DNA from: Patulibacter minatonensis DSM 18081
Lineage (GTDB): Bacteria > Actinomycetota > Thermoleophilia > Solirubrobacterales > Solirubrobacteraceae
Direction of reading: 5' to 3'
Assembly (NCBI RefSeq): GCF_000519325.1
Contig: NZ_KI912613.1
Coordinates: 4,472,469-4,536,468 of the forward strand
Length of the DNA: 64,000 nt
Within the stretch, counting starts at the first letter, position 1, and each line of letters begins with the position of its first letter. Below the pieces are notes generated by a model that did no database searches, was not told the origin of the DNA, and saw nothing but the letters and a program-made list of their open reading frames with translations. The translations under genes and the position numbers were made by a program. This document shows positions 1 to 64,000 of the stretch, piece by piece.

Positions 1-152
1 CGGCGGTCGCGGTACGCGTAGACGCCGGCCTTGAGCCCGGCCTCCTTGGACTCGCGGTACGTGTTGTTCGCGCGGCCGACGTAGCCCTTCGACCGCTCGA
101 GGCTCGCGCGACGCTTCTTCTTCGCGTTGACAGAACGCTTGACGCGGGTCAT
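1..152 (-). CDS. rplT: Ribosomal protein bL20 (3'-truncated by window edge)
   Basis: Large-subunit protein bL20 binds 23S rRNA early in 50S assembly and in many bacteria represses its own operon. Only about 50 codons are in the window. The start MTRVKRSVNAKKKRR and the later block AGLKAGVYAYRDR fit the family. Its ATG overlaps the rpmI stop codon (TGATG), so it is translationally coupled as the last gene of infC-rpmI-rplT. The gene continues beyond the left edge. Confidence 0.95.
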   Translation of the reverse strand, partial: MTRVKRSVNAKKKRRASLERSKGYVGRANNTYRESKEAGLKAGVYAYRDR

Positions 153-349
153 CAGCCGTCTCCGAGGAGCCGCTTGACGCGAGACGTATCAGCCTCGGAC
201 AGGATGGCGGCGTTGGCGAACTTGCGCTTGCGCTTCTGCGACTTCTTTCCCAGGATGTGGGACTGCATCGCGTGACGGGCGGAGATCTTGCCGGTCCCGG
301 TCCGCTTGAAGCGCTTCTTGGCGCCCGAGTGGGTCTTCTGCTTGGGCAT
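152..349 (-). CDS. rpmI: Ribosomal protein bL35
   Basis: A 65-residue, very basic protein of normal bL35 length. It has the typical start MPKQKTHSGAKKRFK and a lysine/arginine-rich centre (ILGKKSQKRKRKF). It is a structural protein of the 50S subunit. It sits between infC and rplT in the usual order and shares a base with rplT. No clear Shine-Dalgarno precedes the ATG, so coupling or a structured leader may set its expression. Confidence 0.96.
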   Translation of the reverse strand: MPKQKTHSGAKKRFKRTGTGKISARHAMQSHILGKKSQKRKRKFANAAILSEADTSRVKRLLGDG

Positions 350-652
350 GCGAATCGGTGATTGTGCCAGATGGCGGTGGGCCGTGCGTGGCGGTCAGGC
401 GCACGTCCGGCAGGGCATCGCCCGGGGGCACCGGGCGGGACGGCGTGCGTCCCGCGACCCGGAGTCCGCGGCGTACGTGCCGACCGCGACCGAGGTCGCG
501 GCGAGCACGGGTGGCGCTCGCGCGCCGCTGCGTCCATCTTGAACGACCTGCAATTCCCGTGCGTCGCGGCCCCCTCATCGGGGACCGCGGTCGGGCGCGG
601 ACGGCGTGCAGGACGCCGCTCCGGGGTCCGCCGGCGAGCGGCGGACCGACGC
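350..652. other. infC-rpmI intergenic region
   Basis: About 300 bases without a convincing gene. On the minus strand it starts with a hairpin just after infC and ends with the weak -10-like GGCACAATC about 10 bases before rpmI. A stretch this long here fits a leader where bL20 could act on rpmI-rplT, as known in other bacteria. I see no clear bL20-binding fold by eye. Confidence 0.4.
625..647 (-). terminator. Hairpin just downstream of infC
   Basis: Perfect 9-bp arms (GGTCCGCCG and CGGCGGACC) with a 5-base loop, beginning 5 bases after the infC stop. There is no U-run, so it may be a weak terminator, a processing site or an attenuator ahead of rpmI-rplT. Confidence 0.45.
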
Positions 653-1441
653 TCAGGACGCGGGAGCGTCCTCCGTCTGGGCGACGTCGGACGTCGCCTC
701 GGCGTCGTCCGCCGGGCTCTCGGAATCCGCCTCCGCCTCGGCGGGGGCGTCCTCGGCCTCGGTGGCCGGGGCGTCGTCGGGATCGGCCGGGGCCTCGCCA
801 CCGACCACGATGCCGACGTTGTCGTCGGCCTCGGCCTCGGCGTCGAGCTCCTCCTGCGTCGGCGGCACCTTCGGCGTCCACGTGCCGTTGATGACCTCCT
901 TCGACGGGCTGAGCATCATGGTCATGTTGCGGCCCTCGAGCGAAGGGCGCTGGTCGACCTGGCAGATGTCGTCGAGGTCGATGACCAGGCGCTCCAGGAG
1001 GTCGCGCCCGCGCTCGGGGTGCGTGACCTCACGGCCGCGGAACATGATCGTGACCTTGACCTTGTCCTTGCCCTTGAGGAACCGGATCACGTGCCCCTTC
1101 TTGGTGGCGTAGTCGTGATCGGCGATCTTGGGCCGGAACTTGATCTCCCGGGTGACGACCTGCGTCTGGTGCTTCTTGGCGACCTTCTTCTTCTGCGCCT
1201 GCTCGTACTTGTACTTCGAGTAGTCGAGCACGCGGCAGACCGGGGGTCGCGCGTTGGCGGCGACCTCGACCAGGTCGAGATCGCGCTGCTGGGCGTAGCG
1301 GAGGGCGTCCTCCGTCCGCATGACGCCGGCCTGGTTGCCGTTCTCGTCGATCACGCGGACTTCAGGGACCCTGATCCGGTCGTTGACACGAGTCGTGTCA
1401 CGCTCCGGCGGTCGGCGGTCGAACCTGCGCGGAACCGGCAC
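653..1441 (-). CDS. infC: Translation initiation factor IF-3 with acidic C-terminal tail
   Basis: IF-3 binds the 30S subunit, prevents premature joining with 50S and proofreads start codons. Residues about 18-190 hold the family blocks, including [34 protein letters not shown] and [19 protein letters not shown]. Residues about 195-262 form an extra tail rich in Asp, Glu, Ala and Pro, absent from short IF-3s such as that of E. coli. The start is GTG. The bases just upstream are pyrimidine-rich (TTTCCTCCTA) and do not look like a ribosome-binding site, so the start is probable rather than proven. Confidence 0.95.
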
Positions 1442-1560
1442 TAGGAGGAAATGGCCGCGAGGCGCAAGGGCTGCGCAAGCGGGGTATCGCGAGTAAACAA
1501 GAGCCCAACCATAGCGCAGAAGCGCCCGTGGGACAGGGTGGTTTGCCTAGGCTCTCCCCC

Positions 1561-2037
1561 GTGCGCCTCGTCTTCGTCTGTCTGGGGAACATCTGCCGGT
1601 CGCCGACCGCGGAGGGCGTGATGGCCGACCTGCTGGCCCGCGAGGGCCTCGCGGACCGCGTCGCGGTCGACTCCGCGGGCACCGGCGACTGGCACGTCGG
1701 GTCCCCGCCCGACGACCGCGCGACCGCCGCCGCGGCCGGCCGCGGCATCGCCCTGACCAGCCGCGGGCGGCAGGTGACGGTCGACGACTTCCGCACCGCG
1801 GACCTCCTCCTGGCCATGGACTCCCGGAACGCGCGCGACCTCCGGGCCCTCGCCCCAGACGACGCGGCGCGGGAGAAGGTCCGGCTGCTGCGGTCGTTCG
1901 ACCCTGCGTCCGTCGGGACCGGCGACCTCGACGTCCCCGATCCGTACACGGGCGACGCCGACGGGTTCCAGCTGGTGCTCGACCAGGTCGAGGCCGCCTG
2001 CGCCGGCCTGCTCGAGGCGATCCGCCCGCAGCTGTAG
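1561..2037 (+). CDS. Low-molecular-weight protein tyrosine phosphatase
   Basis: Cytoplasmic phosphatase that hydrolyses phosphotyrosine through a cysteinyl-phosphate intermediate. The N-terminal P-loop VCLGNICRSPTAEG gives the CX5R signature. The late DPDPY-like block (DVPDPYTGD) supplies the general acid. I start at GTG 1561 because the P-loop lies close to the N-terminus in this family; a GTG at 1528 would add 11 residues. It is divergent from infC. Length (158 residues) is normal. Confidence 0.9.
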   Translation: MRLVFVCLGNICRSPTAEGVMADLLAREGLADRVAVDSAGTGDWHVGSPPDDRATAAAAGRGIALTSRGRQVTVDDFRTADLLLAMDSRNARDLRALAPDDAAREKVRLLRSFDPASVGTGDLDVPDPYTGDADGFQLVLDQVEAACAGLLEAIRPQL

Positions 2038-2067
2038 CGCGGGCGGACGCCCGGTCCGGGGCGCCGG

Positions 2068-4086
2068 TCAGCCCGCCGCGGGCTCCCCGGCCTGCAGCGC
2101 CGTGCGCTCGCGGACCGCGGCACCGAGCCGCGACGCGACGTCGGCCACCGGCGCCGCCGGCTCCTCGCGCCCGCCGTGGTGGCGGAGCGTCAGCGTGTGC
2201 GCCTCGGCCTCCGTGTCGCCGATCACCGCCATCAGCGGGACCTTCGCGAGCTCGGTCTCCCGGATCTTGCGGCCGACGGTCTCGGTCCGCCCGTCGACGA
2301 CGACCCGCAGGCCGGCGGTCTTCAGGTCCTTCGCGATCGCGTGCGCGGCGTCGGCGTGGCGGTCGGAGACCGTCAGCAGCGTCACATGCGCCGGCTGGAG
2401 CCAGAACGGCAGCTCGCCGCCCGTGTGCTCGAGGAGGATCCCGATGAACCGCTCGTACGAGCCCAGCAGCGCGCGATGCAGGACGACCGGCCGGTGGTCG
2501 GAGTTGTCGGCACCCGTGTAGACGAGGTCGAAGCGCTCGGGCGCCTGGTAGTCGATCTGGACCGTGCCGAGCTGCCACGAGCGGCCGAGCGAGTCGCGGA
2601 ACTGGATGTCGATCTTCGGCCCGTAGAACGCGCCGTCGCCGTCGTGGACGACGTAGGGCAGGTCGTTGTTCTCGAGCGCGGTGCGCAGGTCGCCCTCGGC
2701 CTTGTCCCACATCTCGTCGGAGCCGAGGCGGTTCTCCGGCCGGGTCGACAGCTCGTACGTGAAGTCGGCGGCGTCGAACCCGAAGAGGTCGTACGTGTCC
2801 TGCGCGAACTTCAGGCAGGCCGTGACCTCGTCCTGGATCTGGTCCTCCATGACGAACAGGTGCGCGTCGTCCTGGCAGAACTGGCGGACCCGCATCAGGC
2901 CGTGGAGCGCGCCGGAGAGCTCGTTGCGGTGCAGCAGGCCGGGCTCCGAGAAGCGCACGGGCATGTCGCGCCAGCTCCAGCGGGTCTGGCGGTAGAGCTC
3001 ATAGTGCCCCGGGCAGTTCATCGGCTTGAAGCCCATGGTGGGCTCGACCGCCTGACCGTCCTCGGGGTGGGCGGGGTCCGTGTCTCCGTGGTGGTCGTGC
3101 GTGGATGTGAGGAACATGTCGTCCCGGTACTTGTCCCAGTGGCCCGACGTCTTCCAGAGGGAGGCGTCGAACAGCTGCGGGGTCTTGACCTCGGTGTAGC
3201 CGCGGTCGTCGCCCATCTCACGGGACAGCGCCACCAGCTCGTTGAAGATCCGGGTGCCCGAGGGGGTCCAGAACGCGGATCCGGGAGCGGCCTCGCTGAA
3301 GTGGTAGAGCCCGAGCTCCTTGCCGAGCTTGCGGTGGTCGCGCTGGCGGGCGAGCTCGAGGCGCTCGAGGTGCGCCGTCAGCTCCTTCTTCTTGAAGAAG
3401 GCCGTGCCGTAGATCCGGACGAGCTGCTGGCGGTCCGAGTCGCCGCGCCAGTAGGCCCCGGCGAGCGACTGGAGCTTGAACGCGCCGATGCGCTTGGTGC
3501 CCGGGCCGTGCGGGCCGCGGCAGAGGTCCGTGAACGGGCCGTTCGTGTAGAGCGAGACCGTCTCCACCGGCGCGTCGGCCGGGGCGTTCCTCACGAGGTC
3601 CTCGATCAGCTCCACCTTGTAGGGCTGGTCCTCGGCCTTGAACCGCTCCAGGGCGACCTCGACGGAGACGTCCTCGCGCGCGAAGTGCTCGTCCGCCTTG
3701 ACGTGCTCCTGCATCTTCGCCTCGATCGCCGCGAAGTCGCCGTCGTTCAGGACGACGCCCTCGGGGAACTCGAAGTCGTAGTAGAAGCCGTGCTCGATCG
3801 GCGGGCCGATCGCGATCTTCGTGCCGGGATAGAGGTCGAGGATCGCCGCGGCCAGCACGTGCGCCGTGTCGTGCCGGATCAGCTCGAGGGCCTCGTCGGA
3901 GCGCTCGGTGATGATCCCGATCTCCGCGCCGTCGTCGAGCGGCCGGTCGAGGTCCCGCTGCTCGCCGTCCACCGTGATCGCCAGCGCGGCCCGGGCCAGG
4001 CCGGGGCCGATCGCCAGGGCGGCGTCCGTGCCCGTCGCCCCGTCGGAGAGCTCGAGCACCTTGCCGTCGGGAAGCGTCACCTGCAT
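2068..4086 (-). CDS. thrS: Threonyl-tRNA synthetase
   Basis: Charges tRNA-Thr in the cytoplasm and edits mischarged serine. In order: TGS domain (1-62); editing domain with H72/H76 (RHDTAH) and C189/H193 (DLCRGPH); class II catalytic core with zinc cysteine C358 (MNCPGH), the block RNELSGALHGLMRVRQF and motif 3 near HRALLGSYERF; then an anticodon-binding domain. Residues about 330-352 (Asp/His-rich, ending EPTMGFK) look like an insertion just before the zinc motif, compared with shorter family members. Length of 672 is slightly above typical. Confidence 0.97.
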   Translation of the reverse strand: MQVTLPDGKVLELSDGATGTDAALAIGPGLARAALAITVDGEQRDLDRPLDDGAEIGIITERSDEALELIRHDTAHVLAAAILDLYPGTKIAIGPPIEHGFYYDFEFPEGVVLNDGDFAAIEAKMQEHVKADEHFAREDVSVEVALERFKAEDQPYKVELIEDLVRNAPADAPVETVSLYTNGPFTDLCRGPHGPGTKRIGAFKLQSLAGAYWRGDSDRQQLVRIYGTAFFKKKELTAHLERLELARQRDHRKLGKELGLYHFSEAAPGSAFWTPSGTRIFNELVALSREMGDDRGYTEVKTPQLFDASLWKTSGHWDKYRDDMFLTSTHDHHGDTDPAHPEDGQAVEPTMGFKPMNCPGHYELYRQTRWSWRDMPVRFSEPGLLHRNELSGALHGLMRVRQFCQDDAHLFVMEDQIQDEVTACLKFAQDTYDLFGFDAADFTYELSTRPENRLGSDEMWDKAEGDLRTALENNDLPYVVHDGDGAFYGPKIDIQFRDSLGRSWQLGTVQIDYQAPERFDLVYTGADNSDHRPVVLHRALLGSYERFIGILLEHTGGELPFWLQPAHVTLLTVSDRHADAAHAIAKDLKTAGLRVVVDGRTETVGRKIRETELAKVPLMAVIGDTEAEAHTLTLRHHGGREEPAAPVADVASRLGAAVRERTALQAGEPAAG

Positions 4087-4232
4087 GGGCCCCAGGGTAT
4101 TCGAGGGGACGACGCGGCCGCCGGGCGCCCCTGCTCGCGACGTCGTCGCGGTTCGATCCCCGCGTCCCGGGCGCGGCGGGAGGCTGCCCGCGGGGTCCCG
4201 GGCGGCCGTGGACCCGTTCGTATGCTGGCCCG

Positions 4233-5318
4233 ATGGACCACGAGCTGCTGCGCGCCGAGTTCCCCGTCCTCGCGGAGCTGACCTACCTGAACGCGGGGAC
4301 CTGCGGTCCGCTCCCCCGTGCCGCCGGCGCCGCGACGACGGTCCTGCAGCACGAGGCGGAGACCCGCGGCCGCGCCGGCGAGCACTACGGCGCGCTCGTG
4401 CAGGCCCAGGAGGACCGCCGGGCGCGCTACGCCGGCCTGCTCGGCGCCGCGCCCGAGGACGTCGCCCTGACCTCGTCGACGACGGACGGGATCGTCCGCG
4501 TCCTGCAGGCGCTCGACTGGTCCGCCGGCGACGAGGTGCTGATCGCCGAGCAGGAGCACCCCGGGCTCCTCGGGCCGCTGGCGGCGCTCGTGGAGCAGCG
4601 GGGCGTCGTGGTGCGCACCGCGCCGCTCGAGCACCTCGTCGAGGCGGTCGACGGGACGACGCGGCTCGTCGCCTGCTCGCACGTCCGCTGGACCGACGGC
4701 ACGCTCGCGCCCGCGGCGCTGGCCGAGCTCGGCGGACGGGTGCCGGTGCTGCTCGACGGCGCCCAGGGCGCCGGGGCGATCCCGGTCGACGTCACCGCGC
4801 TGGGGTGCGCGTACTACGCGGCGTCCGGGCAGAAGTGGCTCTGCGGACCGATCGGCACCGGCCTGCTGTGGATCGCCCCCGACCGGCGGGCCGACCTCCG
4901 CGTGCGCGCCCCCGGGTACGGGAACCTGCAGGTCCCCGCGGAGGGGCTCTCCGCCCACCCGTGGGACGACGCCCGCGCGTTCGACGCCCTCTCGATGTCG
5001 GCCGAGTCGTCCGTCGGCGCGGTGACCGCGATGGACGTGCTCGCCGGCGCCGGCTGGGACGACCTCCTGGAGCGGGCCGCCACCCTCGCGGCAGGCCTCG
5101 CGGAGCGGCTGACGGCGTCGGGGCGGACCGTCGCCCCGCGCGGCCGCACGACGCTGGTGTCGTGGCACGACGACCACGCCGTCGCGACGCGCGACCGGCT
5201 GGCCGCGGCGGGCGTCGTCGTCCGCGACCTGCCGGGCACCGACCTGCTGCGGGCCTCGGTCGGTGCCTGGAACGACGAGCGGGACCTCGACCGGCTGCTC
5301 GAGGTGCTCGCCGGCTGA
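4233..5318 (+). CDS. Class V aminotransferase (cysteine desulfurase/isopenicillin epimerase-like)
   Basis: PLP enzyme of fold type I. Visible features are the N-terminal YLNAGTCGPLP block, H109 (EQEHPG), the cofactor-binding D175/Q178 (LLDGAQGAG) and the Schiff-base lysine K201 (SGQKWLCGP). The small C-terminal domain ends with RASVGAWNDERDLD. The family covers cysteine desulfurases, epimerases and related enzymes. No active-site cysteine loop typical of IscS/SufS is evident, so the substrate is unknown. Single-gene unit; the start ATG follows a 146-bp gap after thrS. Confidence 0.85.
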   Translation: MDHELLRAEFPVLAELTYLNAGTCGPLPRAAGAATTVLQHEAETRGRAGEHYGALVQAQEDRRARYAGLLGAAPEDVALTSSTTDGIVRVLQALDWSAGDEVLIAEQEHPGLLGPLAALVEQRGVVVRTAPLEHLVEAVDGTTRLVACSHVRWTDGTLAPAALAELGGRVPVLLDGAQGAGAIPVDVTALGCAYYAASGQKWLCGPIGTGLLWIAPDRRADLRVRAPGYGNLQVPAEGLSAHPWDDARAFDALSMSAESSVGAVTAMDVLAGAGWDDLLERAATLAAGLAERLTASGRTVAPRGRTTLVSWHDDHAVATRDRLAAAGVVVRDLPGTDLLRASVGAWNDERDLDRLLEVLAG

Positions 5319-5333
5319 CGGCCGCCCGGGCCG

Positions 5334-6011
5334 TCAGTCCTTGTCGCGGCCCCGCGGCCCGCGCTCCGCGCGGCCGGTCATCAGCAGGTCGATCTCCCGC
5401 GAGTACGCCGCGCCGAGCACGCAGAGGAGCGCCGCGATCGCGAAGGTGACCCCGATCGCGGCGTGGTTCTCGACCGCCGCGAGGAACCCGAACGCGGCCG
5501 CGAACGCCGTGAGGAAGAACGGGCGGGTGTTCTCGATCAGGCTGGTCGTGCTCTGTGCGATCTCGTGGACGTCGGTGTCCCGGATCGCTTGCACCGTGGC
5601 CGAGGCGGCGCTGGACGCGCGGTCGGCCGCGACCTTGGCGCCCTCGGCGGTGCGCTCCGCGGCGCGGGCCCGGAGGCTCGGGCCCTCGGGGCCGGCGTCC
5701 CCGTGCGGCGCACCGTTCGGCGCGGCGGCGGGCGTCGGGTCCGCGTGCGACGGCTCGGCGCGTGCGGCCGCGGCCGCACGGCCCGCCTCGGCGGCGGCCG
5801 CCTGGGCCGCCGCGGCGGCAGCGGCCGCTGCGGCCGCCGCCTGCGCCGCCGCGGCCGCCGCACCGCCCTGCGGACGATCGCTCCGCGCGGCGTCGTGGGA
5901 GCCCGCCGGGGCCTCCGGCGCGACACCGACGCCCGCCGTGGCCACCGGGTCGACGCCCCCACGCACCTGCGTCGCGTCGTCGTCGGTCGCCCTGCGGAAC
6001 TCGTCGGCCAT
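5334..6011 (-). CDS. Alanine-rich membrane protein of unknown function
   Basis: 225 residues from ATG 6011 (MADEFRRATDDD). A low-complexity stretch with long runs of alanine (about residues 45-80) is followed by a short amphipathic region. Two likely membrane segments follow near residues 155-205 (FFLTAFAAAFGFLAAV and GVTFAIAALLCVLGAAY), and the tail is basic. It converges on the aminotransferase gene. An upstream in-frame start at 6053 is possible. The C-terminal part resembles small actinobacterial envelope proteins; I cannot name the family. Confidence 0.7.
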   Translation of the reverse strand: MADEFRRATDDDATQVRGGVDPVATAGVGVAPEAPAGSHDAARSDRPQGGAAAAAAQAAAAAAAAAAAAQAAAAEAGRAAAAARAEPSHADPTPAAAPNGAPHGDAGPEGPSLRARAAERTAEGAKVAADRASSAASATVQAIRDTDVHEIAQSTTSLIENTRPFFLTAFAAAFGFLAAVENHAAIGVTFAIAALLCVLGAAYSREIDLLMTGRAERGPRGRDKD

Positions 6012-6094
6012 GGGGGTCACGGTACCCGTGCGGTGCGGGCGCCAAGCCGCCACGCGGGGTCCCCGAGCGCGTGCACCCCGTATCGTGCCCGCCG

Positions 6095-7510
6095 ATGCCC
6101 CGGCTGCGTTCGATCTCCCGCGGCGCCTGGCTGGCCTTCGTCGTCGTCCTGCTCGTCGGGGGCGGGATCCGGCTCTACCAGGCGCAGAACCCGCAGCCGA
6201 AGCTGAGCCAGGACGCCCTCTCGTACACGGGCATCGCCCAGAACATCGCCAAGCGCGGCGAGTACACCGGGCGGACCAAGCGGGGGCCGGTGCCGAAGGA
6301 GAGCAAGCGCACGGGCGCGGAGATCCGCAAGGACGCCGAGATCAAGGCGCTGCACTGGCCGCCGTTCACGCCGCACATGTTCGCCCTGGCCTACTCGATG
6401 GCGCCCGGGGACCATCCGAGCTCACGGGACGACACGCGCGTCCTGAACTACGCGCAGTGGGGGGTCTCGACCGCCACGATCGTCGTCGCGTTCGCCCTCG
6501 GCTGGTTGCTGATCGGCGCGTGGACCGGCGTCGCGTCGTCCGCCGTGGTCGCGCTGTACCCGCCGCTGGCGTGGGGCCCGAGCAGCCTGCTCTCCGAGCC
6601 GCTGGGAGCGTTCTTCGTCGCGTGCGCGTTCACCGCGTTGACCCTCGCGTGGCGCACCCGGCGGAGACCCTGGTGGGCGATGGCCGGCGCGCTCTTCGGC
6701 GCCGTCATCCTCACGCGCACCGACCTCCTCTTCGTGCCGCTGTTCTGCGCCCTGATGGGGCTCGTCATCATCGGCAACACCGTGAGCTGGAGGCTGGGTG
6801 CCCAGAGCGCCGGGCTCCTCCTGCTCACCGCGGCGATCGTCGTCGCCCCCTGGGCGATCTACGCGTCGAACAAGGCCGGGAAGTTCGTCTCGGTGACCAC
6901 CGGCGGCGGCTCCGCGCTGTTCGTCGGCACCTACCTGCCGGGCAACGGCTCGACCTTCGACATGAAGTTCGCGCTGAAGGACGAGGTGGTCGAACGTCAC
7001 CCGGACTACAAGGACCGGCACTACACCTCCATCCCGGCGCAGGTCGTCCTCGACGACGTCGCCGCGCGCCATCCGGAGCTCGAGCGCGACGCCGCGCTCG
7101 GCAAGGAGGCCCGGGAGAACCTGCGCAAGTACGCGCTCGGCGACCCCGTGAAGTTCGGGCAGATGATGGCCTTCAAGGCCGTGAAGATGTGGTCGCGCTA
7201 CGCCCGCGGCGGCTTCGACCACACCAGCCCCTGGTGGACGGCGCTGCACGACCTGATCGTCGTCCTCAGCGCGATGGGGATCCTCTGGGGCGTCGTCCGC
7301 CGACGCGATCCCGCCATCGCCTCCGTCGGCCTCGGCATCCTGCTCGCCACCGGCGTCCACACGCTGGCGGTCGCGCACGGCCGCTACAACCTGCCGCTGA
7401 TGCCGATCCTCATCTGCGCCGGGTGCGCCGGATGGACCCTCGCGATCCGGGAATGGCGCGCGCGACGGAGGTCGCGTCCGGGCCCGGAGACGGTGACGGC
7501 CCACGCCTGA
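6095..7510 (+). CDS. GT-C-type membrane glycosyltransferase-like protein
   Basis: 471-residue polytopic membrane protein. After an N-terminal membrane helix (WLAFVVVLLVGGGIRLY) comes an acidic loop motif (SQDALSYTGIAQNIAKRG) like the D-containing first periplasmic loop of ArnT/PMT-type enzymes, which use polyprenyl-phosphate sugars. About eight further hydrophobic segments and a periplasmic insert (about 270-370) follow. It ends in an arginine-rich cytoplasmic tail. The family is inferred from topology and the loop motif; donor and acceptor are unknown. Confidence 0.7.
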   Translation: MPRLRSISRGAWLAFVVVLLVGGGIRLYQAQNPQPKLSQDALSYTGIAQNIAKRGEYTGRTKRGPVPKESKRTGAEIRKDAEIKALHWPPFTPHMFALAYSMAPGDHPSSRDDTRVLNYAQWGVSTATIVVAFALGWLLIGAWTGVASSAVVALYPPLAWGPSSLLSEPLGAFFVACAFTALTLAWRTRRRPWWAMAGALFGAVILTRTDLLFVPLFCALMGLVIIGNTVSWRLGAQSAGLLLLTAAIVVAPWAIYASNKAGKFVSVTTGGGSALFVGTYLPGNGSTFDMKFALKDEVVERHPDYKDRHYTSIPAQVVLDDVAARHPELERDAALGKEARENLRKYALGDPVKFGQMMAFKAVKMWSRYARGGFDHTSPWWTALHDLIVVLSAMGILWGVVRRRDPAIASVGLGILLATGVHTLAVAHGRYNLPLMPILICAGCAGWTLAIREWRARRRSRPGPETVTAHA

Positions 7511-7530
7511 GGCGCGGGCCGTCGTCCCAG

Positions 7531-7601
7531 AGGCACCGACCGGAATCGAACCGGTGTACACGGCTTTGCAGGCCGCTGCGTAGCCACTCCGCCACGGTGC
7601 C
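7531..7601 (-). tRNA. tRNA-Cys (GCA)
   Basis: Cloverleaf with acceptor arms GGCACCG/CGGTGCC, anticodon loop CTGCAAA (anticodon GCA), T-arm GTTCGATTC and discriminator U. CCA is not encoded. Confidence 0.95.
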
Positions 7602-7705
7602 GGGACTCGGCAATGTAGCGCCTCGGCCCCCTTTCACGCGCGCTCCCGACCCGCACGCCACGTCCGGGGATCCGCTGCTAATCTGCTGCACCGCAGTACC
7701 GCAGC
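7602..7705. other. Spacer between the divergent tRNA genes
   Basis: About 100 bases between tRNA-Cys (minus) and tRNA-Val (plus); it must hold both promoters. No reading frame is supported. Confidence 0.5.
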
Positions 7706-7779
7706 GCGCGATTAGCTCAGTTGGTTAGAGCGCACGCTTGACATGCGTGAGGTCACAAGTTCGAGTCTTGTATCGCGCA
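7706..7779 (+). tRNA. tRNA-Val (GAC), prophage integration target
   Basis: Acceptor GCGCGAT/ATCGCGC, D-arm AGCTC..GAGC, anticodon stem-loop CACGC TTGACAT GCGTG (anticodon GAC), T-loop TTCGAGT, discriminator A followed by encoded CC. From base 7731 onward the sequence is duplicated at 55531, marking this tRNA as the attB site. The gene remains complete at the left end of the prophage. Confidence 0.96.
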
Positions 7780-7819
7780 CCTCGCAGAAGGCCCCGCCCC
7801 GGCGGGGCCTTCGTCGTTC
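7731..7819 (+). repeat. attL core (89-bp direct repeat)
   Basis: Identical to 55531-55619. It spans the anticodon arm to the 3' end of tRNA-Val and the following terminator, and ends 8 bases before the integrase stop. The bases flanking the two copies differ on both sides, which fixes the limits. Confidence 0.95.
7788..7811 (+). terminator. Rho-independent-like terminator of tRNA-Val
   Basis: GC-rich 11-bp arms (AAGGCCCCGCC and GGCGGGGCCTT) with a very short loop, 9 bases after the tRNA. It lies inside the attachment core, so the phage carries its own copy. Confidence 0.85.
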
Positions 7820-7827
7820 CAGGGCAT

Positions 7828-9003
7828 CTAGCCGGCCTCCAAGCGCCGACCGAGAAATGCACTCTCCGTGCACATGGAGGCCCCAGAGCGCCGGAATCGG
7901 GCCCCTAGAGAGATCCGGTGGCGAACGTCACGGGCGGCGAGGATCGTGGCCTCCGGGTCCAGGTTCGGCTGCCCCTCGAACTCGGCGATCACGTGCCCGT
8001 ATGTCGACAGCACGAGCTTCGGGCTGTTTCGGAGCTGCTCGGACACGTAGTGGATCGTGTGGCCGGCCGCCAGGAGCAGCGACGCGAAGCTGTGCCGCAG
8101 GTCGTACGGGCGCTGGTACTCCACCCCCGCCCGCTCGAGTGCGTCGGTCCACTGGCGGGCGCGCCAGTTGTCCATCGCCGTCTTCGACGCGACGACCTTG
8201 TCCGGGCCGATCGGGAACACCAGCGCTCCGGGACGCGCACCAGGGTTCGCGCGCTTCCATGACTTCAGGTCGTCCGCCAAGGGCGCGAGCAGCTTGACGG
8301 GCATCACGTTCCCCGTCTTCGTGCGCTTCACCCCACCGATCCCGTCGACCGCCCGCTGGACCGTGATCGTCCGCAGGCCGATGTCCTGCCAGCGGAGCGC
8401 GAACGCCTCCCCCGGTCTCAGGCCCGCGTACGCCAACACCGACACCAGCGTCCGGTCACGCAGCTCGAGGCGGCTACGAACGAGCTCGACCGTTGCCGGC
8501 GCGAGAGGCTGAACGGCCTCGGTGGGATTCTTCACGACGGGGCGGACCAGGGCGACGGGGTTCGCGTCGAGCTCGCCGTCCTCCGCAGCGCGCTGCAGGA
8601 TCATCCCGAGCAGCGATAGCGCCCGGTTCAGGTTGTGTGGCCCCGCCCCGGCCTTCAGGCGCTTGGACTGCCACTCCCGTATCCGCTTCGGCGTCAGCGA
8701 CCGCAACGGGACCGGCCCGAGCTCGGTCAGGATGTGCGCGGACAGCAACTCGCGGTAGAACGCCTGCGTTCGGGGGGACTTCCGGGAGAAGTGGTCCGGG
8801 ATCATCGTCTTCTCGACGAAGTCCGCGAGGCTGCTCTTTCCACTCTCGACACGGTGCAGCAGGCCGCGCTGCTTCAGGCGTCGCATCTCGCGGTCCCAGT
8901 CGTCCGCGTCCGCCTTGAGGTCGAACGTGCGACCGCGCTGCTTACCCTCCTCGTCGCGCCACCGAACGATCCACTTTCCGTTCGGCTGCTTGCCGACACT
9001 CAT
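7828..9003 (-). CDS. int: Tyrosine-recombinase integrase
   Basis: 391 residues; catalyses site-specific recombination between attP and the tRNA-Val attB. In order: N-terminal arm-binding region (SVGKQPNGKWIVRWRDEEG), SAM-like core-binding domain (about 58-160), catalytic domain with R196 (YAGLRPGEAFALRW), a YDLRHSFAS block carrying R303, and nucleophile Y335 (STYGHV). The usual first His of HxxR is Tyr300, and the usual LGH motif reads LRN; such variants occur in actinophage enzymes. The start at 9003 has AAGGACG upstream and overlaps the excisionase-like gene by ATGA. It ends next to attL. Confidence 0.95.
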   Translation of the reverse strand: MSVGKQPNGKWIVRWRDEEGKQRGRTFDLKADADDWDREMRRLKQRGLLHRVESGKSSLADFVEKTMIPDHFSRKSPRTQAFYRELLSAHILTELGPVPLRSLTPKRIREWQSKRLKAGAGPHNLNRALSLLGMILQRAAEDGELDANPVALVRPVVKNPTEAVQPLAPATVELVRSRLELRDRTLVSVLAYAGLRPGEAFALRWQDIGLRTITVQRAVDGIGGVKRTKTGNVMPVKLLAPLADDLKSWKRANPGARPGALVFPIGPDKVVASKTAMDNWRARQWTDALERAGVEYQRPYDLRHSFASLLLAAGHTIHYVSEQLRNSPKLVLSTYGHVIAEFEGQPNLDPEATILAARDVRHRISLGARFRRSGASMCTESAFLGRRLEAG

Positions 9004-9359
9004 GCTGCTCGTCCTTTTCGCTGGGGCTTCATCGCGTCGAGGACCCGCGCGGACGCCGCGGCGTGTGGGCCGGCCTTGCGGTCGTACGCGCGCGCGGGCC
9101 CGTGATCTTTCTTGGCCTTCGGCTCGACCACCGCGTCCGCCGGGATCAGCCAGCGATGCCCGACCTTCGTCGCGGTCGGGATGCGGCCATCGCGGCACCA
9201 CCGCTCCACCGTGCGCGGGTTCGCGTTCCATCGCTCCGCCATCTCGGCGGCGGTGAACCTGCGGTCCGGGTCGATCGCGGCGACCAGCAACCCCGCGACG
9301 CGCTCAGCGCCGGCGGGGTTCTGCTCGATCTCCGCGGCGAGCTGGTCGAGGAGGTTCAT
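9000..9359 (-). CDS. MerR-type helix-turn-helix protein, probable excisionase
   Basis: 119 residues. The middle (FTAAEMAERWNANPRTVERW, then GRIPTATKVGHRWLIP) is the winged-helix pattern of the HTH_17/excisionase family, which binds DNA near att sites and directs excision. The tail is basic. It lies immediately upstream of int with a 4-bp ATGA overlap, the usual xis-int coupling. A plain transcription regulator is the alternative. Confidence 0.8.
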   Translation of the reverse strand: MNLLDQLAAEIEQNPAGAERVAGLLVAAIDPDRRFTAAEMAERWNANPRTVERWCRDGRIPTATKVGHRWLIPADAVVEPKAKKDHGPARAYDRKAGPHAAASARVLDAMKPQRKGRAA

Positions 9360-9577
9360 GCTGCTGCGGCGTACTTGTCGACGATCGGCGCGGTCGTCAG
9401 GTCGACCGTCAGCCAGTCGATGTCTTCCTGGTCTTCGACCCACACGTACCGGTCGATCGCCCAGACCTGGGCGCACCACTGCTCGCGTCGGATCGCCATG
9501 ATCGACACGTCCAGCCCGGCTGTCTTGCAGAGCTCGGCTAGGACGGACCTGTCGCTGCGTAGTTCGTTGAGGTTCAT
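9356..9577 (-). CDS. Small phage protein, unknown
   Basis: 73 residues, acidic, with many Trp and Asp (WVEDQEDIDWLTVDLTT). No family is recognised. It is linked by ATGA overlaps to both the xis-like gene downstream and the next gene upstream, so it belongs to the early leftward operon. Confidence 0.75.
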   Translation of the reverse strand: MNLNELRSDRSVLAELCKTAGLDVSIMAIRREQWCAQVWAIDRYVWVEDQEDIDWLTVDLTTAPIVDKYAAAA

Positions 9578-9789
9578 GCTGCCTCGTGGTTGGCGTGGGT
9601 TCGAACGGCGACGTACTCGACGTGCCGCCAGCCGGCGCAGCAGCCTGCAAGAGCGGCGGCGCCTTCGGCATCTGGGGTGGCGTTGATGACGCCGTTGGGC
9701 CCGAGCACCACGTGAAGCCTCGGGTGGTCGTGGCGATCCAGCTTGGTGGGCTCGAGGCCCGCGACCGCACGGCCGGCGGGCTCATGCAT
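9574..9789 (-). CDS. Small phage protein, unknown
   Basis: 71 residues from ATG 9789, chosen for a GGAG at proper distance. ATG 9807 (MSRRTP) also has a GAGGG upstream. The protein contains HDHPRLHVVLGPNGVI and a C-terminal WRHVEYVAVRTHANH. Not recognised. It overlaps both neighbours in the early operon. Confidence 0.65.
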   Translation of the reverse strand: MHEPAGRAVAGLEPTKLDRHDHPRLHVVLGPNGVINATPDAEGAAALAGCCAGWRHVEYVAVRTHANHEAA

Positions 9790-10228
9790 CGGGGTTCTCC
9801 GGCTCATGGATTGCCCTCGATGTGGGGAACGCTCGCCCGAGGTCGGCAAGGCTGTAGATCGCGGTGTAGCCGTCGGGTGCCCAGCGCGTGTTCGACACGG
9901 AGGCGGGGTGCCGGGGCGGCCACTCGGGCTTGCCGCGCGTCTTGCCTGTGCGGACGGCGAGCAAGCCGCGGGTGCTGGGGTTCCCGGTCCAGTACGTGCC
10001 GACGATGAAGTCGAATCCCTCGTACTCGAAGCCGCAGAGCGCGCGCTCGAAGCGGGGCGACAGGACGGTCAGGTCTTCGATTCCGAGGTCGTCGTGGTCG
10101 ATCTCCAGGATGCGCCTGGCGATCGGCAGGACGTCGAGGCGGGCGCGTCGGTCGCGATCGCGCGCCTCCTCCGCGTCGCGCGCGTCCTGCTCGCTCGCCT
10201 TCCGGCGTGCCCGATCAAGCAGCCCCAT
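9782..10228 (-). CDS. Phage protein, unknown (early operon)
   Basis: 148 residues. A charged helical N-terminus (LLDRARRKASEQDARDAEEA) is followed by a compact domain (VLSPRFERALCGFEYEGFDF, TYWTGNPSTRGLLAVRTGKT). The ATG follows AGGAGGGTCCCG, a strong ribosome-binding site placed inside one of the recurring start-associated elements. Family not recognised. Confidence 0.7.
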   Translation of the reverse strand: MGLLDRARRKASEQDARDAEEARDRDRRARLDVLPIARRILEIDHDDLGIEDLTVLSPRFERALCGFEYEGFDFIVGTYWTGNPSTRGLLAVRTGKTRGKPEWPPRHPASVSNTRWAPDGYTAIYSLADLGRAFPTSRAIHEPENPDA

Positions 10229-10403
10229 CGGGACCCTCCTTCTGACCAGCGGCAGCGCGGTGCCGATCGACGTGTTCGGCGATGCGTCGGGCCTTCGCGG
10301 TGTAGGTCGCTCGGTGCATCCCCTTGCCGGGGTCGTAGCCCCAGTTGCCACAGTCCTCGTAGTAGAGGACCTGGGCGATGGCGTGAATCTCCTTCTCGGT
10401 CAT
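10215..10403 (-). CDS. Small phage protein, unknown
   Basis: 62 residues: MTEKEIHAIAQVLYYEDCGN, then a basic helix. The ATG has AAAGGAGGGTCG upstream. Its C-terminus (RAAAGQKEGPDG) is coded by a start-associated element that supplies the ribosome-binding site of the next gene. Function unknown. Confidence 0.7.
   Translation of the reverse strand: MTEKEIHAIAQVLYYEDCGNWGYDPGKGMHRATYTAKARRIAEHVDRHRAAAGQKEGPDGAA
10231..10258 (-). repeat. Start-associated element, type 2
   Basis: On the minus strand reads CCGCTGGTCAG then AAGGAGGG ahead of the next ATG. It codes AAAGQ in the upstream gene. See also 11281, 34792, 34926 and 51918. Confidence 0.7.
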
Positions 10404-10624
10404 CGACCCTCCTTTTGACGTTCGGCCGGGTCGAACGGCTGCGGGTCGGAGTAGAGCGCCACGCGCTGCTCGGTCACGATGTCGTCGAACGGGGGGACCG
10501 CGTTCGCCATGTCGTTGATCTGCGCATCGAGCTTCGCGAAGTCCGTCGTCCAGTCACCGATGTCGCACGACGCCGGGTCCTTGCGGTCGACGCCGACGGC
10601 GCGGTACTGCTTCTCAGGCCACAT
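10400..10624 (-). CDS. Small phage protein, unknown
   Basis: 74 residues, MWPEKQYRAVGVDRK start, acidic middle (DIGDWTTDFAKLDAQINDM). ATGA overlap with the downstream gene. No known family; member of the early operon. Confidence 0.65.
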   Translation of the reverse strand: MWPEKQYRAVGVDRKDPASCDIGDWTTDFAKLDAQINDMANAVPPFDDIVTEQRVALYSDPQPFDPAERQKEGR

Positions 10625-10688
10625 CGGCGCCCTCCTCGGGCTCGTACTTCTGACGTTGCTCGGTGGCCCTCGTTGTGGGGTTCAGCAT
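10614..10688 (-). CDS. Possible 24-residue leader peptide
   Basis: MLNPTTRATEQRQKYEPEEG followed by four residues. Most of it is coded by a start-associated element, and its stop overlaps the next start by 11 bases. It may be a translated linker that couples the flanking genes rather than a functional protein. Confidence 0.35.
   Translation of the reverse strand: MLNPTTRATEQRQKYEPEEGADVA
10647..10673 (-). repeat. Start-associated element, type 1
   Basis: Minus strand: ACGAGGGCCACCGAGCAACG, then TCAGAAG. Codes RATEQRQK. It precedes the start at 10624. Confidence 0.7.
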
Positions 10689-10873
10689 CGGCGGCCCTTC
10701 GCTCGGCGGGCGGCACGGCGGCGCTCGTCCGCGCGAACGTCGGCGGCGTCGGCGACGAACGCCCCGCGGCCAGGCCAGCGCCCGGCGTGGAGGTCCCCGC
10801 CCAACGGACCGAGCGGCGCCCTGGCGATGAACCCGAGGGACTTCTTGATCGTGACCTTCGTCCGGCGCTTCAT
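10682..10873 (-). CDS. Small basic phage protein, unknown
   Basis: 63 residues, strongly basic (MKRRTKVTIKKSLGFIARAP at the start, ADERRRAARRAKGRRC at the end), suggesting nucleic-acid binding. The ATG follows CAGGAGCAGGG, part of a start-associated element. Not recognised. Confidence 0.65.
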   Translation of the reverse strand: MKRRTKVTIKKSLGFIARAPLGPLGGDLHAGRWPGRGAFVADAADVRADERRRAARRAKGRRC

Positions 10874-11280
10874 CCCTGCTCCTGACGCTGCTCGGTAGCC
10901 CTCGAAGCACGAGCAGCACGGGCAGCCAGCGACGCAGTGCGATCGCGTGCGGCGCGGTCGCACTCCGAGGCCAGTCGCATCCACTCCTTCCGTGGCACGC
11001 CGGGCTGCGCCTCGTCATCGGAGGGAGCCAGCCGGGACGCGCGACGCTTTCGCCAAGCGTCGTGCAGCACATCGGGCACCGGCAGCGTGCCACGGGCGTT
11101 GTTGCATCCCGCGTGAGCCAGGCGCATGTTGTTGACGGAGTAGGTGCCGCCCTTGCTAGAGGGTCGAGCATGGTCGATCGTCGCCCTCTCGGGACCGTGC
11201 CCGGCAAGCGGAACGCGTTGTCCGCACAGCCAGCAGATCCCGTGATCTCGCTTGTAGGTCGCCCGCAGGTTCGTGCTCAT
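10870..11280 (-). CDS. HNH endonuclease
   Basis: 136 residues. The HNH fold is visible: CWLCGQ and a second zinc pair (AHAGCN), the catalytic block TIDHARPSSKGGTYSVNNM, and the closing NMRLAHAGCNNARG. It cuts DNA with a single metal ion. Here it lies in the early operon, not next to terminase, so packaging is less likely than nicking or mobility. The C-terminus (SRATEQRQEQG) is coded by a start-associated element. Confidence 0.85.
   Translation of the reverse strand: MSTNLRATYKRDHGICWLCGQRVPLAGHGPERATIDHARPSSKGGTYSVNNMRLAHAGCNNARGTLPVPDVLHDAWRKRRASRLAPSDDEAQPGVPRKEWMRLASECDRAARDRTASLAARAARASRATEQRQEQG
10876..10908 (-). repeat. Start-associated element, type 1 (full form)
   Basis: Minus strand: CTTCGAGGGCTACCGAGCAG, then CGTCAGGAGCAGGG, leading straight into the ATG at 10873. 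This is the longest form and joins the type 1 and type 2 blocks. Confidence 0.75.
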
Positions 11281-11573
11281 CGCTCCTGCTCCTGACCAGC
11301 GGCAGGCACGTCGAGCAGCGACGGCTGCGCGTGCTTGCCCTTCTCGGGGCCCCAGCCGATCGGGCTGTGCGGGCACTTGGCCGGCAGGAAGTTCCCCAGG
11401 GCCTTGGCCTCGTCGAGCGATCCCAGGCGGAGGATGTCGCCACCGTCGGCGACGAACTTGGCGACCTCGCGCTTCTGCTCGCGGCCCATCAGGTGCGGCA
11501 TGCAGTCGACGAGCGTGATGCACCCGCACGGCTCGCGGCCGATCAGGACCGTCTCTCGCGTCTCGGTGCTCAT
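11277..11573 (-). CDS. Phage protein, unknown
   Basis: 98 residues with Cys-rich N-terminus (REPCGCITLVDCMPH) that may bind metal, and KFVADGGDILRLGSLDEAKA. The tail VPAAGQEQER is coded by a start-associated element feeding the HNH gene. Abuts the gene upstream. Confidence 0.65.
   Translation of the reverse strand: MSTETRETVLIGREPCGCITLVDCMPHLMGREQKREVAKFVADGGDILRLGSLDEAKALGNFLPAKCPHSPIGWGPEKGKHAQPSLLDVPAAGQEQER
11281..11305 (-). repeat. Start-associated element, type 2
   Basis: Minus strand: CTGCCGCTGGTCAGGAGCAG then GAGCG and the ATG of the HNH gene. Codes PAAGQEQER. Confidence 0.75.
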
Positions 11574-11798
11574 CTACTTGCCCTCCTGGGCGGCCTCGGC
11601 GAGCGTGTAGCCGTAGAAGCGCAGGACGTCGGTCAGGTCCTCGAGGTCGATCCAGACGCGCTCGCCGGAGTCGTTGATCCGGATGTGCAGGCCGGCGCCC
11701 TGGTCCAGGTCGATGACCGCCGGCAGGGTCACGAGATCCGTGTCCTCGTCGGGGCTGCTGGTGTAGCCGATGGTGGTCTTGATGCCTTCGATGCTCAT
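11574..11798 (-). CDS. Small acidic phage protein, unknown
   Basis: 74 residues: MSIEGIKTTIGYTSSPDEDT, then a beta-rich middle (GLHIRINDSGERVWIDLEDL). No family is recognised. ATGA overlap with the gene upstream. Confidence 0.7.
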   Translation of the reverse strand: MSIEGIKTTIGYTSSPDEDTDLVTLPAVIDLDQGAGLHIRINDSGERVWIDLEDLTDVLRFYGYTLAEAAQEGK

Positions 11799-12127
11799 GG
11801 TGTGGTGCCCTCCTGGGCGTCGGTGGTGGCGGGGCCGTCGAGTGCTTGCCGGGCAATCTCGTCGGGGTACTGCTTCTGGCGGGGGTCGCCGAACGTGCGC
11901 TCGATCTCAACCAGCGCGCGGCGGTACCGGTCGCGCTCGGCCTCCACGGCCTTCCGCTCCTTCACGAGCTCGTGGCCCAGCTCGAGCGCTTGGTGCTGGA
12001 CGCCGCCGAGGATGTCGGCGCGGACGTACTCGACCGGCTCGCCGTCGTGGCCGTACGGCCGAAGCTGGCCGGCGACCTTGACCGTGGCGCCGTGTGTTTC
12101 GTGCAGCCAGATGCGGTCAGTCGACAT
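11795..12127 (-). CDS. Phage protein with coiled-coil centre, unknown
   Basis: 110 residues. The N-terminus is beta-like (RIWLHETHGATVKVAGQLRP) with YVRADILGGV, and the central helix is charged (ELVKERKAVEAERDRYRRAL). Similar small proteins occur in actinophage early regions. Function unknown. Confidence 0.65.
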   Translation of the reverse strand: MSTDRIWLHETHGATVKVAGQLRPYGHDGEPVEYVRADILGGVQHQALELGHELVKERKAVEAERDRYRRALVEIERTFGDPRQKQYPDEIARQALDGPATTDAQEGTTP

Positions 12128-12395
12128 CGCTGGCCTCCTCTCGAACAGTCAAGGATTCGTTGACAGTTGTCCGGGATTCCCGAACAACTCCTGGCGACTG
12201 GATCTCGCGCTCGTCGTTCTTCCCGGCCCAGAACGCGCCGCGCGCGAACTCGATCAGGTCGTAGGCCTGGTCCTCGGCGTTCTCAGCAGCGAGCAGCCGT
12301 ACGGCGTCAAGCGCTGCGGTGTGGCGCGCGTCGAAGCCGTTGCTCATCTGCCCGGCGATCGCCCCGAGCGCTTCGATGCGATCCGCGCGGCTCAT
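12117..12395 (-). CDS. Small phage protein, unknown
   Basis: 92 residues from ATG 12395: MSRADRIEALGAIAGQMSNG, then a helical LLAAENAEDQAYDLIEFARG. ATGA overlap with the downstream end of the nuclease-like gene. Not recognised. Confidence 0.65.
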   Translation of the reverse strand: MSRADRIEALGAIAGQMSNGFDARHTAALDAVRLLAAENAEDQAYDLIEFARGAFWAGKNDEREIQSPGVVRESRTTVNESLTVREEASDVD

Positions 12396-13270
12396 CGGTC
12401 GCCGCCGTTCCGCCCGGGAGTAGAAGCCAGCGGCGAGGCGAGCTCTTCGGCCTTCGCCGCCATCTCGCGGTAGCGCTGCGCTTGCCGCTGAAGGTGATCG
12501 CGAAGCCGGTCGACCTCCTCGCTCCCGGCCAAGACCGCGCGCAGCGCCTTCCCGACCTCCGTGGCCTGGCCGTCGGGACCGTGACGGTGCCAGCCGTTGA
12601 TCGACACCCCTGCGGCGGCCTCGAACGCCTTGATCTCGGCGTCGAGTCGCGCGGCGTGGTTCTCCGCGCGTTCGATCGCGGCAGCGGCCATCCGGTTCGC
12701 GATCTCGTGCGTCTCGGCGTGCATCGCCGCGAGCTCTTCGTTCGTGACGCCCGACGTCTTCGTGGCCGCGCGCAGGAGCGCGGCGAGGAACGAGCGGTCG
12801 AGGCCCGGCGGGAGCGGCTGGACCTCGCCCTTCGTCCCGACCCACGGGCGCAGACGGGGCGCTTCGACCTTCTGGACCAGGCGGGCGGTGTCGCCGCCCC
12901 CCTGTGCGACGAGGAGCCCCCACGTCGGCGGGAGCTCGCCGTCCTTCACGATCGCGGCGTCGCCGACGACGAGCCAGAACCGATCTGCGCGCTCGCAGAA
13001 CCCGTCGGCCTTCTGCGGGTCCTTGAGCTCGCGGAGCCAGTCCGAGCGAGAGCACTTGATCTCGAAGGCGTCAATCGTCAGCCCGCGGGACTTCCACAGG
13101 TGCATCGCGTAGCCGTCGATCGTCCGGCGCGCGTCAAAGCCTGCGGCGTCGCGGACGTGCGGGATGAAGGCGTAGGCGTCGCCGTTGCCCGAGGTCTGCT
13201 CGTGGCGGCGGCGGAGCATGGCGATCATCTCGCCCTCGGTCCGCTTCACGATGGCCTTCGCGGGGCTCAC
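12392..13270 (-). CDS. MmcB-like PD-(D/E)XK nuclease-fold protein with coiled-coil tail
   Basis: 292 residues from GTG 13270, chosen because it overlaps the upstream stop as GTGA and has GGGAGA upstream. Residues about 40-110 hold DGYAMHLWKSRGLTIDAFEI followed by KCSRSDWLRELKD, matching the D..E-x-K layout of MmcB-type DNA-repair proteins, with ADRFWLVVGD after. The C-terminal third is helical and charged. DNA-processing role is inferred; activity is not proven. Confidence 0.65.
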   Translation of the reverse strand: MSPAKAIVKRTEGEMIAMLRRRHEQTSGNGDAYAFIPHVRDAAGFDARRTIDGYAMHLWKSRGLTIDAFEIKCSRSDWLRELKDPQKADGFCERADRFWLVVGDAAIVKDGELPPTWGLLVAQGGGDTARLVQKVEAPRLRPWVGTKGEVQPLPPGLDRSFLAALLRAATKTSGVTNEELAAMHAETHEIANRMAAAAIERAENHAARLDAEIKAFEAAAGVSINGWHRHGPDGQATEVGKALRAVLAGSEEVDRLRDHLQRQAQRYREMAAKAEELASPLASTPGRNGGDR

Positions 13271-13638
13271 GAGCGATCTCCCTTCGTCCCAGTTGTAGGG
13301 GCCGGCGGCCACTCGCAGTTCGGGCAGCCCCGGCACGGCGCGGACAGCTCCGCCTGCGGGTCACCAGACGACGACGGGTTCCACGTGATCTCCCCGGACC
13401 CGTCACACGCCGGGTCCTCCTTGTTGTCCATCAGCTTCTCCACGCAGGAGTCGCAGCGAGCCCACGAGCCGTCATCCGTGACCAGGCCGTACCGGCCTTC
13501 CTGGTGCGCGACGATCGCGTCATCGGCGGTGAGGTACGGCGGCGTCTCGTCGTGGAACACCGACTCGCCGCAGTCCGCGCACCGGAGGTCGTAGTGGGTG
13601 GGTTCGGGGAACCGTCCCGCCAGGATCGCGATGCTCAT
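13267..13638 (-). CDS. Small zinc-ribbon-like phage protein
   Basis: 123 residues with three CxxC pairs (LRCADCGES, ARCDSCVEK, CRGCPNC), suggesting one or two zinc sites. The N-terminus is MSIAILAGRFPEPTHYDLR. Function unknown; probably binds nucleic acid or protein. Overlaps both neighbours by 4 bp. Confidence 0.7.
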   Translation of the reverse strand: MSIAILAGRFPEPTHYDLRCADCGESVFHDETPPYLTADDAIVAHQEGRYGLVTDDGSWARCDSCVEKLMDNKEDPACDGSGEITWNPSSSGDPQAELSAPCRGCPNCEWPPAPTTGTKGDRS

Positions 13639-13907
13639 GCTGCCGCCTCGTTCCGGTCGTCGTCCTCGTCCCAGTGCTCAAGCGCATCGGCGGGCACCAT
13701 GTCCCCGTCGACCTCGAACACCCACCCCGCGGGCTCCGCGGGCTCGTCCTTCCGAGCCGGCCATCCGCCAAACCACTCGACGGACTCGACGACGTGCGGC
13801 GGCCAGCGGCTGTCGACGACAACCTTGTCGCCCACCGCGAACGACGGATTCCCGCGCCGGCGGTCCTCTTCGATCTCTCGGGCCTCGGCCCGACTCATCG
13901 CGCTCAT
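13635..13907 (-). CDS. Small acidic phage protein, unknown
   Basis: 90 residues. Contains a KOW/SH3-like stretch (FAVGDKVVVDSRWPPHVVES) typical of short beta-barrel proteins, then a Trp- and Asp-rich tail. ATGA overlaps on both sides. Not assigned. Confidence 0.65.
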   Translation of the reverse strand: MSAMSRAEAREIEEDRRRGNPSFAVGDKVVVDSRWPPHVVESVEWFGGWPARKDEPAEPAGWVFEVDGDMVPADALEHWDEDDDRNEAAA

Positions 13908-14182
13908 GCCGCCTTCCCTTCCACCAGGGCCAGCTGGCCCGTCTCTTCTTCGGTGACGACCGCCAGGCGCTTCACGTACGTCGCGGTCCCGTTGCTCTCG
14001 AAGCGGGTGTCGATCACGACGCCGGCCTTTCGGAGCTCGTAGATCCGAGCCGCGACCCGCTGGATCGGCAGGCCGCCGTCCAGCACGTTCGGTGCCGCGA
14101 ACTCGGTCTCGTTGAAGTAGCCGCGCTCGTCCAGCACCTTCTCGATGCGGGAGACCTGCGTCGGCTTGTTGTTCCGGCTCAT
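13904..14182 (-). CDS. Winged-helix DNA-binding protein
   Basis: 92 residues. RIEKVLDERGYFNETEFAAP, then QRVAARIYELRKAGVVIDTR and a beta-hairpin wing (GTATYVKRL) fit a winged helix-turn-helix. Probably a phage regulator or replication accessory. ATGA-coupled in the early operon. Confidence 0.65.
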   Translation of the reverse strand: MSRNNKPTQVSRIEKVLDERGYFNETEFAAPNVLDGGLPIQRVAARIYELRKAGVVIDTRFESNGTATYVKRLAVVTEEETGQLALVEGKAA

Positions 14183-14469
14183 GCCGCGTCCCTTCGCGGC
14201 ACCGGAGCGGGCCGGATCGGCAGCCGCGTCACCGGGTCCTGCAACAGCGCCAGCTGGTTCTCGTTCTCCTCGAGCCACGCCAGGCGATCCGCCTCGCGCT
14301 CCTCCGCCGACTTCCGCACGAACCGCTCGCCCGGAGTGCGGCCGGTGAGCTCGCGGTACGTGGAGACCTCCTCGCCGCATGCCTTCTCGGACTGCAGGCG
14401 CGCGTCGAGGTCCTCCTCCATCGCGCGGTAGTACGACGGGTCGGGGCCGTGCATCCCGTACTGGCTCAC
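14179..14469 (-). CDS. Phage protein, unknown
   Basis: 96 residues, helical and charged (KSAEEREADRLAWLEENENQ). N-terminus MSQYGMHGPDPSYYRAMEED. No family. ATGA overlaps. Confidence 0.65.
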   Translation of the reverse strand: MSQYGMHGPDPSYYRAMEEDLDARLQSEKACGEEVSTYRELTGRTPGERFVRKSAEEREADRLAWLEENENQLALLQDPVTRLPIRPAPVPRRDAA

Positions 14470-14657
14470 CGGAACACCTCGGCATCCGACAGGGCCGATG
14501 CCAGTGCCGCGGCGGCCTCCGCGAGCTTCGCGGCCTTGCGCTGCGCCGCGTCGCGGGACAGCGGGGTCGCGGACTCCATCAGCAGCCGGTGCAGGTCCTG
14601 CACGTCCTCACCGGTCTGCACGACCTGCGGCAGGACGAGATCCCTCACCGCGGTCAT
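14466..14657 (-). CDS. Small phage protein, unknown
   Basis: 63 residues, mostly helix (SRDAAQRKAAKLAEAAAALA). It is directly upstream of, and ATGA-coupled to, the preceding small gene, and directly downstream of the ATPase gene. Function unknown. Confidence 0.65.
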   Translation of the reverse strand: MTAVRDLVLPQVVQTGEDVQDLHRLLMESATPLSRDAAQRKAAKLAEAAAALASALSDAEVFR

Positions 14658-15409
14658 GCGGGCACCTCAAGCTGCAGCCCCGCGGGCTCCTGCACCCCGC
14701 CGGCCATCAGCGCCTTGCGGTACGTGTCGAGCCACTCGGACAGGTCGAGTTGGCGGGATGTGCCGAGCCCACCGGACCGGTCGCCACCGATGCGTCCGTT
14801 GTGCTCGACGAGGACACCCATGTACTGCGGGCCGTCGTCCGTCTCGTGGCGACCGCAGTACGCGATCACGTCCGCTTCACCGCAGACCTTCGCGGTCGAT
14901 GCGCCGCCGATCATCGGCTCGACGATCCGGTCGCCGGTGTCGGAGTCGGACACCTTCTGATGCGCCAAGAACACGACGTTGACGGGCAGGTCGCGCATCC
15001 CGACGACGAACCCCTCGACGATCTTCGCGATGTCTCCCCACTGCTGGATCGAGGGCTGCTTGCCGCGGCCGATGTTCCGGCCGAGCTGATCGCGGACCTT
15101 GCCGATGGTGTCGATGACGACGGTCTTGACCTTCGGTGCCATCCCGTCACGGACGTGGAGGTACACCTGGTCGAGGATCGGCTTGATCTGGTCGTCCTTC
15201 TCGACGCGGACCTCGTGGATGTCGGAGCCGCGGGAGGCGGCAACCTTGCGGGCGTAGCCGAGTGCGCCACCGCCCTCGAGGTTGACCCAGAGGATCGGTC
15301 CGGGAGCGGTGGCGGCTGCGGCGGTCTTCCCGCTCTTCGGGGGTCCGTAGAGGAGGACGTTGAAGGTGTCGGGCGCGTTCGGCGCGTCGACGAAGTTGAG
15401 GGGGCTCAT
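14654..15409 (-). CDS. Sak4-like RecA-fold ATPase (ssDNA annealing/recombination)
   Basis: 251 residues. Walker A GPPKSGKT (22-29), Walker B TVVIDT (about D100) and a Q-containing block VVFLAHQKVSDSDTGD place it in the AAA_24/Sak4 group of phage single-strand recombinases, which are RecA-like cores. SSB is encoded about 700 bp upstream in the same operon; that pairing is typical, since Sak4 proteins depend on SSB. No partner exonuclease is evident except possibly the MmcB-like protein. Confidence 0.85.
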   Translation of the reverse strand: MSPLNFVDAPNAPDTFNVLLYGPPKSGKTAAAATAPGPILWVNLEGGGALGYARKVAASRGSDIHEVRVEKDDQIKPILDQVYLHVRDGMAPKVKTVVIDTIGKVRDQLGRNIGRGKQPSIQQWGDIAKIVEGFVVGMRDLPVNVVFLAHQKVSDSDTGDRIVEPMIGGASTAKVCGEADVIAYCGRHETDDGPQYMGVLVEHNGRIGGDRSGGLGTSRQLDLSEWLDTYRKALMAGGVQEPAGLQLEVPA

Positions 15410-15573
15410 CGGTGGACCTCGCGGTGCGGGGTGGACTTGATGCGGACCGTCGTGCCGATGACCGGCCGCCGGTTGATGCGCCGCGCGGAGTGACGCTGGA
15501 ATCGGTCGAGGCCGATGACGATCGCGAGATTCACGAGGAACCAGACGGCAATGAACAGCCAGACCCAGGTCAT
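15406..15573 (-). CDS. Small single-pass membrane protein
   Basis: 55 residues: MTWVWLFIAVWFLVNLAIVI is one membrane helix, then a basic tail ending STPHREVHR. The stop overlaps the Sak4-like start (ATGA), and the start overlaps the upstream stop. Both junctions support a real gene. Function unknown. Confidence 0.65.
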   Translation of the reverse strand: MTWVWLFIAVWFLVNLAIVIGLDRFQRHSARRINRRPVIGTTVRIKSTPHREVHR

Positions 15574-15884
15574 GCCGCTCGCCCCCGGTCCAGGGCGTCG
15601 GCGAGGACGATCCCGTCCTCGGTGCCGCGCAGCGACTCGACGACGTGGTCGCCGCGATCGCGGTCGCGCTCCTGACGGAGACGAATGGCGGCCTCGATGA
15701 AGAGGTCGAGCGCATCGTCGGGAACCACGATCGAGGCCTTCGCGTACTCCGCGTCCATGAAGACCACCGACTCGTGGTTCTCGGTGACGCGCATGAACTT
15801 GATCTGCGAGTGGCAGCCCGGGGCGACGTGAAGCGAGTTCGCGAACGTGCCTTCGGTCAGCTTCGGGGTATCGTTGGTGTGCAC
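15570..15884 (-). CDS. Phage protein, unknown
   Basis: 104 residues, GTG start preceded by CAGGAGAAC. Contains GCHSQIKFMRVTENHESVVF, then a helical charged tail. Not recognised. It begins a tight cluster after a short gap downstream of the 66-residue gene. Confidence 0.65.
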   Translation of the reverse strand: MHTNDTPKLTEGTFANSLHVAPGCHSQIKFMRVTENHESVVFMDAEYAKASIVVPDDALDLFIEAAIRLRQERDRDRGDHVVESLRGTEDGIVLADALDRGRAA

Positions 15885-15912
15885 CAGAGTTCTCCTGTAC
15901 AGAGGGGTTTGG

Positions 15913-16113
15913 TCAGGCGGCCCGTTCCAGCGGGCCGTCGTTCGTGATCGGGGTGTTCGCGGGCACGACCCTGGTCTTGCGGCCGGCGCCGGGAAGGCGC
16001 AGCGACAGCAGGACGTGCGGGATGCCGCGGAACGTGCCGCCGGGCAGCGGCGGGTGTTCCAGCACCCAGCCGCCCGGGAGGCGCGAAGAGGTCGTGAGGG
16101 CCGCGGCGGTCAT
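15913..16113 (-). CDS. Small phage protein, unknown
   Basis: 66 residues (LPGGWVLEHPPLPGGTFRGI, then LRLPGAGRKTRVV). Lies 6 bases after the SSB stop. No recognised domain. Confidence 0.55.
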   Translation of the reverse strand: MTAAALTTSSRLPGGWVLEHPPLPGGTFRGIPHVLLSLRLPGAGRKTRVVPANTPITNDGPLERAA

Positions 16114-16119
16114 CCGGGC

Positions 16120-16590
16120 CTAGAAGGGGATGCTGTCCGCGTCATGGCCGCCGGCCGGGACGGGCTGGCGCTGCTGCTGCGGCGCCGGGGGCTGGTCGAA
16201 GTCGCCGCCGCCCCACCCACCGGACTGCTGGGAGGTCTGGCCTCCCCCGCCCTGCTCGTCGCGGCCGCCGATGAACTGGACGTCCTGCGCGACGATCTCG
16301 ATCGCCTCGCGCCGGTTGCCGTCCTTGTCCTGGTACTCGCGCCAGCGCAGGCGTCCGTCGACGGCGACCTGGCGGCCCTTGGTCAGGAACTTCGCCGTGG
16401 CGTCGGCGGAGTTGCCGAAGACCGTGACGTTGAAGAAGTTCGGGACGTCGTCGTATGCGCCGGTCTGCTGGTTCTTGCGGCGCTCGTTGACGGCGACCCG
16501 CATGGAGCAGACAGAGCCGCCGGACGGGAGGCCGCGGAGCTCGGGATCGCGGGTCAGGTTTCCGACGATCGTGACGCTGTTGATGGGCAT
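16120..16590 (-). CDS. ssb: Single-stranded DNA-binding protein
   Basis: 156 residues. The OB fold spans about 1-108 (MPINSVTIVGNLTRDPELR, NFFNVTVFGNSADATAKFL, KGRQVAVDGRLRWREYQDKD). It is followed by a Gly/Gln/Pro-rich linker and the acidic partner-binding tip DADSIPF. It coats ssDNA and recruits replication and repair partners. Complete, same operon as the Sak4-like protein. Confidence 0.96.
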   Translation of the reverse strand: MPINSVTIVGNLTRDPELRGLPSGGSVCSMRVAVNERRKNQQTGAYDDVPNFFNVTVFGNSADATAKFLTKGRQVAVDGRLRWREYQDKDGNRREAIEIVAQDVQFIGGRDEQGGGGQTSQQSGGWGGGDFDQPPAPQQQRQPVPAGGHDADSIPF

Positions 16591-16592
16591 GT

Positions 16593-16838
16593 TCAGGCTG
16601 CCTTCGTGATGGGGTGGATGTCGGCGCCGGTCGCGGCTGCCGTACGGATGGATGTGGCGATCTGGTCGAACCAGGCCGCGGTCTGCTCGGGGGTGCCGCC
16701 GGCGATGCGAACGGACCCTTCGCCGAGGTCGAACGCGACGATGGTTCGTCCGTTCGGGTTGTCGGGGAGCAGGTAGGACGCGCCGACGATCACGCCGGGG
16801 TTGACGCGCAGCGGTACCGAGCCGGCGTTGCGGGTCAT
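16593..16838 (-). CDS. Small phage protein, unknown
   Basis: 81 residues. The beta-rich NGRTIVAFDLGEGSVRIAGG and helical TPEQTAAWFDQIATSIRTAA suggest a small alpha/beta fold. Overlaps the upstream HTH gene by ATGA. Unknown role. Confidence 0.65.
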   Translation of the reverse strand: MTRNAGSVPLRVNPGVIVGASYLLPDNPNGRTIVAFDLGEGSVRIAGGTPEQTAAWFDQIATSIRTAAATGADIHPITKAA

Positions 16839-17050
16839 GCCGTCTGCTCCGTGACTGCGGCGAACTGCGGGAGGTCTGTGACGTTGACCCCGAGGTACTC
16901 GGCGATCGGAAGCGCGTGCTTGGGGTGCACTCCCTTGCCTCCCTCGAAGCGGCGGAGGACGGCTTCGGGCACGTCGATCTCGTCTGCGAGGCCGCGGCGG
17001 CTCTTGCCCTCTTGGAGGTACTTGATTCGGATGTCGAGGTTGAGAGTCAT
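16835..17050 (-). CDS. Cro-like helix-turn-helix regulator
   Basis: 71 residues. RIKYLQEGKSRRGLADEIDV, PEAVLRRFEGGKGV and HALPIAEYLGVNVTDL fit the XRE/Cro HTH. Second gene of the leftward early operon; likely a Cro-type or early-gene regulator at the divergent switch. Confidence 0.75.
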   Translation of the reverse strand: MTLNLDIRIKYLQEGKSRRGLADEIDVPEAVLRRFEGGKGVHPKHALPIAEYLGVNVTDLPQFAAVTEQTA

Positions 17051-17298
17051 GCGGCCTCCCGCTGACGTTCGAAGGGGAATAGGAGGAACACGTCGGGCAC
17101 CTCGAGGGCGTTCGCGATCGCGATCTGCGAGTGAGGGGTGACGTAGTCGCCGCGTTCGGCAGCGAGAACGGTGTTGCCGCTGACGCCGGCTCGCTTGCCG
17201 AGCGCGTTAGGCGTCATGCCCATCCGCAGCCGGGCGACGATCAGGTCGCGGTTCTGGCGGTGTGTCGGTGCGCGCCTTTTGGCGCTTGTTCGCGTCAT
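17047..17298 (-). CDS. XRE-family regulator, first gene of the leftward early operon
   Basis: 83 residues from ATG 17298, preceded by CTAAGGTACGCC; an ATG at 17328 lacks a site. The HTH is RLRMGMTPNALGKRAGVSGN, then TVLAAERGDYVTP. It begins the operon that runs through SSB and Sak4 to xis-int and faces the plus-strand repressor-like gene, so it is the best Cro or antirepressor candidate. Confidence 0.75.
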   Translation of the reverse strand: MTRTSAKRRAPTHRQNRDLIVARLRMGMTPNALGKRAGVSGNTVLAAERGDYVTPHSQIAIANALEVPDVFLLFPFERQREAA

Positions 17299-17380
17299 GG
17301 GGCGTACCTTAGCATCATTACGCGTCATAGCGCGAACTTGTTGTGTTTCGCCGCGAATCGGCGCGTAATGTGGCGAGTCG
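17299..17380. promoter_or_regulatory. Divergent promoter/operator region of the lysis-lysogeny switch
   Basis: 82 bases between divergent HTH genes. A 9-bp inverted pair CATTACGCG (17316-17324) and CGCGTAATG (17362-17370) brackets the centre. TAATGT at 17366-17371 is a -10-like hexamer about 10 bases from ATG 17381, implying a leaderless plus-strand transcript. GCGTCAT recurs in the minus-strand half. Confidence 0.65.
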
Positions 17381-17737
17381 ATGGAACTCGACCGCTACGA
17401 AACGGCCCGCCGGATGCGCGCCCTCAGGGGCTACTCGCTCATGAGCCAGGCCGAGTTCGCTGAAGCGCTCGGGATCACCAAAGACGCCGCCGAGCGCTAC
17501 ATGCGCACCAAGGGGCCCACCCGCGCCCCCGACCAGGTCCTTCGCAACGCAGCCCGACTCGCCGGCCTCCGCGAAGACTTCGCCCTGGGCGAGTTCGGTG
17601 CCTCCGGACAAGACGGCAAGCCGCTCACCAGAGAGGACGTACTCGACCTGATCGAGCTCGAGGTCGCCTCAGCTATGCGCCGTGGCGGGAGTGAGCCCGA
17701 ACAAGGGCTTCCCGAAACAGGCGACCCGGCAAGCTAA
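17381..17737 (+). CDS. HTH regulator, immunity repressor candidate
   Basis: 118 residues. The HTH region is ARRMRALRGYSLMSQAEFAE, then ALGITKDAAERYMRTKGP. The C-terminal half is acidic and helical (EDVLDLIELEVASAMRR), a possible dimerisation part. It reads divergently from the early operon, as expected for a cI-type repressor. Its 3' end overlaps a convergent gene by 65 bp. No peptidase (LexA-like) domain is present. Confidence 0.7.
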   Translation: MELDRYETARRMRALRGYSLMSQAEFAEALGITKDAAERYMRTKGPTRAPDQVLRNAARLAGLREDFALGEFGASGQDGKPLTREDVLDLIELEVASAMRRGGSEPEQGLPETGDPAS

Positions 17738-18116
17738 GGAAACGAGGATCGTGCCTCTCGCAGATCCGGCCCACGTCGTTCCACCACGAACGCTCGGGAT
17801 CGAACTCAGCTTCCGCCCAGCCGTCAAGCGCAACAAGAATCGGCCGATCGCCATTGCTCTTCAACGGCCGGCGAGCATCCTCCGGCGCAGCCTGCAGCTG
17901 CGGACGGCCGAAGCCGTAGCGGCGAGCGTTGTGCTCACGGATACGGCGCGCGGCACGCTCGTACCCCTGCGACTCTGCGTAGGCCGCGGTCGCCTCGCGC
18001 TGTTCCGGCGAGATCTCATCCGACCGGCCGCGCTTCTCGAGCACAAGGTCGAACGTGTCGATGGTCTGCATGGTGCGGCTCTGGGTCCGGGCCGCCCGGT
18101 TCTGGAGAGGGGACAT
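17673..18116 (-). CDS. Unknown protein convergent with the repressor-like gene
   Basis: 147 residues from ATG 18116 (GGGAGACACC upstream). Contains SPEQREATAAYAESQGYERA, RIREHNARRYGF, and AEFDPERSWWNDVGRICERH. The composition looks coding, and overlapping the repressor-like 3' end by 65 bp would produce antisense RNA if transcribed through. No family recognised. Confidence 0.5.
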   Translation of the reverse strand: MSPLQNRAARTQSRTMQTIDTFDLVLEKRGRSDEISPEQREATAAYAESQGYERAARRIREHNARRYGFGRPQLQAAPEDARRPLKSNGDRPILVALDGWAEAEFDPERSWWNDVGRICERHDPRFLSLPGRLFREALVRAHSRHGA

Positions 18117-18438
18117 GGTGTCTCCCAGTCGTCGCTCTCTGCCTCCCGAAGGAGCTCCCCACCACACGCTGTGGTGAGCCGGCCCGAGGAGCGATCCCCA
18201 TGTGCCTTGCCGCCAAGGTCGCAGGGTCCGCGGACGGAACTGACACCGCTCCGTGAAGTCGCTGCAAAAGCCCAAGATGCCCGCCCAGGTCGCCGTCAAC
18301 ACACCCAGAGTCGTAGCGAGAACCGCTCCTCACGCGAAGTAGAAGCGGGCCGCAAACGCTGTCGCCCACTAGCGATCCGCCCTACATAAAGATTTCCCCG
18401 CTTCTACTTTCCAACAGCCACTCCGTCGAAAGCACCCC
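18117..18438. other. Regulatory gap upstream of the second repressor-like gene
   Basis: About 320 bases without a supported gene. It holds the perfect hairpin at 18160-18176 and a more AT-rich patch (TACATAAAGATT at 18383) that could serve as a -10 for the plus-strand gene at 18439. Confidence 0.45.
18160..18176. promoter_or_regulatory. Perfect inverted repeat, possible operator
   Basis: CACCACACGCTGTGGTG: 7-bp arms around CGC. No U-run follows, so an operator or RNA hairpin is more likely than a terminator. Confidence 0.4.
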
Positions 18439-18810
18439 ATGCCCATCCCCTCCCCGACCATCGCCGAAGGCGTCGACAGGCGCATCCGCGCCGCCGCCGC
18501 CCACGCCGGCCTCACCATCGATGAACTCTCCGCCGCCGCCACAGAGCTACATCCCGACGTCATCGGCCTGCGATCCGCGAACATCCGCGGCCTCGGAGCC
18601 GCACGGCCCGCCCGCGTTGAGCAGCTCGAGGCGATCGCGAACGTCACCGGCATGCCGCTCTGGTACCTCGTCGCCGGCACCGACGCGTTCGACCAGGCCC
18701 ACGAACCCCACGCGATCGACACCATCCCGTCCGAAACGCTCGCCGAGGTCCAGGCCATGCGTGCCGAGCTTCGCGAGCTGTCCGACCGAATCGCCAAGAA
18801 GGATGCGTAA
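18439..18810 (+). CDS. Second repressor-like protein
   Basis: 123 residues. The layout IRAAAAHAGLTIDELSAAAT, then RVEQLEAIANVTGMPLWYLV resembles an XRE-type repressor with a divergent HTH; the tail is a charged helix (EVQAMRAELRELSDRIAKK). It is followed 2 bases later by a lipoprotein gene, so the two probably form a lysogenic transcript. Confidence 0.6.
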   Translation: MPIPSPTIAEGVDRRIRAAAAHAGLTIDELSAAATELHPDVIGLRSANIRGLGAARPARVEQLEAIANVTGMPLWYLVAGTDAFDQAHEPHAIDTIPSETLAEVQAMRAELRELSDRIAKKDA

Positions 18811-18812
18811 CC

Positions 18813-19316
18813 GTGCGCCCCACCCCCACCGTCCCCACCGTGCTCGTCGTGCTTGCAACGACCGGGCTGTTCGCCTGCGGCTCGGACTCGAGCAGCGATC
18901 CCGAACCTCCCAGCACGAAGACGGCGAGCACGGCAGCCAGTGCTGCGGAGCGCGTCACGGGCACGAAGGACGAACGAGCAATCAAGCGGCTCGTGATCGC
19001 GTACAACGACGCCACCACCAAGCTGCCCGCCGGCAGCGCGATCTGTAACCGGCTGTCCGGACGGTTGCAGTCCGTGATCTTGGTCGAGGTCAAGAAGGTC
19101 CAGAGCGACGCCCAGTCGTGCGGGGAGGCCGTGTCGTACCTGCAGACGTCCGAGCCGGGGTACTTCTCGAAGCTGAAGCTCTCGGGCTTGGCGGTCGAGA
19201 AGGGCGAAGGGATCGCGTCCGGCACTGACAAGGCCGCGAAGACCGATGTTCGTGCTGAGCTGCTGTTCGTGAAGGAAGGTGGCCGGTGGCTGATCGACAG
19301 CCTCGGGATCGACTGA
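18813..19316 (+). CDS. Lipoprotein, probable lysogenic conversion protein
   Basis: 167 residues, GTG start. The signal peptide TVLVVLATTGLFAC ends in a lipobox (LFAC, then GSDSSSD), so the mature protein should be anchored outside the membrane. After a Ser/Thr linker comes a folded domain (DERAIKRLVIAYNDATTKL to LLFVKEGGRWLIDSLGI) shaped like the SnoaL/DUF4878-type small alpha/beta barrels. Paired with a repressor-like gene, it may mediate superinfection exclusion; that is inference. Confidence 0.7.
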   Translation: MRPTPTVPTVLVVLATTGLFACGSDSSSDPEPPSTKTASTAASAAERVTGTKDERAIKRLVIAYNDATTKLPAGSAICNRLSGRLQSVILVEVKKVQSDAQSCGEAVSYLQTSEPGYFSKLKLSGLAVEKGEGIASGTDKAAKTDVRAELLFVKEGGRWLIDSLGID

Positions 19317-19331
19317 GCGGGCCGCCGGTCG

Positions 19332-19814
19332 CTAACTCCGTGTCTTCGTACGCCCCGGACCGGCCCGCTCGACATGAAGACCCGCGAGCTCGGCGGTGTT
19401 CGCCCCCACAGCTTTAAATCTCACCGCGAACCCTGGGGTCTCGTGCGCTTCGGCGTACCGCTTGGACACACTGAGTCGAACGATCTGTGAGTCATCGGGC
19501 AGCACCCCGCCCTTCACGGCGGCGTCAAGCACGGACTTCGCGAGGTTGTCGACATCACCCGCACGGGCCGGCGGCCACCGGGGAGCACTCCGGGCAAGAC
19601 CTCCGTTCCTCAACAGGTGGGACGGCTTGCGCGGAAGCACGACCGCCAGGTCAACGACCGTCTCGACGGCCGGAAGAGCGGGTACCTTCACGGCGAGGGT
19701 TCGCGCGAGCTCGGCGGCCTGGGAGGTGTACCAGCGTGGCATGAACGTGCCGTTCCGCGTGACGCGCGGCCGCGGCGACGGCCGCAGAACACACGGAACC
19801 CACACGTCGCTCAC
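19332..19814 (-). CDS. RusA-like Holliday junction resolvase
   Basis: 160 residues from GTG 19814, which overlaps the upstream lysozyme stop (GTGA). The signature GDVDNLAKSVLDAA and GGVLPDDSQIVRLSVSKRY holds the acidic metal-binding residues of the RusA family, which resolves four-way junctions. It is placed after the lysis genes, at the end of the late leftward operon, which is unusual for an early function. Confidence 0.85.
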   Translation of the reverse strand: MSDVWVPCVLRPSPRPRVTRNGTFMPRWYTSQAAELARTLAVKVPALPAVETVVDLAVVLPRKPSHLLRNGGLARSAPRWPPARAGDVDNLAKSVLDAAVKGGVLPDDSQIVRLSVSKRYAEAHETPGFAVRFKAVGANTAELAGLHVERAGPGRTKTRS

Positions 19815-20476
19815 GACGAGCGGGCCAGCAGAGATCGGTACCGCTCGCGGCGCCACGCCTTCGCCCACCCATCGCGCTTCGCGGCGTGCCAGATCCGCTT
19901 TCGCTGAGCCCGCATGTACCGACGCAGCACCTTCCGGCGCTCGAGGTCACGGTCCTCGCGCCGCAGCTGGTCGTACTCCCTGATCCACCGCTTCTCGTCC
20001 GAGGCGTACCCGGCGAGCGCATCCTTCGGCCTGGCTGCCGACAGGAACAGCGCACGTTCGGCCTTACGCCGACGCGTCAGCCCCGCGAGAACCGACCCGC
20101 CCGCCTTGTTCCACAGCAGGAACCCGTCGGCCGCCGCGTGCATCCGGCCGGCCCGGAGCGCCCGCCCGACCGTCGACGACGCGACGATCGCGCCGGGCCC
20201 GCAGTTGTAGACCAGCGACACGAGCGCGTCGAACTGGTGCTGCGTCAGCTTCACCCCAGCGTTGACAAGGACGTTGACGTACGGGGCGTACTTGCGGTCC
20301 AGGTCCCGCGCGAGAAGCGCCTTCCCCTCCGCGAGTGTCAGATGCGGCGACGAAGGACCGACTCCCTCGATGTGGCCGTACCCGATCGTCCACACACCGA
20401 CGGCGTCACGGTACGGGCGGCTGCTGAACCCCTCGAACTCCTTGATGAGTTCGACACCGGCGTCACTGATCTTCAT
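19811..20476 (-). CDS. Endolysin, GH24 muramidase
   Basis: 221 residues. The N-terminal lysozyme domain has the E15-D24-T30 triad in IKEFEGF and YRDAVGVWTIGYGH; it cleaves the glycan strand of peptidoglycan. Residues about 155-221 form a basic, Trp-containing module (DEKRWIREYDQL to RYRSLLARSS) that also ends the second endolysin of this phage, so it is a likely wall-binding domain. No signal peptide, so export should need the holin. Confidence 0.92.
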   Translation of the reverse strand: MKISDAGVELIKEFEGFSSRPYRDAVGVWTIGYGHIEGVGPSSPHLTLAEGKALLARDLDRKYAPYVNVLVNAGVKLTQHQFDALVSLVYNCGPGAIVASSTVGRALRAGRMHAAADGFLLWNKAGGSVLAGLTRRRKAERALFLSAARPKDALAGYASDEKRWIREYDQLRREDRDLERRKVLRRYMRAQRKRIWHAAKRDGWAKAWRRERYRSLLARSS

Positions 20477-20781
20477 GACGCGTCCTCGGGCGGGGCGTCG
20501 GGCGTGAGCCGCGAGTCGGGGCCCTGACCATCGGGTGCCTGCTGCATCTCGAGGTCGTCGGAGAGCTCGTCGTCGGGGTGGGCGTCCGGGGCAACCTGCG
20601 GGTCGGCGATGGTGACCGCCCCGGCCGGGGCGACATAGCCGGCGCCGAGCGTGCCGAGGCCGCCGACGATGGCGGTCAGTCCGATGGCCTTGTCGACGGC
20701 GAGCGCGACGATGATGCCGAGGATCACGAGGGCGACGGCGGGGATGAGCTTTGGCGAGAGGCCGATGGTGGTGGTGTTCAC
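20473..20781 (-). CDS. Holin-like membrane protein
   Basis: 102 residues from GTG 20781 (TAGGAGCCCCC upstream). Two adjacent hydrophobic segments (LIPAVALVILGIIVALAV and LTAIVGGLGTLGAGYVA) are followed by an acidic tail (ADPQVAPDAHPDDELSDD). It sits between two endolysin genes, and its stop overlaps the muramidase start by ATGA. Topology and place fit a class II holin. Confidence 0.7.
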   Translation of the reverse strand: MNTTTIGLSPKLIPAVALVILGIIVALAVDKAIGLTAIVGGLGTLGAGYVAPAGAVTIADPQVAPDAHPDDELSDDLEMQQAPDGQGPDSRLTPDAPPEDAS

Positions 20782-20789
20782 GGGGGCTC

Positions 20790-21410
20790 CTAGGTGCGGG
20801 CGGTGAGGCTGCGGTAGCGGGTTGTGCGGGCGGCCTTGGACCAGCCGTCCTTCTGGGCGGCTCGCCAGATCGACTTGCGGCGAGCCGTCATGCGACGCAC
20901 CAGCGCGGCGCGGGTCTTCGCGCTGGGGTGCTTGTCGAACGCTCTGATCCAACGGCGTTCGTCAGCGGGGTACGCGGCGAGGGGGTCGAGCGCCTTGCCG
21001 ATCGCTGTGTAAGTGCCGGGGCGCCACTTGAGATGCCACCACTCGGTCGGAGCGTCGCTCCACTTCTTCGCGAACCCGTACTTCGCGCCGATGTGATCAA
21101 CGATCTGGCGCATCTGCGGGGTTGCGAGGTCGACCGCCAGGCCGAGCCCGTGGTTCGACGTTCCGGGGCGGGCAGCGAGGTTGCCGCGGCCAGAGCGGTA
21201 CAGGGCCCAGAAGTACTCCTGGTCCTTCAGCGGCCGGTACGCGGTTCGTGCGGAGCTCGTGCGAAGCGTCACGCCGTAGCGGCGTTCGGACTCGGCGTTC
21301 ATCGCAAGGAACGCCCGTGCGGCGTCGCGGCGGAGGGAGCACCGCTCGCCGTTCGTGGCGTGCGTGATCTCGCCGAGCTCCGACGACTTGAGTTGGCCGT
21401 TGGCGCTCAT
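20790..21410 (-). CDS. Endolysin, M15 (VanY-type) D,D-peptidase
   Basis: 206 residues. Zinc ligands are seen in SNHGLGLAVD (H87, D94) and EWWHLKW (E123, H126); RTAYRPLKDQEYFW is the usual substrate-side block. It cleaves peptide stems of peptidoglycan. Residues about 146-206 (DERRWIRAFDKH to RYRSLTART) repeat the C-terminal module of the GH24 endolysin. Together the two enzymes cut glycan and peptide. Confidence 0.9.
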   Translation of the reverse strand: MSANGQLKSSELGEITHATNGERCSLRRDAARAFLAMNAESERRYGVTLRTSSARTAYRPLKDQEYFWALYRSGRGNLAARPGTSNHGLGLAVDLATPQMRQIVDHIGAKYGFAKKWSDAPTEWWHLKWRPGTYTAIGKALDPLAAYPADERRWIRAFDKHPSAKTRAALVRRMTARRKSIWRAAQKDGWSKAARTTRYRSLTART

Positions 21411-21529
21411 CGGTGGGCCTTTCGAGTGCGAAGGTGATGAACCGCTAGTCCGGTGCCGCAGAGAGCGAACCCAGCAAGGGCGAACGCACGGGTCGGCAGG
21501 ACGATCAGGACGTGACCGAGAGCGCTCAT
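21407..21529 (-). CDS. Small single-pass membrane protein in lysis cassette
   Basis: 40 residues: [20 protein letters not shown] and a hydrophobic continuation, then a basic tail (RTRKAHR). Joined by ATGA overlaps to the peptidase and the collagen-like gene. Could be a second holin or an antiholin. Confidence 0.6.
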   Translation of the reverse strand: MSALGHVLIVLPTRAFALAGFALCGTGLAVHHLRTRKAHR

Positions 21530-22197
21530 GGCTGCCCCGGAGTCGTCGAGCTCGAATCGGCGGGGACCGTGACGGTCTCCACGACAGTGGTCGTGACGGT
21601 GTCCCCAGACGGGCCCTGCGGCCCGGCGGGGCCTGCAGGACCAGCCGGACCCTGCGGCCCGGTATCGCCCTTGTCGCCCGTGTCGCCCTTCGCGCCGCGA
21701 TCGCCCTTCGCACCGGTCCTGCCGTCGTCGCCGGGGAGCCCGTTCGCTCCGGCCGCGCCAGCGGCGCCCGTGGTCCCGTCCTTCCCGGCCGCTCCGCTCG
21801 CGCCAGTGCGGCCCATCGCGCCGAGATAGCCCTGCGGACCGAGAAAGCCCCGCGGACCTCTCGGTCCGGCGGGGCCCTGGGCGCCAACCGGACCAATCGA
21901 CCCATCGACACCGTTCGCGCCGCGTACACCGGGCAGGCCTTGCTTGCCCTGCAAGTAGCGAAGCTGATCTGTCGCGGACTTTTCTGCCTTCTTGGCCGTC
22001 GTCGAGACAGCGGCGATCTTCTGCCGGTTCGCCTCCCGCCGGCCGCTGGCCTGCGAAAACTGAAGCGTGAACGACCCGCCAATGGCGAGTGCCATGACCG
22101 CCACGACGGCCCACAGCGCACGGATGCGGCCGCGAAGCTTCACGATCTCCGCGACGGCGACCGGTGCCTGCGGATCAGGCTCGGCGTGACGGCTCAC
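21526..22197 (-). CDS. Membrane-anchored collagen-like protein
   Basis: 223 residues. Short cytoplasmic N-terminus; one membrane helix about 29-47 ([16 protein letters not shown]); a coiled segment ([20 protein letters not shown]); then about 38 Gly-X-Y triplets (from [13 protein letters not shown] to [11 protein letters not shown]); and a Thr/Val/Ser-rich end. This should form a trimeric rod outside the membrane. It lies inside the lysis cassette, so a spanin-like or wall-organising role is possible, but it could also be a surface protein. Unusual. Confidence 0.75.
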
Positions 22198-22442
22198 GGG
22201 TCAATCCCGTTCTCGCGCAGCTTCCGGCGCAGCGCGTCGATCTCGGCCTCGGCAGCGGCGAGTCGCTGACGGAGGTCCTTCTCGCGCAGTTCAGCGGAGT
22301 CCGCGCGCTCGACGGCCTTGTCGGTGTTCATGTTCGCTGTCTCCACGGCTTCGCGGGCGTCTTTTCGATTGAGCTGGTACGCGCCGAAAAGGAGCCCCAG
22401 GAAGACCGCGAAGAACCCCGGGCCGAGCCACTGCTCGAGCAC
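22194..22442 (-). CDS. Membrane protein with coiled coil, spanin- or holin-like
   Basis: 82 residues from GTG 22442, one base after the upstream stop. A hydrophobic segment (GPGFFAVFLGLLFGAYQL) is followed by a long charged coiled coil (LREKDLRQRLAAAEAEIDAL). Its stop overlaps the collagen-like start. This topology is common among phage lysis accessory proteins. Function not proven. Confidence 0.6.
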   Translation of the reverse strand: MLEQWLGPGFFAVFLGLLFGAYQLNRKDAREAVETANMNTDKAVERADSAELREKDLRQRLAAAEAEIDALRRKLRENGIDP

Positions 22443-22443
22443 T

Positions 22444-22800
22444 TCAGCCAGCCCATGGGAGGAGTGACGGGTAGGGGTACGCCTGCTGGCACTCGAGGCG
22501 CGGCGGAAGGCGCGCAGCGAGCTCGATCGTGCGGTCGTCGGCGCGGCGGGCGATCCGGAGGTACCGGTCCGCAGTCCGAGTGTTCCCATCGGCGCGGCGT
22601 GCGACGGAGGCGTCGCCAGCAAAGCTGCTCACGTCGGTGTTCAGCGCGGCGAGGCCTCGGCGGTCGAGCTGAGAACGCTCGCAGCCGCGAACGGCGTCGT
22701 TTCGGAGCTTCACGCGACCGCCGTACGACTGAGCCACGATCGCGCACGCCAGCACAACGCCTGCGAGGACCAGGAGCCACAAGGAGCGCTTGCGGATCAT
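22444..22800 (-). CDS. Small exported or membrane-anchored protein
   Basis: 118 residues: N-terminal basic-hydrophobic segment RKRSLWLLVLAGVVLACAIV acts as anchor or signal; the remainder is soluble and Arg-rich with two cysteines. ATGA overlap upstream with a small tail gene. Similar one-pass proteins occur in lysis cassettes of actinophages. Unassigned. Confidence 0.6.
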   Translation of the reverse strand: MIRKRSLWLLVLAGVVLACAIVAQSYGGRVKLRNDAVRGCERSQLDRRGLAALNTDVSSFAGDASVARRADGNTRTADRYLRIARRADDRTIELAARLPPRLECQQAYPYPSLLPWAG

Positions 22801-23051
22801 GCTGCCTCAAGCCATCCGTACGGGATCGGGAGCGGCCCGATCTGGTCCTTGCCGTCCGGGAACGAGACCGTCAGAACGCAGCTGTCGCCCTGCTTTTTCG
22901 CGCGAACGGTTATGTCGTCGTTGTCGGTCCAGTTGACCTCGAGCAGCGTTGCGCCGGCGGTCTCGAGGCCGGTGAGGCGGGTGTGCGCTGTGGCGAACGC
23001 GGCGAGCATCCACGTCTGTGTGCGGGCGGGGTTCGGTGCGGAGTCGGTCAT
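22797..23051 (-). CDS. Small phage protein, tail-region
   Basis: 84 residues (TWMLAAFATAHTRLTGLETA, VRAKKQGDSCVLTVSFPDGK). Lies 5 bases after the tail protein stop, so it is late-expressed. No known family. Confidence 0.6.
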   Translation of the reverse strand: MTDSAPNPARTQTWMLAAFATAHTRLTGLETAGATLLEVNWTDNDDITVRAKKQGDSCVLTVSFPDGKDQIGPLPIPYGWLEAA

Positions 23052-23056
23052 GAGGT

Positions 23057-23860
23057 TCAGCCGGTGACCGTGAGCGGTCGGACGTTGGCGACGAGGCCGT
23101 AGGCCTGCCAGCCGGGGTTGGACGTGCCGTTCGTGGTGACTGCGAGACCGACTCGCGCATTTGCGGAGGGCGTCGCGACGCGGCCGCCGAGCGCACCGCC
23201 GGATGCAGCGTTCGAGCCGGACGGTCGGGTCAGGACGACGTTCTCCGGCGCGTACCGCGAAACGGTTCCGGTGCTTCCGTCGTCGCGAGCTGCCGCATGG
23301 AAGCGGATGTCGGTGACTGCGCCGCCGTACGCGACGGACTGAACCCACCCGTCGACGTCGTAGGTGCCCGCGAACGGGACGATCACGGACGCTGCGGTGA
23401 TCCGAACGTCGCCGTTCTGGCCGGGCTGGGTGCCGGTGTCGGCGGTCAGCGACGTTCGCCACGCCGCGCCCTCCGTGAGGACCCATTGGCTGTTCTGGCG
23501 TTCGAACTCCCACCGCACCCATGGCTGGTTCGAGATGTCGGGCCGGAACGCGAAGCGCTGCCCCTCGAACAACGCCGTCGGGACGGATGTCAGAACCGGG
23601 GTCTGCGCCGCGACCAGAACCCACGTGGAGCCGTCGCAGTAGAACCACGCCTTGCCGTCCGTGGCGTAGTAGAGGTAGCCCTTGTGGTCCGCGTTCGCGG
23701 GCAGCGACGAGCCGCCGAGATCGGCATAGGCGCCCTGGTCGAAGAACGTTGCTCCGACCCCGAGGACCTGCGCGAGGTCCTTCTGCTGGTCCATGCCGGC
23801 GGGGATGTCGCCGCCGGCGTAGTACGGGAGGCCTCCGCGGCTGGTCGTTGCTCGAGTCAT
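23057..23860 (-). CDS. Minor tail/receptor-binding protein
   Basis: 267 residues. N-terminal part GYLYYATDGKAWFYCDGSTW is a motif common in phage tail proteins, followed by a beta-rich C-terminal domain (DVRITAASVIVPFAGTYDVD) of C1q/TNF-like style. It follows gpI-like and baseplate J-like genes, where host-recognition proteins usually sit. Exact role inferred from position. Confidence 0.65.
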   Translation of the reverse strand: MTRATTSRGGLPYYAGGDIPAGMDQQKDLAQVLGVGATFFDQGAYADLGGSSLPANADHKGYLYYATDGKAWFYCDGSTWVLVAAQTPVLTSVPTALFEGQRFAFRPDISNQPWVRWEFERQNSQWVLTEGAAWRTSLTADTGTQPGQNGDVRITAASVIVPFAGTYDVDGWVQSVAYGGAVTDIRFHAAARDDGSTGTVSRYAPENVVLTRPSGSNAASGGALGGRVATPSANARVGLAVTTNGTSNPGWQAYGLVANVRPLTVTG

Positions 23861-23868
23861 GGGTTACC

Positions 23869-24552
23869 TCAGCCGGCGACGGCGTCGTTCCAGGTCGGGT
23901 AGGCGGTGACCGTGGCGTTCCACGACGACCGCTCGTCGACGAGGTCGTCCCACGTCTGGTCGTCGGCGATCACGATGTGCGCGATCAGCCGTACCGGCTT
24001 CGCGGCGAGGACGTCCCTGACGATCAGGTCGTTGTGCCCCGGTAGGACATCCGACGCACGGATGCGCACCTGGAAGTGGTACGGCGCGTCGACGGACGCC
24101 CCGAGCGCGGGGTCGTACCGCTCGCGCAGGGTCACCGCACCTCCGGGGGCCATGTGCCGGCGCGCTGCGGCGATGATCGTGTCGGGATGCCCACGCCGCC
24201 ACCGCGGGCGGCTCGCGATCTCTTGCCGCCACGCCGACTCGATCGCCGCGGTCGGGCGCTCGAACGGCTGCAGCCGCGGGAGGAGCCGCACCCCGTACGC
24301 CTGGCCGCACCACCGCAGTGCCCACCACGGGCAGCGAGCGGGGTCCAGGAGCGCTTCGTATCCGACGCGTGCGACCTCGTCGACCCACCCGGCGACGGAT
24401 GTGATTGCGTCGACGAGAGCGGCGAGCGCGAACCCGTTGTCGGCGTCCGGGTACGTCCACGGCCCGAGGCGGCGGTACACGAGCTCGGCCATCGTGGTCA
24501 TCTCCCACGGCGGCAGCACGATCTCTCGCGGGCGCGTCACCGAGGTGCTCAT
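23869..24552 (-). CDS. Tail protein gpI-like (baseplate-fiber connector)
   Basis: 227 residues, immediately after baseplate J with ATGA overlap. The order J then I is that of P2-like phages. Blocks such as CPWWALRWCGQAYGVRLLP and YHFQVRIRASDVLPGHNDL fit the P2 gpI/phage_tail_P2_I pattern. Confidence 0.75.
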   Translation of the reverse strand: MSTSVTRPREIVLPPWEMTTMAELVYRRLGPWTYPDADNGFALAALVDAITSVAGWVDEVARVGYEALLDPARCPWWALRWCGQAYGVRLLPRLQPFERPTAAIESAWRQEIASRPRWRRGHPDTIIAAARRHMAPGGAVTLRERYDPALGASVDAPYHFQVRIRASDVLPGHNDLIVRDVLAAKPVRLIAHIVIADDQTWDDLVDERSSWNATVTAYPTWNDAVAG

Positions 24553-25724
24553 GGCACGCGCTCCACGACCGTCACGGTCATCGTGCCGGCGCGCGTCAGA
24601 GGCGCGAGGCCGCTGAGCGTGAGGTCAGCCGCGGTGCCCTGGATCTTTGGGGTGCCGGTCACGACGTACGCGATCGCTTCGCAGCTTCGGGCGACCGCGA
24701 CAGCCTCAGTGAGGCGGACGTGCTTGGACGGCACCCACCATTCCGCTTCGACGTCTTCCGGCGGCTGCGCCCACGACAACGGCGACAGCCACTGCTGCAG
24801 CGCCGCGACGACCTGTGCCTGAGCGACCCCGAGGTACGCGGGGTATGCCGCAACGGTCATCTCGACGTTGACGGTCGTGTACGTGTAGTCCGCGATGAAC
24901 AGCCCAAAGTTCGTTTCGCGACGTGACGCGATGTCCGCGGCGATCGTGGTCTTCGCACCCGACGAGAGAGGCTCGCCGGCGAGGTCGCGAACGAACGCGG
25001 TCATCGCGTTTGCGGTCTCGACTCCGGGGTGGGCGGGGTCGAGAAGATCGACGATGGAGACGCCCCCGACCGCGGGGTTCGACTGGATGCGTCCTGCGAA
25101 GTCGCCGGGCACGATGACCTGCGACGAGTTCAGTTCCATCTCGGTCGTCGTCTTGTTCAGGAACGCGTCGTCGTCCTCGCCATCGGTGCCGTCGACGGTC
25201 GGTCCCTCGAGCGTCATGCTGTTCAGCCACACGTACGCCTGGTCGGGGTCGACCGGGCCGGTCAGGCCGTTGCTGTCGGTGCCCTCGTCGGTGGCGCGGA
25301 CCGGGATGCCGGTCACAGTGACCGTTGCGCCCGGTGTGGAAGCGGCCGCGAACACGGCGTCCTGCTCGGTGACGAACTGGTAGCGCGACTGGTCCGCGGC
25401 GACCGCTGTGAGCTGCGCGCCGGCGGGCAGAAGGTAGGGCTGTAGCCCGTCGCTGACGGCGGTCGCGGTACCTGTTGCTGGCTGCGCGGCTTCTTGAACC
25501 AGCCCGGACCGTACGCCGATCTCGTTCACGATCGTGTCGAGGACGTCCGACAGGATCTCGATGCCGGTCGCGTACTCCTCCGCGGTTGCGGTCAGGAGCG
25601 CTCCTTCGAGCGTGTCGTCTGCCGCCTCGGCGCTCGGCACGATCTCCGCGAGCCGGGCCCGCATCGACGTGACGATCCCTTGCGGGTCAGCCTCCAGCTC
25701 GGTGAAGATGCGCTCGCCCATCAA
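24549..25724 (-). CDS. Baseplate J-like protein
   Basis: 391 residues. Wedge protein of contractile tails. The N-terminal helical part (EGALLTATAEEYATGIEILS) and the middle (GTDSNGLTGPVDPDQAYVWL) match the gpJ/gp47 family, and the C-terminal Thr/Val-rich segments fit too. Its presence, with sheath and tube genes, marks a myovirus. ATGA overlap with gpW-like gene upstream. Confidence 0.85.
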   Translation of the reverse strand: MMGERIFTELEADPQGIVTSMRARLAEIVPSAEAADDTLEGALLTATAEEYATGIEILSDVLDTIVNEIGVRSGLVQEAAQPATGTATAVSDGLQPYLLPAGAQLTAVAADQSRYQFVTEQDAVFAAASTPGATVTVTGIPVRATDEGTDSNGLTGPVDPDQAYVWLNSMTLEGPTVDGTDGEDDDAFLNKTTTEMELNSSQVIVPGDFAGRIQSNPAVGGVSIVDLLDPAHPGVETANAMTAFVRDLAGEPLSSGAKTTIAADIASRRETNFGLFIADYTYTTVNVEMTVAAYPAYLGVAQAQVVAALQQWLSPLSWAQPPEDVEAEWWVPSKHVRLTEAVAVARSCEAIAYVVTGTPKIQGTAADLTLSGLAPLTRAGTMTVTVVERVP

Positions 25725-26047
25725 CTGGCCTCTCCGGCAAGGCCGACAGCGATGTCGAGACCTTCGAGGCCCTGATCGGTCTGCGGCACGCGATTGACCG
25801 TCACGGCGGCACGTGGCTCTTGCGACTCGATGAGCTGCTGCAGCTCACCCGGCGACGGGCGGGTGCTGCGTAGTTCGAACGACGGCAGGCCGAGGTTCGG
25901 GAAGTCCGGGAGTTCGCCGAGCTCGAGCTGGCAGATGCGGCTGACGGACTGCGTGACCGCTTCGAGGGAGTCCGCTTCGACGACCGAGTACGTGCCGTCG
26001 CTGATTGAGACAGGCCATGCGAGGGTGGGTGTGTCGACGGTCGCCAT
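25721..26047 (-). CDS. Baseplate gpW/gp25-like protein
   Basis: 108 residues. Starts MATVDTPTLAWPVSISDGTY; the central helix EAVTQSVSRICQLELGEL and NLGLPSFELR parallel the gp25-like fold that initiates sheath assembly. Upstream of baseplate J, the standard order. The ATG shares a base with the upstream stop. Confidence 0.7.
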   Translation of the reverse strand: MATVDTPTLAWPVSISDGTYSVVEADSLEAVTQSVSRICQLELGELPDFPNLGLPSFELRSTRPSPGELQQLIESQEPRAAVTVNRVPQTDQGLEGLDIAVGLAGEAS

Positions 26048-26319
26048 CAGGCGGACGGGGTCCACTTCATGAGCCAGAGGTCGCCGGTGTTGTCGACGAT
26101 CACCAGTCCGGTGTCGCCGTCCATCGGAAGATCGGGGCCGCGGAGCTCCCAGTTCGTGCAGGTCCAGCGGTTCTCAGGCGACAGGGCGGGGATGACCAGC
26201 TTCAGCGGGTCGTTCTCGCTGGCGGGGTTCGATCGGATCGTGGCTCGGTACCCGCCGTTCCTCAGGCCGGTGCTGCGCGTTTGGCGGTGCGCTCGGACCT
26301 GTTCGTCGGCTAGGGCCAC
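26047..26319 (-). CDS. Baseplate-region protein, first gene of its operon
   Basis: 90 residues, GTG start. Late position between hub and gpW suggests a baseplate or spike part (RWTCTNWELRGPDLPMDGDT, then DLWLMKW). Its start is about 3 bases from the promoter-like motif, so the mRNA should have almost no leader. Family not recognised. Confidence 0.6.
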   Translation of the reverse strand: MALADEQVRAHRQTRSTGLRNGGYRATIRSNPASENDPLKLVIPALSPENRWTCTNWELRGPDLPMDGDTGLVIVDNTGDLWLMKWTPSA

Positions 26320-26322
26320 TCC

Positions 26323-26359
26323 GTGAGCGTACTAGCGTTCTCGGATGGTATTTCGTCGC
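26323..26359 (-). promoter_or_regulatory. Late-promoter-like motif, site 1
   Basis: 37 bp. On the minus strand CGAAATACCATCCG, 5 bases, GCTAGTACGCTCAC. 31 of 37 positions equal those of the site at 34529-34565. It ends 3 bases before the operon start. Confidence 0.7.
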
Positions 26360-26418
26360 ATGACGATGTCGACGGATAGGCGACGGCTCCCGGCGTCGAC
26401 GGGACCTACGATCACGTG

Positions 26419-26748
26419 ATGCGTCGTGTTGCTTTGCCCCTCCCCCTTGTCCTGGCGTTCGCGTTTGCCGCACCAGCTGGAGCAGCGTCGTCGAAGAGGT
26501 GCAAGATCCAGCCACCCGACGGGGCCGGGTTCTACGGGCTCAAGGTCAAAGGCGTCAGCTGCGCCACCGGCAAAAGGGTGCTGATCAAGGTGCGGAACGA
26601 CCAGACCGAGTCGCTCGGCGAGTACCGCAGCCGCGTCAGGGTCGGCCGGCTGACGTTCACGTGCCGCACCACGTTCCCGGGGTACGAGCAAGCGCTGGAC
26701 ACATGCAAGAGCGGCAGCCGGCGGGTCTACCTTCGAAGCGGCGCCTAG
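26419..26748 (+). CDS. Small secreted protein (moron)
   Basis: 109 residues. Signal peptide RRVALPLPLVLAFAFAAPAG with an AGAA-type cleavage site; the mature part is basic with two possible disulfides (KGVSCATGKRVLIKV, TFTCRTTFPG, DTCKSG). It reads against the surrounding late genes and sits just beyond a late promoter motif, the hallmark of a prophage moron. A TACGAT -10-like hexamer lies about 10 bases upstream. Function unknown. Confidence 0.7.
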   Translation: MRRVALPLPLVLAFAFAAPAGAASSKRCKIQPPDGAGFYGLKVKGVSCATGKRVLIKVRNDQTESLGEYRSRVRVGRLTFTCRTTFPGYEQALDTCKSGSRRVYLRSGA

Positions 26749-28760
26749 CCCTTCGCGAGACCGAAGTGGACGTGGTTGTAGTGGTTGCCACCGGTCGTTG
26801 ACCGGTAGATGAGCTGCAGCCGGTAGCCGCTGAGCGTGCCGTTGGAGATCTGCTTCGACCCGCCGGTTGATGTCATGTCCAGGCGCTTCAGGCCGAACAT
26901 GTCCGCGAGCTCGTTCGCGAGCGCGTCCATCTGCGGCGTGGGGTGCTCCCCGTTGGACATGTCCGCCGCCCAAGCGACCGACGGCGGCCCCTGGTGCATC
27001 GACCGGGTCCCGTTCACCGTCGGCCCATGGCGGCCGTTCGCGGCCGTCACGGAAGCGGCGGACACATTGATGCCGTGCTTTCTCGCGACCGGCAGCACGA
27101 TCGTGTCGATGATCGACTTCGGGGTTCCCGAGATCGAAGTCAGCTTGCCGCGCTTGCCGGTGTATGACGCCGCACCGCCGATTGTGGCCTTCTTCGACGC
27201 CTTGTCCTTCACCTCGCGCTGAACGATCACCGACGCCGGCTCAAGCGATTTCGCGTTCCGCCTGCGCAGCGTCACCTCGGCGATCCCACCGCCGGTCAAT
27301 GGCGAGTCGCTGATCTTCTCCACGATCCACCGGCCGTCGACTGGCGATTCGTCGTCGACCATCACCGTCATGCCGGGCAGTAGCTGCCACTCGTCCGCCA
27401 AGGCCAGGGTGACGGTGATCTCTGCAGCTTCGCGGCGAACGTCCCACGTCCACGGCATCGCCTTCACTTCCTCCATGTCCCTGGAGAGGTGAAGGACCGG
27501 GTTGCCGCGGATCAGTTCGTCGTCGGACGCGTACCCGAACGTGTTGCCGGCAGCCCACCGGTGCCACTTGACATCGTCGGCGAGCTGGCCGGTGGCGTCC
27601 CACCAGTTGACGTTCTCGTCGTTGTCGGACGTCTTGAACGCGAACTGCTGGGTGTACGTCTCGACCTTTGTTGAAGCCGCATCCGTCGTCGACGTCGCGT
27701 TCGGGTTCCGACCAAGCCACAGGTCAACCGTCTTCGTCGCCTCGCCCTCCCACTGTCCGAACGCAGAAGGCGTCCCTGCAACCTGGACCTGGTCGATCAT
27801 CTGCCCCAGATTCCCGGCCGCGCTGTGCAGCGACCCGTGCTTCTGTTTCCACCCCGGAATGCCATGAACACCGAGCAAGAACGCCCGGGCCGCTTTCCTG
27901 GTGTCGAGCACGTCGGCGTCTGAGCCGTAGCTCGGGGACTGCTGGAACGGGCCGCGGTGCGTCACGCCGGCCGCCAGGGCGTTGGAGCGCGTGTACTGCG
28001 GCAGCCCGGCCACCGTTTCCTGGGTCACGCACATGACCATCGCGATCATCACGCGACGCGAAGCACCGACCGCTGCTGCCTCGGTCAGCGCCAGATCGAG
28101 GCAGCGCAGCTGTGTGCTGTTTGCAGACGCGCGCTTCACCTTCACCTTCGACCCGGCGGACCCCCACCCCGAACCACCCGACGACGACTCGACAGCCTTT
28201 GCCTTCCGCTTCGCGGTCGTGATCGACTCAGGCTCTTCGGCCTTCGCGATCTTCTGCTTGTCCTTCAGCTCTGGGATGTACACCGGGATGCCACCGCCGG
28301 CTTTCACCGAAAGGACCAGCTGGTAGATGAACGCAGCCCGGGTCTGCTTGTTCCGTGACGCCTTCATCGGCCGCTTGTGCTGCCGCAGGTACGCCGCCGC
28401 ACGGTCCTCAGCGATCACGGACCACCCGTCATCGGACCGCTCGAGCCTCACGATCCGCCACCACACCGACCCCCAACGGATGTCGATGCCGTCGAGGAGC
28501 TCGTCCTCGTTCTGGTCGATCAGTTCGAACTCTGCGAGATCCCCGACGGGGTCGAGGACGTCGATGGTGATCGTGCCGGCGTCATCGAGGCCAAGGTCAC
28601 GCCGCAGGTCCCGGACACGGCCGGTGATGTCCGCGACCTGGTCCTTCGTGTACAGCCGGACGGTCTGCTCGATCGTCGCTTCCGGGCGGGCCGGCAGCTT
28701 CAACCACGGCGCCAGGGGGGTCTTCTTCTTGGCCTTCTTGGCCTTCACGGTCGCGGGCAT
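26745..28760 (-). CDS. Tail hub protein with lysozyme-like and M15-like domains
   Basis: 671 residues. Residues about 1-160 resemble tail hub/gpD-type proteins (VRLYTKDQVADITGRVRDLR). The centre (about 215-345) looks like a lysozyme-type domain (MVMCVTQETVAGLPQYTRSN, GVTHRGPFQQSPSYG). The next part is a second hub segment. The C-terminus (about 560-671) carries HGPTVNGTRSMHQGPPS and NHYNHVHFG, a likely metallopeptidase or related wall-binding motif. It should puncture and digest the cell wall on contraction. Confidence 0.7.
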   Translation of the reverse strand: MPATVKAKKAKKKTPLAPWLKLPARPEATIEQTVRLYTKDQVADITGRVRDLRRDLGLDDAGTITIDVLDPVGDLAEFELIDQNEDELLDGIDIRWGSVWWRIVRLERSDDGWSVIAEDRAAAYLRQHKRPMKASRNKQTRAAFIYQLVLSVKAGGGIPVYIPELKDKQKIAKAEEPESITTAKRKAKAVESSSGGSGWGSAGSKVKVKRASANSTQLRCLDLALTEAAAVGASRRVMIAMVMCVTQETVAGLPQYTRSNALAAGVTHRGPFQQSPSYGSDADVLDTRKAARAFLLGVHGIPGWKQKHGSLHSAAGNLGQMIDQVQVAGTPSAFGQWEGEATKTVDLWLGRNPNATSTTDAASTKVETYTQQFAFKTSDNDENVNWWDATGQLADDVKWHRWAAGNTFGYASDDELIRGNPVLHLSRDMEEVKAMPWTWDVRREAAEITVTLALADEWQLLPGMTVMVDDESPVDGRWIVEKISDSPLTGGGIAEVTLRRRNAKSLEPASVIVQREVKDKASKKATIGGAASYTGKRGKLTSISGTPKSIIDTIVLPVARKHGINVSAASVTAANGRHGPTVNGTRSMHQGPPSVAWAADMSNGEHPTPQMDALANELADMFGLKRLDMTSTGGSKQISNGTLSGYRLQLIYRSTTGGNHYNHVHFGLAKG

Positions 28761-28764
28761 CTGG

Positions 28765-29544
28765 TCAGTCCTGCGGCATCTTCAGCTTCTCGCCGACCTT
28801 GACGTCCGTCGGCGACCGGCGAGGCGTCTTCTTCTTGCCCTTCTTGTGCGGGTTCAGCTTCGCGATGTCCTTCCACCGCTTCGACTGGCCGAGCACGTCC
28901 TGGGCGATCGACGTCAGCGTCTCGCCCTTCTTGACGGTGTGATCCTTCCGGCGCTTCAGCTTGCCGTTCTTCGCCCGCGTGTTCTTTCGCGACCCGGCCG
29001 TCAGCTTCGACAGGTCATGCGACTCCTGGAACGAGATCGTGAGGTGCTGCCTGATCCGGCGGTTGCGGTCCCAGATCGCCTTCGTCTGCGTGATCCCCGT
29101 CATCAGCCACAGCTGGTCGGTGCCTGGCAGCTGCCCGGCCACCTGGACTGCTTTTGGGCCACCGGACGCGCGCCCTTCCCGGCGGGGCGCCATCATCACC
29201 TCGATCTCGTCGATCGCGGCCTCGACGCTCTTGTTCGGGAATCCGTCGACGATGATCTGGATCTCGAGGGTGTCCGCAGCATGACCGGCCCAGTACGTCG
29301 ACTGTGTCCGCCAGGGGCCGTCAACGGTCTGGAAGTTCGGGGCGCCGCGGGTGAGGACGGGCTCCGTTTCGTCGAACATGACGGTGATCGCGTACTTCAT
29401 GTCGACCGTCCGGAGCGTCACGAACCCCTGCGGGGGGACGACAAGCTTCGGGGCGTACCCGCCGGGCGGCGGAGGCTTGACCCAGCTGATGCCGCCGCCC
29501 AGGACCATGCCCTTGTCGGGAACGAACTCGGTGCGGCGGCTCAT
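28765..29544 (-). CDS. LysM-containing baseplate protein
   Basis: 259 residues. The N-terminal domain (VTLRTVDMKYAITVMFDETE, LEIQIIVDGFPNKSVEAAID) is of the XkdP/gp53 style. The C-terminal LysM module (HTVKKGETLTSIAQDVLGQS, then KLNPHKKGK and GEKLKMP) binds peptidoglycan or forms the hub contact. Directly follows tape measure, the usual place. ATGA overlap. Confidence 0.85.
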   Translation of the reverse strand: MSRRTEFVPDKGMVLGGGISWVKPPPPGGYAPKLVVPPQGFVTLRTVDMKYAITVMFDETEPVLTRGAPNFQTVDGPWRTQSTYWAGHAADTLEIQIIVDGFPNKSVEAAIDEIEVMMAPRREGRASGGPKAVQVAGQLPGTDQLWLMTGITQTKAIWDRNRRIRQHLTISFQESHDLSKLTAGSRKNTRAKNGKLKRRKDHTVKKGETLTSIAQDVLGQSKRWKDIAKLNPHKKGKKKTPRRSPTDVKVGEKLKMPQD

Positions 29545-31652
29545 TTCTTCAACGCCTGACGCTCGGTCTCTTCGGAAACGGCTTCGTAGATCAGACGCTG
29601 TCCGATGAACACGGGAACGCGGATCGTCGGCCGCTGTTCGTACCCGCGGCGGCTCCCGCCGGTGGGCCCGCTCGATGCCTGCGCTCTGGCGGACTCGGCG
29701 GCGGCTCGTGACCATGGATGCCCGGCGGTCAAGACCTGGGTGCCGGACGGCAGGACCGCGAGCTCGGGGCCGTGCTCGTTCATCTGCGTGGTCTCGCCAC
29801 GCCCCACAACCCCGCCCGTTGCACGCTTCTTGCGGTTCGCCTTGTAGTACTTCGAGTTGAAGTCTCCGGGGTAGTCGGAGTCCTTCAGCTCCTTCTCGTA
29901 CCGGCGGTACTTGGCCGTCCCGCGCTCACCGATCTCCTTCGGATCAGCGCGCTTCCACTTCGCCGCCAAGGCCGGGTGATCCCGCGCCCACGCATCGAAC
30001 GCCGATTCGGAGCCAGCGTCGCCGCCGACTCGCTGCTTCTCGCGCTTGCCCTTCCGGCGGTACTTGCCGACAGTCGGGTCCTTATCCTCCGCGCCAGCCG
30101 CCTCGATCGTGTCGTCGACGTTCTTGTTCACGTTGTCCAGCGCGAGCTTGACCGCGTAGGCCGCAAGTGCAGCGCCGGCCGCGATGCCCATGACCTTGCC
30201 CATCGCGCCACCGGCCTTCGAGAACCGGCCCTTCCGCTTGTTCATCTCCGGCCCGATGTTCTTCCCCGCCGACCGGCCCGCCGACGACGCATAGGTCTCT
30301 CCCGCTGCAGCACCAGCCTCGTTCGCGAGCTTCGCGGACGTGCGCATCTTCCACAGCAGCTTGAGGACCTTGTTGATTCCCGTGACGTTTCCCGCGAGCT
30401 TCAGCCCCTTCGCGGCCGTGGTGACCGCAACAAAGCCCGCAGCCACCTTGATCAACTCGGGATGCTTGCCGACGAACTTCGTGACGACATCGACCACCTT
30501 CTCGGTGGTGTTCACCACCGGAGTGATCTGCTTCTTGACCTCCGGCCACGCCTTGTTGGCCTTCTTCGCCATATCGACCGTCAGGTCAGCAGCCTTCGCG
30601 TACAGCGGCAGAAGTACCGTGCCGAGCTGCACCTGGATGCCGAGCATCGCGATCTTCTGCTCACGCTGTTTCTTCGCGTGTTCCGCCAGCGAATCGGTCG
30701 ACCCGGCAACGTTCGCGCCGTACTCATCGACCAGGTTCAGCTGCTCCTTCAAACCCTCCGAGCCCTTCGACAGCAACGGCCGGAGGGTCTGCCAGCCCTT
30801 CCCGAACAACGACATCGCGAGCGCCGACCGGTTCGTTCCCGGCCCGAGCTTCTCGTAGCCGTCCGCGACCTTCATCAGGAACCCGTACATGTCGGTGTTC
30901 GCCGACGCAGCGTCCTCCGATGACAGCCCAAACTTCTTCAGCGCCTCGGCCTGCTTGCCCAAGCTCTTCGACGACAGGTCGCTTCGCTTGACGTCGCCGG
31001 TCGCGAGGATCTTCGCGATCGTCGCCTCGCGCTTCTGCGCGTTGGTGATGTTCTCTGCGGCCGCGAGCTTCTGTTGCTGCGTTCGCGACAGCTTGCTCAT
31101 CGCAGCGCGCTGCTTGTCGACAGCCGGCGCGACCGCCGACACGTTCTTCGCCAACGTGCCGAACGACTGGTTCAGCGCCTTCGGGGCAAGGTTCCTGACC
31201 TTCGCAAGCGCGGCCCAACGGCCGGCCTGCTTCTCCGACATCCCGAAGTTGCCAGACAGCCCCATCGCGGCCGTGCCGAGCTCCTCGAGCGTGTCGACGG
31301 ACTCGTTCGCGTACTTGATCGACAGGAACGCCGCACCCGCAGCCGCGGCACGCTTCGCGAGGGTGCCGATCGGCGACGCTGCCTTCCGGAACTTCGGGGC
31401 AGCCTGTTCGATCTCGTCGCCGGACCGCTTCGCGCCACGGCGCATCTTCGTGAACGACGTGTCGGCCTGGTCCCCCGTCTTGCGGACCTGCCGCTCAACC
31501 TGCCCCAGCGCCGAGTCGGCCTGCTTTCCCGACTTCTGGGTGTCCGGCCCCAACCCGCGGACGTCAGAGCGAAGCTCTTTGACTTCCTTCGACGCAGCCG
31601 CTCGTCCCGCGATCTCGATCGCGAGAACGATCTGGTCCTTCGATGCTGCCAT
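29541..31652 (-). CDS. Tape measure protein
   Basis: 703 residues. Long Ala/Lys-rich coiled stretches at the N-terminus (GKQADSALGQVERQVRKTGD), hydrophobic segments near 330-420 and 480-520 (AGAALAAYAVKLAL), and a glycine-rich end (RATGGVVGRGETTQMNEHGP) typical of tape measure proteins, which set tail length and join DNA ejection. Follows the tail assembly chaperones. By the usual length scaling this implies a tail of roughly 100 nm. Confidence 0.9.
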   Translation of the reverse strand: MAASKDQIVLAIEIAGRAAASKEVKELRSDVRGLGPDTQKSGKQADSALGQVERQVRKTGDQADTSFTKMRRGAKRSGDEIEQAAPKFRKAASPIGTLAKRAAAAGAAFLSIKYANESVDTLEELGTAAMGLSGNFGMSEKQAGRWAALAKVRNLAPKALNQSFGTLAKNVSAVAPAVDKQRAAMSKLSRTQQQKLAAAENITNAQKREATIAKILATGDVKRSDLSSKSLGKQAEALKKFGLSSEDAASANTDMYGFLMKVADGYEKLGPGTNRSALAMSLFGKGWQTLRPLLSKGSEGLKEQLNLVDEYGANVAGSTDSLAEHAKKQREQKIAMLGIQVQLGTVLLPLYAKAADLTVDMAKKANKAWPEVKKQITPVVNTTEKVVDVVTKFVGKHPELIKVAAGFVAVTTAAKGLKLAGNVTGINKVLKLLWKMRTSAKLANEAGAAAGETYASSAGRSAGKNIGPEMNKRKGRFSKAGGAMGKVMGIAAGAALAAYAVKLALDNVNKNVDDTIEAAGAEDKDPTVGKYRRKGKREKQRVGGDAGSESAFDAWARDHPALAAKWKRADPKEIGERGTAKYRRYEKELKDSDYPGDFNSKYYKANRKKRATGGVVGRGETTQMNEHGPELAVLPSGTQVLTAGHPWSRAAAESARAQASSGPTGGSRRGYEQRPTIRVPVFIGQRLIYEAVSEETERQALKK

Positions 31653-31885
31653 CAGGGCACCAGCCGGTTCAGGTCGTCACGGTTCACGGCGATCTGTTGC
31701 GCCCCGATCACCCGGTCGATCCACCACTGCAGAACGCCGGGGTCTTGGCGTTCTGCAAGACGGACCGCGACCTCTCCCGCCCCCATCGCGATAGCGATTT
31801 CCACGGCGGAATCGATCTCCGGACGGCCGGGGCCTAGGGCCCCGAGATAGGGTCGCCGTCTTCCTCGGCACCGCTCATCGCCCAC
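31652..31885 (-). CDS. Tail assembly chaperone, frameshift extension
   Basis: The frame ends with RPEIDSAVEIAIAMGAGEVA and VLQWWIDRVIGAQQIAVN. It overlaps the end of the upstream chaperone gene and lacks a good start, so it is probably made only as a -1 frameshifted extension (gpG-T type). The slip site GGGGCCC lies at 31837-31843, right before the upstream TAG. An independent product from ATG 31885 is the alternative. Confidence 0.65.
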   Translation of the reverse strand: MGDERCRGRRRPYLGALGPGRPEIDSAVEIAIAMGAGEVAVRLAERQDPGVLQWWIDRVIGAQQIAVNRDDLNRLVP

Positions 31886-32394
31886 ACGCGGTACGACCTA
31901 GCCATCGACGCAACAGCCTGAACGTTCACCTCGGGCGGGTCGGACAGCGTGAACAGCTGCTGCAACGCCGGGGTGTCGTGTTCGAACGGCTCGAGGTCCG
32001 GGTCGCCTTCCATCGCGCGAGCGTGCATCGTCGCCAGGTCTTGGAGCGTGTAGCCCTCAACAGGCGCCCACTTGCCCTCGACGCGCTGAACGACGCAGAG
32101 GATTCGGTGCGCCAAGAACTCGAGCTGCGAGTAGTTGTCGACCGTTCCCTCTTCGTCGTCGTAGATCGTGATTGATGCGTCCCTGGGGATGCCAAGGCGG
32201 ATGCCGAAGTCAATCGGCCCCTCGAGATCGAGCGGGAAGTTGAGGAAGCGCTTGCGGCGGGCCTTACGGCCGGCCTGCGCAATCGCGTCCGCGACGGACC
32301 CCGGCTCGGGCGCGGCCACAGACGGGGCCGGTGCCTCCTCCGGCTCGTCACCTGCCGCCCGGACCGTGGGGCCCGTGATGGGGGTGTCGGTCAC
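31834..32394 (-). CDS. Tail assembly chaperone
   Basis: 186 residues from GTG 32394, which overlaps the upstream tube stop (GTGA). A Pro/Ala-rich N-terminus is followed by a folded part (IDFGIRLGIPRDASITIYDD, LEFLAHRILCVVQRVEGKW). Position between tube and tape measure is that of gpG-like chaperones. The stop TAG follows GGG CCC, suited to -1 slippage into the next frame. Confidence 0.75.
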   Translation of the reverse strand: MTDTPITGPTVRAAGDEPEEAPAPSVAAPEPGSVADAIAQAGRKARRKRFLNFPLDLEGPIDFGIRLGIPRDASITIYDDEEGTVDNYSQLEFLAHRILCVVQRVEGKWAPVEGYTLQDLATMHARAMEGDPDLEPFEHDTPALQQLFTLSDPPEVNVQAVASMARSYRVWAMSGAEEDGDPISGP

Positions 32395-32807
32395 TGCGTC
32401 ACCGATCCGACCGTGACGGTCCACGTCTGGCCGGTCACGGACTCGCTGTCGCGCTGCGGGTACCCGACAGCCTTGATGACCCCGGAGAACGAGTCGGGCG
32501 TTCCGATCGCGTTCTTCTTCGAGTCGAGGTCCTGCACGACGACACGGGCGGCTGCGCCGTCCTTCGCGTTGCGGACGAGGGCACGCCGGATCGTCTGGTC
32601 GCGGATCGGGTCGTACTCGCGGGTGAGGACGATGTCCTCGTAGTCGTCGAGGCCGGCGAGTGGGACGGCATCGGCCATGCCGCCGGGCCGGATCTTGCCG
32701 GTCTCGGTGGTCAGGTTGCCGCCCTCGAACTTCATCCACGCGTCCCGAACAGCGGCGCTGTCGGACGTGAGGTTGATGAGGTGGTTGCGTTCGGTGAGTA
32801 CCGGCAT
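32391..32807 (-). CDS. Tail tube protein
   Basis: 138 residues, gp19-like (LAGLDDYEDIVLTREYDPIR, then DQTIRRALV is the polymerisation region). Forms the inner tube of the contractile tail. Follows the sheath gene by about 20 bases. Confidence 0.85.
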   Translation of the reverse strand: MPVLTERNHLINLTSDSAAVRDAWMKFEGGNLTTETGKIRPGGMADAVPLAGLDDYEDIVLTREYDPIRDQTIRRALVRNAKDGAAARVVVQDLDSKKNAIGTPDSFSGVIKAVGYPQRDSESVTGQTWTVTVGSVTQ

Positions 32808-32826
32808 CGTTCAGTTCCTGTTCGGG

Positions 32827-34275
32827 TCAGGCGCCGGTGACGGTGCCGCCGGGCACCTGGACGGCGAGGTTCAGTCGGATGCGCTCGGCGACCTCGGGGG
32901 GCCGGATCTCGGCGTCTGCGCGAATCCACCCGTCGGCACGGGACTGCTCGGTGTTGAGCTGATCGCCGACGTCGATGCGGTAAGCGGCTTCGGGGAGGTC
33001 CTGGTCGCCGCCGTCGAGGTTGCCGGCCTTGCGCTCTTCCTCGGCGAGGGCGGTGAGGTCGTTGCCGAGCTGCAGGCGGACGGTCTTGGTGTTGCGGCGC
33101 AGGACCCTGGACTCGAGGACCTTGTCGCCGAGGGCCTTGAAGCGCATGACGACGCGGGCGGACGTCAGCCACTTGTAGGCGGGGTGCAGGGTGGTGTTCG
33201 CGAGCGACCGTGCGCCGTACAGGCGCGGGGCGCCGCCGATGCGGACGATGCAGACGCCGCCGGCGGTGTTGAGGAGCCCGCGCTCGGTGTCGCTGTAGGT
33301 GTCTTCGACGTCGAGGATGTAGGGGTGCTCGCCGTACTCCTCGCCGGCGGGCGCCTGGCCGGCGCCTGCTGCGGCGTCGGTGTAGGCGGCGCGGCCGCAC
33401 CAGAAGCCGGAGCCGGACACCCAGCGGGTGCCGCCGTCGGTGGTGCGGACGAGGACGCGGGACACGATGCCGGTGCCGCACTGGCTGGTCGCGGACTTCA
33501 GGCTGTTGAGGTACGCCGTCTTCTGCGACGCGGTCATCGTCGGGTCGAGGTCGAGGACCGCGAACCGCGGGGTCTTGTCGTCGTTCGCCTTCGCCAGGAG
33601 TGCCAGGTGAACGGTCTGGGTGAAGATGCCCGGGGCGGACAGGTTGCCGGTCCCGTGCTCCGGCGTGAACTTGTTGAGCGCACCGACGATCGCGGCGCTG
33701 TCGATCGCGTTGCGGTTCGACAGGCCACCGGTCAGCGACGATGCGGCGGCGGCCGGCGGGAGGCCGGAGCCGGACCCGGCGATCAGCTTGCCGTATGTGC
33801 CGACGTACCCCACGAAGTCGGCGAGGGTGGACGACGCGGGGGTCTGCTCGAGGACGTTGCCGGTGACGCTGTCGATGAACGACACGATCCGCTGGCTGGC
33901 GTCGCCGCTCGGAGCGGTGATGGAGACCTGCAGCTGGTTGCCCCAGTCGCCGGTGCTGGTCGCGACGGCCTTGAGGCTGTTGCCGGTGGTGCCAGCGATG
34001 TCCTTGGACGCGGCGACAGCGGTCGACGCGGTGATGCGGGAGATGACGGCGCGGGTGCCGCCGGTGTTGAAGAAGGCGTCGAGGGCGTCGTGGCCGACAC
34101 CGAACGTCTGGCGTGGCCCGAAGATGAGGTCGCGTTCGGCGACGCTGCCGACTTCGACGGGGGTGTCGGGGCCGCGGAGCGTTTCCATGATCACCAGGGC
34201 GAGGCTGGTGTCGGTGTCGCTGCCGGGCGGCTGGATGCTGTCGACGCGGGCGGTTTCGATTCCGGGGGTCGGCAT
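32827..34275 (-). CDS. Tail sheath protein
   Basis: 482 residues. N-terminal block RGPDTPVEVGSVAERDLIFG and FFNTGGTRAVISRIT is the sheath signature. The C-terminal domain includes RGLLNTAGGVCIVRIGGAPR and LTSARVVMRFKALGDKVLES. Forms the contractile outer cylinder. Placed before the tube gene, as in P2 and Mu. Confidence 0.92.
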   Translation of the reverse strand: MPTPGIETARVDSIQPPGSDTDTSLALVIMETLRGPDTPVEVGSVAERDLIFGPRQTFGVGHDALDAFFNTGGTRAVISRITASTAVAASKDIAGTTGNSLKAVATSTGDWGNQLQVSITAPSGDASQRIVSFIDSVTGNVLEQTPASSTLADFVGYVGTYGKLIAGSGSGLPPAAAASSLTGGLSNRNAIDSAAIVGALNKFTPEHGTGNLSAPGIFTQTVHLALLAKANDDKTPRFAVLDLDPTMTASQKTAYLNSLKSATSQCGTGIVSRVLVRTTDGGTRWVSGSGFWCGRAAYTDAAAGAGQAPAGEEYGEHPYILDVEDTYSDTERGLLNTAGGVCIVRIGGAPRLYGARSLANTTLHPAYKWLTSARVVMRFKALGDKVLESRVLRRNTKTVRLQLGNDLTALAEEERKAGNLDGGDQDLPEAAYRIDVGDQLNTEQSRADGWIRADAEIRPPEVAERIRLNLAVQVPGGTVTGA

Positions 34276-34278
34276 GGA

Positions 34279-34491
34279 TCAGCCCTTGTCGGTCTTGGTG
34301 GGTGTGCGACGGGCCGGTGTCTTCGGCTCCGGCTCGATGGCGACGGCGGCGCCGGCCTGGATGAGGCGGTCGGCTTCGTCTTGCTCGAGGTCGTCGGGCA
34401 CGTGGAGCTCGTCTCCGAACGCGACGGGGCGTCCGGACGGCAGGTAGTGCGGGTCGTGCTTGCCGACGAATCGAACGCTGTCTGCGGTCAT
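34279..34491 (-). CDS. Small protein preceding the sheath gene
   Basis: 70 residues (SVRFVGKHDPHYLPSGRPVA, DLEQDEADRLIQAGAAVAIE). Sheath-adjacent position; the second block recalls a short fold seen in capsid- and tail-associated proteins (compare the 54-residue gene after capsid: VDQKVADRLVSLDAAEKI). Start preceded by GAGGACCCC. First gene after a late promoter motif. Confidence 0.7.
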   Translation of the reverse strand: MTADSVRFVGKHDPHYLPSGRPVAFGDELHVPDDLEQDEADRLIQAGAAVAIEPEPKTPARRTPTKTDKG

Positions 34492-34528
34492 GGGGTCCTC
34501 ACGCGTAGGTGGAAGCGGAGATCACCCG

Positions 34529-34565
34529 GTGAGCGTACTAGCAGATACGGATGGTATTTCGACGC
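34529..34565 (-). promoter_or_regulatory. Late-promoter-like motif, site 2
   Basis: 37 bp: minus strand CGAAATACCATCCG, 5 bases, GCTAGTACGCTCAC. Near-identical to the site at 26323. It lies 38 bases upstream of the sheath operon start and next to the divergent accessory island. Confidence 0.7.
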
Positions 34566-34595
34566 TGTCAGCTAGTTTTCCGGTAGGCTTGCTGT

Positions 34596-34958
34596 ATGAG
34601 TGAGATGACGGCCCTTGAGGTCGAACGCAAAAAGCAGGGGATGTCGCGGGATCAGTTGGCGGCGCGGTCGGGGATCACGACGCGGACGATCCAGAACCAC
34701 GAGCGGTACGGCATGACGCCGCACTGGGCGGTGAAGAGGGCGCTGGCGGAAGGGCTCGGGTGCGACGTGGGTCGCGCCTTCCCGTCGCCTACCGCTGGTC
34801 AGGAGCAGGGTCGGTGCGCGGGCTGCGGCGCGGCGGGCGAACCGCTCGAACAGGTCACGACCACGACCGCGCCGATCGAGACGTTCCGGATGTGCGTCGA
34901 CAACTTCGCGTGCCGCGACCGCCGCCGCGCTGGTCAGATGCAGGAGCCGGGCGCATGA
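34596..34958 (+). CDS. HTH protein fused to a zinc-binding tail
   Basis: 120 residues. HTH: KKQGMSRDQLAARSGITTRT, IQNHERYG. Then a PTAGQEQGR linker coded by a start-associated element, and a putative zinc ribbon (CAGCGAAGEPLEQ, FRMCVDNFACRDRR). The linker suggests fusion of two former genes. It opens the plus-strand accessory island. Probably a regulator of that island. Confidence 0.7.
   Translation: MSEMTALEVERKKQGMSRDQLAARSGITTRTIQNHERYGMTPHWAVKRALAEGLGCDVGRAFPSPTAGQEQGRCAGCGAAGEPLEQVTTTTAPIETFRMCVDNFACRDRRRAGQMQEPGA
34792..34815 (+). repeat. Start-associated element, type 2 (intragenic)
   Basis: CCGCTGGTCAGGAGCAGGGT followed by CGGTG. It sits in frame inside the HTH gene at the domain boundary. 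Confidence 0.75.
34926..34957 (+). repeat. Start-associated element, type 2
   Basis: CCGCGCTGGTCAGATGCAGG, then AGCCGGGCGC and the ATG at 34955. Codes RRAGQMQEPGA at the end of the HTH gene. Confidence 0.65.
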
Positions 34959-35242
34959 TCGGCCGGTGGCGCTCGTGGAGGGCGTGGCGAGAGGAGCGGC
35001 GCATCATGGACGAGGTCCTGGAGCTGCGGGTCGCTGAGCGTGACGAAGCGCGCCGTGAGCGCGACGACGCGCTGGCGGACCTTGCGACGCTGCTGTCCTG
35101 GGCCGACGAAGCCCGGGCTCAGATCGGGCCGATCCAAGTGGCGATCGACGTTCAGAAGGGGTTGCTCTGCCATCCGGCGATCAAGCTCAACGAGCGCCGC
35201 CGGCGGGCTTCCGCTTCGAGGGCGGAGGGTGTCGACCGATGA
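34955..35242 (+). CDS. Small helical protein of the accessory island
   Basis: 95 residues, Trp/Arg-rich start (MIGRWRSWRAWREERR), then a charged coiled coil (RVAERDEARRERDDALADLA). Overlaps both neighbours by ATGA. C-terminus (SASRAEGVDR) comes from a start-associated element. Unknown function. Confidence 0.6.
   Translation: MIGRWRSWRAWREERRIMDEVLELRVAERDEARRERDDALADLATLLSWADEARAQIGPIQVAIDVQKGLLCHPAIKLNERRRRASASRAEGVDR
35213..35241 (+). repeat. Start-associated element, type 1
   Basis: GCTTCGAGGGCGGAGGGTGT, then CGACCGATG. Supplies the ribosome-binding site for the gene at 35239. Confidence 0.75.
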
Positions 35243-35514
35243 GCGCCTACGTCCTGGGGATCGGCGACTACTTCGCTGCTCGTCGCCCCGATGGCGTGGT
35301 GCTCGACGGCTCCCGAGTTCGAGTCGTGTGGGCCGACGGCGAGATGCGGGTCCAGCGGTACGCGTCCGCATCGTCGAGCAGCGGCGAGGGGTGGGGCGAC
35401 TACCTGCTGGCCTCGTCCGACGGACCCGCCCAAGCGCTCATCGACCTGATCGCGCGCGCTTCCACATCGAGGGCTACCGAGCAAGGTCAGAAACAGGGTC
35501 CCGATGTCGACTGA
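35239..35514 (+). CDS. Accessory-island protein, unknown
   Basis: 91 residues: beta-rich GDYFAARRPDGVVLDGSRVR, then VVWADGEMRVQRYAS. The C-terminus (TSRATEQGQKQGPDVD) is from a full-length start-associated element and overlaps the next gene by 11 bases. Not recognised. Confidence 0.6.
   Translation: MSAYVLGIGDYFAARRPDGVVLDGSRVRVVWADGEMRVQRYASASSSSGEGWGDYLLASSDGPAQALIDLIARASTSRATEQGQKQGPDVD
35461..35506 (+). repeat. Start-associated element, type 1 (full form)
   Basis: TCCACATCGAGGGCTACCGA, then GCAAGGTCAGAAACAGGG, ending at the ATG of the next gene. Plus-strand counterpart of the elements at 10647 and 10876. Confidence 0.75.
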
Positions 35515-35992
35515 TCCGCCCGTGATCTGGGTCGTCGTCGGCAACGACGGGCGCCCTGGCTACATCGCTGACGAAGGCGACCAGGCCGAGTACGACATCG
35601 GCCCGAACCTCGCCGCCGAGCTTCGTGAGCGCGACGCACGGCTCGTCCGCTACGCGCCTACTCCGAGGGCGGAGCCGGTCTGCCCCGACTGCGACGGAAC
35701 AGGCAAGTACACGTTCAGCGACGGCGGCGCGGGACCGGACATGACCGACACCTGCGAGTCGTGCGACGGCACCGGCCGCGCCGCTACTTCGAGGGCGGAG
35801 CCTGAGGGGATCGACGACGGCGGCGAGGGCGCAGTGCACCGCCGCGAGAACTGCGACCGCTGCGGCAACTCGGGAGAGGTCCCCGGTCGTCGGGTTCCCG
35901 GCGACGACCCTCGCTACCGGCTCCCGTGCCCCGACTGCCGCGCCGATGCGTGGAACCCCGCTTCGAGGGCGAAGGACGTTCCTGATGCGTGA
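35504..35992 (+). CDS. DnaJ-type zinc-finger protein with repeated linker
   Basis: 162 residues. N-terminal beta domain (VIWVVVGNDGRPGYIADEGD). Then CPDCDGTG, CESCDGTG, CDRCGNSG and CPDC, the CxxCxGxG zinc pattern of DnaJ-like proteins. Three copies of the start-associated linker (TPRAEP, TSRAEP, ASRAKD) separate the segments, hinting at assembly from smaller genes. Binding role only inferred. Confidence 0.7.
   Translation: MSTDPPVIWVVVGNDGRPGYIADEGDQAEYDIGPNLAAELRERDARLVRYAPTPRAEPVCPDCDGTGKYTFSDGGAGPDMTDTCESCDGTGRAATSRAEPEGIDDGGEGAVHRRENCDRCGNSGEVPGRRVPGDDPRYRLPCPDCRADAWNPASRAKDVPDA
35659..35676 (+). repeat. Start-associated element, type 1 (short, intragenic)
   Basis: TACTCCGAGGGCGGAGCC, in frame before the first zinc pair of the DnaJ-like gene. 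Confidence 0.6.
35783..35802 (+). repeat. Start-associated element, type 1 (intragenic)
   Basis: GCTACTTCGAGGGCGGAGCC, in frame between the two zinc halves of the DnaJ-like gene. Confidence 0.7.
35959..35987 (+). repeat. Start-associated element, type 1
   Basis: CGCTTCGAGGGCGAAGGACG, then TTCCTGATG. Gives the ribosome-binding site of the HNH gene at 35985. Confidence 0.75.
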
Positions 35993-36521
35993 GCCGAACG
36001 GTCGCCAAGCCGCCGCCCTCTACCTCGACCGCAACCGCCTCGAATCCGAGTACCCCGAACTCATCGGCCGCCGCAAGCTCCAAGGCCCCGACTGGACCGT
36101 CGAGGATCGCGGCTACCGGACGCCATGCCACATCTGGGCCCGCCACCTGACCAAGGGCGGATACGGCAAGACGACCGACCCGACTCGGCGCAACCGGCAG
36201 CAGTACACGCACATCCTCAGGTGGGAAGCCGTCAACGGGCCCGTCCCCCAGGGCCTCCACATCGACCACCTGTGCCGCAACCGCGCGTGCTGCAACCCGG
36301 AGCACCTCGAGCCGGTCACTCCGGCGGAGAACAGCAGGCGCGGCGAGGGCGGCGGACACGCTCAACGAGGGCGTACGCACTGCCCGCAGGGGCACCCGCT
36401 GTCCGGCGACAACCTCTACGTGAACAGCGGACGACGTCACTGCAAGGAGTGCCGGCGGCAAGAGGTCCGGGCACGACGCGCTCGGCAGGCCGAGGCAGAA
36501 GAGGGCCAGGCCGCCGCCTAA
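35985..36521 (+). CDS. HNH endonuclease with C-terminal zinc module
   Basis: 178 residues from ATG 35985 (GAAGGACG upstream). Homing-type HNH_3 pattern: PCHIWARHLTKGGYGK, GLHIDHLCRNRACCNPEHLE, PVTPAENSRRG. A second Cys/His block (THCPQGHPLSGDNLYVNSGR, then HCKECRRQE) is a small zinc module often found in phage homing nucleases. Probably moves with, or cuts, invading DNA. Overlaps the upstream gene. Confidence 0.85.
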   Translation: MREPNGRQAAALYLDRNRLESEYPELIGRRKLQGPDWTVEDRGYRTPCHIWARHLTKGGYGKTTDPTRRNRQQYTHILRWEAVNGPVPQGLHIDHLCRNRACCNPEHLEPVTPAENSRRGEGGGHAQRGRTHCPQGHPLSGDNLYVNSGRRHCKECRRQEVRARRARQAEAEEGQAAA

Positions 36522-36536
36522 CCGCCCCGCCTCATG

Positions 36537-36550
36537 CGAACATTTGTTCG
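36537..36550. promoter_or_regulatory. LexA-type SOS box
   Basis: CGAACATTTGTTCG: perfect inverted repeat matching the CGAAC-N4-GTTCG consensus of Gram-positive and actinobacterial LexA. It lies directly before ATG 36552, so bound LexA would block this promoter and damage would release it. Confidence 0.75.
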
Positions 36551-36551
36551 T

Positions 36552-36848
36552 ATGGGGCAGGCAGAGCAGCGGCAAGTACGGACCGGAGTCGCGGACCGCG
36601 TGAAGCGGGAGCAGCAGATCCGCGACATGCAGGACCGCCGGCTCTGGGAGATCGGCCAACGCGTCCGCGCGCTCGACGAGCACGACCGCCGGCGCGCGGG
36701 CCTCGAGCGGGCACTGCGGTGCGATGTCGGCCTGGCGATCCTGAACGCCGATCCACCGTCGGACGAGGAGGTCGCGGCGAAGGCCCGCTGGTCGGTCGCC
36801 GATGTTGAGCGGCTCCGTCAGGACATCAAGGACGCCGACCCGAAGTAG
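36552..36848 (+). CDS. Small helical protein under a LexA-type box
   Basis: 98 residues from ATG 36552; an ATG at 36534 would put the box inside the gene. Charged and helical (VADRVKREQQIRDMQDRRLW), ending SDEEVAAKARWSVADVERLR. No Shine-Dalgarno precedes the start, so it may be leaderless. Probably induced on DNA damage; function unknown, but a role in induction or host take-over is possible. Confidence 0.65.
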   Translation: MGQAEQRQVRTGVADRVKREQQIRDMQDRRLWEIGQRVRALDEHDRRRAGLERALRCDVGLAILNADPPSDEEVAAKARWSVADVERLRQDIKDADPK

Positions 36849-36888
36849 CGACGCTTGGGTTTTTGGGTCCGATGTGCATGCTGGGCCG

Positions 36889-37065
36889 ATGTTCGAGCTT
36901 GAGACCCATGTGACGCACCTCTTCGACTGGCCCGGGTGGGTCGGGGTGGTGCAGGACTACCACGGCGACGGCCGGTACCGCGTCCGCTGGGAGAAGCGCG
37001 GCAAGCTGGCCGTGATTCGGACGGTGCGAGAGGAGGAACTGGTGCCCGCTCCCGCGCCGTCCTGA
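36889..37065 (+). CDS. Small KOW/SH3-like protein
   Basis: 58 residues: MFELETHVTHLFDWPGWVGV, then VQDYHGDGRYRVRWEKRG, a short beta-barrel pattern. Last gene of the plus-strand island, 40 bases after the LexA-box gene. Function unknown. Confidence 0.6.
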   Translation: MFELETHVTHLFDWPGWVGVVQDYHGDGRYRVRWEKRGKLAVIRTVREEELVPAPAPS

Positions 37066-37089
37066 CCTAGATTTCCCCAGACCTAGGGG

Positions 37090-37236
37090 CTAGGTCTCGT
37101 CGTCAGCCGGCGGCTGCTCGCCCGCGAGGACCTTACGGGCGAGCTCCGCGACTTCGTCCCAGGCGGGGTCACCGTCGTACCAGCCCTCCTGGTGGCCGAC
37201 GAGGAAGAGGCGCGCAAGCTCAGCCGCGGCGCTCAT
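37090..37236 (-). CDS. Small protein after the tail fiber gene
   Basis: 48 residues (MSAAAELARLFLVGHQEGWY, then WDEVAELARKVLAGEQP). ATGA overlap with the tail fiber stop. It is the last gene of the head-neck-fiber operon, convergent with the accessory island. Confidence 0.55.
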   Translation of the reverse strand: MSAAAELARLFLVGHQEGWYDGDPAWDEVAELARKVLAGEQPPADDET

Positions 37237-40200
37237 CGCGGCTTCGTAGTCGGGGTCGGCGTGCCGGTGTAGGCCACCGTCACCACGTCCCCAGGATCGC
37301 GAGGCACGGCGAACGGTCCGGAGCTCGCGACCGTGGTTCCGTTCAGCCTCACGTCCGTGATCGTCCCGCCGGTCAGGAACAGCCAATCCGGGATCACGGC
37401 CGCCGTGTTCGCGACGCCCGTCGCCGCGAGCGTGAACGTCGCCGGCGCGACGGCCGGAAACCCGCGGTTCTGGCCGTACCGCGTCGTGGCCGAGACGGCG
37501 GTGGCGAACAGCGCGCCGCCGGTCGCCATCCCGCGCGCCTCGTTGTTGCTGATCGACCCGCCCGTGTACGACGCGCCGCTGAACGTGAGGCCGTACCGGG
37601 CCGTCGGGGTGCCGGTGTCGTCGACGAACTCGTTGTCGTCGATCGCGACGTTGTCGCACGCGACGGTCATCTTCACGCCCTCGCGGTCCGTGCCCGTTCC
37701 GATCGTCCCGATGTTCCGGAGCCGGTTGCGCTTCACGGAGCTGTTGCGGAGGATCTTCACGCCGGAGTTGTACGAGAAGTAGATCCCCGACTTGCTGGTC
37801 CCCTCGATCACGTTGTCGTCGATCCCGAGGCCGTACACGTCGTAGTTCTTCAGGATCACCTGGATCGCGTAGGTGCCGCCCGTGATGCGGTTGCGGCGGA
37901 TCAGGATGTGCCCGAGCTCGGTGCCCGTCGGGCCCGACGCGGTCCCCGACCCCGACGTGTCGTAGAGGATGCCGGTCGGGCACGCGTCGATCTCGTTGTC
38001 GACGACGCGGATCTTGTAGCCCGGCAGCGTCGACACCGTGCCGCCGTTGATGCCCATCCCCGCGATCGACGCGCCGGTGACCGTGTTGTGGTCCCAGATC
38101 GTTCGCGAGTTGCCGCAGTCGCCCAGGCCGTACTGGCCGCCCTCCGTGTGGCAGTGGTGGACCTTCGTGAACAGCGCGGTCTGCGAGACGTTCGTCTGCT
38201 TCTCGACGAAGATGTTGTAGCGGCCCGAGTTCTTCGCGATGCAGTGCCCGACGACGATGCTCTCGATCGCGAACCCGCCGGTGCCGAGGCCTATGCCGTT
38301 GCCGCCCGGGCCCGTCCCGCCGTTCAGGCGCCCACAGTTGTCGACGTGGACCCGCTCGATCGAGCACTCCTGGAAGTGGTCGACGCCGAGGCCCGTCGCC
38401 GGGGTGTCGTGGATGTACAGGTCGCGCCAGTGGCAGCGACGGTGGAACTGCGAGAACAACCCCTTCGTCCCCGACACGTAGCCAGCCGACTGCGTCTGCG
38501 CGCTACCGTCGACCTGGAAGCTCGCGAACGTGCAGCCGACCATCGGCGCCGCGGCCGTCTTGATGTTCTTCAGGAACGACTCGTCCGCGAACGTCGGCTT
38601 GAAGATCGTGAGCGCCGGGCCGTCACCGATCAGCGACACGTTGTTCGGCCACGACGTGATCGAGCTCAGCGTCTTGTAGGTGCCGGCCGGGGCGTAGACG
38701 ATGCCGCCGCCCGCAGCGCTCGCCGCAGCAGCAGCCGCCACGATCGCCGAGGTCGAGTCTGCCGCACCGGTCTTGTCCGCGCCGTAGGCGTTGACGTTGT
38801 AGCGGGTGTCGGAGCTGCCACCAGACCCGCCGAGCGTGATGAAAGACCCGGGCCACGTCCCGCCGGCCTTCGGGCCGTACAGCCGCGGCGGGGACGCAGC
38901 CGTGTCGACGTAGCTGTCGCCGTTCTGGCCGACCCCGGAGCCCGGGGCGCCCGTGCCGTACTCGATGTTCCCGTCGGGCGTCAGCAGCGCGATCTGCGCC
39001 GCCAGGTCCTCCGCCCGCTGATACGTCGCCGCGCCTCCCGCGGCGCCGAGCTTCGCGATGCCGGCCGCGGTCGTCGTGGCGAGGTCGGTCTTGGAAACCA
39101 CCGAACCCACGAGCGCCAGCGCACCCGTCGCCGGGAACGACCGGGCGGCCGAGACGAGCAGCGCACCGATGGCGCGGTTCCCGGCGATCGAGAGGTGCGT
39201 CTGGTCGGCGACGAGGTTCGGGCGCTGCTTGCCGATCAGCTGCTCGGTCGGCAGGAACATCACGTGCGGCGGGAACTCCGCCACCACGTTCGCGACCGCG
39301 GTGTTGATCGTGTCGATCACCGCGTCCGTCGGTATGAACGGCGTCGACGCGTAGATCGCGTACGTCGGCAGGCGGTACTGCCCGAGCACCTGCACCAGGC
39401 GCGGGGCCGCGGACTCGACCTGGTACCCGTAGGTGTACGTGGCGCCGACGACGTTCGTGACGGCCATCGTGACCGTCGTCGCGTCCAGCGGGATGTACTT
39501 CCGGACGCACGTGAAGACCTGCGCCGAGCTCGTCACCGGCGCCGCCGGGTACAGCCCGCGGGTATCGAGCACCGCCGGGGTACCGTCGGTGCTCGAGTTC
39601 GTCGTGACCGTGTGGACCGCGCCGGCGTCCTGGACGGCGGCGACGTTGAACGCCACGATCCGGCCACGCCACCCGGACGGCACGGTGAGGGTCTGCGACC
39701 CGTTTCCAGCGATCGCCTTGAACGCCCCACCCAGCGACGACCACGACCCCGTCAGCGAGATCGACGCGTCGTCGTACGGCTTCACGTCACCCGGGTCGGT
39801 GAGGATGCGCGAGATCAGCTCCCGGTGCGCGGCGGCGACCGCCGGTGCGCAGTTCGGGCCGAAGTACGCGGGGTCGTTGACGATCCAGTCGATGACCGCC
39901 GCCTCAGCCGCGGGCGTCCCGGTGGAGCGGGCGAGCGCACCGTTCAGCTGCACCGGCAGGTTGCCGATGATCGTGCTGCCACCGACACCGTTGTTCTGCT
40001 CCGTCGCTTGCAGCGCATCCGCCAGGACCCGCAGGAACCGGGCCGTGGGCGTGGACTCCGTGCCCTCGCCTGCAACGAGGCTGTTGCCATACCCGTCGAC
40101 CTTCGTGATCAGGCCGCGACCGGGGAGCGTGATCGCCTTCGGGATCGTCGCGCCGGCAAGCGCATCGACCGCGTCGTAGGACGCCGCGCCACCCGACGCC

Positions 40201-40448
40201 CCAACCGTCGTCTTGCCCTTGATCGTCGTCGTGGCATCCGGAACCGAGCCGCCGCTACCCGGCGGGATCGAGATCAGGTTCCCGTCCGAGTCCTTCGACG
40301 GCACCTCCCCCACCTGGATGCCGTTGAGCAACTCCCCCAGGCCCGACGGGCCCGGGTCGCCCTTCGCGCCTTTGTCGCCCTGGATGCCGCGTGTGGTGCC
40401 GGGCGGCAACGCATCGCTGATCACTGTGCTGGTGCCGGGGTCAGGCAT
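37233..40448 (-). CDS. Large tail fiber/tailspike with SGNH-like and beta-helix domains
   Basis: 1071 residues. Short collagen-like start (GIQGDKGAKGDPGPSGLG); SGNH-hydrolase-like domain about 110-435 with DGYGNS (S123), NNGVGGST and the D415/H418 pair (DQTHLS); then a right-handed beta-helix region about 555-1000 (YNVNAYGADKTGAADSTSAI, GGGIVYAPAGTYKTLSSITS) typical of depolymerase tailspikes; C-terminal beta cap. It likely binds and deacylates or degrades a surface polymer. ATGA-coupled to the upstream neck gene. Confidence 0.8.
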   Translation of the reverse strand: MPDPGTSTVISDALPPGTTRGIQGDKGAKGDPGPSGLGELLNGIQVGEVPSKDSDGNLISIPPGSGGSVPDATTTIKGKTTVGASGGAASYDAVDALAGATIPKAITLPGRGLITKVDGYGNSLVAGEGTESTPTARFLRVLADALQATEQNNGVGGSTIIGNLPVQLNGALARSTGTPAAEAAVIDWIVNDPAYFGPNCAPAVAAAHRELISRILTDPGDVKPYDDASISLTGSWSSLGGAFKAIAGNGSQTLTVPSGWRGRIVAFNVAAVQDAGAVHTVTTNSSTDGTPAVLDTRGLYPAAPVTSSAQVFTCVRKYIPLDATTVTMAVTNVVGATYTYGYQVESAAPRLVQVLGQYRLPTYAIYASTPFIPTDAVIDTINTAVANVVAEFPPHVMFLPTEQLIGKQRPNLVADQTHLSIAGNRAIGALLVSAARSFPATGALALVGSVVSKTDLATTTAAGIAKLGAAGGAATYQRAEDLAAQIALLTPDGNIEYGTGAPGSGVGQNGDSYVDTAASPPRLYGPKAGGTWPGSFITLGGSGGSSDTRYNVNAYGADKTGAADSTSAIVAAAAAASAAGGGIVYAPAGTYKTLSSITSWPNNVSLIGDGPALTIFKPTFADESFLKNIKTAAAPMVGCTFASFQVDGSAQTQSAGYVSGTKGLFSQFHRRCHWRDLYIHDTPATGLGVDHFQECSIERVHVDNCGRLNGGTGPGGNGIGLGTGGFAIESIVVGHCIAKNSGRYNIFVEKQTNVSQTALFTKVHHCHTEGGQYGLGDCGNSRTIWDHNTVTGASIAGMGINGGTVSTLPGYKIRVVDNEIDACPTGILYDTSGSGTASGPTGTELGHILIRRNRITGGTYAIQVILKNYDVYGLGIDDNVIEGTSKSGIYFSYNSGVKILRNSSVKRNRLRNIGTIGTGTDREGVKMTVACDNVAIDDNEFVDDTGTPTARYGLTFSGASYTGGSISNNEARGMATGGALFATAVSATTRYGQNRGFPAVAPATFTLAATGVANTAAVIPDWLFLTGGTITDVRLNGTTVASSGPFAVPRDPGDVVTVAYTGTPTPTTKPR

Positions 40449-41133
40449 CTTCGATCTCCAGAGAGGGATGGACCGTCAGGTCGGTCTGCGTGATCACGGG
40501 GCTGTCGCCGGGATCGGCCGGATCGACGGGCTCGTCGCCCGGACCCGGCAAGGTCAGTTCGCTGTCGTCGCGCAACACACCGTCGACACGGACGGCGAAC
40601 TGCTCCTCGACCGCCGCGATCGAACGCCGCTCAGCACCAAGCAAAGCGGTGCCGGTAGCCGGTGCGGAGCTCGTCCACTGCACCAGGCTGACCTGGTCGT
40701 GGAAGTCCGCCAGGTGGTGCGTCATCAGCGCACGAATCGAGGCACCGTACGCACCAGCCTTCGCTTGCGCGTCGTTCATGCTCGCCCCGGCGATCTCGAC
40801 CGCAATGCCGATCCGCCAGGTGTGACCGATCAGGCCGTTCGAGTCGGGGCCATACGGTGCGCCGATCGTGCCGCCGTCAACGACGACGAGGCGCGGGAGT
40901 GCGTCTTCGGCGAGTTCTTCGGTGACGGTGATCGGGTGGGTCTGCAGGCTGTTCCACGGCTGCACGCCCGGTGTGCCCGGGGTGACGGTTTCGCCGTCTT
41001 GGCGGACCGTCTCGTCGAGATACGTCGGCAGCCCAATTTCAAGCAGCGTCTCGATCACCAACGTCAAGTGGTTGCCGTCCGTGAGTGGCCCGAGAACACG
41101 GGCCTTTCGCTGGGCGTACGTCAACGCCGGCAT
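40441..41133 (-). CDS. Neck/tail-terminator protein
   Basis: 230 residues between the morphogenesis gene and tail fiber (RIGIAVEIAGASMNDAQAKA, GAYGASIRALMTHHLADFHD). Position after a virion-morphogenesis (gpG-like) gene suggests tail terminator or neck. The family is not certain. Confidence 0.6.
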   Translation of the reverse strand: MPALTYAQRKARVLGPLTDGNHLTLVIETLLEIGLPTYLDETVRQDGETVTPGTPGVQPWNSLQTHPITVTEELAEDALPRLVVVDGGTIGAPYGPDSNGLIGHTWRIGIAVEIAGASMNDAQAKAGAYGASIRALMTHHLADFHDQVSLVQWTSSAPATGTALLGAERRSIAAVEEQFAVRVDGVLRDDSELTLPGPGDEPVDPADPGDSPVITQTDLTVHPSLEIEDA

Positions 41134-41582
41134 CAGTCGGCCACGCTCATCGCGAACTTCTGCAACCGGCGCTGAACCTCACGGCGCCCCGACTCCGGGA
41201 GCTGCATGACCGGCCGGAGCTTCGTGAAGTGCGGCAGGTACGGGACGGTGGACCCGAACAGGAACATGCCTGGTGCCGTTTCGCGGATGCCTTGGTGGGC
41301 GCCCTTGATGCACAGGCTGTTCGCCATCGCACCGGTCGCGCGTCCGATGCGGGTGTCGAGGTCGTGCGACTCCTTGTACGCCAGCCAGGAATCGGACAGG
41401 CGCTTCCAGCCGTTCGAGCCGTACTCGCCCTGCGAATCGAACTGCTTCGCTGCCTCGTGGGTGAGGGCGTCCTCGATGTCGGGCCACGCGTCGGTCCAGT
41501 CTTCGACGGCGCCGGCGAGTCTGGAGAGGGTGCGGTCGACGATGCGGTCGCCGCCAACGTCGATGGTGAAACGCAGCGACAT
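41133..41582 (-). CDS. Phage virion morphogenesis (gpG-like) protein
   Basis: 149 residues. RFTIDVGGDRIVDRTLSRLA at the start, LSDSWLAYKESHD and the closing PESGRREVQRRLQKF are features of the Mu gpG/virion morphogenesis family involved in tail completion. TGATG junction with the neck gene. Confidence 0.8.
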   Translation of the reverse strand: MSLRFTIDVGGDRIVDRTLSRLAGAVEDWTDAWPDIEDALTHEAAKQFDSQGEYGSNGWKRLSDSWLAYKESHDLDTRIGRATGAMANSLCIKGAHQGIRETAPGMFLFGSTVPYLPHFTKLRPVMQLPESGRREVQRRLQKFAMSVAD

Positions 41583-41586
41583 CCGG

Positions 41587-42072
41587 CTACCAGCGCGTCA
41601 AGCGTCCGACGGTCCGGCAACCCGTGCCGCGAACAGCCGGCCCGAACCGAGACACGCTGGGGTGCTCCGCTTCGTCGTCGGGCAGCGGGCACCGGTCGGT
41701 GATCTCGAACTTCGCGGCCGCGAGCTTCTCCTCCGCGAGCCGGCCGAGCTGGGCTGCGAGCGTGGTGTTCTCGACCGACGCCTCCGGCCGGTACGACATC
41801 TCGACCAGCTGGGCGGCGCGATACGTCATGAACGACGCAGCACGCAACTCCAGGCTTGCCGTGCACGGCGCACGTCCTTCGACAGCCTCCGTCAGTTCGC
41901 TGCCCGCCAGCGCGATCAACGCGGTGACCTGCGCAGCAGTCGGGCTGGTCTTCGTCGTGAACGTGTCGACGTAGTCGCCGCCACGCCCCGCTTCGACCGT
42001 CCGGGCCCGCAGCAGAGCAGCGACCGACGTCAGGGTCGGCCACCACTCCGGGGTGTTCTGCGGGTCCGGCAC
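41587..42072 (-). CDS. Head-tail connector/completion protein
   Basis: 161 residues, helical N-terminal half (TLTSVAALLRARTVEAGRGG, LELRAASFMTYRAAQLVEMS) as in gp6-like adaptors that close the head. Between capsid and gpG-like genes. Confidence 0.7.
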   Translation of the reverse strand: MPDPQNTPEWWPTLTSVAALLRARTVEAGRGGDYVDTFTTKTSPTAAQVTALIALAGSELTEAVEGRAPCTASLELRAASFMTYRAAQLVEMSYRPEASVENTTLAAQLGRLAEEKLAAAKFEITDRCPLPDDEAEHPSVSRFGPAVRGTGCRTVGRLTRW

Positions 42073-42075
42073 CCG

Positions 42076-42240
42076 TTACTCCGTGTCGCTGGTCGTCTTG
42101 CGACGGCCGTCGATCTTCTCGGCGGCGTCGAGGCTGACGAGACGATCGGCGACCTTCTGGTCGACGTCGACGACCGTGCCGCCCTTGAGCCACACGCCGT
42201 CGATCTCGACCAGTCGGCCCTTGAGCTCAACCTTCGGCAT
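42076..42240 (-). CDS. Small protein following major capsid
   Basis: 54 residues: KVELKGRLVEIDGVWLKGGT, VDQKVADRLVSLDAAEKIDG. Shares a base with the capsid stop (TGATG). Same overall style as the small protein before the sheath gene; possibly head completion. Confidence 0.65.
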   Translation of the reverse strand: MPKVELKGRLVEIDGVWLKGGTVVDVDQKVADRLVSLDAAEKIDGRRKTTSDTE

Positions 42241-43148
42241 CAGGAGCTGATGCCGCGGATCTCGACGGCAGCCGGTGTGTTGTCGACCACGAACGCCGGG
42301 GAGCCCTCGAGGTCGATCTGCTGCGACCGGATCGGCTTGTTGTCCCACGTGTCGACCGTGAGGGGGTCCTCCCAGTACGTGCCGCCGAGCTGCCCCTCGG
42401 CCGCCAGGAGCGCCTTCGTGGCCGGCTGTGCCGGGTTCGAGATCGGCTCGAGGCCGTAGGCGGACAGGACGTCCATCGCGCGCTTGCGGCCGTAGCCCTG
42501 CACGAACAGCAGCCAGTCCGACGGGTTCATGATCAGGAGCGTCGGCTTCTGGCCCTGGTCGTCGGCCTCGAAGACCGCGAGGCCCGCGTCGATGGCACCC
42601 TCCGGACGGAGACGCGCGGCCGTCGGGCTCGCGCCCTCGACCGTGAACGACGTCCAGTTCGCGGCGGCCGTGATGAACTGCCCGTCCTCCTGCAGCCGCG
42701 CCGAGATCACGGCGAGCGCGAGCTTCCTGAACTTCCGGTCCAGCGACTGCGTGGCGCCGCGAACGAGGCGGTTGTACAGGCGGATGTCGTTGCGCTTCAG
42801 CGACTGGCGCGGGATGACGATCTTGTGGCCCCACGTGGAGACCTCGGCGATCTTCGGCGCGCCGACCTTGCCGCCGTACTCCGGCAGCTCAGCACCGGGA
42901 GCGACTTCCTCGACCTCTTCGATGCCGGCGTTGACGTCGGGATCGTTGGGGTAGTACTTGATCGCGCCGCCGGTCGTGGCTCCGGAGTCCGGCAGCAGCC
43001 GGCCGAGGAACGAGAACGCGGTGTAGAGCTGCGCGAAGTCACGTGCGACGACCCGAGGGTCCTGCACGTACTGCGAGATCGTGATGTTGCGCCCGTTGAC
43101 CGTCGGAACGGCCTCCGGGTACAGGGGGGTGGGGATGTTGGCGACCAT
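42240..43148 (-). CDS. Major capsid protein
   Basis: 302 residues. HK97-like features: N-arm, E-loop region (AIKYYPNDPDVNAGIEEVEE), spine helix part (LVRGATQSLDRKFRKLALAV) and the A-domain block TLLIMNPSDWLLFVQGYGRK. Lies between the DUF2190-like protein and the head-tail genes. Forms the icosahedral shell. Confidence 0.85.
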   Translation of the reverse strand: MVANIPTPLYPEAVPTVNGRNITISQYVQDPRVVARDFAQLYTAFSFLGRLLPDSGATTGGAIKYYPNDPDVNAGIEEVEEVAPGAELPEYGGKVGAPKIAEVSTWGHKIVIPRQSLKRNDIRLYNRLVRGATQSLDRKFRKLALAVISARLQEDGQFITAAANWTSFTVEGASPTAARLRPEGAIDAGLAVFEADDQGQKPTLLIMNPSDWLLFVQGYGRKRAMDVLSAYGLEPISNPAQPATKALLAAEGQLGGTYWEDPLTVDTWDNKPIRSQQIDLEGSPAFVVDNTPAAVEIRGISS

Positions 43149-43159
43149 GAGTCAGTTCC

Positions 43160-43561
43160 TCAGACGAGACGGACTTCGACGTCCTGATCGGTCGCCGTTG
43201 TGGTGGACAGGGCGTAGGCGACGATCACGTTCGTGCCGGTCTGCGGGATGACCTTGCCGCCCGTGCCGACCATCAGCGCGACGGGGCCGGCGGATGTGTC
43301 GATCGCGGCGCCGCACTGGACGCGCAGCTGGTAGCCGGAGCCGGAGTACACTGCGACGGTCTTGCCGGCGACCGTGTCGACGGCGGGGACGCCGAGCGCC
43401 CAGACGTTCGCGACGGCCGGCTTGATCGGCAGGTTCTCGCCGGCCAGTGCGTTGCGGCCCGCGGAGATGGTGACGAACCGCTTCGCGAGCACGTCGGCCG
43501 TGGCGCGGCCGGTGACCTGAACGCCGGGTCGGAAGTGGACGCGGGTTTCGTTGGCAGCCAT
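43160..43561 (-). CDS. Head decoration/DUF2190-like protein
   Basis: 133 residues; beta-rich (VTGRATADVLAKRFVTISAG, KTVAVYSGSGYQLRVQCGAA). The position between scaffold and capsid genes matches small capsid-stabilising proteins of Mu-like heads. Confidence 0.65.
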   Translation of the reverse strand: MAANETRVHFRPGVQVTGRATADVLAKRFVTISAGRNALAGENLPIKPAVANVWALGVPAVDTVAGKTVAVYSGSGYQLRVQCGAAIDTSAGPVALMVGTGGKVIPQTGTNVIVAYALSTTTATDQDVEVRLV

Positions 43562-43564
43562 GGG

Positions 43565-44077
43565 TCAGGCCCCCTTCGTGAGGGTGTCGATGCGGGCCTG
43601 TTCGGCCGCGGTGAACTGGACGATGGACGGGAGCAGCTCGTCCGTGGGCTGCTCGTCGTGCGGCTGCCGCGAGAACGTCGCGAGCTGGCCGACGGGGATG
43701 GTCGCGGCGACGTGGTCGAAGATCCCGCGGGTGAGCTGCGGGTTCTCCTTGTAGTCGGCGACGACCTTGTCCTTGGACTTCGGGGCGATCTTGCCGGCGG
43801 CGACGAGCTCGGACGCGAACGTCTCGGCGTCGGTCTGGGCCTTGCGGTCCATGAACTCGTCGAAGCGCTTCAGCCGGGCGTTGATGTCGGCCTCCTGGTC
43901 CTCGCTGATCAGCTTGAACCCGGCGGGCGGGGTGTAATCGGGCGTGTCGACCTTCGGCTCGTCGGCCTTGGGCTGCTCGTCCACCTTCGGCGCGTCCGTC
44001 GTCGCGGTCGTGTCGTCGGTCTTGTTCTCCGGAGCGTCCGTCGTCTCCGGGGTCTTCTCGGGCTGGGTGTCAGCCAT
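43565..44077 (-). CDS. Nested scaffold protein from internal start
   Basis: 170 residues beginning MADTQPEKTPETTDAPENKT, in frame with the protease/scaffold gene. CTGGAGGGACCGAAC directly precedes this ATG, which is better than most starts in the phage. Same logic as lambda C/Nu3 and Mu I/Z, where a scaffold is made from the 3' part of the protease gene. Confidence 0.6.
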   Translation of the reverse strand: MADTQPEKTPETTDAPENKTDDTTATTDAPKVDEQPKADEPKVDTPDYTPPAGFKLISEDQEADINARLKRFDEFMDRKAQTDAETFASELVAAGKIAPKSKDKVVADYKENPQLTRGIFDHVAATIPVGQLATFSRQPHDEQPTDELLPSIVQFTAAEQARIDTLTKGA

Positions 44078-44665
44078 GTTCGGTCCCTCCAGGGGATCGG
44101 GGGTGGTGACCGCCGGAGCGGCGTTGTCGTCATCGGGAGAAGGGGTGGAGAAGGCCACCAGCCGCGACGCAGCCACGAGGGGCGCGTCAGCGGTTGGGGA
44201 TGGGGCCGCGGTGTCGTTGCGCGCCCACAGGTCTTCGAGGTCCTCGAGCGTTTCGACTGCCGGCAGTTCGTCGGACAGCAGCGCGAGGCCGGTGACGACC
44301 ATGCGGTAGTCGCCGGTGTCGGTCTTGACGTTCCGGATCGCTTCGATCGAACGGGACGGGAACGCGGTTGCGGCGATCCGGTCGATGTTCGGCGGGACCG
44401 TGATGTCGGCGTACAGGGTGTCGCCGTCGACCTGCAGGTTCTGGGTACGCCCGATGACTGCGCGGTCGAGGAGACGGATGTGGTCGCCGTCTTGGCGGAA
44501 CGAGTGGCCGAGGATGGTGCGGGCGGTCTTGACGGCGGGGTCGCCTTGGGCGGCGACGGCGTCGTTGAGGTCGTCGATGGTGATGCCGCCGTCGCCGACG
44601 CTGGTCTGGTGGTTGCCGACTGCGGCGATGGGGACGCGCTTCCAGGTGACGAGGTCGTCGGTCAT
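43565..44665 (-). CDS. Prohead protease/scaffold fusion (Mu gpI-like)
   Basis: 366 residues. N-terminal domain (ILGHSFRQDGDHIRLLDRAV, DITVPPNIDRIAATAFPSRS) resembles Mu gpI-type proteins; linker about 165-240 rich in Asp, Thr and Pro; C-terminal helical scaffold (SEDQEADINARLKRFDEFMD). An internal in-frame start at 44077 with a strong ribosome-binding site suggests a separate scaffold product. ATGA overlap with the portal gene. Confidence 0.8.
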   Translation of the reverse strand: MTDDLVTWKRVPIAAVGNHQTSVGDGGITIDDLNDAVAAQGDPAVKTARTILGHSFRQDGDHIRLLDRAVIGRTQNLQVDGDTLYADITVPPNIDRIAATAFPSRSIEAIRNVKTDTGDYRMVVTGLALLSDELPAVETLEDLEDLWARNDTAAPSPTADAPLVAASRLVAFSTPSPDDDNAAPAVTTPDPLEGPNMADTQPEKTPETTDAPENKTDDTTATTDAPKVDEQPKADEPKVDTPDYTPPAGFKLISEDQEADINARLKRFDEFMDRKAQTDAETFASELVAAGKIAPKSKDKVVADYKENPQLTRGIFDHVAATIPVGQLATFSRQPHDEQPTDELLPSIVQFTAAEQARIDTLTKGA

Positions 44666-46761
44666 GCGGTGCCCCTGTCGTCAACGGCCAGTGCCTGCTC
44701 GGACTCCCACGTGACGACGTACAGGCAGCGGCACCTGTCGCCGCCCTCGCACCCGGCGTAACCTCCGGTCGGGAAGTCCTGCTCGGCTTCGTCGACCGAG
44801 TCGTACTGCGTGCCGTCGAGATCAGCGCACGCGGAGCACGTGTTGCCATCGAGCACGCTCGAGGCGTAGATGTCGCGGATCTGGCTCTCGGATGCGCGGG
44901 TCTGCGTCTGCCTGCCCGCCGTCTGTGCACGGGTGGTGTCCGCGCCGGCGATCTGCGTCAGCTGGGCGTCGGTGAGCTGCGTGTCGATCTGGTCCTTGAC
45001 TGCTGCTGCGACAGCGGCAGGATCGGCGGCCTCGGACGCCAAGGCCTGCGTGCGGTTCGTGACCTCTTCGGCGACGGTCGTCGCGATCTGCTGCGACGCA
45101 AGGGTCGCGGCAGTCGACGCTGCGGTGGCGTACTCGACGTTCGCCTCCTGAACACGGGTCCCGGCCTCGCGGGCATCCGCGGCGACTGTGCCGGCGGCCT
45201 GCTGCGCCGTTGACTCCAGGACGCTGGACACGGCCTCGAGCTGCGCTTGCGGAACGGCGTCGAGGGCGGCTGCTCGTGCGTCCTCGCGGAGCGTCTCGAG
45301 GGCGCCGAGGACGGTGTTCGCGGTTGCGACTACCTCGATCGCGGCCTTCAGCTGCTCGCCACGGACAGCGCGGTACGCGGTCGTGACTTCCGCGACGGCG
45401 TCTTCCCAGTCGCCATGTATCTCGGCGAAGTTCGTGGACCGCTCGGCAGCACGCAGCTGACGGGTTGCCTGCGGAACACCAGGCACCTTGCCACCGTCCG
45501 GGGCCGCTCGGGCTGCGGCGACGTGGTCTGTGCCGCACGTGCATCCACGGGACGCAGCGACGACATCGGCCGGTTCGTCCACGGAAGGCTGGGCCGGCGG
45601 CGGGGTGTTCACGACGATCGGCGTTGCCGGCTTCGGCTTGTCGCACGTGACGCGCGGCCTCTTCACCAGGCCCCGGTAGTCGTTGAACTCCGTCCACCGG
45701 GACACGGACTGGCGGTTGAACTCCTCCGCGATGTCAGCGGCAACCGCGATTCGTGCGGACGCTGCGATGTCCTCGTGGACCTCCCCCAGCGCACGCGACC
45801 CCGACTCGGTTGAGCCGAGCTGGACGACCTGCTCCGACCACGCGCGGCTCATCGCCTCTTCGTGGTGCTTGATCGACTGCAGCGGGTCGGTGACCGCACC
45901 CGTGATGCCGACGTTCTCGGCGGTCTGGCCCTGCTGAAGGCCGATCGCTGCGAGCTCGTCCACGATCGTCTGCGAGAACGCGTCGGTCAGCTCCTCGATC
46001 GTGTCGTGGTCGTCGCCTTCCTTGCCGGTGACGACCCACGTGCCGTTCGCGGACTTGTTGTGGCGGACCTGATCGACGCGGTACAGCTCCTGGTTGCAGA
46101 GCCAGTGCATGTACAGCGGGCGAAGCATCGACCGGCCAACCGGGTCGCCCTGCCGCGGCTTGTACGCCCACCGCTGCACACGGACGGCATCGAGAACGAC
46201 GGGCTCGGGGCCGAGCAGATCGACACCGAGCGACTGCAGGGTGCCGTCGGGTTCGACCATCCACTTTCCGGGGTTGATCGTTTCCTGCTCGATCGGCGCG
46301 AACCGCTTGATGCGCCACCAACCGGGGTCCATGTCGGTGTCGCCGACGATCTCGCAGACGGCGTGGCCGTACAGGGCGTACGTGAGTGCGTAGTCGAGGA
46401 GCTGGTGGAACCCGACCTGGTACCGGCGGGTCGAGTCGTCGTCGGCCTGGCCGATCGGGAGGTCGAGGTCTTCGGCGAGTTTCGCTGCGGCGTCGGGCGG
46501 CAGGTCGCCGGGCTCGAGGCGCCAGGGGAGGTTGTGGATCGGCTGGAAGAACGCGGACTCGAGCGCGACGATGTGGCCGTAGGTCCGCATCTCGGCGATG
46601 ACGTCGTTGCGCCAGGGGTACGTCCATTCGGGGACGCGTTCCATGACGCGCGTGGCGATCTGGGTCCAGGTCGCGGCCGCGGCGGTGGTGTTGCCGGCGG
46701 TGGCGAGGACGGGACGGCGGACGGTGTCTTGGCCGGTCGGTGCGTTTGGCGCGATTGCCAC
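44662..46761 (-). CDS. Portal protein fused to head morphogenesis protein
   Basis: 699 residues, GTG start. Residues 1 to about 380 match DUF935/Mu gp29-type portals (ALESAFFQPIHNLPWRLEPG, DDDSTRRYQVGFHQLLDYAL). After a Pro/Ala linker with CTCGTDH, the C-terminal third is helical and ends with a Mu gpF/SPP1 gp7-like cysteine-rich motif (DGNTCSACADLDGTQYDS, GGDRCRCLYVV). These two are separate genes in Mu. First gene of its operon, right after a promoter-like motif. Confidence 0.85.
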   Translation of the reverse strand: MAIAPNAPTGQDTVRRPVLATAGNTTAAAATWTQIATRVMERVPEWTYPWRNDVIAEMRTYGHIVALESAFFQPIHNLPWRLEPGDLPPDAAAKLAEDLDLPIGQADDDSTRRYQVGFHQLLDYALTYALYGHAVCEIVGDTDMDPGWWRIKRFAPIEQETINPGKWMVEPDGTLQSLGVDLLGPEPVVLDAVRVQRWAYKPRQGDPVGRSMLRPLYMHWLCNQELYRVDQVRHNKSANGTWVVTGKEGDDHDTIEELTDAFSQTIVDELAAIGLQQGQTAENVGITGAVTDPLQSIKHHEEAMSRAWSEQVVQLGSTESGSRALGEVHEDIAASARIAVAADIAEEFNRQSVSRWTEFNDYRGLVKRPRVTCDKPKPATPIVVNTPPPAQPSVDEPADVVAASRGCTCGTDHVAAARAAPDGGKVPGVPQATRQLRAAERSTNFAEIHGDWEDAVAEVTTAYRAVRGEQLKAAIEVVATANTVLGALETLREDARAAALDAVPQAQLEAVSSVLESTAQQAAGTVAADAREAGTRVQEANVEYATAASTAATLASQQIATTVAEEVTNRTQALASEAADPAAVAAAVKDQIDTQLTDAQLTQIAGADTTRAQTAGRQTQTRASESQIRDIYASSVLDGNTCSACADLDGTQYDSVDEAEQDFPTGGYAGCEGGDRCRCLYVVTWESEQALAVDDRGTA

Positions 46762-46766
46762 TGCCC

Positions 46767-46803
46767 GTGAGGGTACTAGCGATCACGGACGCTATTTCAG
46801 CGC
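46767..46803 (-). promoter_or_regulatory. Late-promoter-like motif, site 3
   Basis: Minus strand: TGAAATAGCGTCCG, 5 bases, GCTAGTACCCTCAC. Same 37-bp frame as sites 1 and 2 with several base changes. Ends 5 bases before the portal GTG. Confidence 0.65.
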
Positions 46804-46820
46804 TATGCGCTGGTTTGAGG

Positions 46821-48362
46821 TCAGGCGGCGCGGCGTGCTGTGGTGCGTGGTCGTCGGGTGCGGCTCCCCGGCCGTGTCTTGACGATGGGCTTCCAGTCGT
46901 CGGATGCGATGGCGGGGAGCTTGATGGCGCCGTAGGAGATGGTGTCGACCATGTCGTCGTGCGCGCCGTTCGGGAACGCGAGGAGTTCAGCTTCGAACTC
47001 GTCGAGCCATGGTGCGGTCTGGGGGTGGTAGACCGAGTGGGCTTCGTAGCGGGCGACGGCGTCCATGGCCCGGGTGACCTTGTCCGAAACCGGCTGGATG
47101 TCGTGCACGGGCACGCCGCGTCCTCGCAGCGTCTTGACCGGGCCGTATCCGTGACCGAACCCCTCCACATGCAACGGCGCTCGGGCCTGGCCTTTCCAGA
47201 CTCCCTCGATGAAGTCTGGGACCTGGAGCAGGTCGAACTTGCGCGCCTTCAGGTCCCAGATGATTAGGTCGGAGTCGGGCGTACGCAGGAACGTGGTGAC
47301 GACGCTGTAGTCGGCGGTCTCCTTGGTCGACGCGGCAGTATCCGCAACAAGGAACTTTGCGCACCGGCCGATGTCGAAGCTCTTCGAGGTTCCGTCAAGG
47401 GCGTGCAACCGGATGAACGGCTGCCCATCGACGTTCTCGGACATCGTCCAGTATCGGAAGTGCTCGGCCTTGAACAACATGCCCTCGGCCGGTGCGGGCG
47501 TCTGCTGATACAGGCTCGCCCACTGGTAACTGCCGACCGTCCGCTTCGTCGTCAGCAACTCGTCGCGAGTCATCAACGCCTCGCACAACGCCTCCCCCAC
47601 CTCGCGACCGAGCGCGTCGCCTTCCTCTGCGATCGCGGGCAGGTTCAGCACGGTCCACTGGTCCGCTTCGGGATCGTCGGCGGACTGCTGAATCATGCGC
47701 CCGGCCAGATCGTCTTCGTGCCACCGGGTTTGCACGACGATGGCCGAACCGCCTGTCGCTAGACGGGAGCGTGCGGTGCCCTTCCACCACTTCCATTGGT
47801 CGTCGCGGATGTTCGACGACGCGGCGTCCTTGTCGTTCTTGATCGGGTCGTCGACGATCAGCAGGTGAGCGCCGCGGCCGGTGATTGTTCCTCCCACGCC
47901 GGCGGCGATAAAGACGCCGCCCTGGTCGGTCTGCCAGCGACTTGAAGCGGCCACATCGTCGCGCACCTCGACCCCGAAAACCGCGGGCCCGAACTCCTCG
48001 AGCGCGTCCCGTGCACCGCGGCCGAAGTCCTCGGCCAGGTGCGCGGTGTTTGAGGTGACCATCACCTTGCGGCGCGGGAACGTGCCCAAGTACCAGGCCG
48101 GGAAGTAGTGCGAGATCAGCTGCGACTTGCCGTGCCGCGGGGGCATGGTGACGATCGCGCGCTTGACCTCGCCGGACGCGACCCGCATCAACAGGTCGGT
48201 CAGCAGGAGCAGGTGCTTGTACGGCAGCCACCCCTGTTCGGGGTCGCTCGTTTCGTTCCGGCCGTCTGCGACCCAGGCGAACCCCGCGGGAGAAGCCCGG
48301 GCCGTGATGATGTCCTTGGCGTCTAGCCCATGCTCAGCCGGCGCCGCACTAGTCGTCGACAT
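46821..48362 (-). CDS. Terminase large subunit
   Basis: 513 residues. Packaging motor ATPase and nuclease. Walker A PPRHGKS (74-80), Walker B LLIVDDP (167-173), nuclease acids in KFLVADTAAST and AHDDMVDTISYG. Basic Arg-rich tail. Its start overlaps the small-subunit stop by 14 bases. Confidence 0.95.
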   Translation of the reverse strand: MSTTSAAPAEHGLDAKDIITARASPAGFAWVADGRNETSDPEQGWLPYKHLLLLTDLLMRVASGEVKRAIVTMPPRHGKSQLISHYFPAWYLGTFPRRKVMVTSNTAHLAEDFGRGARDALEEFGPAVFGVEVRDDVAASSRWQTDQGGVFIAAGVGGTITGRGAHLLIVDDPIKNDKDAASSNIRDDQWKWWKGTARSRLATGGSAIVVQTRWHEDDLAGRMIQQSADDPEADQWTVLNLPAIAEEGDALGREVGEALCEALMTRDELLTTKRTVGSYQWASLYQQTPAPAEGMLFKAEHFRYWTMSENVDGQPFIRLHALDGTSKSFDIGRCAKFLVADTAASTKETADYSVVTTFLRTPDSDLIIWDLKARKFDLLQVPDFIEGVWKGQARAPLHVEGFGHGYGPVKTLRGRGVPVHDIQPVSDKVTRAMDAVARYEAHSVYHPQTAPWLDEFEAELLAFPNGAHDDMVDTISYGAIKLPAIASDDWKPIVKTRPGSRTRRPRTTARRAA

Positions 48363-48840
48363 TGCCAGCGCGCTCGCGAACCATGTCGAGCGCCCAAGCG
48401 CGAACGGCCGGGTCGCTCATATCCGCAGCTTGCACCTTGATCGCGTCACCGCCCACACCGCTGACCTCAGTGGCCTGCTTCGGGCGGCCGTACGCGCGGT
48501 CGAGGATCTCCTTCGCGGCGAGGAGCCTGACGCGGTGGTCCGGCAGGATCTCAAGCTCGGCGCTCTCACCGGAGCCTACGACGGTGTGGGTGTCGGCTTC
48601 CAGGCCGTCCCAGAGCACGTTGAGGACGGCATCGGCCTGCTGTTCGAGGCGCTCCCGCAGGATGTCCACCGCCCGCGGGTTGCGGGGACGACCCGACCCC
48701 TCCTGCGGCCCTCCGAACCCCGTGGAAGCTCGTGTTTCCTGGTCGCTGTGCGCGAGGCAGAAGTCACTGCCCTTGAGGGGTGCGGCTCCGCAGTCTTCGC
48801 CCTGGGCGTTCTCGCCCTTACACCGACGACGAGCTGTCAT
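48349..48840 (-). CDS. Terminase small subunit-like protein
   Basis: 163 residues. N-terminal zinc knuckle (RRCKGENAQGEDCGAAPLKG, FCLAHSDQ), then a helical domain (VDILRERLEQQADAVLNVLW) and RVRLLAAKEILDRAYGRPKQ, seen in terminase small subunits. Should recognise phage DNA for packaging. Directly upstream of the large subunit. Confidence 0.8.
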   Translation of the reverse strand: MTARRRCKGENAQGEDCGAAPLKGSDFCLAHSDQETRASTGFGGPQEGSGRPRNPRAVDILRERLEQQADAVLNVLWDGLEADTHTVVGSGESAELEILPDHRVRLLAAKEILDRAYGRPKQATEVSGVGGDAIKVQAADMSDPAVRAWALDMVRERAGNVDD

Positions 48841-49043
48841 CCTTCAGCCTCGCGCTCTGCAAGAAGGCGGGCACGCATCGGCTTTCCGCCGCGGCGCTCC
48901 CACTCAGCGAAGGCGTCCCAGTACACCGCGTATTCGATCTTGTCGAGGCCGGCGCCAAAGCGTGTGGCTGCTTCGCCTGCGTCCTCGAACGCATTGACGA
49001 TGGCGTCGAGTTCGTCGTCGGTGAAGGCGTCCCACCGGCTCAT
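48837..49043 (-). CDS. Small phage protein, unknown
   Basis: 68 residues, acidic (MSRWDAFTDDELDAIVNAFE), helical. ATGA overlap with the terminase small subunit. Not recognised. Confidence 0.65.
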   Translation of the reverse strand: MSRWDAFTDDELDAIVNAFEDAGEAATRFGAGLDKIEYAVYWDAFAEWERRGGKPMRARLLAEREAEG

Positions 49044-49294
49044 CAGCGGGCCTCGAATCGAAGGATCGCGTGCGGACCGACCAGAAGGTTCCTCCGGGCC
49101 TCATCGACTGCCCGGGTCAGCCGTGTGATGCGGTCGGGGCCTTCGCCGAAGGGTTTCGGCGTGACGCCCACGGTCCAGACCTCAGTGATGAGGCTGATCG
49201 GTTCGGCGTTTCCTCCGGGGTGCAACTGGTCGATGATGTCGTCCCGTTCGACGTAGAGGACCCAGGGCATGTCCTTCAGTTCGTCGATCGTCAT
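49043..49294 (-). CDS. Small phage protein, unknown
   Basis: 83 residues: MTIDELKDMPWVLYVERDDI, then RITRLTRAVDEARRNLLVGP. Shares a base with the next gene (TGATG). Not recognised. Confidence 0.65.
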   Translation of the reverse strand: MTIDELKDMPWVLYVERDDIIDQLHPGGNAEPISLITEVWTVGVTPKPFGEGPDRITRLTRAVDEARRNLLVGPHAILRFEAR

Positions 49295-49512
49295 CGGTCG
49301 GTCCGCCTGACGGGGATGAGTTCGATGGGCGGGTCGTTGACCAGATCGTCGTGCAGCACCTGTGCCGCGTTCGCCAACGCCTTCAAGGTCATCTCGCCGT
49401 TGATGGTCGTCATGCGGCGTTGCTGTGCCCAGCCGGCCGACGTCATCGCTGCGGTCGACCGGACCTTGAGGTGCCAGATCGTGGGTGCGGGGTGGTCGAG
49501 TGTGAGCGTCAT
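49291..49512 (-). CDS. Small phage protein, unknown
   Basis: 73 residues with a beta-like start (MTLTLDHPAPTIWHLKVRST) and helical end. First gene of the short cluster leading into terminase; a variant of the late promoter motif lies about 60 bases upstream. Confidence 0.6.
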   Translation of the reverse strand: MTLTLDHPAPTIWHLKVRSTAAMTSAGWAQQRRMTTINGEMTLKALANAAQVLHDDLVNDPPIELIPVRRTDR

Positions 49513-49575
49513 GCTGTACTCGGCGCAGAGGTCGGCGAGGGCTTGGAGTGGGTCGTGTGGGTGTTCGCCGATCCC

Positions 49576-49611
49576 TTGATGGTATCGCGCATATCGGCTG
49601 TTTCAGGACGC
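49576..49611 (-). promoter_or_regulatory. Late-promoter-like motif, variant site 4
   Basis: Minus strand: GCGTCCTGAAACAGCCGATA, then TGCGCGATACCATCA. Keeps the GAAA.A and GATACC/ACCAT parts of the motif but with different spacing. It is in the only gap between the DnaB gene and the terminase cluster. Confidence 0.4.
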
Positions 49612-51015
49612 ATTCGGGAGCGGGAGGTCGTGGTTCGGGCCGCGGTCGGATGACGGTTGCGGCGCTTGTTGGATCTGGTGTTCCTTCGCGGTGCTGACGA
49701 TGCGCGGGTAGCTCGCTTGAAACGTGAGCGGCACGACTCCGGTGCCGCCGTGCCTGTTCTTCGCGACGTTGATCTCGACGATCCCGGGCGTTTCGGAGCG
49801 CTTGTTGTAGTACTCGTCGCGGTACATCAGCAGGACTTGGTCGGCGGTCTGTTCGACGTCCCCGGATTCGCGGAGGTCCGACAGGTGCGGGCGTTTGTCG
49901 TCGCGCGTTTCGCACTCGCGGTTCAGCTGGCTGAGCGCGATGACGGGGCATTCGAGGTCGAACGCGAGGGTCTTGAGCTCGTTTGCCATCTCGGCGACCT
50001 GGAGGTGCCGGGGGGTCTTGGGGTCGGTGGGTTTGAGGAGCTGCAGGTAGTCGACGACGATCAGGGCGAGGGGGTCTTTGGCGTGTTGGCGGTGCGCGAT
50101 GCGTACGAGTTCGCGGACTTGGAGGCCGCGTCGGACGACGACGTGGATGCGGTTCGCTTCCTCCGTTTCGAGGAGCCCCATGATGCGGCCCCAGGCGGGG
50201 TCCTTGTTCGCTCCGGGCCGGCGGCCCTCGCCGTGCGTGAGCCAGTGGCCGGGCGTGGACGTGCGGCCTGAGACGTAGCGGGCGGCGACTTCTTGGTCGG
50301 TCATCTCGAGGGAGCCGAAGAGGACGGCGCCTTGGGTGGCGGCGTTGGCGGTGATGTCGACGGCGAATGCGGTTTTGCCCATGGCGGGGCGGGCGCCGAT
50401 GACGCAGAGGTTGCCGGGCTCGAGGCCTTTGAGGACGTGGTCGAGGTCGGGGTAGCGCGTTTGGAGGCCGGGGTTGTGTTCGGGGTTTTCCCAGGCGGGG
50501 ATGGTTGCTTCGGCGATGTCGGCGATGGTGCGGGTGGGGCGGCCGTCGGTTGATGCGGCGGCGGCCATGGCTTGGTCGTGTGCGACGAGGATGTCGGCGG
50601 GTTTTTGGTCGGGGGCGTGCGCCTGGCGGATCGCGGCGGTGCAGGCGTTGATGATGCGTCGGCGTTCGGCGAGGTCGAGGAGTCGTGCGGCGTGTTCGGG
50701 GTTCGCTTTCGGGTTCGCGTTGTAGACGATCTGCGCGGCGGTTTCGAGTACGGCGTCGCGGTCGTGGTAGCCCTCGATGAGGTCGGGGTGGCGTTGTAGG
50801 ACGTCGTTGAGGACGTGGTGGTCGATGGGGCCTTTGGCGTGGTCGATGCGGTGTTGGACGACGCGCCAGAGGCTGATGTGGTGGTCGTGGGTGAAGTCGG
50901 TGTCGGTGAGCTTGTCGTCGAGGGCGTAGCGTTCGGCGGCTTGGCGGCTGGTGAGGGCGGCGCCGAGGATGTGCTGTTCGAGGTCGTGGTCTTGCGGGGG
51001 GGTTTGGTCGTTCAC
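49603..51015 (-). CDS. Replicative DNA helicase, DnaB-like
   Basis: 470 residues, GTG start. N-terminal DnaB domain (DLEQHILGAALTSRQAAERY), then RecA-like motor: Walker A ARPAMGKT (208-215), LFGSLEM block, Walker B LIVVDYLQLL, H3 ALSQLNRECETRDDKRPHLS and arginine finger region DQVLLMYRDEYY. Unwinds the fork of phage DNA. Start preceded by GAAGGAGGCCGA within a start-associated element. Confidence 0.95.
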   Translation of the reverse strand: MNDQTPPQDHDLEQHILGAALTSRQAAERYALDDKLTDTDFTHDHHISLWRVVQHRIDHAKGPIDHHVLNDVLQRHPDLIEGYHDRDAVLETAAQIVYNANPKANPEHAARLLDLAERRRIINACTAAIRQAHAPDQKPADILVAHDQAMAAAASTDGRPTRTIADIAEATIPAWENPEHNPGLQTRYPDLDHVLKGLEPGNLCVIGARPAMGKTAFAVDITANAATQGAVLFGSLEMTDQEVAARYVSGRTSTPGHWLTHGEGRRPGANKDPAWGRIMGLLETEEANRIHVVVRRGLQVRELVRIAHRQHAKDPLALIVVDYLQLLKPTDPKTPRHLQVAEMANELKTLAFDLECPVIALSQLNRECETRDDKRPHLSDLRESGDVEQTADQVLLMYRDEYYNKRSETPGIVEINVAKNRHGGTGVVPLTFQASYPRIVSTAKEHQIQQAPQPSSDRGPNHDLPLPNAS

Positions 51016-51197
51016 TCGGCCTCCTTCGCCCTCGATGTGGAAGTGATCGAGTCGAAGATGCGGACGGCCTCCGTCAGCACCGATCCCGCGTCCTCTCGCT
51101 CCCGGGAGCACGGCTCCAGATGACCGAGGTCACGAACGCAACGCCAGTCCCAGCCCCCGTACCGGACGGTCCCCCGGCACCTCTGCCGCTTATCCAC
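51012..51197 (-). CDS. Small Cys/His phage protein
   Basis: 61 residues from GTG 51197. RCRGTVRYGGWDWRCVRDLG, then HLEPCSRERED may bind zinc. The C-terminus STSRAKEAE is coded by the element feeding the DnaB start. GTGA overlap downstream. Unknown role. Confidence 0.65.
   Translation of the reverse strand: MDKRQRCRGTVRYGGWDWRCVRDLGHLEPCSREREDAGSVLTEAVRIFDSITSTSRAKEAE
51013..51045 (-). repeat. Start-associated element, type 1
   Basis: Minus strand: ACTTCCACATCGAGGGCGAA, then GGAGGCCGAGTG, ending on the DnaB start codon. Confidence 0.7.
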
Positions 51198-51477
51198 GGT
51201 CGGCCTCCTCGGCCCTCGAAGTAGCGTTCCCGGCTCGCACCGCGCCGCAGCGCAAGCAGACCTCGCCGCTCTCCACAGCGGAGTTGCGGGCATCGACCCA
51301 CTGGTGCTCGCAAGCCCTCGAAGTAGCGTTGGTAGCGACCGCCCAGTACATGGACGCCGCGCAGCACGCGAAGCCGTAGACCATGGCGCCCCACCCAGCG
51401 AGCAACATCGCCGTGCCTTCGCCCATGAAAACGACGCCGATCAGGAACCAGATGGTTCGGAAGTCGGAAGCGGTCAT
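51190..51477 (-). CDS. Membrane protein fused to a zinc ribbon
   Basis: 95 residues. Two hydrophobic segments (FRTIWFLIGVVFMGEGTAML, GWGAMVYGFACCAASMYWAV), then NATSRACEHQW, a zinc-ribbon-like CEHQW..CLRCG, and a second NATSRAEEADRG. The TSRA linker marks a likely gene fusion. Function unknown. Confidence 0.6.
   Translation of the reverse strand: MTASDFRTIWFLIGVVFMGEGTAMLLAGWGAMVYGFACCAASMYWAVATNATSRACEHQWVDARNSAVESGEVCLRCGAVRAGNATSRAEEADRG
51195..51230 (-). repeat. Start-associated element, type 1
   Basis: Minus strand: GGAACGCTACTTCGAGGGCC, then GAGGAGGCCGACCGTG. It provides the ribosome-binding site of the gene starting at 51197. Confidence 0.75.
51311..51330 (-). repeat. Start-associated element, type 1 (intragenic)
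   Basis: Minus strand AACGCTACTTCGAGGGCTTG, in frame at the boundary between membrane and zinc-ribbon parts of the gene. Confidence 0.75.
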
Positions 51478-51920
51478 CGACGCTCATCCCCCGGAGTGAG
51501 GTCGCGCTCCATGAAGCGCTGGATCAGCCGCTCAGCGGCCGCGCGGAAGCGCTCGGTCTCAGCGGACGCGGGCTCGTACGGGAACGACTCGTCACCCTCC
51601 GCAGCGCGCAGGGCCGCGATACCGGCGTCGTCGAGGTCGACGATCGCCGTCGCCTGCTCCATCTTGCGCAGCCCGCCGCGGTGCAGCATGACCGCCTGCC
51701 ACGTCCCGGCACCGCGTTCCCGGACGCACGTCACCATGCACGCCATCGCCTCGCCGTCGACGTAGGAGAGCGCCGCCGCGAGGTCGTAGCGGTCACGGTC
51801 CTTGCCCGGGTCGAGGAGACGCACCTCGTGCTGGCCGATGACGAACTCGCCGTGGCCGTCCCGCGCGAGAGCGCGACGGCACAGCAGCTCACCCGCGCTG
51901 CGGATCTTCGCCTCAGGCAC
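51474..51920 (-). CDS. Phage protein, unknown (right early operon)
   Basis: 148 residues from GTG 51920. Alpha/beta composition (GHGEFVIGQHEVRLLDPGKD, then CMVTCVRERGAGTWQAVMLH), acidic helical tail (ASAETERFRAAAERLIQRFM). Overlaps the gene upstream by 8 bases within a start-associated element. Not recognised. Confidence 0.65.
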   Translation of the reverse strand: MPEAKIRSAGELLCRRALARDGHGEFVIGQHEVRLLDPGKDRDRYDLAAALSYVDGEAMACMVTCVRERGAGTWQAVMLHRGGLRKMEQATAIVDLDDAGIAALRAAEGDESFPYEPASAETERFRAAAERLIQRFMERDLTPGDERR

Positions 51921-52125
51921 GACCCTGCTCCTGACCAGCGGCGGCGTCGAGCTGGGCCCGCAGCCGGCGTGCCTCGTTACGGGCACCATTGCGCTGCTCG
52001 ATCAGAATCGACGCGGTCTTGCGGCTCGCGCCGAGCTGGCGCTTCAGCCGAGCATTCTCGCCCTCGAGCGTCAGGTTGCGCCCAAGGGCGCGTTGGGCGA
52101 TGGCGTGTGCGTGTCCGTAGCTCAT
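51913..52125 (-). CDS. Small coiled-coil phage protein
   Basis: 70 residues, almost entirely charged helix (NLTLEGENARLKRQLGASRK, then ARRLRAQLD), ending AAAGQEQGRA from a start-associated element. ATGA overlap upstream. Function unknown. Confidence 0.6.
   Translation of the reverse strand: MSYGHAHAIAQRALGRNLTLEGENARLKRQLGASRKTASILIEQRNGARNEARRLRAQLDAAAGQEQGRA
51918..51944 (-). repeat. Start-associated element, type 2
   Basis: Minus strand: CGCCGCTGGTCAGGAGCAGG, then GTCGTGC with the GTG start of the next gene. Confidence 0.75.
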
Positions 52126-52358
52126 GCGGCTTCCTGGTGGGTCTGGGTGTGCTCGGCGACGTAGGTGTCGACGAGGTCGTCGAGGTCGCGTGCGGCCTGG
52201 GCGGGGTCGAGGGAGGCGAGATACCGCGCCTCGAGATCCGTCGGCGGTGGCAGGAACCGCGGGTGCGGCCTGTGCACCGCGGCGGCGTGGTGCGGGTCGT
52301 GGACGGCGACGAGGCGGCGGGGCCGGAACGCGTTGGGGTCGAACCAGTCGTCGGTCAT
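52122..52358 (-). CDS. Small phage protein, unknown
   Basis: 78 residues, His/Pro-rich (VHDPHHAAAVHRPHPRFLPP), helical end (AQAARDLDDLVDTYVAEHTQ). ATGA overlaps on both sides. Follows the replisome organizer-like gene. Confidence 0.6.
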   Translation of the reverse strand: MTDDWFDPNAFRPRRLVAVHDPHHAAAVHRPHPRFLPPPTDLEARYLASLDPAQAARDLDDLVDTYVAEHTQTHQEAA

Positions 52359-53461
52359 GCCGGCATCTCGATCAGTTCGCCGACCGCGCCGCCGTTGACG
52401 CGGTGGTTGTGGTTGATGATCAGCAGCCGCAGGTTGTTCTTGACCTCGGTTTGGTCCGGGGTTGCGTCGGCCCATTGGCGGCGGAGTGCTTGCTTCCACT
52501 GGCCGGCTTCGAAGGTGGACCTGTTGCCTTGCCAGTGGTCGGAGAGGTCGGACATGGCGAGGAGCTGTGCGGCGGCGGGGTCGGATCGTTCGAGGTCTTG
52601 GAGCGTGAACAGCCACTCGTAGCGGTTGCGCTTGAGTGCGCGGTCGACGGTTTCGAATGCCTGCTCGAACGGCGGCAGGCCGGGCACGTCCGGTTTCGGC
52701 TGGCCGGTGGAGATGTCGAGCTTCGGGGCGTCGCTGCTGGTGACGATGCCGCGGAAGTAGCCGAAGGGGTTGCCGGTGATGAGCCGCTCGCGGTGGCGCT
52801 TGATGACGATGTGTGCGACAGCAACGAGGTCGACAGTCGGGTAGTCGGTGTGCAGCACCGCGAGTTGGTAGGCGTCGAGGATTTGGACGCCGGCGTCTTG
52901 GAGGAGCTTCGCGGCCAGGTCGGGGTGCGGCAGCATCGGCGGCGGGGGCGGAACGACAGTGAGAGGAGAAGGCGAGGCGGCGGCGGTTTCCGGGGGCCGG
53001 GCCGGGCCGGGTTGGGACGGGACGGGCCGGGCCGGGCCGGGACTTCCGGAATCCGCGTTGCTTCCGGACGGATTCCGCGCGGAATCCTGCTGGACGCGGC
53101 CTGGAGTCTTCGGGGATTCCTTGCGGCCTCCAACCGCCTTCCGCTCGCGGTCCTTCGCGCGCTTGGACTCAAGGTCTTGGCGGGCCGGGTTGTACTCGAG
53201 GTAGTCGTGGACGCGGTAGTGATCGTCGTCGACGGTGTCGAACAGGCCGGTGTCGACGAGGACGGCGAGGACGTCGGTGTACTCGGCGGGGTCGGGGAGC
53301 TTCTCGTGAAGCCACTCGACATCAACGAGGCCGTCGGTTTCGTGGCGGGAGCAATAGGTGATCGCCATGGAGTGGAGGCCGACGGCGCGGGGGTGCTGGC
53401 GCCAGGCTTTCTTGACCTTGCGGTTGTCGTCCATGCGGTCGTCGAACTTCGCCCAGGTCAT
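52355..53461 (-). CDS. Replisome organizer/replication initiator-like protein
   Basis: 368 residues. N-terminal winged-helix-like domain of phage replication proteins (MTWAKFDDRMDDNRKVKKAW, AITYCSRHETDGLVDVEWLH, YRVHDYLEYNPARQ). A Pro/Ala/Ser linker (about 125-195) follows, coded by a GGCCGGGCC-rich tract. The helical C-terminal domain (AHIVIKRHRERLITGNPFGY) resembles primosomal proteins that load the helicase. DnaB is encoded 1.3 kb downstream. Role inferred. Confidence 0.75.
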   Translation of the reverse strand: MTWAKFDDRMDDNRKVKKAWRQHPRAVGLHSMAITYCSRHETDGLVDVEWLHEKLPDPAEYTDVLAVLVDTGLFDTVDDDHYRVHDYLEYNPARQDLESKRAKDRERKAVGGRKESPKTPGRVQQDSARNPSGSNADSGSPGPARPVPSQPGPARPPETAAASPSPLTVVPPPPPMLPHPDLAAKLLQDAGVQILDAYQLAVLHTDYPTVDLVAVAHIVIKRHRERLITGNPFGYFRGIVTSSDAPKLDISTGQPKPDVPGLPPFEQAFETVDRALKRNRYEWLFTLQDLERSDPAAAQLLAMSDLSDHWQGNRSTFEAGQWKQALRRQWADATPDQTEVKNNLRLLIINHNHRVNGGAVGELIEMPA

Positions 53462-53619
53462 CGGGTGGGGTCCTTGGTGTCGTTGATGCACGCGGTGAGC
53501 CAGGCGCCGGCGAGCGCGAGGTCGGTTCCGACGTTGAGGAACCACGCAAGAAACGCGAGGGAGCACGCGAACGCGACCGCGAAGTTGATGAGCCGGACGG
53601 GATGGGCGAGGCGGATCAC
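53458..53619 (-). CDS. Small membrane protein
   Basis: 53 residues from GTG 53619 (GTGA with the upstream stop). LINFAVAFACSLAFLAWFLN forms a membrane helix and LALAGAWLTACI may form a second. Unknown. Confidence 0.55.
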   Translation of the reverse strand: MIRLAHPVRLINFAVAFACSLAFLAWFLNVGTDLALAGAWLTACINDTKDPTR

Positions 53620-53954
53620 GCGGCCGCCTCGAACAGCTCGAGCTGCACGGGCTCGGACACGCCGCGGGCTTGGCGGTGTGCCTCGAGGTAGAGGCCGAAC
53701 GCGTACTTCACGTCGGCGCGGCTGTGGATCGGCGCGGTGCCGTTCGGGGAGGCGTTGCCGACGTATCCGACCTCGGCGAGGAGCACGCCGTAGATGGCGG
53801 TGCTGCCGTCGGCCATGGGGTACTCGGCGCGTTGCCAGCGCCAAGGCATCTGGATGCGCTCGAGGTCGACGATCAGGGTTCGTTCGAGGCTGCCGATCGG
53901 GTGGGTGAACCAGCCGGGAGTGGTGAGGGCCTGGTCGAGCGGGTCAGTCGCCAC
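53616..53954 (-). CDS. Phage protein, unknown (right early operon)
   Basis: 112 residues, GTG start preceded by AACAGGAGTCAGATC. Contains RTLIVDLERIQMPWRWQRAE, YGVLLAEVGYVGNASPNGTA, and a C-terminal VQLELFEAAA that resembles a clamp- or partner-binding peptide. Not recognised. Confidence 0.65.
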   Translation of the reverse strand: MATDPLDQALTTPGWFTHPIGSLERTLIVDLERIQMPWRWQRAEYPMADGSTAIYGVLLAEVGYVGNASPNGTAPIHSRADVKYAFGLYLEAHRQARGVSEPVQLELFEAAA

Positions 53955-54309
53955 GATCTGACTCCTGTTCGGAAGCAGGCCCGTCGGTCGGCCAGTGCGA
54001 GACGGTCCAGAACGTGGCGGTCGTCACCGGGTCCGGGCCGTCGCCGACGCGGTAGAGCACGACCTCCGGACCGTGGACTGCCTCGATCCGCCAGGGGTGG
54101 CCGGCGGGGTCGATGCGGACTTGGCCGACAGTGGGGACGTCTTCGGTCTCTCGGAACTCGCGGCCGTCCAGGCTGTGGTGGATGACGTGCCAGCCGACCG
54201 ATCCGTCTTCGCGCTCGACGGGTTCGACGGTCGGGCCGCAGATGCAGTCGCCGCCCTCCGTGTCGTGCCCGACGATGTCGTTGACGGGGTATGTGTGGAC
54301 CGTCGTCAT
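53944..54309 (-). CDS. Phage protein, unknown
   Basis: 121 residues, acidic beta-rich (GHDTEGGDCICGPTVEPVER, VGWHVIHHSLDGREFRE), possibly metal-binding through CIC and HH. Its end overlaps the next start by 11 bases. Unknown. Confidence 0.65.
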   Translation of the reverse strand: MTTVHTYPVNDIVGHDTEGGDCICGPTVEPVEREDGSVGWHVIHHSLDGREFRETEDVPTVGQVRIDPAGHPWRIEAVHGPEVVLYRVGDGPDPVTTATFWTVSHWPTDGPASEQESDRGD

Positions 54310-54313
54310 GCGG

Positions 54314-54664
54314 TCACGCGCCCTTCCGCTTCGAGGATGCGTTGCCCCGGGTGGAGTCGAGCGCCTCAAAGGCCTCGCGCTTCCAGGCACGGTCACGCAG
54401 ACGCCGCACTTCGAGCGCCTCGGACGCGAGAGTTTCGGCGGGCCGGAACAGGCGCCACACCCCGAACGCGAAGTTGAAGGCGGCAGCCGCGAAGGCCACC
54501 CACGAGAACACAGCTCCACGGTCGATGGCGTTCGCCAGCGCGTACGAGCCGGCGGTAGCCCACAGGAACGTGCTCCACCCGAGCTCGCGGCGCCAGAGAC
54601 GGTAGGCCCCGACCGACAGCTCTTCCCGAACCTGGATCGGCGTCTCCTCATGGAAGATGCTCAC
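54314..54664 (-). CDS. Two-pass membrane protein
   Basis: 116 residues. Membrane segments LGWSTFLWATAGSYALANAI and GAVFSWVAFAAAAFNFAFGV, then a basic helical tail. Overlaps the upstream small gene by ATGA. Early membrane proteins often act in superinfection or host take-over; unproven here. Confidence 0.6.
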   Translation of the reverse strand: MSIFHEETPIQVREELSVGAYRLWRRELGWSTFLWATAGSYALANAIDRGAVFSWVAFAAAAFNFAFGVWRLFRPAETLASEALEVRRLRDRAWKREAFEALDSTRGNASSKRKGA

Positions 54665-54876
54665 GCGACCCGCTCCGTGTTGTCGGCGATCCGGGACGCC
54701 TCGGTCCCCAAGACCAAGGCCAGGTGCTGCAGCCGGGCGTCGATACCGAGCAGGGCGTGGATCAGACCGCGGGCCAGGACCTCGGTTTCACCACCATGCT
54801 CTGCGTGGACGTCGAGGCATGCGGCGGCGAGATCGCGGCTGCTTTCCGCGCGGCCCCACGCGTCGTGGACGCTCAT
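54661..54876 (-). CDS. Small helical phage protein
   Basis: 71 residues (SSRDLAAACLDVHAEHGGET, then HALLGIDARLQHLALVLGTE). ATGA overlaps on both sides. Not recognised. Confidence 0.6.
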   Translation of the reverse strand: MSVHDAWGRAESSRDLAAACLDVHAEHGGETEVLARGLIHALLGIDARLQHLALVLGTEASRIADNTERVA

Positions 54877-55223
54877 GCTGCTTCCCCCGATCGGATGAGC
54901 TCGCGGTACGCGCGACGGTCCGCTTTCGGGATCTGCCGCTTCTTCTGGATGCACGTCGTCGCGAGCAGCCGGCCGTCACGGATCACAAGCGGGAACGCGA
55001 TCGGGCCCTTCACGGCCCAGCCGTCGGCGGGCTCCTGGCCCTGCTGCGCCCAGCCGGGCGGGCACACCTGGATCGTGCACGCCTCGAGCGCCGCGCCGAT
55101 CTCTTCCTGCCGGGCGCGGGCCTTGATGCGCTGCCGGTACCTGTCGATCGCGTGAAGCGAGAGGTACGGGCCGGGAAGGGCCTCGAGTGCCTGACGCCGG
55201 GCGTCTAGGTCGGTACTATTCAC
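54873..55223 (-). CDS. First gene of the right early operon, unknown
   Basis: 116 residues, GTG start preceded by AACAGGAGTTCTACG. HAIDRYRQRIKARARQEEIG and PLVIRDGRLLATTCIQKKRQ suggest a small alpha/beta nucleic-acid-related protein, with partial likeness to BrnT/DUF4258-type folds. The promoter and operator lie just upstream. Function unknown. Confidence 0.65.
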   Translation of the reverse strand: MNSTDLDARRQALEALPGPYLSLHAIDRYRQRIKARARQEEIGAALEACTIQVCPPGWAQQGQEPADGWAVKGPIAFPLVIRDGRLLATTCIQKKRQIPKADRRAYRELIRSGEAA

Positions 55224-55318
55224 CGTAGAACTCCTGTTCTGAAGGGCCCTGTGCTTGTCCGGCGTTGGGGCCCTTCTTTTTGGGCTCAACGCCGAGCGAC
55301 TAGCGGAAGGCGATGAGA

Positions 55319-55339
55319 TACCAGCGATCCGCGCTGGTA
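55319..55339. promoter_or_regulatory. Operator-like inverted repeat
   Basis: TACCAGCG, 5 bases (ATCCG), CGCTGGTA: perfect 8-bp arms. It lies between the -10-like TACATT (minus strand, 55345-55350) and the first gene, over the expected transcription start. Good candidate for the immunity operator. Confidence 0.6.
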
Positions 55340-55341
55340 CG

Positions 55342-55386
55342 GTGAATGTAGCACGCGAACAGCGCGTTCCGATGATATTTCGGCGC
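55342..55386 (-). promoter_or_regulatory. Promoter-like motif, site 5 (early operon)
   Basis: Minus strand: GCGCCGAAATATCATCGG, then a longer spacer and GCTACATTCAC. Shares the GCGNCGAAATANCATC core with sites 1-3 and has a better -10. Confidence 0.6.
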
Positions 55387-55443
55387 TACCAGATGGCCGT
55401 CGATGCACCCTCAGTGAACACCCCTGAGGCACCGTGATACGCA

Positions 55444-55463
55444 CCCGATGACATCTCATCGGG
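55444..55463. repeat. Inverted repeat near attR
   Basis: CCCGATGA CATC TCATCGGG: perfect 8-bp arms with a 4-base loop. No U-run. Possible arm-type or factor-binding site for integration, or a hairpin. Confidence 0.45.
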
Positions 55464-55530
55464 GAACGACAGCGAGCCCCAAACGAGGGGCCCTAGAACA
55501 CAGGCGATCCGGACCTAGCCGGTCAGATCA

Positions 55531-55619
55531 CGCACGCTTGACATGCGTGAGGTCACAAGTTCGAGTCTTGTATCGCGCACCTCGCAGAAGGCCCCGCCCC
55601 GGCGGGGCCTTCGTCGTTC
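55531..55619 (+). repeat. attR core (89-bp direct repeat)
   Basis: Identical to 7731-7819. Contains only the 3' two-thirds of tRNA-Val plus its terminator, so it is not a working tRNA gene. Confidence 0.95.
55588..55611 (+). terminator. Duplicate tRNA-Val terminator in attR
   Basis: Same hairpin as 7788-7811. It separates the prophage end from the convergent host gene. Confidence 0.8.
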
Positions 55620-55938
55620 AGTCGGCCGCCGCGGCGCTGCGGCGGTCGGAGACGGCCGTCGTCGCGGCCTCCAGCAGGAAGCTGCCGAGCACGCCGCGCA
55701 GCGACTCCGCGGTCCGGCGGTCCGCCACCACGTTGCAGGCCTGCACGTGCAACGCCCACATCTCGTCGCGGTCGATCGGCCGGTCGAGGTCGCCGCCCAG
55801 GCGCCGCGCGAGCGCCCGGAGGGCCTCCCGGCGCTCGCGGGCCGCGCGGCCGCCGATCAGGCCGGCGTGGTGGTGCATCTCGATGTCGCGCCCGACGGCC
55901 TGCAACACGCTCCTGGGGGTGCACACCGTCCGCTCCAT
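55618..55938 (-). CDS. Host protein of unknown function next to attR
   Basis: 106 residues from ATG 55938 (MERTVCTPRSVLQAVGRDIE); GTG 56037 would add 33. Helical, with HHHAGLIGGRAARERREALR and ADRRTAESLRGVLGSFLLEA. The first two bases of the stop triplet on the plus strand (TC of TCA) lie inside the attR core, so integration left the gene end intact. Not recognised. Confidence 0.55.
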   Translation of the reverse strand: MERTVCTPRSVLQAVGRDIEMHHHAGLIGGRAARERREALRALARRLGGDLDRPIDRDEMWALHVQACNVVADRRTAESLRGVLGSFLLEAATTAVSDRRSAAAAD

Positions 55939-56096
55939 GATGTTCGGATCGACCACTTCCGCGCCGAACTTGAGCCCGAGTTCGTGGCCGTCGTCCCGGC
56001 GTCCCGGTCGGCGCCCGACGGCGCGCGACCTCGGCACGCCCCAGGAGCGCGCGCCGGTACCGTCGGGCTCCCCCGCACCCGACCGGACGGAGCACG

Positions 56097-56414
56097 ATGT
56101 CCACCGCAGACCTGACCGTGATCGGCCTCGGCCGCGCCGAGGCGAGCGCCAGCGGCTACATCGCCGAGATCCAGCGCCGGCTCGCCGCGCAGGACCGGGT
56201 CCGGTTCGTCATGCACGGCATGGGCACCTCGCTGGAGGGCTCGACCGCCGACATCCTCGCCGTCGTCGCGACGCTCCACCGGGTGCCCCTGGACCTGGGG
56301 CTCCCCCGCGCCTACTCGATCCTCAAGCTCGACGAGCGCACCGACAAGCCGGACCAGACCCTCGAGGACAAGGTGCGCAGCGTCGAGGACCGGCTGGCCG
56401 CGGACGGCTCCTGA
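56097..56414 (+). CDS. MTH1187/YkoF-family thiamine-binding-like protein
   Basis: 105 residues. Compact ferredoxin-like protein: ADLTVIGLGRAEASASGYIA, VRFVMHGMGTSLEGSTADIL and RAYSILKLDERTDKPDQTLE are typical of the DUF77 family, some of which bind thiamine. Complete, single gene. Confidence 0.85.
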   Translation: MSTADLTVIGLGRAEASASGYIAEIQRRLAAQDRVRFVMHGMGTSLEGSTADILAVVATLHRVPLDLGLPRAYSILKLDERTDKPDQTLEDKVRSVEDRLAADGS

Positions 56415-56481
56415 ACCCGGCCCCGGCGGGCGACCGGAGGCCGGCGGCGGCGCGTGCACGACGAGGGTCCGGCGGACGACG

Positions 56482-57132
56482 TCAGCGCCGTCGGGGCAGC
56501 CAGATCCGCGACCCGTCGTCGACGAGCATCCCGTCCGGACCGACGGGGTCGCCGGGCCGCGGCCCCGACTCCACCGCGACGCCGTCGAGCCGGTCCGCCG
56601 CCACGAGCGCCGCGGCCGCGGCGTCGAGGCCGTCGTGGGACCACATCCCGAGGTGCGGGACGTCGCCGACCTCGGCGCGGAGGAGCGCGACGCGCTCCCC
56701 CAGCCCGTCCGGGCGCTGCTTGCTGCGCAGGCGCCGCCCGCCGGCGAGCTCCGCGAACGCCGCGTGGGGATAGACCTCGATCGCGAGGGCCCCGGCCTCG
56801 CGGAAGGCCGCGTGCAGCGCGACCGCGACCGCCATCCAGGATCCGTCCGGGACGTCCGCCGGCGTCACCCAGGAGACCCAGTGGCCGTGGTGCCGGCCGA
56901 GCGCCACCTCCCCCGTCCGCGCCGCCCGGAACTTCCGTGCGATCGTCCCGTCGTCCGCGTGGACGCCGGGGCTCGCGGCGTCCGGGCCGTCGATGCCGGC
57001 GACCTGCGCTCCCGCGGCCCACGACACGACCCCGGCGACGTCGTGGGCGTCGAAGACCGCGGCGCGGGCGATCCGCCGGTCCGCGGTCAGCGCGACGGCG
57101 TGGAGGCTCCGGGCCCCGACGTCGATTCCCAC
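56482..57132 (-). CDS. DUF429 family protein (RNase H-like fold)
   Basis: 216 residues from GTG 57132. VGIDVGARSLHAVAL is the first acidic strand of the RNase H-like fold; AGIDGPDAASPG and EVYPHAAFAELAG are the other DUF429 blocks, and HDGLDAAAAALVAADRL the last. Predicted nuclease-like; function not established. Confidence 0.75.
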   Translation of the reverse strand: MGIDVGARSLHAVALTADRRIARAAVFDAHDVAGVVSWAAGAQVAGIDGPDAASPGVHADDGTIARKFRAARTGEVALGRHHGHWVSWVTPADVPDGSWMAVAVALHAAFREAGALAIEVYPHAAFAELAGGRRLRSKQRPDGLGERVALLRAEVGDVPHLGMWSHDGLDAAAAALVAADRLDGVAVESGPRPGDPVGPDGMLVDDGSRIWLPRRR

Positions 57133-57191
57133 GGCGGGTGCCGCGGAGCCGTCCGCCGGGGCGACGTCGTCGTCCGGCTGCGGTCCGGTGC

Positions 57192-57956
57192 TCAGGCGGC
57201 GGCGTGGTGGTCGCGCCGGCGCTGCTCCTCGAGCTTCGCCTCGCGGTACTCGCGCGGCGACCGCGGCTGACGGACGACCGGGTCGGGGGCGGCGTGGCGC
57301 GCCTGCGGCGACGGTCGGCGCTCCGGGGCGGGCTCGGCGGGACGCCCGGACCCCGGCCGGCGCTCCGTGCCCCGCGAGGCCGAGACGACGGGGGGACGCT
57401 GGCGCTGCGGGCGCTCCGGCGGGGCGACCGGCTCGTCGCCGAAGCGCTCGCGCTCCTGGGCCTCGCGCTGCTCGCGATAGGCCCGGGGGGACGGGGAGAT
57501 CGCCGCGCGGACCTTGCGGTCGCGCTCGGCCCGCTCGCGGCGGCGGCGCTCGGCCTTCGCGGCCGCGTCCTCCTCGGCCGTCGGCGCCGCGACGCGCGGA
57601 CCGGACGCGATGCCGGCAGCCTCCGCGTTGGAGGACACCGACGTCGAGGGCCCGGCATCGGTGACCGCGGCGACGGCGGGGTCGACCGGCTTCGGCGCCC
57701 GGACCGGCGGGGCGGGGATCGCCAGCGTCCCGAGCTTGGTGTTCTGCAGCTCCTCGACGCGGTCGTGCTCCTCGACCGTGCTGCGGTCGACGAGGAACGC
57801 GAACAGCGTGCCCACGCCACCCCAGAACAGCAGGAGGAACAGGAGGAAGCCGACCCCCGCGTCCATGAACCAGCCGATCAGCGCGGAGGCGAGCAGACCG
57901 ACGAGCCCGATGCCCCACCCGACCTCCGGCCCCGGTGCTGCTGACTGGTGCTGCAT
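57192..57956 (-). CDS. Two-pass membrane protein with long charged tail
   Basis: 254 residues. Membrane segments GIGLVGLLASALIGWFM and VGFLLFLLLFWGGVGTLFAF near the N-terminus. The rest is Arg/Glu/Pro-rich, low complexity (KAERRRRERAERDRKVR), with a repeated SPRAYRE/SPREYRE motif (two copies). Cytosolic tail of unknown function. Confidence 0.65.
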   Translation of the reverse strand: MQHQSAAPGPEVGWGIGLVGLLASALIGWFMDAGVGFLLFLLLFWGGVGTLFAFLVDRSTVEEHDRVEELQNTKLGTLAIPAPPVRAPKPVDPAVAAVTDAGPSTSVSSNAEAAGIASGPRVAAPTAEEDAAAKAERRRRERAERDRKVRAAISPSPRAYREQREAQERERFGDEPVAPPERPQRQRPPVVSASRGTERRPGSGRPAEPAPERRPSPQARHAAPDPVVRQPRSPREYREAKLEEQRRRDHHAAA

Positions 57957-58062
57957 GTCGTCCTCGTTCCCCGGATCGGCGTTGCGTGCACCGATTCTCT
58001 CACGGCCCGCGGTGCCCGCCGGAGAAACCGCGCACACGGTGCGGTCAGGGTCGCCGCGACCG

Positions 58063-58323
58063 TCAGTCGCCCGGCCACTCCCCCGTGACCCGTTCGAACG
58101 CCTTGGCGCCCGCGCGGTCCGTGGCGGCCTTGACGGCCCCGAAGATCGCGCCCTGCAGCGCCGCGGCCGGGATGATCTGCGCCCAGCCGTACTCGCTCTG
58201 GAGCGCACCGGGCGCGTCCTCCTCCCCCGCGACCCGCTTCCAGACCTGCTTGAAGAGCGCCCCGCCGGCGAGGCCGCCGAGGACGCCGAACGCGATGCCC
58301 AGGGGCTTGTAGAGGAGCTTCAC
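58063..58323 (-). CDS. DUF4235 membrane protein
   Basis: 86 residues. MKLLYKPLGIAFGVLGGLAG and IIPAAALQGAIFGAVKAATD with a WKRVAGEEDAP block define DUF4235. Overlaps the DUF3618 gene by ATGA in the actinobacterial holin/DUF3618/DUF4235 cassette. Envelope role unknown. Confidence 0.88.
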   Translation of the reverse strand: MKLLYKPLGIAFGVLGGLAGGALFKQVWKRVAGEEDAPGALQSEYGWAQIIPAAALQGAIFGAVKAATDRAGAKAFERVTGEWPGD

Positions 58324-58877
58324 CGCGACCGCCTCCAGAGGACGACGAGCATCAGGACGCCCGCCACCGCGGCGATCGTCGTCACCGGCACCTTGTGTTC
58401 CTCGACGGCCTGCCCCGCCTGCTGCGCGCGGGCCTGCGCGGACGCCGTCGCCGCCCCGGCCGTGTCCTGCGCCCCCGAGGCCACCTGCGCGGCGGACTCC
58501 TGCGCGTCGGAGGCCGCGGTGGACGCCTTGGACTGGACGCTCGCCGCAGCGTCGCCGATCGCGGCCTGCGCCTTCGTGGCCGTCTCGGAGACGACCTCCT
58601 TCGCGTGCTGCACGCCGTCCTTGGCCTGCTGCTTGCGCTCGTCGATGCCCTCCTTCGCCCGCGCCTTCACGTCGAGCTTGTGGGACAGGGCCTCGACCGT
58701 GTCGCCGAGCTCGCTGCGGGTCTCCTCGATCTGCTCGCGCAGCTCGGCCGCGGAGCCGGCCTCGGCCGGGTCGGGCTCCGTCCCGGGCACGGGGTCCGGG
58801 TGCTCGGGCTCGGCCGCGTGGACCTGCTCGACCGTGGCGTCCTCCGTCACGGCCTCGTCCTTCTCGCTCGCGCTCAT
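58320..58877 (-). CDS. DUF3618 protein
   Basis: 185 residues. The motif AAELREQIEETRSELGDTVE, ALSHKLDVKARAKE is the DUF3618 signature. A long Ala-rich helical part and a C-terminal membrane helix (VTTIAAVAGVLMLVVLW) follow. Middle gene of the cassette, coupled to both neighbours. Confidence 0.88.
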   Translation of the reverse strand: MSASEKDEAVTEDATVEQVHAAEPEHPDPVPGTEPDPAEAGSAAELREQIEETRSELGDTVEALSHKLDVKARAKEGIDERKQQAKDGVQHAKEVVSETATKAQAAIGDAAASVQSKASTAASDAQESAAQVASGAQDTAGAATASAQARAQQAGQAVEEHKVPVTTIAAVAGVLMLVVLWRRSR

Positions 58878-59275
58878 CGTCCGCTCCGCTCCTTGATCTC
58901 CTGGACGTCCCGTTGGGTGCTGTCGATCGCCTGCTCGGGCACCGGCGGCGTGGCGGCGGTGACCTCCTTCTTGCCGACCAGCGCCGCGACGCCGGCGACC
59001 GCGAAGAGCACGACGGCCACGATCAGCGCGGCGAGCCACCCGTCGACGGCGGTCGCCAGCGCGAGGATCGCGGTCGCGACCAGGGCGCCGACCCCGTAGA
59101 AGGCGATCACCCCGGCCCCGCCGAAGAGCCCGACGCCGATGCCGGCCTTCTTCCCCTTCTCCTGCATCTCGAGCTGCGCCAGGCGCAGCTCCTGTCGCAC
59201 GAGGGTCGAGGTCTGTTGGGAGAAGTCGTGGACGAGCTGGGCGACGGGCCGCTCGTCCGAGGTCTGGGGGGCCAT
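58874..59275 (-). CDS. Phage holin superfamily III (Actinobacterial holin-X) protein
   Basis: 133 residues. PVAQLVHDFSQQTSTLVRQE, LRLAQLEMQEKGKKAGIG, then two membrane helices (AFYGVGALVATAILALATAV, LIVAVVLFAVAGVAALVGKK). Despite the name it is a housekeeping actinobacterial membrane protein, not a prophage gene. First gene of the cassette. Confidence 0.85.
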   Translation of the reverse strand: MAPQTSDERPVAQLVHDFSQQTSTLVRQELRLAQLEMQEKGKKAGIGVGLFGGAGVIAFYGVGALVATAILALATAVDGWLAALIVAVVLFAVAGVAALVGKKEVTAATPPVPEQAIDSTQRDVQEIKERSGR

Positions 59276-59593
59276 GCCCTCCACGCTGCCCCCTGTCCCG
59301 TGCGACAAACGGACACGGGTCGGGCGAGGACGACGCGGCCGTCCTCGGGGATCAGGAGGGGCGCGGCCGGCTCGGCGGCGCCGTTCCGGACGATCGACCA
59401 CCGGGGTTCCACCGATCGTCGTGCCCACCTCCCCCCATCGGTGGTCCCCCAATTGGAACATTCGGCGTCAGGATGGCTACGATCCAGGTGTGGGAGCGAC
59501 GGGCGAGACGCTGCACGCGAACCGACGGGCCGGGACCTCGTGACGAGCGGGGGAGCAGGTCACGCGGGTCGGGGCCGCCGCGACGTGGGGGCG
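59276..59593. other. Divergent promoter region
   Basis: About 300 bases between the holin-X cassette and the PAS gene. It holds an 8-bp inverted pair (CCACCGAT at 59409 and ATCGGTGG at 59437) and a plus-strand promoter candidate at 59453. A GTG at 59540 could extend the PAS gene. Confidence 0.5.
59453..59483 (+). promoter_or_regulatory. Promoter candidate for the PAS gene
   Basis: TTGGAA (59453-59458), 19 bases, TACGAT (59478-59483). Resembles actinobacterial housekeeping promoters; spacing is one or two bases long. Confidence 0.4.
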
Positions 59594-60889
59594 ATGGATC
59601 GCCTCGGGGCGGCCGCGCTCAGCAGCGGGGTCGCCGTGGTGCGCGTCACCGGCGTGCGGGACGACCTCCACCTGGCGACGCTGCGTCGCGCGATCGCCGC
59701 CATCCGCGGCATCGGCGCGGTCGACGTCCGGTCCGAGGGCGAGGTCCCCGTCCTCGACGTGACGACCCTCCGCCCGGTGGCGCTCGCGAGCGAGCTGCGG
59801 ACCGTCCTCGGACGGCAGGTCGTCTCGTGCCTCGCGGTGGACGGCCAGATCGAGCTGACCGTCGACCCCGGGCACCGCGGACCGCACCAGGGTCGCCCGG
59901 GCGTCCGTGCCCGCCGGGACACCGACGCGCTCCACGGTCCGGGCGCGCTCGCCGGCCACATCGCCTACCCGGGGTCCGGCGCGCGCGGGTCCGCCGGGCC
60001 GGGCACCACCGGAGCGGACACGTCCGGCCACGGGCCCCCGCCACCGTCGTCGACGCGCCGCAGCTGGGCCGCGTACGGCGCCCGCCCGCCCGTGGCGGAC
60101 GCGGCGCCGGGCGGCGACGCGCCCCGCCCCCGTCCGCCGGGAGCGGACCCCGCCGAGTCCGGCCTGCGTCAGGCGATCGACGCGATCGCGTCGCTGTCGA
60201 TCCTGACCTTCGACACCGACCTGCGGTTCGTCCGGACCGCCGGCGCGATGCACGACCGCTACGACCACCGGGGGAGCGAGCTCCTCGGACGCCGTCCCGA
60301 CGAGATCGTCGGCCGGGAGCACTGGAAGCAGCTGGCGCCCGGGTACGAGGGGGCGCTCCGGGGCAGGACCACCACGCTCGAGACGCCGAGCCCGGACGGC
60401 CAGCGCCACTACGAGGCGACGTTCCGGCCGCTCGTCGACGGCGACCGCATCGTCGGCGGGACCGTGACGCTCCGCGACATCACCGGCGAGCGGCGCGACG
60501 AGCGCCGGCTCGAGGAGCTCCGCGCCGTGCTCGCGTCGTCGTTCGACCGTGCCCCCACCGGTCAGGCGCTGCTGTCGCCCGACGGCGAGTGGATGCGCAC
60601 CAACGAGGCGCTCCGGCGGCTCCTCGGCCGCAGCGACGAGTCGCTGCTCGGGACCACGCTCCGCGAGACGACCCACCCGGACGACCGTGGGAGGGAGGAC
60701 CAGCTCCTGTTCGGGGTCCGGCAGGGCGCGCAGGACGGGTACGACATCGAGAAGCGCATGCTCCGTGGCGACGGGACGGAGCTCCGCGTGCACGCCCGGG
60801 TCTCGGCGATCCGGACCCGGGAGACGCAGATCCGCGGATTCATCGTGCACGTGGACGAGAGCGGGCACTGGGCCGCCGGGGGCGCCTGA
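59594..60889 (+). CDS. Two-PAS-domain sensory protein without output domain
   Basis: 431 residues from ATG 59594; GTG 59540 is possible. N-terminal ferredoxin-like part (VVRVTGVRDDLHLATLRRAI), a long Gly/Pro/Arg-rich linker, then PAS 1 (about 180-305; ILTFDTDLRFVRTAGAMHDR, GREHWKQLAPGYEGALRG) and PAS 2 (about 305-425; SFDRAPTGQALLSPDGEWMR, TTLRETTHPDDRG). No kinase, cyclase or HTH follows, so it must signal through a partner. Confidence 0.75.
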   Translation: MDRLGAAALSSGVAVVRVTGVRDDLHLATLRRAIAAIRGIGAVDVRSEGEVPVLDVTTLRPVALASELRTVLGRQVVSCLAVDGQIELTVDPGHRGPHQGRPGVRARRDTDALHGPGALAGHIAYPGSGARGSAGPGTTGADTSGHGPPPPSSTRRSWAAYGARPPVADAAPGGDAPRPRPPGADPAESGLRQAIDAIASLSILTFDTDLRFVRTAGAMHDRYDHRGSELLGRRPDEIVGREHWKQLAPGYEGALRGRTTTLETPSPDGQRHYEATFRPLVDGDRIVGGTVTLRDITGERRDERRLEELRAVLASSFDRAPTGQALLSPDGEWMRTNEALRRLLGRSDESLLGTTLRETTHPDDRGREDQLLFGVRQGAQDGYDIEKRMLRGDGTELRVHARVSAIRTRETQIRGFIVHVDESGHWAAGGA

Positions 60890-60964
60890 GCTCCGGGCCG
60901 CCCGACGCCCGGTCGACCGGCGACGGATACCCGACCGACACGCGGCGCTCGTACGTTGGTCCAC

Positions 60965-61120
60965 ATGCGCACCGCAAGGCTCCCCCGCCGCACCGCGACC
61001 GCCGACGTGGCGACCGTGCTCGCCGCCGCCGGACGCCGGGACCGGCTGACGAACCTGACGCCGGTGCTCGTCGCGCTCACCGCCGCGGCCGGCCTGCTGG
61101 TCCTGGCCCTCGCCGGATGA
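60965..61120 (+). CDS. Small membrane protein
   Basis: 51 residues: basic N-terminus (MRTARLPRRTATADVATVLA) and a C-terminal hydrophobic helix (LTPVLVALTAAAGLLVLALA), tail-anchored style. Codon use is GC-rich like neighbours. Unknown. Confidence 0.5.
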   Translation: MRTARLPRRTATADVATVLAAAGRRDRLTNLTPVLVALTAAAGLLVLALAG

Positions 61121-61184
61121 CGCCCTGCGTCTCGGACGTGCACGGGCGACCCGGGACTCCTACGGCGTAGGCGGAGGAACGACC

Positions 61185-61892
61185 GTGGGGATCGGCGAGC
61201 GACTGGCGGCGAAGGCCGCCGCGATCGGAGAGCAGGCGAAGGAGGTCGCCGCGACCCGCGCGCGCGAGGCCGCCGACGCGGCGAAGGACGCCGTCACCGC
61301 GCGGACCGAGGGCGGGCTCCTCGGACTGCTGCGGATGGACGACGAGCGGCCGGTCACGATCGAGGGCGTCACCGTCCTCCTCGTGGCGGCGGTCCGGCGG
61401 GACGAGAGCCGCGGGCTCTCCGACCGGGACGTCCTGAAGGCCGCGAAGCGGCGCTACCGCCGGCTCGGGACGCTGTCCCTGCCGTCCGGGCCGGTCGGGG
61501 GGATCCTCGTGAACCTCTACTGCGAGGCGGCGACGCTCTGCGACGTCGTCGAGCTCCGCGGCGTGGCGATGTCCGACGACGCGGTCGCCGCCCACCTGCT
61601 CGTCCTGTGGCACGTGCTGCCCGACCTCGACGTGGCCGCGGCCGCCGTCGCCGGCGACGGCCTCGGGGTCGTCGACGAGCTCCGGGCCCGCGCCCGCGAG
61701 CGGGTGGCGGCCGTCGAGCTGCCCGATCCGATGACGAAGCGCGCGGCGCTGACGGCGTTGTGGCGGCTCAACGGCCTGGCCGGGGACGCCATGGAGGCCG
61801 AGGGCACCGGCGTCCGTGAGCGGCTCTTCCCGGGCCGTCGGGTCAAGGCGTTCGTCCGCGAGGCCGGCGAGCAGCTCGACCGCGCGGCGTAG
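61185..61892 (+). CDS. Unknown protein, 235 residues
   Basis: GTG start. N-terminal Ala-rich helix (AAKAAAIGEQAKEVAATRAR), then a folded helical domain (GLSDRDVLKAAKRRYRRLGT, GGILVNLYCEAATLCDVVEL, MTKRAALTALWRLNGLAGDA). No family recognised; soluble, cytoplasmic by appearance. Confidence 0.65.
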   Translation: MGIGERLAAKAAAIGEQAKEVAATRAREAADAAKDAVTARTEGGLLGLLRMDDERPVTIEGVTVLLVAAVRRDESRGLSDRDVLKAAKRRYRRLGTLSLPSGPVGGILVNLYCEAATLCDVVELRGVAMSDDAVAAHLLVLWHVLPDLDVAAAAVAGDGLGVVDELRARARERVAAVELPDPMTKRAALTALWRLNGLAGDAMEAEGTGVRERLFPGRRVKAFVREAGEQLDRAA

Positions 61893-61933
61893 GGCGCGCG
61901 CGTCCGGCCCCGCTCCCGAGGCGTAGTCGCATC

Positions 61934-62254
61934 ATGGGACCCGTGGATTCACGCAGCACCCGCCGGCCGGTACGGAGGGCACCGGACCGGGCGGACGCGG
62001 CGGTCCGGTGCCCGCCCCACCTGCCCGCGGACCGCGCGGCGGCGTGGTCGGCGCTCCGCCTCGCGCTGGACGCCACCGGCGCGGCATCGGTCAGCGCACC
62101 CCAGGTCGCGGAGTGGCTGCGCGCGATCGACCCGGCGGCCGCGTCCCGGCCGCTGCGGGTCGAGCTGCTGCTCGAGGCCCTGGCCGTCGACGCGCGCACC
62201 ACGGTGGTGTCGATCGACGCGTTCGGCGACCAGGAGCCCGGCTACGCGATGTGA
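61934..62254 (+). CDS. Unknown small protein
   Basis: 106 residues. Basic start, then AAWSALRLALDATGAASVSA, PQVAEWLRAIDPAAASRPLR, a helical domain. Not recognised. Convergent with the NAD synthetase gene. Confidence 0.6.
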   Translation: MGPVDSRSTRRPVRRAPDRADAAVRCPPHLPADRAAAWSALRLALDATGAASVSAPQVAEWLRAIDPAAASRPLRVELLLEALAVDARTTVVSIDAFGDQEPGYAM

Positions 62255-62297
62255 GCCCATCCCGGTCGGGGTGCGGGCGGGGTCGCGGAGGCCCGGG

Positions 62298-64000
<1,703 letters not shown>

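Follow-up and report, generated by a model that had tools for sequence, protein, structure and literature searches.

Integron gene cassettes are small ORFs that lie in one orientation and carry a repeated site at each 3' end. In phages, the start-associated sequences (SASs) of cluster K mycobacteriophages are published start-linked repeats (PMC3203893), and short boundary sequences have been proposed to build phage mosaics by homologous recombination, being not findable at most mosaic boundaries (PMC3029335). The joints of phage mosaics at gene and domain borders are an old question, for which a single prophage of Patulibacter minatonensis DSM 18081 offers about 20 candidate joints, formed by two families of short repeats here called U (type 1 of an earlier note on this DNA) and V (type 2).

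The window, a stretch of 64,000 nucleotides that is part of a 5.52 Mb single-contig genome, contains a prophage of 47.8 kb (~7.73-55.53 kb) bounded by two identical 89-nt att repeats (7731-7819 and 55531-55619), both overlapping tRNA-Val(gac). Its gene set comprises an integrase, a DnaB-like helicase, a replication initiator, a terminase, a portal and a tape measure protein, and genes for an AAA_24 protein and an SSB are both found in it. The same prophage is present in IMG/VR as a single record of 47,049 bp, whose compared pieces are identical to the window sequence. Genes were called with a simple codon-based script, and the islands were checked by eye. All U and V copies are confined to the prophage, within three islands of small ORFs, and the bodies that bear them include HNH, HTH, DnaJ-type Zn and Zn-ribbon types along with ORFs of unknown kind:

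7731-55619, unstranded: prophage, bounded by att repeats
7828-9003, minus: tyrosine-type integrase gene
9782-11573, minus: island 1, small ORFs with U/V tails, including the HNH gene 10873-11280
34605-35992, plus: island 2, HTH gene with four-Cys fusion (34605-34958), two small ORFs and gene 35504-35992
51012-52125, minus: island 3, ORFs 51012-51197 (Cys-rich), 51190-51477 (hydrophobic plus Zn-ribbon), 51474-51920 and 51913-52125

Eleven copies of U (consensus YACWTCGAGGGC) were identified in the prophage by a weight-matrix scan, with leave-one-out scores of 14.1-21.7 (n=11), and nine copies of V (consensus GCTGGTCAGGAGCAGGG) by a second matrix; V directly follows U at three of its nine copies (those after S1, S2 and S5). 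The best non-member match of the U matrix (50775, score 17.1) lies in the DnaB gene, in another reading frame. The exact U core CTTCGAGGGC occurs six times in the window against 0.28 expected, and GTCAGGAGCAGG of V four times against 0.46 expected with one mismatch allowed, counts that were each reached in none of 100 shuffles; in an unbiased word count, U and V words likewise figure among the prophage's most over-represented 12-16-mers. All 15 positions listed by the earlier note carry the sequence described and are over-represented relative to shuffles, the remaining type 1 sites being the core variants CATCGAGGGC, CAACGAGGGC and CTCCGAGGGC; the 'full form' given for type 1 is exact at 10876 and only approximate at 10647 and 35461. 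The profile scan of the window that the note had proposed returned 11 type 1 sites, one of them new (9813-9824), and nine type 2 sites. The U copies, with the peptide that each reads, are:

9813-9824, minus: S3, CCACATCGAGGGC, PTSRA; 36 nt before the stop of 9782-10228; absent from the earlier list
10666-10677, minus: S2, CCACAACGAGGGC, PTTRA
10898-10909, minus: S1, GTGCTTCGAGGGC, RASRA; end of the HNH gene
35212-35223, plus: S4, CCGCTTCGAGGGC, SASRA
35463-35474, plus: S5, TCCACATCGAGGGC, STSRA
35659-35670, plus: S6, CCTACTCCGAGGGC, PTPRA; internal, stop 327 nt on
35785-35796, plus: S7, GCTACTTCGAGGGC, ATSRA; internal, stop 201 nt on
35959-35970, plus: S8, CCGCTTCGAGGGC, PASRA; stop 27 nt on
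51028-51039, minus: S11, TCCACATCGAGGGC, STSRA; just 5' of the GTG start of the DnaB-like helicase
51212-51223, minus: S10, GCTACTTCGAGGGC, ATSRA; downstream border of the Zn-ribbon module
51314-51325, minus: S9, GCTACTTCGAGGGC, ATSRA; internal, upstream border of the Zn-ribbon module

The V copies are:

10234-10250, minus: GCTGGTCAGAAGGAGGG, AGQKEG
10407-10423, minus: diverged copy, GAACGTCAAAAGGAGGG, ERQKEG; absent from the earlier list
10642-10658, minus: diverged copy, directly after U copy S2
10874-10890, minus: GCAGCGTCAGGAGCAGGG, directly after U copy S1
11284-11300, minus: GCTGGTCAGGAGCAGGAG, before the ATG of the HNH gene
34794-34810, plus: internal copy, at the border of the HTH domain and the four-Cys segment
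34929-34945, plus: GCTGGTCAGATGCAGGA, after the four-Cys segment
35482-35498, plus: GCAAGGTCAGAAACAGGG, directly after U copy S5
51923-51939, minus: GCTGGTCAGGAGCAGGG, before the GTG at 51920

All 20 copies (11/11 U, 9/9 V) are sense-oriented, lie within coding sequence and share one frame of the upstream gene, in which every U reads a TSRA-like and every V a GQEQ-like peptide; the C-terminal coding of TSRA or AGQEQG reported earlier was thus half of a rule that holds throughout. Neither U nor V contains a stop codon in any of the three frames, and avoidance of stops therefore does not force this frame lock, whose chance would be (1/3)^10 for U and (1/3)^8 for V if frames were independent and random, copies related by descent not being independent. 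When the U matrix was run on 400 kb of host DNA it returned ten matches, all in ordinary genes in frame 0 (xFEG) and none in the TSRA frame, and the other sense matches inside prophage genes are in the xFEG frame too. The sampled 400 kb hence hold no frame-matched copy of the kind that, lying in unrelated host genes, would have spoken against the repeats as a distinct class.

Four copies are internal to genes (S6 at 35665, S7 at 35791, S9 at 51319 and the V at 34798), with the stop 129-327 nt further on, and these adjoin short Cys-rich modules. Gene 34605-34958 runs from an HTH domain (HTH_3) through V, a 38-residue four-Cys segment and a second V to the stop; in gene 35504-35992, three U copies enclose two four-Cys segments, one resembling DnaJ-type zinc fingers (PF00684, just below the cut-off) and the other Anti-TRAP (PF15777, just above it); and gene 51190-51477 has a hydrophobic N-terminus followed by a Zn-ribbon-like module set between two U copies, the second of which leads to the stop. 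Between S10 and S11 lies an ORF with three Cys and one His. Cys makes up 2.68% of element-bearing genes versus 0.87% of other small prophage genes (p 3.6e-6), and the ligand patterns suggest that the modules may bind zinc. The Zn-ribbon module is placed as follows, with coordinates derived from gene 51190-51477:

51229-51312, minus: Zn-ribbon micro-module, CEHQWVDARNSAVESGEVCLRCGAVRAG, 84 nt, between S9 and S10

No close relative of the prophage, in which exchange at these sites could be followed, turned up in the phage collection, in IMG/VR or among the order's 231 other genomes; its portal protein has no relative in IMG/VR or in the 232 genomes of the order (231 besides its own), and no DNA match to it occurs in the phage collection. 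The helicases matched in DnaB scans were all distant and mostly betaproteobacterial, and tblastn with five element-bearing or neighbouring ORFs gave no matches or uninformative ones. Relatives of the HNH protein in three other genomes lack the tail, at distances too great to tell gain from loss. As for the elements themselves, a pattern search of 201 genomes found real copies in the prophage's own genome only, the matches in the others having 2-3 mismatches and an ordinary coding context; pattern scans of IMG/VR returned only the prophage itself and two single V-like matches (L006 and L007), which we attribute to chance, with one exact copy per record and that of L007 inside a coding frame. 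When a 48-nt junction was compared with phages, all matches were weak (E 0.3 and worse), and Streptomyces phage Joe and Skermania phage SPI1 matched opposite to the gene direction. A Zn-ribbon profile found no locus in the genome contigs and, in IMG/VR, only the two already known.

The second of these Zn-ribbon loci provides an independent case. S9 and S10, which flank the module, are identical over 17 nt and lie 102 nt apart, and homology to a Xanthomonas phage protein begins and ends at these U copies; phages of Xanthomonas and Erwinia have a relative of the module at 59%, and a closer relative occurs in an unrelated virus record (IMGVR_UViG_3300048999_000178, hereafter L043), whose module DNA is 74% identical to that of the window while the flanks are 25-27% identical. 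In L043 the module lies between exact 18-nt repeats, GCTGAGTCGGGTGGGGAG, again 102 nt apart and differing in sequence from U. As the same module stands between unrelated direct repeats, the repeats appear to go with joining rather than with one regulatory sequence. Alternatively, the Cys-rich modules could be mobile micro-domains that insert and duplicate a 17-18-nt target, the direct repeats being their insertion footprints: the two cases are independent, the L043 repeat has no site besides its two module-flanking ones in the 41.9 kb record even with three mismatches allowed, and direct repeats as long as those of both genes were not reached in 300 simulated sequences. This explanation nevertheless seems to us quite improbable, since U also occurs at many plain gene ends with no module between copies, no transposase or end signature was seen, and the Xanthomonas phage module gene has no such direct repeat. 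More improbable still would be neutral remnants, spread by past duplication and retained by chance with no present function. The elements have no known phenotype or conservation across phages, and the prophage stands alone in the collections searched, as such remnants would predict; however, the elements have stayed similar between bodies that are unrelated, and ORF ends and module borders are the only places where copies are found.

A translational role was the other half of what the earlier note had proposed, in naming portable translation-coupling modules, and in the form of a SAS-like regulatory element, start-adjacent and setting downstream expression by binding the ribosome or a factor, it has a published precedent in cluster K. 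At most sites, V carries, 13-22 nt ahead of the next start, a purine-rich AGGAG/AAGGAGG-like stretch resembling a Shine-Dalgarno sequence, and GGAGG often comes within a few bases after U. The Shine-Dalgarno part of V fits translation coupling, but the upstream frame fixed in 20 of 20 copies, the conservation of bases 5' of that part and the four copies inside genes with no nearby start do not, and no conserved RNA fold at five junctions was better than shuffles (z 0.28, -1.03, -1.23, -0.76 and 1.17); we regard such an element as unlikely. Codon bias and Shine-Dalgarno constraint alone do not explain the repeats. The statement that nearly all copies end within about 15 bases of a start applies to most type 2 sites, whose downstream starts follow V by 13-30 nt in differing frames, but fails for the internal copies, and the other U copies end 5-43 nt before the next start. 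The shared peptide frame of all copies, and the U pN/pS of 0.27 with the final Ala codon, could instead reflect a selected C-terminal tail (TSRA..., AGQEQG) acting as a signal for targeting, interaction or degradation. However, several copies are not terminal but lie inside genes, and rare codons are kept in U: AGG, 4.8% of Arg codons in prophage genes, is the Arg codon of all 11 copies, and ACT, ACA (together ~10% of Thr codons in prophage genes) or GCT precedes TCG. Without its last codon the pN/pS of U is 0.65, making U less clear than V, whose pN/pS of 0.94 in the upstream frame indicates no amino-acid constraint. The invariant AGG and the V ratio argue against convergent peptides, and frame lock together with shared rare codons points to selection on the DNA itself or to common descent; a selected tail is accordingly the least credible of these explanations, with very little probability in our estimate.

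We slightly favour, at little better than even confidence, the interpretation that U and V are in-frame boundary (linker) sequences of a temperate phage, serving the exchange of ORFs and micro-domains by recombination, with V doubling as a ribosome-binding site. Recombination seams, the second possibility raised in the earlier note, thus proved the better supported one, through the frame lock, DNA-level conservation, copies at domain borders and the module repeats of L043. Each copy would form the 3' end of a small ORF in a fixed frame, and a crossover or annealing inside it would join any upstream body to any downstream part; since every copy is in the same upstream frame, joins would keep that frame intact, and it would run on to the stop of the acceptor junction or into the next module, yielding in-frame fusions. 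Where the copy is a V, a swapped-in gene would be provided with its own start signal, as V would bring the ribosome-binding site of the next gene. Joining may be carried out by homologous or single-strand-annealing recombination, perhaps by the AAA_24 (Sak4-like) protein and SSB, and copies would persist because they serve it. That these two proteins form an annealing or strand-exchange system acting on U and V is plausible, and the assignment of AAA_24 to Sak4 is a guess made at the level of the family. Variation in the left flanks of U shows no correlation with that in the right flanks (Mantel r -0.17 to -0.04), as would be expected from reassortment at the core, though with 11 sites the comparison has little power. 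Shine-Dalgarno bases shape the right flank and account for part of the downstream similarity. Against the favoured interpretation, no relative with a different arrangement turned up in the collections searched, and the identity shared between copies is short (8-17 nt). Such short identities recombined rarely in one published test, on phi80, where recombination in a 67%-identical region with a longest perfect match of 11 bp stayed under the detection limit of 1e-8 (PMC3945230).

More broadly, and with considerable doubt, phages might build small multi-domain proteins by cassette-like swapping of ~30-60-codon metal-binding micro-modules at frame-locked DNA linkers, unrelated phages using unrelated linkers for the same module in the same 102-nt unit; in L043, a second virus, this module stands between repeats of another sequence. 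The fixed upstream frame is testable and would make every exchange productive, and if the reading of U and V as linkers is right, the prophage would be a system in which both recombination at joints and domain fusion are measurable.

Among described systems, integron cassettes work in a similar way, with small ORFs in one orientation and a repeated site at the 3' end. Unlike attC, U and V are short, coding and not hairpin-forming, the folding of the five junctions ruling out a hairpin or structured attC site at the 3' end, and no integron integrase was identified among the proteins examined. With cluster K SASs and ESASs they share asymmetric short repeats near starts, a Shine-Dalgarno-like part and unrelated genes downstream (PMC3203893), and the likeness drawn in the earlier note holds in this loose sense only. 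The SASs of TM4, analysed with the same scripts, are near-exact words in 9 copies, 14-20 nt before starts and intergenic at 10 of 11 sites, whereas U and V are diverged, coding at 20 of 20 sites (intergenic at 0/20), frame-locked and in part without a nearby start. The U and V consensus sequences do not fit the SAS consensus GGGATAGGAGCCC within two deviations, and a position immediately upstream of a start is found for most V sites and not for the four internal U/V copies; U and V do not belong to the cluster K SASs. Over-represented 11-mers were also surveyed in the prophage, in TM4 and in six further actinophages, a small set for which genes were called ad hoc and both strands were counted: 22% of their occurrences in the prophage lay sense-oriented within the final 75 nt of genes, versus 0-5% in the others. 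The lambdoid boundary (linker) sequences are likened here by their description, short shared sequence at gene borders (PMC3029335), and in the prophage the same short sequence does border otherwise unrelated genes; in contrast with the lambdoid proposal, U and V occur in ~20 copies in one genome, gathered in three islands, held to one upstream frame and placed partly within fused genes.

When translated in the xFEG frame, i.e., an alternative reading frame of the prophage repeat U, U uses host-preferred codons (TAC TTC GAG GGC, CAC ATC GAG GGC), and it may therefore have originated as ordinary coding DNA, with reading in another frame coming later. The gene with a repeat-bounded Zn-ribbon in the unrelated virus L043 (IMGVR_UViG_3300048999_000178) also looks like a micro-module array, because a second Cys/His-rich segment (CAEC...CPEH, L043:2971-3192) lies 3' of the Zn-ribbon.

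A 43-nt repeat is present in the window in three copies, which are 77-81% identical:

26317-26359, 34523-34565 and 46761-46803, 43-nt repeat (GTGAGCGTACTAGC...CGGATGGTATTTCGnCGC)

All three copies are located in or near intergenic gaps, one of them a short way 5' of the HTH gene in the small-ORF cluster called island 2, and the repeat may represent a promoter or operator. Two neighbouring ORFs have similar C-termini (WRRERYRSLLARSS and ARTTRYRSLTART, respectively), and are perhaps duplicated lysis genes:

19811-20476 and 20790-21410, (-) strand, adjacent ORFs

Finally, two further genes are a candidate phage recombination pair, the AAA_24 protein being possibly Sak4-like:

14654-15409, (-) strand, AAA_24 protein
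16120-16590, (-) strand, single-strand binding protein

What the first reader, a model, noticed from the sequence alone, without database searches (positions are those of the whole stretch)
18439..19316. Repressor-like gene paired with a lipoprotein
The genes are 2 bases apart on the plus strand, the only clearly lysogenic orientation here. A surface lipoprotein co-expressed with a repressor suggests superinfection exclusion or another lysogenic trait.
Basis: inference. Interest (0 to 1): 0.5.

Follow-up and report, generated by a model that had tools for sequence, protein, structure and literature searches.

The report
Prophage lipoprotein in lysogenic cargo slot
A dormant virus in a soil bacterium carries, beside its on/off switch, a small gene pair that probably makes its host display a surface protein, and related dormant viruses carry different exported proteins at the same spot, which may help infected cells keep out rival viruses.

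Summary
The pair is real: 18439-18810(+) encodes a Cro/CI-type helix-turn-helix protein and 18813-19316(+), two bases on, a 167-aa lipoprotein, the only one of 312 ORFs in the window with a lipoprotein signal. Both lie in a 47.9-kb prophage of a sheathed-tail phage in a tRNA-Val gene of a Patulibacter (genus inferred). The pair is not the only lysogenic-strand element, and the switch itself is more likely 17381(+) against 17047/16835(-).

New here: (1) the lipoprotein is a distant member of a host family of exported NTF2-like lipoproteins; (2) a perfect 13-bp inverted repeat, unique in the genome in this arrangement, brackets the likely promoter; (3) in 5 of 5 prophages found with this switch, the lysogenic strand carries an exported protein within 1.5 kb of the cro-like gene, each unrelated to the others (NTF2-like, small and PASTA lipoproteins, a Cys-rich protein, a trypsin), against 1 of 12 other XRE loci. 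Best reading: lysogenically expressed cargo acting at the envelope, most likely superinfection exclusion, which is untested. It resembles Ltp systems in layout but is not a member.

The parts
18439..18810 (+). HTH (Cro/CI-type, XRE-like) regulator, 123 aa
18813..19316 (+). Exported NTF2-like lipoprotein, 167 aa: signal and lipobox (Cys 22), Ser/Thr/Pro-rich spacer, domain with the two cysteines that are invariant in the host family
18337..18349 (+). Left arm of a perfect 13-bp inverted repeat, candidate operator
18397..18409 (-). Right arm of the inverted repeat; an AT-rich stretch between the arms (about 18383-18394) may hold the -10 region (inference)
17381..17737 (+). HTH gene, likely main (CI-like) repressor of the switch
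   Evidence: HTH_31 4.4e-6; relative in G035
17047..17328 (-). Cro-like HTH gene, divergent from 17381
16835..17050 (-). Second minus-strand HTH gene, overlapping the cro-like gene by 4 bases
   Evidence: HTH_3 3.1e-4, just below Pfam's cut-off
17673..18116 (-). Probable gene of unknown function between the switch and the pair (147 aa), convergent with 17381
   Evidence: composition only; no family match
19332..19868 (-). RusA-like resolvase, convergent with the lipoprotein gene
7731..7819 (+). Left attachment repeat (89 bp), within the 3' part of a tRNA-Val gene and beyond
55531..55619 (+). Right attachment repeat, identical to the left
7828..9231 (-). Integrase

Best explanation
The pair is a lysogeny-expressed cargo cassette ('moron') of a temperate phage. 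A promoter bracketed by a 13-bp inverted repeat drives a short HTH regulator, which probably sets its own level through those sites, and a co-transcribed lipoprotein. The lipoprotein is exported, lipid-anchored on the outside of the membrane, and holds an NTF2-like domain, taken from the host's own lipoprotein family, on a flexible spacer. There it probably blocks a step of adsorption or DNA entry by other phages (superinfection exclusion). Shown by computation: genes, signal pattern, family, inverted repeat, prophage, recurrence of exported proteins at this place. Inferred: expression in the lysogen, operator function, surface location, origin from the host, exclusion. Confidence given is for the whole chain including exclusion; for 'lysogenic-strand cargo encoding an exported NTF2-like lipoprotein' I would say 0.85.
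For: Gap of 2 bases, ribosome-binding site. Lipoprotein pattern in 1 of 312 ORFs. Host-family profile of 23 sequences: 27.0 bits against 8.1 for the best of 3000 shuffles; hhalign probability 95.7, E=9e-9; both family cysteines present. 13-bp inverted repeat: 0 of 400 shuffles, 1 of 298 tiles of the prophage, once in the genome. Exported ORF of >=100 aa on the divergent strand within 2 kb of the cro-like gene in 5 of 5 switch loci, 1 of 12 other XRE loci. The five cargo proteins are mutually unrelated, which suggests replacement under selection for export rather than descent. Ltp precedent: lysogeny-module lipoprotein, transcribed in the prophage, prevents DNA injection (PMC3952083, passages).
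Against: No expression data. No structure: AlphaFold2 of the lipoprotein on one sequence failed (pLDDT 38). No relative of the lipoprotein in 50,697 phage records and only the strain's own record in viral contigs. The HTH gene's only relative has no lipoprotein beside it and no such inverted repeat, so the two genes are not a conserved unit; no repeat of >=10 bp lies upstream of the other four cargo genes. The slot test is post hoc on five loci. Host relatives of the lipoprotein (40 of 61 genomes) have no known link to phage exclusion.
Confidence: 0.42

Rival explanations
1. Lysogenic conversion for the host rather than phage exclusion: the lipoprotein, like its host relatives, serves envelope upkeep, ligand binding or stress survival of the lysogen.
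For: It belongs to a family that hosts use themselves (40 of 61 genomes, 5 places in the own genome). Other cargoes are a trypsin and a PASTA protein, which also have host-type roles.
Against: Place beside the immunity switch and turnover of unrelated cargoes resemble exclusion genes at least as well; no phenotype known.
Confidence: 0.33
2. 18439 is the true immunity repressor and the lipoprotein simply rides on its transcript.
For: HTH gene with a bracketing inverted repeat; expression with the repressor would follow at once.
Against: 17381(+) faces the cro-like tandem across 52 bp, and that trio, not 18439, recurs in G035. 18439 has relatives in 1 other of 232 genomes of the order.
Confidence: 0.12
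3. A toxin-antitoxin or Rex-like two-gene defence: HTH protein as sensor or antitoxin, membrane-targeted partner as effector.
For: A small HTH gene directly before a membrane-targeted protein; [quoted passage not shown]
Against: No PADLOC match for either protein at E<=1; no toxin or Rex family in Pfam or NCBIfam; the partner has a lipoprotein signal, not the several membrane spans of RexB-like proteins (recalled).
Confidence: 0.06
4. Relic: a host gene picked up by chance and not expressed.
For: No related phage carries it; dN/dS cannot be measured for the lipoprotein.
Against: Intact signal, spacer, domain, ribosome-binding site and codon composition; recurrence of exported genes at the place.
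Confidence: 0.07

Closest known systems
Ltp-type superinfection-exclusion lipoproteins (Streptococcus thermophilus phage TP-J34 and relatives; PMC3952083, passages seen)
   Same: Lipid anchor, Ser-rich spacer, outward domain; gene in the lysogeny module, on the repressor's strand
   Different: The active domain of Ltp is a repeat domain; here it is NTF2-like. ltp lies between integrase and the CI operon; here the integrase is 9 kb away on the other strand and an extra HTH gene precedes the lipoprotein
Host NTF2-like exported lipoproteins of Solirubrobacterales (DUF4878/Lumazine_bd_2/DUF4440-like)
   Same: Signal, lipobox, two invariant cysteines, C-terminal G-x-W-x-I/V motif
   Different: Encoded by a prophage, far in sequence (about 20-30% identity)
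Repressor-linked or lysogenically expressed actinophage defence genes (Sbash 30/31, CarolAnn 43/44; PMC6426596, passages seen)
   Same: Expressed in the lysogen, in CarolAnn together with the repressor
   Different: A RexAB-like cytoplasmic plus membrane pair; no exported lipoprotein (the word lipoprotein does not occur in the main text)

Membership tests
Ltp-type Sie lipoproteins | Lipid anchor and Ser-rich spacer | tested here: met
   Pattern match and spacer GSDSSSDPEPPSTKTASTAAS; anchor not shown experimentally
Ltp-type Sie lipoproteins | Ltp repeat domain | tested here: not met
   No Ltp model among Pfam matches at E<=1 or, for the domain, E<=10; the domain fits the NTF2-like family instead
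Ltp-type Sie lipoproteins | Gene in the lysogeny module on the repressor strand | tested here: met
   1.1 kb after the end of 17381
Ltp-type Sie lipoproteins | Blocks DNA injection by other phages | not testable with these tools
   Needs infection assays
NTF2-like exported lipoprotein family | Sequence-profile relationship and two conserved cysteines | tested here: met
NTF2-like exported lipoprotein family | NTF2 fold | tested here: inconclusive
   Own model failed (pLDDT 38); family members match NTF2-like Pfam models and the family profile matches de novo NTF2 chains weakly, with unrelated chains among the hits too
Cro/CI (XRE) regulators (18439 protein) | HTH domain | tested here: met
   PHROG 1.4e-5; model and PDB matches, weak E-values; Pfam gave no HTH match
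Cro/CI (XRE) regulators (18439 protein) | Acts as the phage's immunity repressor | not testable with these tools
   Position argues for 17381 instead
Toxin-antitoxin or Rex-like pair | Match to a known toxin, RexA or RexB family | tested here: not met

The most novel reading that the evidence does not exclude
Temperate phages of the window's order (Solirubrobacterales, name recalled) share a diversifying export slot beside their immunity switch. Unrelated envelope proteins (NTF2-like, PASTA and small lipoproteins, Cys-rich proteins, trypsin-like proteases), drawn from the hosts' own exported families, are swapped in and out there and expressed in the lysogen to remodel the cell surface against competing phages.
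Probability: 0.4. Interest if true: 0.7.

Novelty: new variant of a known kind. Interest (0 to 1): 0.48.

Why it matters
Phages of this deep actinobacterial lineage are almost unstudied: in the paper library, Patulibacter with prophage gave 1 paper and NTF2-like, lipoprotein, prophage and Actinobacteria together gave none. If the slot is a lysogenic export locus, its position predicts which prophage genes act on the cell surface, gives a short list of candidate exclusion factors (including a phage-borne trypsin), and suggests that phages use the hosts' own lipoprotein families against rival phages.

Tried and rejected
Tried without result: structure prediction of the lipoprotein from one sequence (pLDDT 38). 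Relatives in phage records: none for either protein. Relatives in viral contigs: only the strain's own prophage record. Relatives of the Sak4-like gene for synteny: only the same record. A consensus sigma-70 scan of 16800-20000 found none. A hairpin after the lipoprotein folds no better than shuffles (z 0.34), so no terminator is claimed. The 52-bp switch spacer has no notable inverted repeat of its own (5 bp; 322 of 400 shuffles reach it), though a 9-bp pair spans it (17316/17362). One relative of the trypsin cargo in phage records (Rhodococcus phage Shagrat, E=1e-3), none in viral contigs.

Considered and rejected or ranked low: 18439 as sole repressor; toxin-antitoxin or Rex-like pair; Ltp membership; relic. 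Two weak lipoprotein hits (G040, G035; E about 8e-4): the G040 match contains stop codons and long ORFs lie across it; the G035 one (L004) was not followed up. Both were set aside as probable chance.

Weak cro-like hits. (10 of 399 genomes at E<=1e-5): I kept G000, G035, G393 and G025 (E<=2.4e-8) and fetched two of the other six (G034, G063). (34 of 232 at E<=1e-6): I kept the five at E<=1e-21 and had regions of 11 of the other 29; 18 of those 29, and G201, G220, G234, G297, were not fetched. The 12 fetched ones (L073, L074, L109-L118) served as the control. By eye on gene calls I saw no divergent-HTH switch in them, but that gene caller also misses some HTH genes, so this is not a strict exclusion. 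L115 has only 53 bp of room on the tested strand, so the control is 1 of 11 with room; the one hit (L114) is a 556-aa lipoprotein.

Rows dropped before counts: seven host proteins (two-domain or poorly matching: L032, L040, L041, L044, L048, L051, L054) were left out of the 23-sequence profile. L018 was added to make the 24-row A3. L018 and L022 were first found through the window protein, so the family seed is not fully independent of it.

Full report
Setting. The window is G000:C1:4472469-4536468 of a 5.52-Mb single-contig genome. A prophage of about 47.9 kb lies between two identical 89-bp repeats, 7731-7819 and 55531-55619, which cover the 3' part of a tRNA-Val gene. It has an integrase at 7828-9231(-), tail sheath and tail tube, portal, terminase and major head protein: a sheathed-tail phage. 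These genes are on the minus strand.

The pair. 18439-18810(+) and 18813-19316(+) are separated by 2 bases; AAGGA stands 9 bases before the GTG of the second. Codon-position G+C is 0.73/0.50/0.86 and 0.60/0.52/0.87. The first protein matches a PHROG of transcriptional repressors (1.4e-5) but no HTH model of Pfam. Its model (two-sequence alignment, mean pLDDT 75) resembles XRE regulators and lambda/434/SinR-type domains, with best E 0.047. One relative, about 61-62% identical, was found: in 1 other of 61 relatives, 1 other of 232 genomes of the order, and 1 locus of the genome-contig scan, all the same gene. It lies in another prophage of the genus; no lipoprotein pattern occurs among 104 ORFs of the 19.9-kb stretch around it, and the next gene, on the other strand, looks SecB-like (by eye). 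dN is 0.33 and dS 1.09 over 117 codons.

The switch. 17381-17737(+) faces 17047-17328(-) and 16835-17050(-) across 52 bp; all three show HTH similarity. This is the classic layout of repressor and Cro (recalled). The trio recurs in G035, with CI-like proteins 56% identical over 63 aa and cro-like proteins about 67% identical. The pair at 18439 is thus beside, not identical with, the likely main switch. 'Only lysogenic orientation' is wrong, since 17381 and genes at 34596-37065 are also on the plus strand.

Promoter region. AAGTAGAAGCGGG (18337-18349) and its perfect complement (18397-18409) lie 47 bp apart upstream of 18439. None of 400 shuffles of the region gave a 13-bp repeat, and 1 of 298 overlapping tiles of the prophage holds one. 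The arrangement occurs once in the genome. An AT-rich stretch between the arms could hold the -10 region (inference; the sigma-70 scan found nothing). The upstream region of the G005 relative has only 9-bp repeats, and the 300 bp upstream of the other four cargo genes has none of 10 bp or more, so this element belongs to this cassette alone.

The lipoprotein. A Gram-positive lipoprotein pattern (written from memory of G+LPP) matches 1 of 312 ORFs of at least 80 aa in six frames of the window, this one. Direct searches found little: no phage record, DUF3828 at E=0.03, and NCBIfam lipoprotein models that match the signal region below their cut-offs. A weak hit in G006 (E=0.137) gave a two-row profile, which found a lipoprotein in G011 (E=0.005). 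That protein alone finds relatives at E<=0.01 in 40 of 61 genomes, with five places in the window's own genome. A profile of 23 of these gives the phage protein 27.0 bits against 8.1 for the best of 3000 shuffles; among 579 window frames of at least 60 aa, only the protein's own frame appears in the listed top rows. hhalign gives probability 95.7 and E=9e-9. The two invariant cysteines of the 24-row alignment are both present. Members match DUF4878 (7 of 24), Lumazine_bd_2 (6 of 24) and DUF4440 (5 of 24) at E<=1. The family profile's best PDB matches are a designed cortisol binder (0.0032) and a de novo NTF2 protein (0.013), with unrelated chains such as ribosomal S20 lower down. No PHROG matches more than 1 of the 24 (best 0.012). 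So it is a host-type exported NTF2-like lipoprotein carried by a phage; the fold itself is not shown.

A recurring slot. G035 was found through the CI-like protein (E=6.4e-17). A two-row cro-like profile searched in 399 genomes of the class then gave G393 (3.5e-14) and G025 (2.4e-8) besides six hits near 1e-6 to 1e-5. A four-row profile in 232 genomes of the order added G006 (1.3e-21) besides 29 weaker genomes. The four lie among phage genes: Erf-like annealing proteins in L060, L071 and L108, a serine integrase in L072, a tape measure protein in L060; the G035 locus is also in a viral-contig record. The gene facing the cro-like gene has an HTH match in G393 (1.9e-7) and G006 (1.2e-4), is related to 17381 in G035, and has no Pfam match in G025, where HTH identity is by eye.

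In each, that gene is followed on its own strand by an exported protein. G035, L058:804 to about 1181-1205(-): a small Cys-containing lipoprotein, with only moderate coding composition. G025, L072:7479-7916(+): a PASTA lipoprotein (1.6e-6), then two ORFs with hydrophobic stretches. G393, L071:4942-5604(-): a secreted Cys-rich protein without Pfam match. G006, L108:7900-8763(+): a secreted trypsin-like protease (PF00089, 3.3e-35). Gaps to the repressor-like gene are about 0.2, 0.3, 0.2 and 0.8 kb, and 1.1 kb in the window, which suggests separate promoters.

Controls. The lipoprotein pattern hits 1 of 90 ORFs in L060 and 1 of 70 in L072, both at this place, and 0 of 68, 104, 63 and 53 in L071, L007, L073 and L074. 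With a rule for lipoprotein or strict Sec signals on ORFs of at least 100 aa, a random anchor has such an ORF within 1150 bp downstream with probability 0.056 (window), 0.028 (G035), 0.046 (G393), 0.093 (G025) and 0.044 (G006); the product for the four that did not prompt the search is about 5e-6. Anchored on the cro-like gene, an exported ORF lies on the divergent strand within 2 kb in 5 of 5 switch loci and in 1 of 12 other XRE loci, one of which has no room. Against this: the rules and distances were set after seeing the loci, five loci are few, and the composition-based gene caller did not pick the cargo ORFs of G035, G025 and G393. Among 138 genes that it did call in six regions, 9 look exported by a looser rule, 2 of them slot genes.

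The cargo proteins are not alike (best pair E=0.11). In phage records the G393 and G025 cargoes have no relative at E<=1e-3 and the trypsin has one, at 1e-3; the G035 cargo was not searched there.

Reading. Export is the one shared property, so the site of action is the envelope; strand and place argue for expression in the lysogen. By analogy with Ltp, which is transcribed in the prophage and keeps phage DNA out (PMC3952083, passages), and with actinophage defence genes coexpressed with a repressor (PMC6426596, passages), superinfection exclusion comes first and host-serving conversion close behind. Neither is tested. It works like an Ltp system in anatomy; it is not a member, as the domain differs.

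Literature. Listings (titles and abstract starts only, apart from passages of the two papers named) showed no description of NTF2-like phage lipoproteins or of such a slot in these phages; the library lacks most subscription papers.

Noticed in passing
window 26416-26748 (+): A 110-aa ORF with a secretion signal and several cysteines, antisense to the tail genes. In the G005 prophage (L007:7577-8056, -) an antisense Cys-containing ORF with a signal-like stretch follows the tail gene that looks equivalent by eye. The two proteins show no BLAST similarity. Possible second export slot.
   Followed up: partly
window 34596-37065 (+): A second plus-strand cluster inside the late region: an HTH regulator, a zinc-finger protein matching anti-TRAP (PF15777, 7.6e-8) and DnaJ zinc-finger models, and an HNH nuclease.
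   Followed up: partly
L108:7900-8763 (+), genome G006: A prophage-borne secreted trypsin-like protease (PF00089, 3.3e-35) beside the immunity switch; one weak relative in phage records, Rhodococcus phage Shagrat.
   Followed up: partly
window, whole: AGTAGAAGCGG with up to 2 mismatches occurs 24 times against 10.3 expected (0 of 100 shuffles reach it); only the two arms at 18337/18397 are exact. The excess may be codon bias.
   Followed up: no
window 17673-18116 (-): Probable 147-aa gene of unknown family between the switch and the pair, overlapping the end of 17381-17737.
   Followed up: partly
L072:10282 (+), genome G025: A further ORF of 123 aa with a secretion signal on the repressor strand, about 3 kb after the PASTA lipoprotein.
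   Followed up: no
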